Part shown: positions 1 through 36,553 of the stretch, piece after piece | Numbering within the stretch: position 1 is the first letter of the stretch | Layout: every line of letters begins with the position of its first letter | From: Gemmatimonadota bacterium | Lineage (GTDB): Bacteria > Gemmatimonadota > Gemmatimonadetes > Gemmatimonadales > Gemmatimonadaceae | Assembly (NCBI GenBank): GCA_023249305.1 | Contig: JAHFCU010000024.1 | Location: 1 to 36,553, forward strand | Direction: 5' to 3' | Length of the DNA: 36,553 nt | Notes under the pieces: generated by a model | The model's input: the letters and a program-made list of their open reading frames with translations, nothing else | Told to the model about the DNA's origin: nothing | Database searches by the model: none | Program-made: the position numbers and the translations under genes

Positions 1-225
1 AGCGCTCTCGTGCTGGCCGTCGGCGCCCCGCGTGCGGCAGCGGCCCGGCTGCGCCGGCACGTCGCGGCATGGTGCCGCCGCGACGGCGCGGTGCGCGTGC
101 CGCTTGCCGACCGCTCCGCCGAGGAAGTGCTCGCGCTCTGCCGCGCGGAGGGGATCCGCGTTCTCCGCTCGCGCGTCGTGACCGAACCGCCCGGCCGGTG
201 GACGGTCCCCCCGTCGCCCGGCTAG
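1..225 (+). CDS. C-terminal part of an unidentified protein (5' end outside window)
   Basis: An open frame runs from the first base of the window to a TAG stop at 223-225. The visible 74 residues are rich in Arg and Ala, with a plausible mixed alpha/beta stretch in the middle and a Pro-rich end. I recognise no family. The stop lies only 9 bases before the cysS start, so the two genes could be co-transcribed. Because GC-rich DNA leaves long chance frames open, the main support for this being a gene is the tight spacing to cysS and the lack of a competing frame. Confidence 0.4.
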   Translation, partial: SALVLAVGAPRAAAARLRRHVAAWCRRDGAVRVPLADRSAEEVLALCRAEGIRVLRSRVVTEPPGRWTVPPSPG

Positions 226-234
226 CTTTCACGC

Positions 235-1647
235 ATGCCCGAGTTCCGCCTCTACAACTCGATGACGCGAACCGTCGAGCCATTCACACCGGCCGACGGC
301 GAGACCGTGCGGATGTACGCGTGCGGACCGACCGTCTACAACCCGGCGCACCTCGGGAACTTCCGCACGTTCCTCTTCACCGACCTCCTCCGCCGCGCGC
401 TTTCGCTCGCCGGATACACAGTGAAGCAGGTGATGAACCTGACGGACGTGGATGACAAGATCATCAAGCGCGCCACGGACCAGAAAAAGATGGTGCGCGA
501 CGTCACCGAACCGGTGATCGACATGTTCTTCGCCGACCGCGACTACCTGCGCATCCAGCCGGCGGAGCACTACCCGCGCGCCACCGACTTCATCGTTGAG
601 ATGGTGGACCTCGTGCGCCGCCTCGAGAAAGCAGGCGTCGCGTACCAGGCCGACGACAAGACGGTCTATTTCGCGATCGACAAGTTCGCCGGGTACGGGC
701 GGCTCTCGCGCCTCGACACGCGCGAACTCAAGGCCGGCGCGCGCGTTGCGCAGGACGACTACGCGAAAGAGAACGCGCAGGACTTCGCGCTGTGGAAAGC
801 GGCCACGCCCGAGGACGAAGCGTGCGGCGCGGCGTGGGACTCTCCGTGGGGACGCGGGCGCCCCGGCTGGCATCTTGAGTGCTCGGCGATGGCCATGAGC
901 CTGCTCGGCGAGACGATCGACATCCACACCGGCGGCGTGGACCTGCAGTTTCCGCATCACGAGGACGAGATCGCGCAGAGCGAGGCCGCCACGGGCAAGC
1001 CGTTCGCGCGGTTCTGGTGCCACGGCGAGTTCCTGCTCACTGACGGCACGAAGATGGCCAAGCGCGTGGGGAACGTGTCGACGGTGGAAGATCTGCGCGC
1101 GCAACGCGTGAGCGCGGCGGCCGTGCGCCACCTGATGTTCTCGACGCACTATCGCAAGCAGCTCAACCTGTCGGGCGCCGCCCTCGAGGCAAGCATTGAA
1201 GCGGTGCGGCGCGTGGGCGACTTTGCCGAACGGCTTGCATCGGCGACCGGCGGCACCGCCGCGCTTGCCGAGGCGGCGGAAGCGTTTCGCGTGGAGTTTG
1301 ATGCGGCGCTGCGCGACGATCTGAATGCGCCGCGCGCGCAGGCGGCGTTGTTCATCTTCATCAATCACGCCAACGCCGAACTCGATACGCGGGGGAGCGA
1401 CATGGGCTCGTTGGCGGCCGCACGCGAGGCATTTGCGCGCGCGGTCGGCGTGCTCGACATCGTGCCCGAGCAGCAAGGCGTGGACGCGTCGCTCGAGGTG
1501 TGGGTGGAGCAACAGTTGGCGGCGCGCAAGGTGGCGCGAGGACGCCGCGACTTCGCGGCGGCGGATCAGATCCGCAAGTCGTTGGACGAAAAGGGGATAG
1601 TCGTCGAGGACACCCCGCAGGGCGCTCGTTGGAAGAAGGTGCGCTGA
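235..1647 (+). CDS. cysS: Cysteinyl-tRNA synthetase
   Basis: 470 residues, the usual size for class Ia CysRS, which charges tRNA-Cys with cysteine in the cytoplasm using ATP. The HIGH-type motif is HLGN at residues 39-42. Likely zinc ligands are C30 (in MYACGPTVYN), C216 (in WHLECS), H241 and E245 (in FPHHEDEIAQSE). The KMSKS-type motif reads KMAKR at 273-277, a variant of the consensus. The ATG at 235 gives the expected N-terminus before the Rossmann fold. No clear Shine-Dalgarno is visible. It is followed by 42 bases and then the promoter of the tRNA operon; no terminator hairpin is obvious between them. Confidence 0.97.
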   Translation: MPEFRLYNSMTRTVEPFTPADGETVRMYACGPTVYNPAHLGNFRTFLFTDLLRRALSLAGYTVKQVMNLTDVDDKIIKRATDQKKMVRDVTEPVIDMFFADRDYLRIQPAEHYPRATDFIVEMVDLVRRLEKAGVAYQADDKTVYFAIDKFAGYGRLSRLDTRELKAGARVAQDDYAKENAQDFALWKAATPEDEACGAAWDSPWGRGRPGWHLECSAMAMSLLGETIDIHTGGVDLQFPHHEDEIAQSEAATGKPFARFWCHGEFLLTDGTKMAKRVGNVSTVEDLRAQRVSAAAVRHLMFSTHYRKQLNLSGAALEASIEAVRRVGDFAERLASATGGTAALAEAAEAFRVEFDAALRDDLNAPRAQAALFIFINHANAELDTRGSDMGSLAAAREAFARAVGVLDIVPEQQGVDASLEVWVEQQLAARKVARGRRDFAAADQIRKSLDEKGIVVEDTPQGARWKKVR

Positions 1648-1689
1648 GCGCGCCGCCCAACTCGCCCTAAAACCAACAATTGCAACGGC

Positions 1690-1719
1690 TTGACACTTGC
1701 CAATCCGGCAGGTTATTCT
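1690..1719 (+). promoter_or_regulatory. Promoter of the tRNA-rpmG-secE-nusG operon
   Basis: A perfect -35 box TTGACA (1690-1695) is followed after 18 bases by TATTCT (1714-1719), a 4/6 match to TATAAT. The first tRNA starts 29 bases after the -10. This is the only sigma70-like promoter I can see before rplK and it probably drives the tRNAs and the secE-nusG genes. Confidence 0.7.
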
Positions 1720-1747
1720 ACGAGTCTCGCAAAAAAAACGGCCAGTC

Positions 1748-1820
1748 GCTGACGTAGCTCAACTGGCAGAGCACTTGATTTGTAATCAAGCGGTTGCGAG
1801 TTCGAGTCTCGCCGTCAGCT
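1748..1820 (+). tRNA. tRNA-Thr (anticodon TGT)
   Basis: A full cloverleaf can be drawn: acceptor GCTGACG pairs with CGTCAGC, the anticodon stem-loop has a 7-base loop with TGT in the middle, and the T stem GCGAG/CTCGC flanks TTCGAGT. 73 bases with discriminator T; the 3' CCA is not encoded. It reads ACA (and probably other ACN) codons. First of four tRNA genes in tandem. Confidence 0.95.
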
Positions 1821-1877
1821 CTGTTGGCGAAGGGTACGGAGTGTGGGAACGAGTGCGGGGTGCGGGGGCACAACGAA

Positions 1878-1960
1878 GGTGGGGTACCCAAGTGGCCAAC
1901 GGGAGCAGACTGTAAATCTGCCGGCGTATGCCTTCGAAGGTTCGAATCCTTCCCCCACCA
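1878..1960 (+). tRNA. tRNA-Tyr (anticodon GTA)
   Basis: 83 bases with the long variable arm typical of bacterial tRNA-Tyr. Acceptor GGTGGGG pairs with CCCCACC, the anticodon stem GCAGA/TCTGC encloses loop CTGTAAA (anticodon GTA), and T stem GAAGG/CCTTC flanks TTCGAAT. Discriminator is A. The 3' CCA is not encoded. It lies 57 bases after tRNA-Thr(TGT), beyond a G-rich spacer. Confidence 0.95.
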
Positions 1961-2013
1961 CTGAGAAGCGGTCGGTGCGGCGGGAGAGAGCAGAAGGGAA
2001 CGCCGGGTGACTT

Positions 2014-2086
2014 GCGGGAGTAGCTCAGCTGGCAGAGCGCAAGCCTTCCAAGCTTGATGTCGCGGGTTCGAGCCCCGTCTCCCGCT
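2014..2086 (+). tRNA. tRNA-Gly (anticodon TCC)
   Basis: 73 bases; acceptor GCGGGAG pairs with CTCCCGC, anticodon stem CAAGC/GCTTG encloses loop CTTCCAA with anticodon TCC (reads GGA/GGG). D and T arms are canonical. The 3' CCA is not encoded. Third gene of the Thr-Tyr-Gly-Thr cluster. Confidence 0.95.
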
Positions 2087-2094
2087 CTTGAGAT

Positions 2095-2115
2095 GGTGGA
2101 TGGCAGATGGTCGAG
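2095..2115 (+). repeat. Heptad repeat element 1 (single array, three units)
   Basis: Three head-to-tail 7-base units, GGTGGAT, GGCAGAT and GGTCGAG, fit the GGTNGAN family also seen at 3327-3387, 27591-27663, 28012-28060 and 35000-35059. No opposite-strand array follows here. A 16-base stretch (2099-2114) is identical to the start of the element at 27591. It sits between tRNA-Gly and tRNA-Thr(GGT). Confidence 0.75.
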
Positions 2116-2118
2116 CAG

Positions 2119-2152
2119 CGCCGCGAGCGGTTGAACAGTGCGGCGGTTTTTT
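2119..2152 (+). terminator. Possible weak intrinsic terminator or attenuator inside the tRNA cluster
   Basis: CGCCGC (2119-2124) can pair with GCGGCG (2140-2145) across a 15-base loop, followed by G and six T residues (2147-2152). The loop is large and the genes downstream (tRNA-Thr, rpmG, secE, nusG) have no other obvious promoter, so partial termination is the most it could do. It could also be chance. Confidence 0.35.
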
Positions 2153-2170
2153 GTCGGCAAGGCCGGAGTT

Positions 2171-2243
2171 GCTGGCGTAGCTCAGTCGGTAGAGCACACC
2201 CTTGGTAAGGGTGAGGTCATCGGTTCAATCCCGATCGCCAGCT
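2171..2243 (+). tRNA. tRNA-Thr (anticodon GGT)
   Basis: 73 bases; acceptor GCTGGCG pairs with CGCCAGC, anticodon stem CACCC/GGGTG encloses loop TTGGTAA with anticodon GGT (reads ACC/ACT). T stem ATCGG/CCGAT. The 3' CCA is not encoded. Last of the four tRNAs; rpmG begins 100 bases later. Confidence 0.95.
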
Positions 2244-2343
2244 CTGGTTGGTGCGGCAACGCAGTGGCAGGACGTCATATGGCACGGAGTGCCACGGGGG
2301 CGGTCAACCGTGAACCGCCAATTCTGCTGGACCTGAGGACACA

Positions 2344-2496
2344 ATGCCCCGCGACAAGATCATTCTCGCGTGCAACGACTGTAAGAATCGCAACTACTTC
2401 ACCACGAAGAACAAGCGCTTGCATCCGGAGCGCGTCGAGTGGAAGAAGTACTGCCCGCGCTGCAACAAGCACGTGGTCCACAAGGAGACGAAGTAA
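2344..2496 (+). CDS. rpmG: 50S ribosomal protein L33
   Basis: A short gene of 50 residues beginning [13 protein letters not shown]. Two CxxC pairs, C10/C13 and C37/C40, form the zinc ribbon of the cysteine-containing L33 type. L33 binds 23S rRNA near the E site. The position immediately before secE-nusG is a common arrangement for rpmG in many phyla. Stop TAA at 2494-2496 is 2 bases before the secE start. Confidence 0.95.
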
Positions 2497-2498
2497 CC

Positions 2499-2717
2499 AT
2501 GGCCGTCGAGGTGGTGCCGCAGGGTCCCGCTCGCCGGGTCGTCGCGTTCTATCATGACGTGATGGCCGAGATGCGGCGCGTGACCTGGCCGGACGTGCCG
2601 CAGGTGCGCCAGCTCTCGGTGGGCGTTGTTCTGCTCTCGCTCTTCATTGGCGCGGTCATCGCGCTGATGGACGTCGTGCTCCAGCAGTTGCTGGTGCGCC
2701 TCCCCTCGGCGTTCTAG
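2499..2717 (+). CDS. secE: Preprotein translocase subunit SecE
   Basis: 72 residues, the short one-membrane-helix form. A basic cytoplasmic part contains the conserved stretch FYHDVMAEMRRVTWPDVPQVRQ (split here around residues 17-38), followed by one hydrophobic helix at about residues 41-63. SecE clamps SecY in the inner membrane. The ATG at 2499 was chosen because it follows the rpmG stop by 2 bases and gives the standard N-terminal length; an upstream in-frame start would overlap rpmG. Confidence 0.95.
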   Translation: MAVEVVPQGPARRVVAFYHDVMAEMRRVTWPDVPQVRQLSVGVVLLSLFIGAVIALMDVVLQQLLVRLPSAF

Positions 2718-2725
2718 GAGCGTTC

Positions 2726-3268
2726 GTGACGCATCGGTTTTACGCGATCCAGACGACCTCTGGACACGAGAACAAGGTGCGGTCGCTGATCCAGCGGAAG
2801 ATTGACGCGGATCCGGCGGCCCCCGAGGAGCGTGCCATCCGGCAGGCGCTCGTGCCCACGCAAGAGGTGGTCGAGATCAAGAACGGCAAGAAGGTCACCG
2901 TCGAGCGCAAGGTGTACCCGGGCTACGTGCTGGTGGAGATGCAGCCGAGCGAGGACACGCTGCACGCGATCGGCAGCATCCAGGGCGTCATCAAGTTCGT
3001 CGGCAAGGACCGCGATCCGCAGCCGCTGCGGGACGACGAAGTGCGCCGCCTCCTCGGCATCGCCGACGAAGCGGAAGAAGCGCCGCCGAAGGAGGAGATT
3101 CCGTTCCTCGTCGGGCAGGCGGTGGCCATCAGTGATGGTCCGTTCACGGACTTCAACGGCGTGGTCGAGGAAGTGATGCCCGACAAGGGCAAGGTGCGGG
3201 TGTCGGTGTCGCTGTTCGGGCGGCCGACGTCCGTGGAGTTGGATTACCTGCAGTTGCGGGCGCACTAG
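2726..3268 (+). CDS. nusG: Transcription termination/antitermination factor NusG
   Basis: 180 residues. The NGN domain (about 3-105) includes FYAIQTTSGHE and VYPGYVLVEM; a KOW domain occupies about 129-160 (FLVGQAVAISDGPFTDFNG). NusG binds the clamp of RNA polymerase and links it to Rho or to the ribosome through S10. Start is GTG at 2726, preceded by AGGAG at 2716-2720 that overlaps the secE stop, so secE and nusG are translationally close. NusG is the last gene before a 242-base gap. Confidence 0.97.
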   Translation: MTHRFYAIQTTSGHENKVRSLIQRKIDADPAAPEERAIRQALVPTQEVVEIKNGKKVTVERKVYPGYVLVEMQPSEDTLHAIGSIQGVIKFVGKDRDPQPLRDDEVRRLLGIADEAEEAPPKEEIPFLVGQAVAISDGPFTDFNGVVEEVMPDKGKVRVSVSLFGRPTSVELDYLQLRAH

Positions 3269-3326
3269 GCGGAGCGCCCACGGCGGCGTGGATCCTCAAC
3301 CACGTCGACCGCTAAGCCGCCAAAGA

Positions 3327-3387
3327 GAGGGTAGACGGTAGAAGGTAGATGACGGCATCTACCATCAACCTTCCACCATCTACCCTC
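3327..3387 (+). repeat. Heptad repeat element 2 (inverted pair of arrays)
   Basis: Left arm 3327-3351 contains GGTAGAC, GGTAGAA, GGTAGAT. Right arm 3356-3387, read on the minus strand, contains GGTAGAT, GGTGGAA, GGTTGAT, GGTAGAT. The arms form a 25-bp imperfect hairpin with three mismatches, all at unit positions 4 or 7. The right arm has one unit more than the left. Confidence 0.85.
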
Positions 3388-3468
3388 ACTGAAGGACGCC
3401 GTTGCACGCCGGTTGATGGACGCGTGCTTGAGGAGCACCACGACCTCACTAATCACACCGTGGGAGTC

Positions 3469-3491
3469 GGCGGAGCGATTGGCGCTCCGCC
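3469..3491 (+). promoter_or_regulatory. Hairpin in the rplK 5' leader
   Basis: A perfect 9-bp stem (3469-3477 with 3483-3491) with loop ATTGG lies 9 bases upstream of the rplK Shine-Dalgarno. It is a candidate for the leader structure through which L1 or another ribosomal protein represses the L11-L1 mRNA; that role is inferred from position only. Confidence 0.45.
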
Positions 3492-3510
3492 CGAACGTCA
3501 GAGGAGCACC

Positions 3511-3933
3511 ATGGCAAAAAAGGTCATCGGTTTCGTCAAACTGCAGATTCCTGCAGGCAAGGCGAATCCGGCCCCACCGGTCGGCACCGCGCTCGGCCCG
3601 CAGGGGATCAACATCATGGCATTCTGCAAAGAGTTCAACGCTCGGACGCAGGGCCAGGATACGATCCTCCCGGTCGAGATCACGATCTTCGCCGACAAGT
3701 CTTTCACCTTCATCCTGAAGACGCCGCCTGCGGCGATTCTCATCATGAAGGAACTGGGACTGGAGAAGGGGTCGGGTCAGCCCAATCGCAACAAGGTTGG
3801 TGTCATCAGCAAGGCGCAGATCAAGAAGATTGCCGAGCTCAAGATGCCGGATCTCAACTGCGATTCCCTCGAGTCGGCTATGGCGATGGTTGCCGGTGCC
3901 GCGCGCTCGATGGGCGTGGAGGTCAAGGACTGA
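3511..3933 (+). CDS. rplK: 50S ribosomal protein L11
   Basis: 140 residues, standard length. The N-terminal domain has the proline-rich [19 protein letters not shown] stretch around residues 20-38 that contacts 23S rRNA at the GTPase-associated centre and forms the thiostrepton-binding cleft. The C-terminal domain carries the rRNA-binding [17 protein letters not shown] segment. The ATG at 3511 is preceded by GAGGAG (3501-3506). The TGA stop overlaps the rplA ATG by one base, indicating translational coupling. Confidence 0.98.
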
Positions 3934-4625
3934 TGCCCGGCACCCATGGCAAGAAGTATCGTGCGGCCGCGTCGAAGCGCGTGATTGAGCAGGCCTACGC
4001 GGCCAAGCAGGCGCTGGAGCTCGTGAAGACGGGCGCGTACGCGAAGTTCGACGAGACGGTCGAGGTGGTGGTGCGCCTCGGCGTCGACCCGCGGCACGCC
4101 GATCAGGCCGTGCGCGGCACGGTCGTCCTCCCCGCGGGGACGGGCGCCGTCGTGCGCGTGCTCGTCATCGCCGTCGGCGACAAGGCCAAGGACGCCGAGG
4201 CCGCCGGCGCCGACTACGTCGGCACCGAGTACATCGCGAAGATCAAGGAAGGCTGGACCGAGTTCGACGTCATGATTGCCACGCCGGACCAGATGGGCCA
4301 GGTCGGCCAGCTGGGCAAGGTGCTCGGCCCTCGTGGGCTGATGCCGAATCCCAAGGCGGGCACGGTGACGATGAACATCGGCCAGGCCGTGAAGGAGACG
4401 AAGGCGGGCAAGATCGAGTTCCGCGTCGATAAGGGCGGCAATGTGCACGCCAAGATCGGCAAGGTCTCGTTCGGGCTCGACGCCCTCGAGACGAATTTCA
4501 CCGCGTTCATGGACCAGATCGTCCGGTCCAAGCCGGCCGCGGCCAAGGGCGTCTACGTGAAGAACCTGTCGGTCTCGTCGACGATGGGCCCTGGGGTGAA
4601 GGTCGACACCACCCCTTACCGGTAA
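3933..4625 (+). CDS. rplA: 50S ribosomal protein L1
   Basis: 230 residues, typical. L1 forms the mobile stalk at the E site and usually represses its own mRNA. Conserved elements include [21 protein letters not shown] near residue 35-55 (shown in part) and [15 protein letters not shown] near residues 130-145. The start ATG overlaps the rplK stop (TGATG). rplJ follows after 6 bases. Confidence 0.98.
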
Positions 4626-4631
4626 CGAGCC

Positions 4632-5117
4632 ATGAATCGCACTGACAAGGAAAAGCTCGTCGCCGAGCTGAGCAAGAAGATCAAGGGCGCGAACGCGCTC
4701 TACTACACCGACTTCACCGGCCTGAACGTGAAGCGGATGACGGACCTGCGCCGCCGGCTACGCCGCGCGGGCGTGGAGTACGTGGTGATCAAGAACTCGC
4801 TGGCCATCCGCGCGGTCAATGAGTGCGGTCTGGTGGGGCAGCCGATCAAGGGCCCGACTGGCGTCGTGGTGGCGAAGGATGCCATCGCCGCGGCCAAGGT
4901 CCTGACTGAGTTCGCCAAGGCCAACGACCACCGTCCGGCGATCAAGGGCGGTGTGTACGAGGGGGCGGTGGTGGACCAGGCGATGGTAACCAAGCTCGCC
5001 ACGATGCCGACCCGCGACGAGGCCCTGAGCATGTTCGTGGGTTACCTCAACAGTCTCATGATGTCGTTCGCGCTCGCACTCGACGCGCGGAAGACGCAAC
5101 TCGAAGGCAGCAACTGA
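4632..5117 (+). CDS. rplJ: 50S ribosomal protein L10
   Basis: 161 residues. The N-terminal globular domain carries YYTDFTGLNVKRMTDLRRRLR around residues 24-45 and YVVIKNSLA, typical of the rRNA-binding part; the C-terminal helix that anchors L7/L12 dimers follows. It starts 6 bases after rplA. A 65-base gap with small GC-rich inverted repeats separates it from rplL. Confidence 0.97.
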   Translation: MNRTDKEKLVAELSKKIKGANALYYTDFTGLNVKRMTDLRRRLRRAGVEYVVIKNSLAIRAVNECGLVGQPIKGPTGVVVAKDAIAAAKVLTEFAKANDHRPAIKGGVYEGAVVDQAMVTKLATMPTRDEALSMFVGYLNSLMMSFALALDARKTQLEGSN

Positions 5118-5182
5118 TTCCCCAGGCGTCCGCCTGACTCACAACGCCCCAGGATTCCTGGGAGACAACGGAGAACGAAACC

Positions 5183-5569
5183 ATGGCTACCACGACCCTG
5201 AGCAACGACGAGATCCTCGAAGCGATCGGCAACAAGACGGTCGTCGAACTCGTCGAGCTCATCGACGCATTCAAGACGAAGTTCAACGTCACGATCGCTG
5301 CAGTGGCGGCGGGCGCCCCGGCGGGCGGCGGCGCCGCGGCCGCCGCGGTCGAAGAGCAGACCGAGTTCACGGTCACGCTCAAGGCTGCCGGCGCCAAGAA
5401 GATTCAGGTCATCAAGGTCATCCGCGAAATCACCGGTCTGGGGCTGAAGGAAGCCAAGGACTTGGTGGACGGCTCGCCGCAGACCGTGAAGGCCGGCGTC
5501 TCGAAGGACGAGGCCGCGCAGCTGAAGTCGAAGCTCGAGGCCGAAGGCGCAGAAGTCGAGGTCAAGTAA
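5183..5569 (+). CDS. rplL: 50S ribosomal protein L7/L12
   Basis: 128 residues, one of the acidic stalk proteins that recruit translation factors. The N-terminal dimerisation part (1-34) is followed by a flexible Ala/Gly hinge (about 36-53) and the C-terminal domain with [21 protein letters not shown] near residues 75-97, the surface that binds EF-G and EF-Tu. A GGAG motif lies 11-14 bases before the ATG. Confidence 0.98.
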
Positions 5570-5583
5570 GGCCGGGGGTTGTC

Positions 5584-5608
5584 GGCGGCGCGGGTTGTCC
5601 GCGCCGCC
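5584..5608 (+). promoter_or_regulatory. rplL-rpoB intergenic hairpin (attenuator or RNase processing site)
   Basis: A perfect 10-bp GC stem (5584-5593 with 5599-5608) with loop GTTGT lies 14 bases after the rplL stop. There is no T tract, so it is not a classical intrinsic terminator. In E. coli the rplL-rpoB gap holds a partial terminator and an RNase III site that set the ratio of ribosomal protein to polymerase transcript; this hairpin is in the same place and could do the same. Confidence 0.55.
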
Positions 5609-5711
5609 GGGGTCCACCCTCAGCCCCAACGACCACCGTGATCGCACGCTTCGTCCCGCCGTACAACTGACGTAGTGCACGCCGTGACCCGCCCGCGCGG
5701 ATTTTGCCGCT

Positions 5712-5732
5712 CGGCCGGGCCCGGGCCGTTTT
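5712..5732 (+). terminator. Possible second attenuator before rpoB
   Basis: CGGCC (5712-5716) pairs with GGCCG (5724-5728) across a GC-rich 7-base loop and is followed by TTTT (5729-5732). The stem is short and the T run is only four, so at most it would give partial termination before rpoB. Confidence 0.28.
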
Positions 5733-5762
5733 GGCCTATCCACCGGAACTGCCGGAACCGAC

Positions 5763-10328
<4,566 letters not shown>

Positions 10329-10331
10329 CCC

Positions 10332-14639
<4,308 letters not shown>

Positions 14640-14661
14640 GTAGGGTGCGATCCGCACGCGG

Positions 14662-14697
14662 CGAGGCCCGCCTCCGCAAGGAGGCGGGCCTCGTTCA
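14662..14697. terminator. Hairpin terminator between rpoC and the convergent DUF1697 gene
   Basis: A perfect 14-bp stem (14662-14675 with 14680-14693) closed by GCAA ends the rpoBC operon. The plus-strand tail GTTCATTA is only moderately T-rich. The minus-strand DUF1697 gene stops at 14698, so the same stem probably ends both convergent transcripts. Confidence 0.75.
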
Positions 14698-15258
14698 TTA
14701 CTTCGAGCGCTTGCGCGGGACGGACGACTTGCTCACAAGGTCTGCCAGCTTGCGCACCGTCGTGATATTGCGAAACGTCGCCGCCCGTCCGATCGCCTGC
14801 TCGAACCGTGTGAGCGAGAAGTCTGCGTAGCTCGACCCGATCTTGCGACGCCAGTAGACCTCGGTACCTCGTGCCGCGAAGTCAGAGGCGTCGGTGACGA
14901 AACTGGCGAGCGCGCGTCGGCCCGCCGCGTCGAGCGGTGCCGAGATGAAGCCGACATACAGCAACTCGCCCGCGAGGAGCGGCCCAAACGGGCTGTGCCC
15001 GGCCGCGGCGGCCATCTGGGCCGGCGTCCGGATGAACGTCCCGACCGGGTATCCGAGCGACGCCTCAAGAGCGCGCGCGATCGTGCGCTCGAGCGACGCG
15101 GGCCGGGCGGCACTGGCGTTGAAGAGGACGTTGCCGCTGGCGATGAAAGTCGAGACGTCGGTGAGATCGAGCGCCTCAAAGTGCCGGCGGAGGGCGTCCA
15201 TCTTCACCACGTGGCCGCCGACGTTGATGGCGCGCAGGAGTGCGACGAATCGGTGCAT
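14698..15258 (-). CDS. DUF1697 family protein
   Basis: 186 residues beginning MHRFVALLRAINVGG, with the family hallmarks LLRAINVGG (residues 7-15) and TFIASGNVLF (about 37-46). Members are small cytoplasmic proteins of unknown function. The ATG at 15258 was chosen because it starts directly at the conserved N-terminal strand; the frame stays open far upstream but that part overlaps the next gene out of frame. It follows the glycosidase gene by 50 bases on the same strand and may be co-transcribed. The C-terminus is basic (RKRSK). Confidence 0.88.
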   Translation of the reverse strand: MHRFVALLRAINVGGHVVKMDALRRHFEALDLTDVSTFIASGNVLFNASAARPASLERTIARALEASLGYPVGTFIRTPAQMAAAAGHSPFGPLLAGELLYVGFISAPLDAAGRRALASFVTDASDFAARGTEVYWRRKIGSSYADFSLTRFEQAIGRAATFRNITTVRKLADLVSKSSVPRKRSK

Positions 15259-15308
15259 GGAGACCGTGAGGGCGTGATGATCGAGGGAGGAGGTCGGGCG
15301 ACGTTCGT

Positions 15309-16499
15309 TCAGCGCCGTCGCTGAACGAGGAACAGCGCGCTGCCCACCTCGCGTTCGCCCGTGCGGTCGGACGGGATGTTCACCACGCGTCCCCCGATCA
15401 CCATCGTGGTGGAGCCGCCGCCATCGAAGTTGAGCGCGTTCCACGCGCCAAGCTCTCTCATTAGATCCGCGAGCTCGGTGAGCGTCATGCCGGCGCTCGC
15501 GGCCTGCCGGCCGTCCACGGTGACGATGTAGAGCGTGGAACTGTCGCGGCTGAAGCCAACCGCCGTGCGCGGATGCCGCACCTCGGCGTTGCGGGAGATC
15601 GTGCCCTCCTCGGCCGGCGCGCGCGCGGCCACGCTGGCGCCGTCGCGCAGGATACGTGGCCAGCCGCCGATGATGAGCGCCGGCGCGGCGGCGCCACGTG
15701 GCGGCGACGGCCACGGTGCGGCGGTCAAAGTGATGCGCACGGTGTCGCCGTCGGCCGTGGAGTCCACGACCGCCGCGCGCGCGCCGTATGCGGCAAGCAC
15801 CGCGCCGTCGTACGGGATGGTGCTGCCTCCGCCCTTGGCCGCGGAGCGCCGCACGAACAGCGACGTGTCGGCGCGTCGCCCTACCACTGTCAGGGTCAGT
15901 TCGGTCACGGTACGCACGGTGTCGCGCGGCGTCGCTGCGCCGTAGCGCGGCGTCCATAGCGCCGTCCCCTCATAGGTGCCGGCGGGCAGCGCGTTGAGCG
16001 TGATCAGCGGGAAGGTCCATCGTGCGGTGCGCGCCCAACCGTCGAACGCGAAGCGGTCGAGCCGAGGGCGGCCCGCGCTGTCCATCGCGAACTGCGTATG
16101 AACGTTGGTGTACGTGTCATACGGCGAGTCGGTCACGCGCACGCCTTTCCACCACTCCCCCTGAACTAGGACGTTGTTCTCACTGGCTCCGGAGGCGAGG
16201 TCGAAGAAATCGGCGTTGACCGCAGCGATAACCTGTTCTCCCACCGCCGATCGGCGCGCCACCATCGCGCTCACCCGCTCGCGCGTCGTGAGCTGGTCGT
16301 GCGCACGCACCTGCTGCATGGCGACGCGGCGGAGGTCCGCTCTGAGAAGGTGGATCACCCACGGGCCGGCGTTGCGCACGATGCGCGAGTGGATGACGCC
16401 CGCGGCCAGCGTATCGGTGCGGACGGTGTCCGCGCGCTGGGCGACGGCGGGTCCTCCCGCGATCAGCAGCGCGAGGCTTAGGGGAGCGAAACGAGTCAT
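15309..16499 (-). CDS. Secreted phosphodiester glycosidase family protein (NAGPA domain)
   Basis: 396 residues. An N-terminal signal peptide (about 1-20, ending AVA before Q21) predicts export to the periplasm or outer membrane side. The NAGPA/DUF2233 fold is supported by NADFFD at 95-100, RTAVGFSRD near 311-319 and the family signature NFDGGGSTTMVI at about 357-368. Proteins of this family cleave sugar-phosphate diesters such as GlcNAc-1-phosphodiesters or remodel cell-wall glycans; the substrate here cannot be told. It is divergent from the OAR receptor gene, sharing a 168-base region. Confidence 0.88.
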   Translation of the reverse strand: MTRFAPLSLALLIAGGPAVAQRADTVRTDTLAAGVIHSRIVRNAGPWVIHLLRADLRRVAMQQVRAHDQLTTRERVSAMVARRSAVGEQVIAAVNADFFDLASGASENNVLVQGEWWKGVRVTDSPYDTYTNVHTQFAMDSAGRPRLDRFAFDGWARTARWTFPLITLNALPAGTYEGTALWTPRYGAATPRDTVRTVTELTLTVVGRRADTSLFVRRSAAKGGGSTIPYDGAVLAAYGARAAVVDSTADGDTVRITLTAAPWPSPPRGAAAPALIIGGWPRILRDGASVAARAPAEEGTISRNAEVRHPRTAVGFSRDSSTLYIVTVDGRQAASAGMTLTELADLMRELGAWNALNFDGGGSTTMVIGGRVVNIPSDRTGEREVGSALFLVQRRR

Positions 16500-16667
16500 T
16501 GAGTATGGCGGTCCCGAGGAAGATGCCCTAACTTAGGCCCCCAAACGAGCGGCTGCACGCACGCCGTTCGTGGCATGGTAGGCTGACAGAACGTGGCATC
16601 TGCTCACCGTTGGACCCCCCCTCGGACCGCCCCCCATACTCCTCCCCCTAGCATCAGGAGCACTCGC
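16500..16667. promoter_or_regulatory. Divergent intergenic region between the glycosidase and the OAR receptor
   Basis: 168 bases that must contain promoters for both strands. For the plus strand, TTGGAC (16610-16615) and CATACT (16635-16640) are 19 bases apart, a weak candidate. The receptor ATG is preceded by CAGGAG (16655-16660). I see no operator-like palindrome or riboswitch. Confidence 0.4.
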
Positions 16668-19493
16668 ATGCGGAGACTCGTGAGCTACGCGCTCGCGGCG
16701 GTCGCATTTGTGGCGGTCATCGCCACGACGGCCATCGCCCAGAACACCATCACGCTGGAAGGCGTTGTGAAAGCCGAGGGCCAGCCACTCGCTGACGCCC
16801 AAGTGACGGTCACCAACGTCGCGACCAAGGAGACCGCCAGGGCGACCACGCGCGCGAATGGCGACTTCCGCATCATCGGTCTCTTCTCCGGGCAGTACGC
16901 CGTGCAGGTGCGCGCCATCGGCTACAAGCCAGCAGGCCAAGTGGTGCAACTCGTCATCGGCCAGCGTGCGCGCCTGGACTTCAAGCTTGAGAAGGGGATT
17001 GCCGAGCTTGCCGCGCAGACGATTGTCGGCGAGAAGGTGAAGCAGGTGGAGGTCCAGCGTCTCACGGTATCTGCGCCGGTCCTGAAGGTCGAGATCGAGA
17101 ACCTGCCGCTCAATGCGCGCGGCCTGATGAACCTCGCGGGCATCGCCCCGGGCATCAAGACGTACGCGCCGCAGTCGGGACGCACCCTACCGAGCGCCGG
17201 CGGCGCCCCTGACCTGCGGTTCTTCAACGTCTATGTGGACGGCGTCGAGATGAAGTCGCTGTACAATGGCAACATCGTCGGCCTCGGCCAGACCGGTTCG
17301 CCATTGCCGCAGGAATCGCTCGAGCAATTCCGCGTCTTCGTGAACCCATACGACGCCGAGTACTCGCGCGCTGGGTCCTATGTGATCAGCACCGAAAGCC
17401 GCCGCGGCACGAACAAGTGGGAGGGTTCGGCGTTCGGGTTCCTGCAGAACAAGTCCATGATCACGCAGAACGCCTTCCAGACGTACGTGCCGAACTACAA
17501 GCGAGACCAAATCGGCTTGAACATCCGCGGTCCGTTGCAGACGGACAAGCTGTTCCTCGCCGCGAGCTACGAGCTGACGAACACGTCGTACTTCCTGGAC
17601 GTGACTCCGACAAGCGGCGGCTGGACGCAATACAAGGGTTCATTCCTCGCCCCGAACAAGAACCACACGCTGTTCACGCGCCTCACCTACGTGCAGAGCC
17701 CGCGCATCACCTATGATGCGATGGTTTCGGCGCGCTACCTGCGCGGCGAAGGCAACTTCGGCGGCAAGGTCTCGCAAGACGGCGGCATTTCACAGAAGTA
17801 CGACATCTACACGGCGCAGTTGCGTCAGCGCTATCTAAAGGAAGGCGGCCGCTTCGTGAACGAAGCGTCGCTGCAGCTCGTCAGCTGGGGCCACAATGAG
17901 GTGCCGCTCGTGCCCGGGCCGCAGCTCAGCTATCCCGGCGTCGTCACCGGCACGGCGGGTTTCCCGCTGATCCTCAAGGAGCTTCACACGCGCTTCGTGG
18001 ATCGCGCCACGTGGAACGTGGACAACGCATCCGGCTCGCATGTGATCAAGGCCGGCGTTGAGCTCTCCAGCATCACGGCGAGCCAGACATATCCGATCAA
18101 TAAGGACGGCACGTTCTCGTTCCTGACTGACACCTCCACGATGCCGTACACCGCCTCGATCGCGGTCGGATTCATTAGTCCGAACGGTATTGAAGACTCC
18201 AAGGCGAGTGCTCCGGCGAAGAGCACCGGTGTCTACATCAACGACGAATGGCGCATCAAGGACAACTTCACGCTGAGCCTAGGCCTGCGCCACGACGCCG
18301 AATTCAACACGATGGACAACAACTACACCGTGCCGTGGGCGAGTGACACGACGCTGCAGCGCCTCGCGGCGAATGGCGGCCCGCTGGCCGGCTTTCTCAA
18401 TCAGGGCAACCGCAAGAACCAGATGGGCAACTTCTCGCCGCGCATCTCGTTCTCGTGGGATCCGACGCGCGAGAACCGCACGTTCGTTCGCGGCGGCCTC
18501 GGCGTCGTCTACGACCGCGTCACGAGCTTCATGGGCTTCGCCGAGCGCCGCAATTCCACGTGGCGCACCTACAACTTCACGTTCAACACCACGACAAACC
18601 TGCCGACGAAGGACCCGGCCGTGCTGCGGGCGCGCGTGCTGGCCGGGCAAGCCGGCTCGCCAGCGCCGATCCTGATGAAGCAAGACATGAAGACGCCGAA
18701 GAACCTGCAGATGTCGCTGGGCGTCGGCCACCAGTTCAACGAGCAGTTCGGCATCAACGTGGACTACGTGCGCCAGCACCTGACCAATCTGTACGTCGCG
18801 ATGAACCCGAACTACACCGACAAGTCGGTGACACCGTCGGCGCGCAAGCTGACGCCGCGGTTCGGCGATATCGTGATGTACACCGACATCGGCGAGGCGT
18901 GGTACTCGGCCTTCCTGATCTCGGCCACGTATCAGCGCAACCAGACGCGCGTGAACCTTGCGTACACGCTCGGCTTCTACGAAGGCAACTTCGACACGTC
19001 GGGCATCCCGACGGTCGCCCTGCCGTTCCTGTTCAACCGCCAGCGTACCAGCGGCGACGAGCGGCATCGCCTCGTGCTGTCGTCCACGACGCCGCTGCCG
19101 TGGGGCTTCAACTTCGCGACGGTCACCACGGTGGCGAGCCCGCGTCCGTTCATCAGCACCGACGGCCGCGACGTCAACCTCGACAACATCACCGGCGACG
19201 ACTACACCGGTGGCACGGCGGCGGCCACGGGCAACCGCACGGTGATGCCCGCGAACGCGTGGCCCAACTGGTACCGCACCGTGGACATCCGACTCGGCCG
19301 GCCGCTCTACACCGTGAACGGCAAGAAGGTCAGCTTGACGGCCGAAGTCTTCAACCTGTTCAACTGGTTCAACAAGCTGTCGTTCGGCGGCACGCAGTTC
19401 ACCGCCACCGGGACTGCGGTCGCCTCGTACGGCGTCGCAACCGCTGCCTATGCGGCTCGTCAGGCGCAGGTCGGCATGCGCGTGGACTGGTAG
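16668..19493 (+). CDS. TonB-dependent outer-membrane receptor, OAR type
   Basis: 941 residues. A signal peptide (1-24, AIA before Q25) leads into a carboxypeptidase-regulatory-like beta domain (about 27-108), a plug-like region with VYVDGVEMKSLY, then a long beta-barrel rich in aromatic residues and alternating strands, ending in VGMRVDW with the terminal aromatic residue typical of outer-membrane barrels. OAR-type receptors import large substrates with energy from TonB; the substrate is unknown. The ATG at 16668 was chosen for its signal peptide and for the SD CAGGAG 7 bases upstream; a GTG 75 bases earlier lacks both. Confidence 0.9.
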   Translation: MRRLVSYALAAVAFVAVIATTAIAQNTITLEGVVKAEGQPLADAQVTVTNVATKETARATTRANGDFRIIGLFSGQYAVQVRAIGYKPAGQVVQLVIGQRARLDFKLEKGIAELAAQTIVGEKVKQVEVQRLTVSAPVLKVEIENLPLNARGLMNLAGIAPGIKTYAPQSGRTLPSAGGAPDLRFFNVYVDGVEMKSLYNGNIVGLGQTGSPLPQESLEQFRVFVNPYDAEYSRAGSYVISTESRRGTNKWEGSAFGFLQNKSMITQNAFQTYVPNYKRDQIGLNIRGPLQTDKLFLAASYELTNTSYFLDVTPTSGGWTQYKGSFLAPNKNHTLFTRLTYVQSPRITYDAMVSARYLRGEGNFGGKVSQDGGISQKYDIYTAQLRQRYLKEGGRFVNEASLQLVSWGHNEVPLVPGPQLSYPGVVTGTAGFPLILKELHTRFVDRATWNVDNASGSHVIKAGVELSSITASQTYPINKDGTFSFLTDTSTMPYTASIAVGFISPNGIEDSKASAPAKSTGVYINDEWRIKDNFTLSLGLRHDAEFNTMDNNYTVPWASDTTLQRLAANGGPLAGFLNQGNRKNQMGNFSPRISFSWDPTRENRTFVRGGLGVVYDRVTSFMGFAERRNSTWRTYNFTFNTTTNLPTKDPAVLRARVLAGQAGSPAPILMKQDMKTPKNLQMSLGVGHQFNEQFGINVDYVRQHLTNLYVAMNPNYTDKSVTPSARKLTPRFGDIVMYTDIGEAWYSAFLISATYQRNQTRVNLAYTLGFYEGNFDTSGIPTVALPFLFNRQRTSGDERHRLVLSSTTPLPWGFNFATVTTVASPRPFISTDGRDVNLDNITGDDYTGGTAAATGNRTVMPANAWPNWYRTVDIRLGRPLYTVNGKKVSLTAEVFNLFNWFNKLSFGGTQFTATGTAVASYGVATAAYAARQAQVGMRVDW

Positions 19494-19552
19494 GGACCTC
19501 TCGGGCGGACTGCCGGCGCAGATCGGCAGCACCGCCACGGCATGATGTGCGG

Positions 19553-19580
19553 GGGCATCGCGAAACATGTCGTGATGCCC
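19553..19580 (+). terminator. Hairpin after the OAR receptor gene
   Basis: GGGCATCGCG (19553-19562) pairs with CGTGATGCCC (19571-19580), 10 bp including one G-T, around loop AAACATGT. No T run follows, so it may be a Rho-assisted or mRNA-stabilising end rather than a classical terminator. Confidence 0.4.
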
Positions 19581-19679
19581 TCGTTGCATGCGGATAGGAT
19601 GGCGCACGATCGCGCGCCGTAGATGGTAGCGCACGAGCCGCCGCCGCCCCACATTCTCCGTTTCATTGCCCCCGACTCC

Positions 19680-21008
19680 ATGACCGAAATCGCGATCACC
19701 GCCGACGCTCCCAACGCGCACATCATCCGGCCCCGCGCGGTCGTCTCATGGGTCGTCTACGACCTCGCGAATACCATCTTCTCGATGGGCGTGGTCTCGA
19801 TGTACTTCTCGTTCTACATCCGGTCAAAGGTCGGGGCCCAGCGCGCCGACGCGGCGTATGGCATCATCACCGCCGTTTCCATGGGCATCATCTTCGTCAT
19901 CTCGCCGATGCTCGGCGCCATGACCGACCGGGCGCGCACGCGCATGCCGTTCCTCGTTTGGAGCACGATCGTCTGCGTTGCGCTCACCGCGCTGATTGGC
20001 ACGCTGCCGTACCAGATGACGCTCTGGGCATTTGTGGTCGCCAACGCCGCGTACCAGGCCGGCCTTCAGTTCTACGACGCCATGCTCCCCGAAATCAGCA
20101 CCGAGGAGAACCGCGGGCGCATCAGCGGCATCGGCGTCGCCATCGGCTACCTCGGCTCGTTTCTCGCCGTTGGACTCGGTCTCTACTTCGGCACGAGCGA
20201 CCTGCCGCGGCTCTTCCAGTGGATCGCCGCCACGTTCCTCGGACTGTCACTGCCGTGCTTCTTCTTCGTGCGCGAACGCGGCAATCCCAACCCGCGGCCT
20301 GTCTTCAGCTGGAGTGCGCTCGCGGGCTCGATGCGCGAGACGATCGCCACCTTCCGGCACGGCCGCCAGTATCCGGGCCTCATCCGGTTTCTCGTCGGCC
20401 GTATCTTCTATACGGATGCGATCAACACCGTGATCTCGATCATGACGCTGTACTCGGTCAACGTGGCCGTGGCGAGCGGGCAGCTGGAAGAAAAGGCAAA
20501 GAACACCGCGTCGCTCGTCATGATGGTCGCCATCACGTTCGCCGTGCTCGGCGGCTTCTTCTGGGGCTGGTTGGTGGACCGCATCGGGCCCAAGCGCACG
20601 TTGAATATCGTGCTGCACATGTGGGTTGCGGTGTTCATCGCCGCGTCGCTGATGGGCATCGTCGGCCTGCCGATGTGGATCTTCTACATCATCGCGTCGG
20701 CGGCGGGCGTCGCGCTCGGCGGCGTCTGGTCAGCCGACCGGCCGTTGATGCTGCGGCTCACGCCACCGGACCGCGTCGGCGAGTTCTACGGTCTCTACGG
20801 CATGGTCGGGCGCTTCTCGGCGATCACTGGCCCCATCATCTGGGCGATCGTCGCCAAGATCACGATCGAGAGCGGCTGGATGTCGCCCGCGCGCGGGCAG
20901 GGCATCGGTGTGATCGTCCTAATGCTGCTCATCCTGGTGTCGTACTGGATCCTGCGCTCGGTGACCGACGAGCGGCGCGACTGGGCGCAGCTGCGCGCCG
21001 ACGGGTAG
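19680..21008 (+). CDS. MFS transporter, UMF1/Atg22-like
   Basis: 442 residues with about twelve hydrophobic segments. The opening WVVYDLANTIFSMGVVSMYFSFY is typical of the UMF1/Atg22-like branch of the major facilitator superfamily, and GAMTDRARTRMPFLVWS is the cytoplasmic loop motif between helices 2 and 3. It is an inner-membrane exporter or importer of unknown substrate; amino-acid efflux is known for Atg22 but not shown here. An in-frame ATG at 19623 would add 19 Pro-rich residues; I prefer 19680 since it sits nearer the conserved first helix, but neither has an SD. Confidence 0.85.
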   Translation: MTEIAITADAPNAHIIRPRAVVSWVVYDLANTIFSMGVVSMYFSFYIRSKVGAQRADAAYGIITAVSMGIIFVISPMLGAMTDRARTRMPFLVWSTIVCVALTALIGTLPYQMTLWAFVVANAAYQAGLQFYDAMLPEISTEENRGRISGIGVAIGYLGSFLAVGLGLYFGTSDLPRLFQWIAATFLGLSLPCFFFVRERGNPNPRPVFSWSALAGSMRETIATFRHGRQYPGLIRFLVGRIFYTDAINTVISIMTLYSVNVAVASGQLEEKAKNTASLVMMVAITFAVLGGFFWGWLVDRIGPKRTLNIVLHMWVAVFIAASLMGIVGLPMWIFYIIASAAGVALGGVWSADRPLMLRLTPPDRVGEFYGLYGMVGRFSAITGPIIWAIVAKITIESGWMSPARGQGIGVIVLMLLILVSYWILRSVTDERRDWAQLRADG

Positions 21009-21100
21009 CGCACCGCGGCGCGCTCGGCGCCGCGGCTCGTCCACGCGACACGCTCGAGGACGCTTGACCCGGGCGCGGCCCACGCGAATGTTGCCAGTCG

Positions 21101-22561
21101 ATGCGTCTGCCCATCATTGACATCCTGCTTGCCGCGACGCTGCTCGCGGTGAGCCTCGTGCTTGGCGTCGGATGGTACTGGCGCCGCTGGGTGCGGCGCG
21201 CCGCGCGCCGCGCACACCGCCGGTTCGGCGCGCGCATCGACCGCTTCAAGCTGACGGGGAAGCGCTACATCACCGAGGCGCTGCTCAACGACCCCGACGT
21301 CACGGAAGCGGTGGGCGTCCATGCGCGCGAACACGGCGTGCCGGAGCGCGAGGTCTGGGGAAGGGTGCGGGGGTACTTGGCTGAGATCATTCCCGCATTC
21401 TCGCTGCTCATGTACTACCGGTTCGGCTATGCGATGTCGAAGGCGCTGCTCTCGCTGTTCTACAAGGTGTCGGTGGACTATGTGCGGCGCGTAAGCATCG
21501 AGGAACTTCCGCGCGAGTCCATCGTGGTGTATCTGCTGAACCACCGCAGCAACGCCGATTTCGTCGTGGCCAGCTACGCGCTCGCGGGCGAGGTGGCGAT
21601 CTCGTACGCGGTGGGGGAGTGGGCGCGCGTCTTTCCGCTGGAATACCTCTTCAAGTCCTTCGGCTCGTACTTCATTCGCCGGCGCTATCGCGAGCCGCTC
21701 TACCACCGCGTGCTCGAGCGCTATGTGCAGCTCATCACGCGCAACGGTGTGACGCAGGGCATCTTCCCGGAAGGTGGCCTCACGCGCGACGGGCATCTGC
21801 GCCCCGCCAAAGTGGGGTTGCTCGACTACGTGCTGGGCGTCGCCCGCGAGCCGGGGTTCGCCGAACGCCTGCACGTGATTCCCGTGGCGATCAACTACGA
21901 CCGCGTGCTCGAGGACCGCACGCTCCTGCGTGAGTTGCGCTCCGCCGATGGCGGCGACCGCCCCGGGCGCCTCGCGCAGTTGGGCCAGGTGCTTCATTAC
22001 ATGGGCTGGAATGTGGGCCGAGTACTGTCGCGCCGGTGGAAGCGATACGGACGCGCGGCAGTCGTGATCGGCGAGCCGATTCCGGTGAAGCCGTGGCTCG
22101 ACGCGCTCGCGACTGGCGGCACGCCGCTCTTCGATCGGCCGCGCTCGGAGCGGCTCGGTGCCGTGCAGGAGTTCTGCGATCGCATGATGGAACGCATCGG
22201 AGCGATCATACCCGTGACGCCGGTGCCGCTTGCGTGTGCTGCGCTGCAGACGTTTGATGCCGACTTCGTGCCGCGCCAGCGCCTGCTTGACCGCATGGCC
22301 GAGTTGCGCGACGCGCTCGTCGAGCGCGAGGCCCGGTTGTTGCGTGCCGACTGCCGCGTGGAGGAAGTCTGGGATCGCGCGTATCGGATGCTGCGCATGC
22401 GCCGCGTGGTGGCGCGAGCGGGAGAAGGCTACCTGATCCTGCCGCGGGGGCGGGAGCTCGTGAGCTACTACGCCAACTCCATCGCGCACCTCTGCGGCGA
22501 GTTCGAGAGCGCGGTGAAGGCGCGTGACCAGTTGCCGGTCGACAGCCTGATCGGGTTGTAG
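21101..22561 (+). CDS. Glycerol-3-phosphate acyltransferase-like protein (PlsB family)
   Basis: 486 residues with all four acyltransferase blocks: NHRSNAD (147-153, block I, catalytic His and Asp), GSYFIRR (188-194, block II), FPEGGLTRDGHLRPAKVG (222-239, block III) and IPVAINYD (260-267, block IV). An N-terminal membrane helix lies at about 6-26. The likely role is acylation of glycerol-3-phosphate at the inner membrane, the first step of phospholipid synthesis. It is much shorter than E. coli PlsB (about 800 residues), so it may be a compact PlsB or a related lysophospholipid acyltransferase. The rpsL promoter begins directly after its stop. Confidence 0.82.
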   Translation: MRLPIIDILLAATLLAVSLVLGVGWYWRRWVRRAARRAHRRFGARIDRFKLTGKRYITEALLNDPDVTEAVGVHAREHGVPEREVWGRVRGYLAEIIPAFSLLMYYRFGYAMSKALLSLFYKVSVDYVRRVSIEELPRESIVVYLLNHRSNADFVVASYALAGEVAISYAVGEWARVFPLEYLFKSFGSYFIRRRYREPLYHRVLERYVQLITRNGVTQGIFPEGGLTRDGHLRPAKVGLLDYVLGVAREPGFAERLHVIPVAINYDRVLEDRTLLRELRSADGGDRPGRLAQLGQVLHYMGWNVGRVLSRRWKRYGRAAVVIGEPIPVKPWLDALATGGTPLFDRPRSERLGAVQEFCDRMMERIGAIIPVTPVPLACAALQTFDADFVPRQRLLDRMAELRDALVEREARLLRADCRVEEVWDRAYRMLRMRRVVARAGEGYLILPRGRELVSYYANSIAHLCGEFESAVKARDQLPVDSLIGL

Positions 22562-22565
22562 GCGG

Positions 22566-22594
22566 TTGACCCGAGGCGGTGGACCCGCTACTTA
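22566..22594 (+). promoter_or_regulatory. Promoter of rpsL-rpsG
   Basis: TTGACC (22566-22571), then 17 bases, then TACTTA (22589-22594). The -10 resembles that of fusA (TACTTT), both preceded by GC. The -35 lies in the first copy of a 14-base tandem duplication (22561-22588, two mismatches). The box is 5 bases past the plsB stop codon. Confidence 0.5.
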
Positions 22595-22667
22595 TTCAAG
22601 TCTGTTCCGTGCCACCCATTCGGGGTGATCCACGTAGAATCAGGTTCACGAACAGCACCAGGATACG

Positions 22668-23051
22668 ATGCCGACGATCAACCAACTCGTCCGGCAGAGC
22701 CGCCGAAATGTCGCCCGGAAGGAAAAGGCGCCGGCTCTGAAGGCGAACCCGTTCAAGCGTGGCGTGTGCACACGAGTGTACACGACCACCCCCAAGAAGC
22801 CGAACTCCGCGTTGCGAAAGGTAGCGCGCGTGCGCCTGACGAACGGCTTCGAAGTCACCGCTTACATTCCCGGCGAAGGCCACAACCTGCAGGAGCACTC
22901 GATCGTGCTCATTCGCGGCGGCCGCGTGAAGGACCTGCCGGGCGTGCGCTACCACATCGTGCGCGGCAAGCTCGACGCCTCGGGCGTCAACGGCCGCAAC
23001 AAGAGCCGGTCGAAGTACGGCACCAAGAAGCCGAAGGCCGGGGGGAAGTAA
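22668..23051 (+). CDS. rpsL: 30S ribosomal protein S12
   Basis: 127 residues beginning [14 protein letters not shown]12 sits at the decoding centre. The streptomycin-relevant lysines are wild type: K43 and K44 in [12 protein letters not shown] and K88 in [10 protein letters not shown], so a streptomycin-sensitive genotype is expected. An AGGA motif lies about 6 bases before the ATG. rpsG starts 3 bases after the stop. Confidence 0.98.
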
Positions 23052-23054
23052 GCC

Positions 23055-23525
23055 ATGAGCCGCCGCAAATCCGCCGTCAAGCGCTCGATCCTGCCGGACG
23101 CGCGCTACGATTCGCAGACCGTTTCGAAGTTCATCAACGTGCTGATGTACGCCGGCAAGAAGTCCACCGCCGAGCGCATTTTCTACGGCGCGATGGACCT
23201 CGTCGAGAGCCGCACGAGCCAGCCGGGCGTCAATGTGTTCAAGCAGGCGCTCTCAAACCTCAAGCCGGTCGTCGAGGTGAAGAGCCGCCGCGTTGGCGGT
23301 GCCACCTATCAGGTGCCCGTCGAAGTGCGTCCCGAGCGCCGCACCGCGCTCGCCATGCGCTGGCTGATTTCGTTCTCGCGCGACCGCAATGAAAAGTCGA
23401 TGGCCGAGAAACTCGCCGCCGAGGTGATCCTGGCATCGAAGGGCGAGGGCAACGCCATCAAGAAGAAGGAAGACACGCACCGCATGGCCGAAGCGAACAA
23501 GGCGTTTGCGCATTATCGCTGGTAG
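23055..23525 (+). CDS. rpsG: 30S ribosomal protein S7
   Basis: 156 residues, the standard length. It opens [20 protein letters not shown] and has [24 protein letters not shown] in the middle, a region that binds 16S rRNA and nucleates the 30S head. It forms a two-gene operon with rpsL and is followed 21 bases later by a strong terminator. Confidence 0.98.
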
Positions 23526-23546
23526 CGAGACGGCAGACACGCGATG

Positions 23547-23583
23547 GATGCCCCGGGCTCATGCTCGGGGCGTCTTTCTTTAT
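23547..23583 (+). terminator. Intrinsic terminator of rpsL-rpsG
   Basis: A 12-bp stem (23547-23558 with 23563-23574, two G-T pairs) with loop TCAT is followed by TTTCTTTATT. It is the most classical terminator of the window and separates rpsL-rpsG from fusA, which are one operon in many bacteria. Confidence 0.88.
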
Positions 23584-23585
23584 TG

Positions 23586-23720
23586 GAACGAGGAGGAGGT
23601 AGAGGCTTGAGCACGGGCGAGGAGAGGTGGAACGGGCGAGGGCGCTCAGTTCCTCGTTCCGCCCCTCAGCCCCCGTTCCGTAGCCTGTACCTCCTCCTCG
23701 TTCGACCTCTCCTCGCCCGT
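23586..23720 (+). repeat. Crossed inverted repeats upstream of fusA
   Basis: Segment A (23586-23607) is complementary to A' (23682-23703) at 21 of 22 positions. B (23613-23628) is a perfect 16-base complement of B' (23705-23720). C (23629-23636) is a perfect complement of C' (23672-23679). The order is A-B-C-C'-A'-B', so A/A' and B/B' cross. The left half is purine-rich and the right half pyrimidine-rich. Confidence 0.8.
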
Positions 23721-23762
23721 CCCGCATTCCCCCTCCCGCATTCCCCCTCCCGCATTCCCCCT
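23721..23762 (+). repeat. Three perfect tandem copies of a 14-mer
   Basis: The unit CCCGCATTCCCCCT occurs at 23721-23734, 23735-23748 and 23749-23762, with a partial fourth (CTCGCA). The minus strand has runs of 3 and 5 G residues separated by 1 and 5 bases, meeting the usual rule for an intramolecular quadruplex. It ends 10 bases before the fusA -35 box. Confidence 0.92.
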
Positions 23763-23772
23763 CTCGCAAGCC

Positions 23773-23800
23773 TTGACACCACAAGGAATTGCGCTACTTT
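23773..23800 (+). promoter_or_regulatory. Promoter of fusA
   Basis: A perfect TTGACA (23773-23778), 16 bases, then TACTTT (23795-23800). Initiation would fall near 23806, leaving a leader of about 409 bases before the fusA ATG. The downstream tuf and rpsJ may depend on it, as no other promoter is evident before them. Confidence 0.6.
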
Positions 23801-23804
23801 TCTC

Positions 23805-24214
23805 AGGCTACGGTGAATTGCAGGTCATCGCGTCGTTGTAGCCTTCCGCGTCGAAGAGGTTTTCGTGCGGACGACCTGGGGGACTGCGCCCCGGCATCTA
23901 TGGGCCCGCCAACTGACTGGTTGATGTCGTCAGCGCGGGGGCGAAGGACCAAGCCGACCGATGACGCACGGGAGCCGTTGTGGCCCGCGCCGAGGTTTCC
24001 GAAAAGCAACGCAGGACAACTCAACGTCGGGGCTAGGAGAGACCGGCGCGCCGAGGGTCCCCACCCGCGCAGCAGTGGCGAGTGTACCCGGCGATGGCGG
24101 ATGGACACCGGCCCTTTTCCCTCGTGGAGCGGGGCGCCAGGTCCAGCCGCGTTTTCGTTGGCTCAGGCCTCAATCCCGCTCCGCGCGGGTGTCATTCATC
24201 GGTTCCTTCTCTTC
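23805..24214 (+). promoter_or_regulatory. Candidate structured 5' leader RNA of fusA
   Basis: Helices visible by eye: P1 AGGCTAC (23805-23811) with GTAGCCT (23838-23844); P2 GACGAC (23870-23875) with GTCGTC (23926-23931), enclosing a 6-bp hairpin (23876-23881 with 23889-23894) and CAAC/GTTG around 23910-23923; P3 GCGCGGG (23933-23939) with CCCGCGC (23984-23990), stacked directly on P2; and CCCGC/GCGGG (24175-24189) near the start codon. A pyrimidine-rich stretch, not an SD, precedes the ATG. It matches no RNA family I know (not tmRNA, RNase P RNA or SRP RNA). It could be a regulatory leader or a processed small RNA. Confidence 0.45.
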
Positions 24215-26341
<2,127 letters not shown>

Positions 26342-26380
26342 AACCCCGTACCACCTTTTCACCGCACAGGACCATATCCC

Positions 26381-27583
<1,203 letters not shown>

Positions 27584-27590
27584 GGACAGC

Positions 27591-27663
27591 GATGGCAGAT
27601 GGTCGATGGTAGACGGTAGACGGCGCCGCCGTTTCTACCGTCCACCATCCACCCTCTACCGTC
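27591..27663 (+). repeat. Heptad repeat element 3 (inverted pair of four-unit arrays)
   Basis: Left array: GGCAGAT, GGTCGAT, GGTAGAC, GGTAGAC (27594-27621). After an 11-base spacer the right array on the minus strand reads GGTAGAG, GGTGGAT, GGTGGAC, GGTAGAA (27660 back to 27633). The arms pair over 28 positions with five mismatches (unit positions 3, 7, 4, 4, 7). It begins 7 bases after the tuf stop. Confidence 0.87.
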
Positions 27664-27696
27664 ATTGTCCAAGCAACCAATCGCAGAGACCACACC

Positions 27697-28005
27697 ATGG
27701 CAGGCAAGATTCGCATCCGGCTGAAGGCCTTCGACCACGCCGTCATTGATCAGGCGAGCGCGGACATCGTCCGCACCGCCGAGAAGACGGGGGCGCAGGT
27801 GAGCGGCCCGATTCCGCTTCCGACGAAGACGCAGCGGTGGACGGTGCTCCGGTCGCCGCACGTGGACAAGAAGTCGCGGGAGCAGTTCGAGCTGAAGACG
27901 CACAAGCGCATGATCGACATCCTCGATTCACGCGCACAGACGGTGGACGCGCTCACCAAGCTGGACCTGCCGGCGGGCGTGGACGTCGAAATCAAGGTGG
28001 AGTGA
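27697..28005 (+). CDS. rpsJ: 30S ribosomal protein S10
   Basis: 102 residues beginning [19 protein letters not shown]. It is a 30S head protein that also serves as the NusE antitermination factor and the contact of Nus[14 protein letters not shown], near residues 53-65, marks the extended loop. The nearest upstream element is the heptad palindrome; no strong SD is evident. A 139-base gap follows. Confidence 0.98.
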
Positions 28006-28011
28006 ACTACG

Positions 28012-28060
28012 GACGGTAGACGGTAGATGGTAGACGGTAGACGTCGCCATTCCGACCGTC
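28012..28060 (+). repeat. Heptad repeat element 4 (four-unit left array, remnant right arm)
   Basis: Units GGTAGAC, GGTAGAT, GGTAGAC, GGTAGAC run from 28015 to 28042. The right arm is reduced to about one unit: ACCGTC at 28055-28060 pairs with GACGGT in the left arm. It lies in the rpsJ-rplC gap, starting 6 bases after the rpsJ stop. Confidence 0.8.
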
Positions 28061-28144
28061 TCCCCCTGCAGGGCGCTCACAGTCCAACGGCCATTCAGCC
28101 GCGCGCATCGGGCGCCGGTGGCCGCGACTAAACCCGAGGAAGAT

Positions 28145-28828
28145 ATGATCGGAATCATTGGTAAGAAGCTGGGGATGACCCAGATCTTCAACGAGGCGGG
28201 GCAGCAAATCCCCGTGACCGTTGTCGAAGCGACGCCGAATCCCGTCACGAAGGTGACGAGCAAGGAGACGGCGGGCTTTGCCGCGGTTGAGCTGGGCTAC
28301 GGTGCGCAGAAGACGCGCCGAGCCAGCAAGAAAGGGGAGCGCGAGCCCCGTGGTGTGCGGGCGCCCAAGGCGGAAATCGGGCACGCGACAAAGGCTGGAC
28401 TCGAGGCGGCGCCGCGGGTGCTGCGGTCGGTGCGCCTCGATGACGCGCCGGGCAAGAACCCCGAAGTCCCGGCGTACAACGTCGGCGACGTGATCACCGT
28501 GGGCATCTTCGCCCAGGGCGAGATCGTGAAGGTGACGGGGACGTCGAAAGGGCGCGGGTTCCAGGGTGTCGTAAAGCGCCACGGCATTGGCGGCGGTCCA
28601 AACACGCACGGCAACACGAAGCACCGGCGCCCGGGTTCGGTGGGCCCCGGCACGGACCCGTCGCGCGTGATCAAGGGCAAGCGCATGCCGGGCCACTTCG
28701 GCGCCGAGCGCCACACGCAGATCAACCTCCGGGTCGAGAAGATCGACGCGGATCGCCATCTCTTGTACCTCCGCGGTGCGGTGGCCGGGCCGAAGAATGG
28801 CCTCGTGCTCGTCCGCAAGCAGGGCTAA
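28145..28828 (+). CDS. rplC: 50S ribosomal protein L3
   Basis: 227 residues from MIGIIGKKLGMTQIF. L3 is a primary assembly protein near the peptidyl-transferase centre. The central GTSKGRGFQGVVKRHG and the HTGNTKH-like loop (THGNTKHRRPGSVG) are conserved. ATG 28145 was preferred to the in-frame start at 28118 because GAGGA (28136-28140) lies 4 bases before it and the family starts here. rplD follows after 3 bases. Confidence 0.97.
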   Translation: MIGIIGKKLGMTQIFNEAGQQIPVTVVEATPNPVTKVTSKETAGFAAVELGYGAQKTRRASKKGEREPRGVRAPKAEIGHATKAGLEAAPRVLRSVRLDDAPGKNPEVPAYNVGDVITVGIFAQGEIVKVTGTSKGRGFQGVVKRHGIGGGPNTHGNTKHRRPGSVGPGTDPSRVIKGKRMPGHFGAERHTQINLRVEKIDADRHLLYLRGAVAGPKNGLVLVRKQG

Positions 28829-28831
28829 TCC

Positions 28832-29689
28832 ATGGCTGATACGATGCAACTCGAAGCGGCTGCCTATACCGCGCTGGGGACGCCGCGCGAGAAGGTGAGC
28901 CTGCCGCACGCGACGTTTGACGGCACGGTGAACGTGCCGGTGATGCAGCAGGCGGTGAAGGCGATGCTGGCGAACCAGCGCCAGGGGACCGCGTTCACGA
29001 AGACGCGCGGACTGGTGATTGGCGGCAACCAGAAGCCGTGGAAGCAGAAGGGGACCGGTCGCGCCCGTCAGGGCTCGACGCGCGCCCCGAACTGGCCGGG
29101 CGGCGGCACGGTGTTCGGCCCGCACGGCGATCGCAACTACTCGCAGGCGGTGCCGCGTCAGGTGCGCCAGCTCGCGCGCCGGAGCGCGTTCAACGCCCGC
29201 GCCCGCGAGAACGCCGTGTTGGTGATCGACCGGTTCGCGTACGAGGCGCCGAAGACGTCACAGCTGCACCAGCTGCTCGCACGACTCGGCGTCGCGCACC
29301 AGAACGCGCTGATCCTGACCGACGGCGTGAAGCCGAACGTCTACCTGAGCGGCCGCAACCTGCCGAAGGTGCGGGTGATGCCGTACAGCGACGCGTCGAC
29401 GTACGACCTGCTGTGGTCGGACGTGGTGCTGGTTGAGGCGTCGGCCATCGGCCAGGTGCTCTCGCCGGTGACGGAGAAGGCGGTGGAGAAAGTGAAGGTG
29501 AAGAAGACCGCCGCGCCGAAGACGCCGAAGGCGAGGCACGCAGCCGAGACGGCGAAGAAGGAGACGGCGAAGAAGGCGGTGAAGGCCGCCGCGAAGAAGA
29601 AGGCGCCGGCGAAGAAGGCGGCCGCCAAACCTGCGGCGAAGAAGGCACCGGCCAAGAAGGCCGCGGCGCCGAAGAAGAAGGGGAAGTAG
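28832..29689 (+). CDS. rplD: 50S ribosomal protein L4 with a long Lys/Ala-rich C-terminal tail
   Basis: 285 residues against about 205 in most bacteria. The globular part with the exit-tunnel loop (QKPWKQKGTGRARQGSTRAP, residues 67-86) and the C-terminal VLVEASAIGQVLSPV (198-213) is normal. From about 216 to 285 it continues as a Lys/Ala/Pro low-complexity tail resembling histone H1-type tails. The tail is in frame and ends 3 bases before rplW, so it is part of the gene. L4 also regulates the S10 operon in E. coli. Confidence 0.96.
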   Translation: MADTMQLEAAAYTALGTPREKVSLPHATFDGTVNVPVMQQAVKAMLANQRQGTAFTKTRGLVIGGNQKPWKQKGTGRARQGSTRAPNWPGGGTVFGPHGDRNYSQAVPRQVRQLARRSAFNARARENAVLVIDRFAYEAPKTSQLHQLLARLGVAHQNALILTDGVKPNVYLSGRNLPKVRVMPYSDASTYDLLWSDVVLVEASAIGQVLSPVTEKAVEKVKVKKTAAPKTPKARHAAETAKKETAKKAVKAAAKKKAPAKKAAAKPAAKKAPAKKAAAPKKKGK

Positions 29690-29692
29690 CCG

Positions 29693-29980
29693 ATGCCATC
29701 CACGTATCGCACGATCGTGCGCCCCATCGTCACCGAGAAGAGCTCAGCGGCGTTCCAGGACCGGGGCGAGTACACGTTTGAGGTCCATCCCGACGCGAAC
29801 AAAGCGGCCATCAAGCAGGCCATCGAGTCGCTGTTCGGGGTGCATGTCACCGGCGTCTGGACGTCGCAGCAGCGCGGGAAGCCGCGCCGCGTGGGGCAGA
29901 GCATCGGGCTCCGTCCGCGCTGGAAGAAAGCCATCGTAAAGCTCCGCGCGGGCGACACGATCGAGATCTTTGAGGGCTAA
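29693..29980 (+). CDS. rplW: 50S ribosomal protein L23
   Basis: 95 residues. Begins [18 protein letters not shown], with the conserved [22 protein letters not shown] (22 residues, partly cited) near 26-47. L23 lies at the tunnel exit and docks trigger factor and SRP. It is 3 bases after rplD and 2 bases before rplB. Confidence 0.97.
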
Positions 29981-29982
29981 CC

Positions 29983-30816
29983 ATGGGCATCCGTCAATTC
30001 AAGCCGGTGACGGCTTCCTCGCGCTTCCGCTCCGTGTCGGACTTCGATGCGATCACGCGGACGACGCCGGAGAAGTCGCTCACCGAACCGCTGAAGAAGT
30101 CGGGCGGCCGCGACAACCACGGGCACATCGCCATGCGGCGCCGTGGCGGCGGCCACAAGCGGAAGTACCGCGTCATTGACTTCAAGCGCAACAAGCACGG
30201 TGTGGCGGCCACGGTCACGCAGATCGAGTACGATCCCAACCGCTCGGCGCGCATCGCGCTGGTGAAGTACGCGGACGGTGAGCTGCGCTACATCATCCAC
30301 CCAAAGGGACTGGCGGTGGGCGACGCGGTGACGTCGGGGCCCGGCGCGGACGTGCGCACGGGCAACGCGATGCCGCTGAAGGAAGTGCCGCTCGGCACGG
30401 CGGTGCACAACGTCGAGCTCATTCCCGGGAAGGGCGGCCAGATGGCGCGCTCGGCCGGCACCTCGCTGCAGGTGGTGGCGAAGGAAGGCGACTACGTGAC
30501 GCTGCGCATGGCGTCGAGCGAGATGCGCCTGGTGCACGGCAACTGCCTGGCGACGATCGGCGAAGTGGGGAACGCCGAGCACGAGCTCGTCTCGTGGGGC
30601 AAGGCGGGGAAGATGCGGTGGAAGGGGCGCCGCCCGAAGGTGCGCGGCGAAGTGATGAACCCGGTGGATCATCCGCACGGCGGCCGCACACGCGGCGGCC
30701 GGAACGTGGTGAGCCCGTGGGGCAAGAAGGAAGGCGTGAAGACGCGCAACAAGAAGAAGCCGTCGCAGCGCCTGATCGTCCGCGGCCGGAAGCGCGGCAA
30801 GGCCACGCAGAGCTAA
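29983..30816 (+). CDS. rplB: 50S ribosomal protein L2
   Basis: 277 residues, typical. L2 is needed for subunit joining and peptidyl transfer. The conserved NPVDHPHGG loop with the key histidine lies near residues 226-234. The basic C-terminus ([17 protein letters not shown]) binds rRNA. Start ATG 2 bases after the rplW stop. Confidence 0.98.
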
Positions 30817-30831
30817 CCGGGGCAACCATCA

Positions 30832-31227
30832 ATGGCACGCAGCATCAAGAAGGGCCCGTTCATCCAGGAAAGCCTGATGAAGAAGGTGCAGGGGATGAAC
30901 TCCCGCAACGAGAAGAAGGTCGTCAAGACGTGGTCGCGCGCGAGCACGGTGCTGCCCGATTTCGTCGGGCACACGTTCGCGGTGCACAACGGGAACAAAT
31001 TCATCCCGGTGTACGTGACCGAGAACATGGTGGGGCACAAGCTCGGCGAGTTTGCGCCGACGCGCCTGTTCCGCGGCCACACGGCGGCGGGGAGCAAGGC
31101 GGCGGCGGAAGCGGCCGCCGAAGCGGCGGCCAAGAAGGCGAGGCCGGGTCCGGCCGCGGCGGCCGCGCCCGCTGCCGCTGCTCCCGCTGCATCGCCGGCT
31201 GCGCCCCCGGCGAAGGGAGGGAGGTAA
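30832..31227 (+). CDS. rpsS: 30S ribosomal protein S19 with an Ala-rich C-terminal tail
   Basis: 131 residues against about 92 usually. The core ([18 protein letters not shown] to [12 protein letters not shown], residues 1-83) is normal and complete. About 47 further residues are Ala/Pro/Lys-rich and probably disordered. S19 sits in the 30S head at the subunit interface. The tail ends 3 bases before rplV. Confidence 0.96.
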
Positions 31228-31230
31228 GCC

Positions 31231-31590
31231 ATGGCCGAGGCACGCGCGATTCAGCGCACGGCGCGCCAGAGTCCCTACAAGATGCGGCTGGTCGTTGACC
31301 AGATCCGTGGCTTGGGGGTGAACGACGCGCTCTCGCTGCTGCAGTTCTCCAAGAAGCATGCCGCGAAGCAGATCTCGAAGGTGCTGAAGAGCGCCGTCGC
31401 GAATGCGGAGCAGGCCGCCCGGACGACGAACGCGTCGCTGGACGTGGATCAGCTGTACGTGAAGGTGGCGACGGTGAACGAGGGACCGAAGCTCAAGCGG
31501 TGGACGCCGGCGGCGATGGGTCGCGCGACTCCCGTCCACAAGCGGACCAGCCATGTGGAGATCATCGTGGCCGAGAAGGAAGGGCGCTAA
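31231..31590 (+). CDS. rplV: 50S ribosomal protein L22
   Basis: 119 residues. The tunnel-lining hairpin corresponds to [20 protein letters not shown] (residues 90-109), the site where macrolide resistance changes occur in other bacteria. No such change is evident. The TAA stop overlaps the rpsC ATG by one base. Confidence 0.97.
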
Positions 31591-32261
31591 TGGGACAGAA
31601 AACGAATCCGATCGGCTTCCGCCTCGGCGTCACGAAGGAGTGGCGGTCGAAGTGGTTTGCCACGAAGGACTATCCGCAGCTGCTGAAGGAGGATGACCTC
31701 CTCCGCAAGTACCTGCGCCTCCGCCGGTTCCCGGGGAACGCGAGCCCGGCGATCGCGGACATCAACATCGACCGGAAGCCGGGCAAGGTGGTGGTGACCC
31801 TGCACACCGGGCGGCCGGGCGTGGTGATCGGCAAGAAGGGCGAAGAGGTGGAGAAGCTGAAGTCCGAGCTCCAGCAGATCACGGGCAAGGACGTCGGCAT
31901 CAACGTCGAGGAGATCAAGCGGCCGGAGATCGAGGCGCAGCTCGTCGCCGACAACATCGCCGCCCAGCTCGCGCAGCGCATCTCGTTCCGGCGCGCGATG
32001 AAGCGCGCCGTGCAGAGTGCGATGCGGATGGGGGCGGAAGGGATCAAGGTGAAGTGCGGCGGGCGCCTGGGCGGCGCCGAAATCGCGCGCGTGGAGGGGT
32101 ACCGCGAAGGGCGGGTGCCGCTGCACACGCTGCGTGCCGACATCGATTACGCGACCAGCACGGCGAAGACGACCTTCGGGACGATCGGCGTGAAGGTCTG
32201 GATCTTCAAGGGCGAAATGGTGGAAGGCCGTCGCGGCAACACCTACTCGTCCGACGCGTGA
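31590..32261 (+). CDS. rpsC: 30S ribosomal protein S3
   Basis: 223 residues starting [14 protein letters not shown]. The KH domain has its GxxG loop in VVIGKKG (78-84). S3 lies at the mRNA entry channel and contributes helicase activity. The start overlaps the rplV stop (TAATG), so the two are coupled; the frame is open upstream inside rplV but the family start is clear. Confidence 0.98.
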
Positions 32262-32272
32262 GGCGCTGACCG

Positions 32273-32695
32273 ATGCTGAGTCCGAAGCGAGTCAAGTTCC
32301 GCAAGATGTTCAAGGGGCGCACGCGCGGTCTGGCGACGCGCGGGGCCGAAGTGTCGTTCGGGCACTACGGCCTGCAGGCGCTCGAGCCGGGATGGGTATC
32401 GAACCGGCAGATTGAGGCCGCGCGCGTGGCGCTGACGCGTCACGTCAAGCGCGGGGGCAAGGTGTGGATTCGCATCTTCCCCGACAAGCCGATCACGAAG
32501 AAGCCGGCCGAGACGCGCATGGGCAAGGGCAAGGGCGCGCCGGAGGGCTGGGTGGCGGTCGTGAAGCCCGGCCGCGTGCTGTTTGAGATCGAAGGCGTCG
32601 ACAAGACGATTGCCCAGAAGGCGATGGCACTGGCCGCCGCGAAGCTGGGCATCCGCACGAAGTTCGTGGCTCGCGAGGAGGCGCCTACCGCATGA
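32273..32695 (+). CDS. rplP: 50S ribosomal protein L16
   Basis: 140 residues beginning [20 protein letters not shown]16 organises the A-site region of the 50S subunit. The conserved [20 protein letters not shown] stretch is at about 74-93. Its TGA stop overlaps the rpmC ATG (ATGA). Confidence 0.98.
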
Positions 32696-32898
32696 AGGCC
32701 GGACAAATTCGCGAGCTGAGCGGCGCCGAGATTCAGGCGCGCATCAAGGGGCTCGAAGAAGAGCGGTTCCGCCTGCGGTTCCGGCGGGCGACCGAACCGT
32801 TGGAAGATCCGCTGCGCCTGCGCGTAATCCGCAAGGACATCGCGCGCCTGAAGACCGTGCTGCGCGAGAAGGCCGCGGGCGCGGCCGCTGGCCGCTGA
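32692..32898 (+). CDS. rpmC: 50S ribosomal protein L29
   Basis: 68 residues of two long helices, with [20 protein letters not shown] and [15 protein letters not shown] typical of L29. It sits at the tunnel exit beside L23. It starts inside the rplP stop codon (4-base overlap). Confidence 0.95.
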
Positions 32899-32913
32899 CC
32901 CGAGGAGTGACCC

Positions 32914-33195
32914 ATGGCTGAACAGACGAAGACTGAAGCGGCTGCCCGCCCGACGCGCAAGGTGCGCACGGGCAAGGTGGTCAGCGACAAGATGCAGAAG
33001 ACGGTGGTGGTCGCGATCGAGCGTCGCGTCCCGCACCCCGTGTACGGCAAGATGGTGACCCGCACGAAGCGGTTGAAGGCCCACGACGAGCAGAACTCGG
33101 CGAAGGTCGGCGACACGGTGCGGATCACGGAGACCCGCCCGCTGTCCAAGGACAAGCGGTGGCGCGTGGTCGAAATCCTCGAACGCGCGCAGTAG
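32914..33195 (+). CDS. rpsQ: 30S ribosomal protein S17
   Basis: 93 residues, with a slightly longer N-terminus (about 15 extra residues) before the OB fold [38 protein letters not shown] is the conserved rRNA-binding part. A GAGGAG-like motif precedes the ATG. Confidence 0.97.
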
Positions 33196-33207
33196 GAGGA
33201 GCGGGCC

Positions 33208-33576
33208 ATGATTCAACAGGAATCCGTCGTGAAGGTCGCGGACAACAGCGGCGCCAAGCGCGCGCTGGTGATCCGCGTGCTCGGCGGCACGCGGCGCCGC
33301 TACGCGCGCCTGGGTGACCAGGTGATCGTGGCGGTGAAGGACGCGCTGCCGAACGGAACGGTGAAGAAGTCGGACGTCGCGCGCGCCGTGGTGGTGCGCA
33401 CGGTGAAGGAGACGCGGCGCAAGGACGGGAGCTACATCCGGTTCGACGAGAACGCCGTGGTGATCATTGACGACAAGGGCGAACCGCGGGCGACCCGCAT
33501 CTTCGGCCCCGTGGCGCGCGAACTGCGCGAGCGGCGCTACATGAAGATCGTCTCGCTGGCACCGGAGGTCTTGTAA
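33208..33576 (+). CDS. rplN: 50S ribosomal protein L14
   Basis: 122 residues starting [20 protein letters not shown], the family N-terminus. L14 forms inter-subunit bridges. Preceded by AGGAG in the rpsQ stop region. rplX starts at the base directly after the stop. Confidence 0.98.
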
Positions 33577-33975
33577 ATGCGCGTGCACACACATCGCAAG
33601 ACGCTGGGCACGCGGCTGACGCGGCGCCACGCGATCAACGCGGAACGCGAGCGGCTGCCCGTGACGAAGGGCGACACCGTGCGCGTGATGCGGGGAGAGG
33701 ACAAGGGCAAGGAAGGCAAGGTGATCCGCGTGCTCCAGAAGAAGGGGCGCATCGTGATCGAGGGCGTGAACATCGTGAAGAAGCACCGCAAGGCGCGCAA
33801 CGCGAACGAGCAGTCGGGGATCATCGACATGCCGGCGCCGGTGCACGTCTCCAACGTGATGCTGCTCGATCCGAAGTCGGGGCTGCCGACGCGGACGCGC
33901 CGCCGCATTGACGCGGACGGCACGAAGGAGCGCATCAGCGTGAAGAGCGGCGACGCGATTCCGCGCAACCGCTAA
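33577..33975 (+). CDS. rplX: 50S ribosomal protein L24
   Basis: 132 residues, about 25 more than the common form, the excess lying N-terminal to the KOW motif ([20 protein letters not shown], about 29-48). L24 starts 50S assembly. The alternative is a later start, but this ATG abuts the rplN stop and no other in-frame ATG fits before KOW. Confidence 0.94.
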
Positions 33976-33992
33976 GGGCGAGGACCAGACTG

Positions 33993-34673
33993 ATGGCGAC
34001 GAAGGAAAAGACAGCCGCCGGCAAGGGCGGCGGAAAGGGCGGACGGGGCGACAAGGGGAGCTCGATGATCCCCAGCGCCCACAAGGGCGCGAAGCTTCCG
34101 GTCGTGCCGCCGCGGCTGCGCGAGTACTACGCGCAGACCGTGCGGCCGCGGCTCGCGACGCAGTTCGGCCTGAAGAACCCGCACGAGGTGCCGCAGCTCG
34201 AGAAGATCGTGCTCAACGTCGGTATGGGTGAGGCGATCAAGCAACCGAAGGTGCTCGACACCGTGGTGGACGAACTGGCGGTGATCACGGGCCAGCGGCC
34301 GGTGCGGAAGAAGGCGAAGAAGTCGATCGCCAACTTCGGCCTGCGCGCCGGGCAGGAAGTGGGCGTCAGCGTGACGCTGCGCGGCGCGCGGATGTGGGAG
34401 TTCCTCGACCGCTTCGTGTCGGCGGCGCTGCCCCGCGTGCGCGACTTCCGCGGCCTCTCGACGCGCTCGTTCGACGGGCGCGGCAACTACTCGATGGGCG
34501 TGAAGGAGCAGATGATCTTCCCCGAGATCAACTACGACCAGGTCGAGCAGATCCACGGGATGGACATCACGTTCGTCACGACGACGACCAAGGACGACCA
34601 GGCGCTCGCGCTGCTGCGCGAACTCGGCATGCCGTTCCGCGGCGACGAGAAGCCAGTCGTGGTCACGCACTAA
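33993..34673 (+). CDS. rplE: 50S ribosomal protein L5 with a Gly/Lys-rich N-terminal extension
   Basis: 226 residues against about 180. The first roughly 40 residues are Gly/Lys-rich and disordered; the normal protein begins around [19 protein letters not shown] (residues 41-59). The core has [13 protein letters not shown] and [11 protein letters not shown]5 carries 5S rRNA. A later ATG (M25) could start a shorter form. rpsN begins 13 bases after the stop. Confidence 0.94.
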
Positions 34674-34686
34674 CCGGACCGACTCC

Positions 34687-34992
34687 ATGGCCAAGAAGAG
34701 CAGCATCGAGAAGAACGAGCGCCGCAAGCAGACGGTTCAGCGCCACGCCGCGAAGCGGAAGGCGCTGAAAGCGGTGCTCCAGAATCCCAACGCGTCGGAC
34801 GACGAGAAGGTGGCCGCGCAGTTCGCGCTGCAGAAGCTGCCGCGCAACTCGTCGAAGACGCGGATCCGCAACCGCTGCCAGATGACCGGCCGCTCGCGCG
34901 GATTCGAGAGCGCGTTCGGACTGAGCCGCATCGCGCTGCGCGAGATGGCGAACAACGGGCTATTGCCCGGCGTGCGAAAGGCAAGTTGGTAA
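34687..34992 (+). CDS. rpsN: 30S ribosomal protein S14 (zinc-free long form)
   Basis: 101 residues, the long C-minus type as in E. coli: only one cysteine (in NRCQMTGR) and no CxxC pairs. [11 protein letters not shown]-like [19 protein letters not shown] is the conserved end. Located between rplE and rpsH as expected. A 128-base gap follows. Confidence 0.97.
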
Positions 34993-34999
34993 GGACGCC

Positions 35000-35059
35000 G
35001 ACGGTTGACGGTTGACGGTGGACGGTTGATCAACCGTCGACCCTCCACCGTCCACCGTC
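35000..35059 (+). repeat. Heptad repeat element 5 (60-base palindrome)
   Basis: Two 30-base arms meet with no spacer at the centre of TTGATCAA. Left: GGTTGAC, GGTTGAC, GGTGGAC, GGTTGAT. Right, minus strand: GGTGGAC, GGTGGAG, GGTCGAC, GGTTGA. The arms differ at four positions, three at unit position 4 and one at 7. It lies 7 bases after the rpsN stop; the rpsH SD GAGGAG (35101-35106) lies beyond. Confidence 0.9.
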
Positions 35060-35120
35060 ACTTCATTCACTTCCTACAGGTCCGCCCCACGCGGAAACCC
35101 GAGGAGAATCGAGAAACACC

Positions 35121-35522
35121 ATGAGCATGACAGATCCCATTGCCGACATGCTGACACGGATCCGGAACGCCGTCGGATCGAAGCACCGCCGCGTGGACAT
35201 GCCGGCCTCAAAGCTGAAGACCGAGATCGCGCGCCTCCTCAAGGAGTCGAACTTCATCTCGGACTACAAGATTGTGACGACGGAGACCGGTACGACCGTG
35301 CTTCGCATCGCGCTCAAGTACGCGCAGGGTGGCCAGCCGGTCATCCGCGAGCTGCAGCGCGTCTCGAGCCCGGGCCTGCGCCGGTACGTCGGGGTCACCG
35401 AGATCCCGCGCGTCCGCAACGGGCTGGGCGTCGCCATTCTCTCCACGTCGCAGGGGCTAATGACCGACCGGCAGGCGCGCACCGCGCGCACCGGCGGTGA
35501 GCTCCTCGCGATCGTCTGGTAG
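35121..35522 (+). CDS. rpsH: 30S ribosomal protein S8
   Basis: 133 residues beginning MSMTDPIADMLTRIRNA. S8 binds helix 21 of 16S rRNA and regulates the spc operon in E. coli. C-terminal STSQGLMTDRQAR is conserved. The first of two nearby ATGs was chosen; the second (35127) would remove two residues. SD GAGGAG is 14 bases upstream, rather distant. Confidence 0.97.
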   Translation: MSMTDPIADMLTRIRNAVGSKHRRVDMPASKLKTEIARLLKESNFISDYKIVTTETGTTVLRIALKYAQGGQPVIRELQRVSSPGLRRYVGVTEIPRVRNGLGVAILSTSQGLMTDRQARTARTGGELLAIVW

Positions 35523-35533
35523 GGGGCGCCGCC

Positions 35534-36073
35534 ATGTCGCGTATTGGAAAGCTCCCCGTGGACATCCCTGCCGGCGTGACGGTCAACGTTGCCGGCTTGG
35601 TGGTCACGGTGAAGGGGCCGAAGGGCGAACTGAAGCGCACTTTCCACCCGGCGATGAGCGTCGCGGTGGACGGGAGCACAGTCACAGTCGGCCGCCCGTC
35701 GGATGATCCGTCGCACAAGTCGCTGCACGGCCTGTCGCGCACGCTGATCCACAACATGATCGAGGGCGTCACGAAGGGTTACGTGCGCCAGCTCGAGATC
35801 TCGGGCGTGGGCTACAAGGCGGAGCCGAAGCCGTACGGGCTGCTCTTCGCGCTGGGCTATTCGCACCAGATCGAGTTCAAGGCGCCCGCGGGGATCAAGC
35901 TGACCGCGCCGCAGCCGACGCAGGTGATCGTGGAAGGGGCGGACAAGGAAATCGTCGGCCAGGTGGCCGCCGAGATCCGATCGCTGCGCAAGCCCGAGCC
36001 ATACAAGGGCAAGGGCGTGCGGTATGCGGGTGAGCAGATCCGGCGGAAGGCCGGCAAGGCAGGAGGCAAGTAA
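35534..36073 (+). CDS. rplF: 50S ribosomal protein L6
   Basis: 179 residues, [17 protein letters not shown] at the start, and the conserved rRNA-binding end [23 protein letters not shown]. Two tandem homologous domains as in the family. The last base of the stop is the first base of the rplR start. Confidence 0.98.
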
Positions 36074-36426
36074 TGCCGATGCGTACACCGAAGACGGGCG
36101 CGGATCGCCGCGAACGCCGTCATTTGCGCGTACGGAAGAAAGTCACGGGGACGGCGGAGCGTCCGCGCCTCGTAGTGTTCCGTTCGCTGAAGCACATCTA
36201 CGCCCAGCTCGTGGACGACGTCGCGCGTCGCACGTTGATGACCGTGACGGACAACGGCTTCGATGGAAAGAAGTCGGTGAAGTCGGTCGAGGTGGGAAAG
36301 AAGATCGCCGCGCAGGCGAAGGCCGCCGGCATCAGCAAGGTCGTGTTCGACCGTGCTGGCTACCAGTACACGGGCCGCGTGAAGGCGGTGGCCGATGGTG
36401 CCCGCGAAGCCGGGCTGGAGTTCTGA
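36073..36426 (+). CDS. rplR: 50S ribosomal protein L18
   Basis: 117 residues. Basic N-terminus ([16 protein letters not shown]) then the 5S rRNA-binding fold ending [26 protein letters not shown] (cited in part), typical of L18. Start overlaps the rplF stop by one base. Confidence 0.97.
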
Positions 36427-36427
36427 T

Positions 36428-36553
36428 ATGGCTGACGAGAAGAACGAAACGACGCACCATGCTGGCGGCGAGACGCCGAGCGGCCCGTCGCGTCCGCAGG
36501 GTCGCAGCGGCGGCCCAGGCAGCGCGCGCAGCGGCGGCGGCCGCGGCGGTCCC
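36428..36553 (+). CDS. rpsE: Probable 30S ribosomal protein S5, N-terminal part only
   Basis: The frame starts at ATG 36428, one base after the rplR stop, and runs off the window after 42 residues. All visible residues are low complexity, Gly/Ser/Arg-rich (MADEKNETTHHAGGETPSG...). The S5 call rests on gene order (rplR-rpsE is nearly universal); no S5 core motif is in view. If correct, this S5 has an N-terminal extension of over 40 residues. Confidence 0.6.
   Translation, partial: MADEKNETTHHAGGETPSGPSRPQGRSGGPGSARSGGGRGGP

What the first reader, a model, noticed from the sequence alone, without database searches (positions are those of the whole stretch)
2095..35059. A dispersed family of 7-base units GGTNGAN, mostly arranged as opposed arrays between core genes
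Five intergenic loci (2095-2115, 3327-3387, 27591-27663, 28012-28060, 35000-35059) contain about 30 units. Bases 1, 2, 5 and 6 (G, G, G, A) are invariant, base 3 is T in all but two, while 4 and 7 vary. In three loci a left array is followed by an array in the opposite orientation. Among the 12 mismatches between arms, 7 are at unit position 4, 4 at position 7 and 1 at position 3; about 2 in 7 would be expected at 4 and 7 by chance. So the unit, not base pairing, is conserved. That argues against an ordinary RNA hairpin under compensatory selection, and for either a repeat-propagating process or a modular protein-binding array. Heptanucleotide tandem repeats (STRR) are known in cyanobacteria; I know no described function for this one.
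Basis: partly seen in the sequence, partly recalled or inferred. Interest (0 to 1): 0.85.

Follow-up and report, generated by a model that had tools for sequence, protein, structure and literature searches.

The report
Seven-base-repeat hairpins between bacterial genes
Between many genes this bacterium carries short runs of about four seven-base units, often as two runs facing each other that could fold into a hairpin; the places are kept between related species while the unit changes across the genome, which suggests gene-end elements written in a species-specific repeat whose job is not yet proven.

Summary
In detail: 30 GGTNGAN/GGCNGAN units in five gaps, three as opposed arrays. The host belongs to the Gemmatimonadota. 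All 11 held genomes of its genus have 104-463 overlapping hits of (GGNNGAN)4. Opposed pairs always read inward: 41 against 0 in the genus, 19 against 0 in an 80-locus cross-phylum set. That does not exclude hairpins: sites are conserved in the genus, the unit alphabet is set genome by genome, and in other genera the tuf-rpsJ gap holds a strong stem of unrelated sequence in 13 of 14 gaps of 40 nt or more, against 3 of 31 other gaps. Best reading: gene-end stem-loops built from a genome-specific heptamer, REP-like in place, without U-tract. Against it: about half of arrays are single, and only 3 of 12 array-bearing gaps in genus-wide stretches fold strongly. Closest published kind: GGGNATC repeats of Xanthomonas/Nostoc, read there as G-quadruplexes; the GTGAATC dialect of a related genus has no G-tract. 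New variant of a known kind; function unproven.

The parts
2095..2115 (+). 3-unit array (GGTGGAT GGCAGAT GGTCGAG) in the tRNA-Gly/tRNA-Thr spacer, single arm; weakest member
   Evidence: similar units in 1 of 7 relatives
3330..3350 (+). G-arm, 3 units, nusG-rplK gap
   Evidence: 8 of 9 genus genomes with both genes found have at least two consecutive exact units in this gap, the ninth (G008) a degenerate array
3357..3384 (-). C-arm, 4 units, opposed to 3330-3350, 6-nt loop
   Evidence: stem z -4.2
27594..27621 (+). G-arm, 4 units (first is GGC), 10 nt after the tuf stop codon
27633..27660 (-). C-arm, 4 units, opposed, 11-nt loop, before rpsJ
   Evidence: stem z -7.5
28015..28042 (+). single G-arm, 4 units, 9 nt after the rpsJ stop codon; 9 of 10 genus genomes have two or more consecutive exact G-units here, none has two consecutive exact C-arm units
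   Evidence: here fold z is only -1.8
35003..35030 (+). G-arm, 4 units, 10 nt after the rpsN stop codon
35029..35056 (-). C-arm, 4 units, overlaps the G-arm by 2 nt in a palindromic centre, before rpsH
   Evidence: stem z -5.0

Best explanation
The arrays are the arms of intercistronic and gene-end stem-loops built from a tandem heptamer whose sequence is specific to the genome. A transcript leaving a gene meets, about 10 nt after the stop codon, a G-rich arm of about four units, then a loop, then the C-rich arm. The G-arm is made first and captures the C-arm as it emerges. The stem then marks the transcript's 3' side: it stabilises the upstream mRNA end and/or attenuates transcription between genes that need different levels (tuf | S10, nusG | rplK, rpsN | rpsH), as REP/BIME hairpins do in enterobacteria. 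It has no U-tract, so it is not an ordinary intrinsic terminator. Single arms are half-elements or pair imperfectly downstream. SHOWN: units, inward order, location, site conservation, unit change, concerted alphabets, predicted stems at the ribosomal sites. INFERRED: folding in the cell, 3'-end function, G-arm-first logic. NOT EXPLAINED: how dispersed loci come to share one dialect, and what single arrays do.
For: Location: in the sampled stretches 58 of 73 arrays lie in co-directional gaps, 7 convergent, 1 divergent, 7 inside ORF calls, against 190/34/68 co/conv/div among gaps of 60 bp or more; 36 of 72 adjoining 3' gene ends are within 15 nt, 6 of 60 adjoining 5' ends (orthologous ribosomal arrays count several times). 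Order: 41 '+-', 0 '-+', 5 '++', 4 '--'; 19/0/5/3 in cross-phylum loci (8 of the 19 come from G010's own record and overlap the genus data); 7/0 within 130 nt for G044's heptad and G011's octad. Sites: 35 of 39 orthologous gaps have at least two consecutive exact units. Stem kept while sequence is replaced: 13 of 14 tuf-rpsJ gaps of at least 40 nt in other genera have z < -3, with heptads GGGCGAT, TTGGTGG, GTGAATC, octads, or no clear repeat; 12 of the 13 have a G-richer 5' arm. Control: 3 of 31 other co-directional gaps of 40-200 nt in the same stretches. Single arrays pair better with the inward than the outward flank (Wilcoxon p 0.0005).
Against: In the genus-wide stretches only 3 of 12 co-directional gaps (40-200 nt) with an array have z < -3 (median -0.9), against 7 of 101 without (median -0.24): away from the ribosomal sites strong stems are the minority. 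About half of arrays are single (59 single, 62 paired), and only 6 of 57 singles have a strong inward partner (4 an outward one). Arms do not covary at variable positions (p 0.126), and G:U is no commoner than A:C at position 4 (16 and 15, pairs not oriented by transcript). In the MAG's own array loci 6 of 34 intergenic arrays are in divergent gaps, and only 12 of 30 adjoining 3' ends against 6 of 38 5' ends lie within 15 nt. Other genera lack a strong stem at rpsN-rpsH in 10 of 17 gaps and at rpsJ-rplC in 12 of 14; 4 of 18 tuf-rpsJ gaps are too short for one. Stems in the genus are significant partly by construction. No RNA data.
Confidence: 0.4

Rival explanations
1. Unit-reading factor: each heptamer is a duplex-DNA (or RNA) site for a sequence-specific protein encoded in trans (nucleoid protein, polar roadblock, uptake receptor). 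The genome-wide dialect follows that protein's specificity, as DNA-uptake-sequence dialects are said to follow their receptor (recalled).
For: Fixed bases are far better conserved than bases 3, 4, 7; no arm covariation; arrays in one genome are more alike (distance 0.339) than orthologous arrays in different genomes (0.467), 0 of 2000 genome-label permutations reach it; no significant block copying; single arrays are common and also point inward (34 of 48 non-tied); most array-bearing gaps in genus-wide stretches do not fold strongly.
Against: At tuf-rpsJ other genera have stem-loops of varied sequence; clustering at gene 3' ends and depletion from divergent gaps in the sampled stretches suit a transcript role better. 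No candidate protein was sought or found.
Confidence: 0.26
2. Tolerated microsatellites: heptamer slippage makes arrays wherever gaps allow; opposed pairs and placement reflect where they do least harm.
For: Some arrays are long and homogeneous (14 GGTAGAG units in G006; up to 17 units in other genomes); adjacent identical units exceed genome-wide shuffles (38 of 151 against 18.6 in G000); heptamers are reported as over-represented SSRs in many bacteria (PMC4692102, introduction).
Against: Exact array lengths peak at 4 (3:24, 4:43, 5:9) rather than decaying; fixed bases are far better conserved than variable ones; sites conserved across the genus; local slippage does not by itself give genome-wide concerted alphabets or a 41:0 order.
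Confidence: 0.2
3. G-quadruplex elements, as proposed for GGGNATC/GGGGAYT in Xanthomonas and Nostoc: four G-tracts on the G-strand fold into a quadruplex near gene ends.
For: Four-unit preference, G-rich strand near the 5' neighbouring gene, few in divergent gaps in the sampled stretches: the statistics that paper reports. Some relatives do have G3 tracts: position 3 is G in 14 of 28 sampled units of G009 and 8 of 11 of G002.
Against: In the window's MAG position 3 is G in 6 of 166 sampled units, leaving GG tracts with 5-nt loops, and the conserved GA is unexplained. Dialects of the same tandem, inward-paired form have no fixed GG: GTNNTGA in G044, GTGAATC in G015.
Confidence: 0.07

Closest known systems
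G-rich heptamer repeats GGGNATC (Xanthomonas) and GGGGA(C/T)T (Nostoc), Rehm et al. 2015, PMC4692102 (seen: abstract, sections 3, 10, 13, 14, 16 and search passages)
   Same: Seven-base tandem units with variable positions; preference for four units; dispersed and intergenic; convergent pairs (70 and 75 cases in two xanthomonads, few in Nostoc); closest to the 5' neighbouring ORF whatever its direction; few between divergent ORFs; 83% of repeats at the same gene context in the related species.
   Different: The window's unit has GG and GA fixed and rarely a G3 tract; unit alphabets change in concert by genome; the same site holds other heptads, octads or plain stems in other genera; arm covariation was tested and not found; some Gemmatimonadota dialects have no fixed GG, so the quadruplex reading does not carry over.
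TAACTGA heptamer repeats of Beggiatoaceae, MacGregor 2015, PMC4679880 (seen: abstract, sections 12 and 16)
   Same: Intergenic heptamer tandem arrays, some inside ribosomal protein operons including upstream of L3; patchy across phyla.
   Different: Mostly just upstream of start codons, direct repeats with one indirect repeat; here they tend to start just after stop codons and about half are in opposed pairs.
REP/BIME elements (seen: abstract starts of PMC2817692 and PMC3116915 in a search listing; passages of PMC13289151)
   Same: Dispersed intergenic elements in many copies, hairpins near gene ends.
   Different: Tandem heptads instead of one conserved palindrome; Y1 transposase (PF01797) not found in 9 of 11 genus genomes.
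Cyanobacterial STRR heptanucleotides (name recalled; heptanucleotides in Calothrix are mentioned in PMC4692102)
   Same: Tandem heptanucleotides in a bacterium.
   Different: Not compared here beyond the period.

Membership tests
Rehm-type G-rich heptamer repeats | tandem 7-nt unit, mainly intergenic, excess of four-unit arrays | tested here: met
   exact lengths peak at 4; with one fixed base allowed to differ 4:44 and 5:53; 66 of 73 sampled arrays intergenic
Rehm-type G-rich heptamer repeats | convergent pairs and G-strand close to the 5' neighbouring ORF | tested here: met
   41:0 order; 46 inward to 15 outward, 5 ties, in samples
Rehm-type G-rich heptamer repeats | under-represented between divergent ORFs | tested here: inconclusive
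   1 of 66 intergenic arrays in the sampled stretches, but 6 of 34 in the MAG's own array loci
Rehm-type G-rich heptamer repeats | G3+ tract in each unit allowing a three-tetrad quadruplex | tested here: not met
   window's MAG: G at position 3 in 6 of 166 units sampled outside the window; some relatives (G002, G009) do have GGG units
REP/BIME with RAYT | REP-associated Y1 transposase in the genome | tested here: not met
   PF01797 not found in 9 of 11 genus genomes (several incomplete), found in G006 and G010
REP/BIME with RAYT | single conserved palindrome of about 20-40 nt (recalled) | tested here: not met
   arms are tandem heptads with independent variable positions
Intrinsic terminator | GC-rich hairpin followed by a U-tract | tested here: not met
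   none of the 11 matches in 22500-36553 (10.8 expected) is at an array; covers three of the five loci
DNA uptake sequence dialect | uptake bias and cognate receptor | not testable with these tools
   only the dialect behaviour is seen
Known structured RNA (Rfam 15) | match at gathering score | tested here: not met
   only four tRNAs in the window

The most novel reading that the evidence does not exclude
There is a general, unnamed class of bacterial gene-end elements in which each genome uses its own seven-base (sometimes eight-base) word, in about four tandem copies and inward-facing pairs, at fixed intercistronic sites, and rewrites the word at all sites together. That implies a trans-acting reader or writer still to be found, and means the published quadruplex explanation covers only some dialects.
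Probability: 0.35. Interest if true: 0.8.

Novelty: new variant of a known kind. Interest (0 to 1): 0.57.

Why it matters
Heptamer repeats in bacteria have been described piecemeal with different explanations (quadruplex, translational regulator, microsatellite). Showing that site and inward-paired form persist while the word is replaced, and that arrays within a genome share an alphabet, separates what is conserved (place, period, orientation, at some sites the stem) from what is not (sequence). It gives two direct tests: does the element set RNA 3' ends, and what makes a genome's dispersed arrays change together.

Tried and rejected
REP/RAYT propagation: PF01797 not found in the MAG or in 9 of 11 genus genomes. 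Block copying between loci: shared heterogeneous unit tuples not above within-array shuffles (G000 k=3: 11 against 7.2, p 0.116; G010 13 against 7.6, p 0.066). Fine pairing selection between arms: p 0.126. Quadruplex as a general cause: dialects without fixed GG. U-tract terminators. Rfam: no hit other than tRNAs. Reversed-pattern control of the genome search: not clean, since arrays match it in another phase. Literature: searches; from titles and abstract starts, none of the papers listed is about GGNNGAN repeats, and none holds all of Gemmatimonadota, tandem repeats and intergenic. That covers only this open-licence library and these terms.

It strengthens the stem at tuf-rpsJ (3 of 31 control gaps) but shows that most array-bearing gaps in genus-wide stretches are not strongly folded (3 of 12); I lowered the main reading from 0.45 to 0.40 and raised the unit-reader rival from 0.22 to 0.26.

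Rows dropped before counts: one search kept 36 of 39 genome-by-locus arrays (three with fewer than 3 exact units). One search left out gaps under 40 nt, over 400 nt or with N, and cut the nusG gap to the 95 nt holding the array. One search counted 121 arrays, of which 10 lay inside ORF calls and 2 at stretch edges. One search was run with all 9 species and with 7. One search counted opposed pairs in part of the listings (G044 C1 and C2, G015 C32, G011 C72); the rows left out show no opposed neighbours close by. The sampled stretches are the window, contig starts, S10 neighbourhoods and a few inner contig stretches, not a random genome draw. Pairs are not independent: orthologous loci and arrays with two partners count more than once. 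The MAG's own array loci were chosen because they matched (GGTNGAN)3. Genes come from a codon-usage caller of my own trained on the window, so start codons are approximate.
Full report
WHAT WAS CHECKED. The five loci are present as described: 30 units, three opposed pairs, one single arm after rpsJ and a weak three-unit array between two tRNA genes. No array of three or more units arose in 100 order-3 Markov simulations of the window. The window is contig C22 of a 2.51 Mb MAG, 78.6% complete. A same-genus genome, G010, is identical in sampled sequence to record VHBQ01, 'Gemmatimonadetes bacterium' (79 of 79 100-mers of L124), so the host is placed in the Gemmatimonadota.

THE ELEMENT. In 130 arrays of at least three exact units from the genus, the G-strand is preceded by a half-unit GA (82% G, 82% A) and has no other strong shared flank, so the form is GAN(GGNNGAN)n. 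Exact array lengths in 53 stretches are 3:24, 4:43, 5:9 and few longer; a Markov control over the same stretches gives 2:83, 3:1, so two-unit hits are at chance level and four exact units is the mode. If one fixed base per unit may differ, lengths 4 (44) and 5 (53) are about equally common. At nusG-rplK, anchored outside the array, fixed bases are 0.93 identical over seven species, variable bases 0.45, flanks 0.70 and 0.82; with two register-shifted species kept the values are 0.83, 0.41, 0.67 and 0.84.

DISTRIBUTION. All 11 held genomes of the genus have 104-463 overlapping hits of (GGNNGAN)4; 26 of 60 relatives, these 11 included, and 37 of 150 genomes drawn over the phylum, 5 of them from the genus, have any. 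Outside the genus the words differ by genome, for example GGTCGAG in G015 and GGGAGAA or GGATGAT in G056.

PLACE AND ORDER. In the sampled stretches 58 of 73 arrays are between co-directional genes, 7 convergent, 1 divergent and 7 inside ORF calls; gaps of at least 60 bp number 190, 34 and 68. Arrays start close to gene 3' ends (36 of 72 within 15 nt, against 6 of 60 for 5' ends). The MAG's own array loci are less clean: 6 of 34 intergenic arrays are divergent, and 12 of 30 3' ends against 6 of 38 5' ends are within 15 nt. Opposed neighbours within 100 nt are 41 '+-' and 0 '-+' (27 and 0 if both arms need three units), so the G-rich strand always points inward. In the cross-phylum loci it is 19 and 0, of which 8 come from G010's own record; for G044's heptad and G011's octad 7 and 0 within 130 nt. 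Of 121 arrays, 62 are paired and 59 single.

PAIRING. At variable positions arms match no better in register (0.581) than out of register at the same locus (0.560) or between loci of one genome (0.563); permutation p 0.126. So pairing is not tuned base by base. The fixed bases alone give 4 of 7 pairs, and position 3 pairs in 81%, so a stem can form anyway. Single arrays complement their inward flank somewhat better than their outward one (p 0.0005), but only 6 of 57 strongly, against 4 outward.

ORTHOLOGOUS SITES. The tuf-rpsJ, rpsJ-rplC, rpsN-rpsH and nusG-rplK gaps have at least two consecutive exact units in 35 of 39 genus gaps; rpsJ-rplC has no two consecutive exact C-arm units in any of ten. 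The unit differs: GGTAGAC, GGCAGAT, GGGAGAT, GGAAGAC. Arrays within a genome resemble one another (mean distance 0.339) much more than orthologous arrays between genomes (0.467), which are hardly closer than unrelated ones (0.488); 0 of 2000 permutations for genome, p 0.0345 for locus. The word therefore changes in concert across dispersed loci, without significant block copying.

THE SAME SITE IN OTHER GENERA. I fetched the S10 region of 20 genomes outside the genus, chosen from the 55 of 60 with an S10 match. tuf and rpsJ were both found in 18, and 14 of those gaps are at least 40 nt. Thirteen of the 14 fold with z of about -3.0 or lower, in unrelated sequences: heptads (GGGCGAT in G035, TTGGTGG in G041, GTGAATC in G015), octads (G011, G037, less clearly G047), and stems without clear repeat (G046, G043, G039, G044, G033, G036, G056); 12 of 13 have a G-richer 5' arm. 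At rpsN-rpsH 7 of 17 and at rpsJ-rplC 2 of 14 do so. As a control, 3 of 31 other co-directional gaps of 40-200 nt in the same stretches reach z < -3 (median -0.11). In the genus the four sites fold strongly in 32 of 39 gaps, partly by construction. In genus-wide stretches it is 3 of 12 gaps with an array against 7 of 101 without, so the strong stem is not general. Three of the foreign words were searched in 60 genomes: GTNNTGA x4 occurs in G044 (27 hits), G031 (23) and G022 (7); GTAGGACN x3 in G011 and G034; GTGAATC x3 only in G015.

INTERPRETATION. At tuf-rpsJ the conserved thing is a stem-loop just after the stop codon; in several genera it is made of that genome's heptamer. I therefore read the paired arrays as intercistronic and gene-end stem-loops made of a genome-specific word, acting on RNA 3' ends or read-through as REP hairpins do. 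Passages of PMC13289151 describe E. coli REPs as hairpins that stabilise RNA 3' ends without terminating. This has no RNA data behind it here. The single arrays, the weak folding of most array-bearing gaps elsewhere, the lack of fine covariation and the concerted alphabets leave much room for a unit-reading factor, which may act together with the stem.

KNOWN OR NEW. Rehm et al. 2015 (PMC4692102) describe the same statistics for GGGNATC and GGGGAYT: four units, convergent pairs, closeness to the 5' neighbouring ORF, few divergent. The present family is a variant of that kind and not a member of those families. What is added: the GG..GA unit, concerted dialects with conserved sites, replacement by other words or plain stems in other genera, the test against arm covariation, and a dialect (GTGAATC) in which a quadruplex is not expected.

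Noticed in passing
window 28081-28129 (rpsJ-rplC gap); same gap in 24 genomes: A conserved motif AGTCCAA-stem...stem-YGACT lies upstream of rplC: 20 of 24 gaps of at least 60 nt have AGTCC...[CT]GACT enclosing a stem of 4 or more pairs (best of several small offsets), with compensatory replacements (CGGCC/GGCCG, CTGTC/GACAG, CTGGC/GCCAG, CTGCC/GGCAG, CGGAGC/GCTCCG, CGGTC/GACCG). No Rfam match up to E 5. Candidate ribosomal-protein leader RNA; it may explain why this gap has only a G-arm.
   Followed up: partly
L059, L060, L063, L065 (tRNA-Gly/tRNA-Thr spacer): Relatives have purine-rich tandem stretches (GAGAAACAACA-like) in the tRNA spacer where the window has a heptad array.
   Followed up: no
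window 23546-23575: A 13-pair hairpin followed by a T-rich stretch after rpsG looks like an ordinary intrinsic terminator, unlike the heptad hairpins.
   Followed up: no
genus arrays: Arrays have internal polarity: the first (5' on the G-strand) unit has C at position 3 in 36% against 18% in middle units, and the last unit has T at position 7 in 43% against 23% (98 arrays of 4 or more units).
   Followed up: no
G011, G034, G037: Some Gemmatimonadota have octamers (GTAGGACN in G011 and G034, TGCGTGGC in G037) in the same kind of arrays or hairpins.
   Followed up: partly
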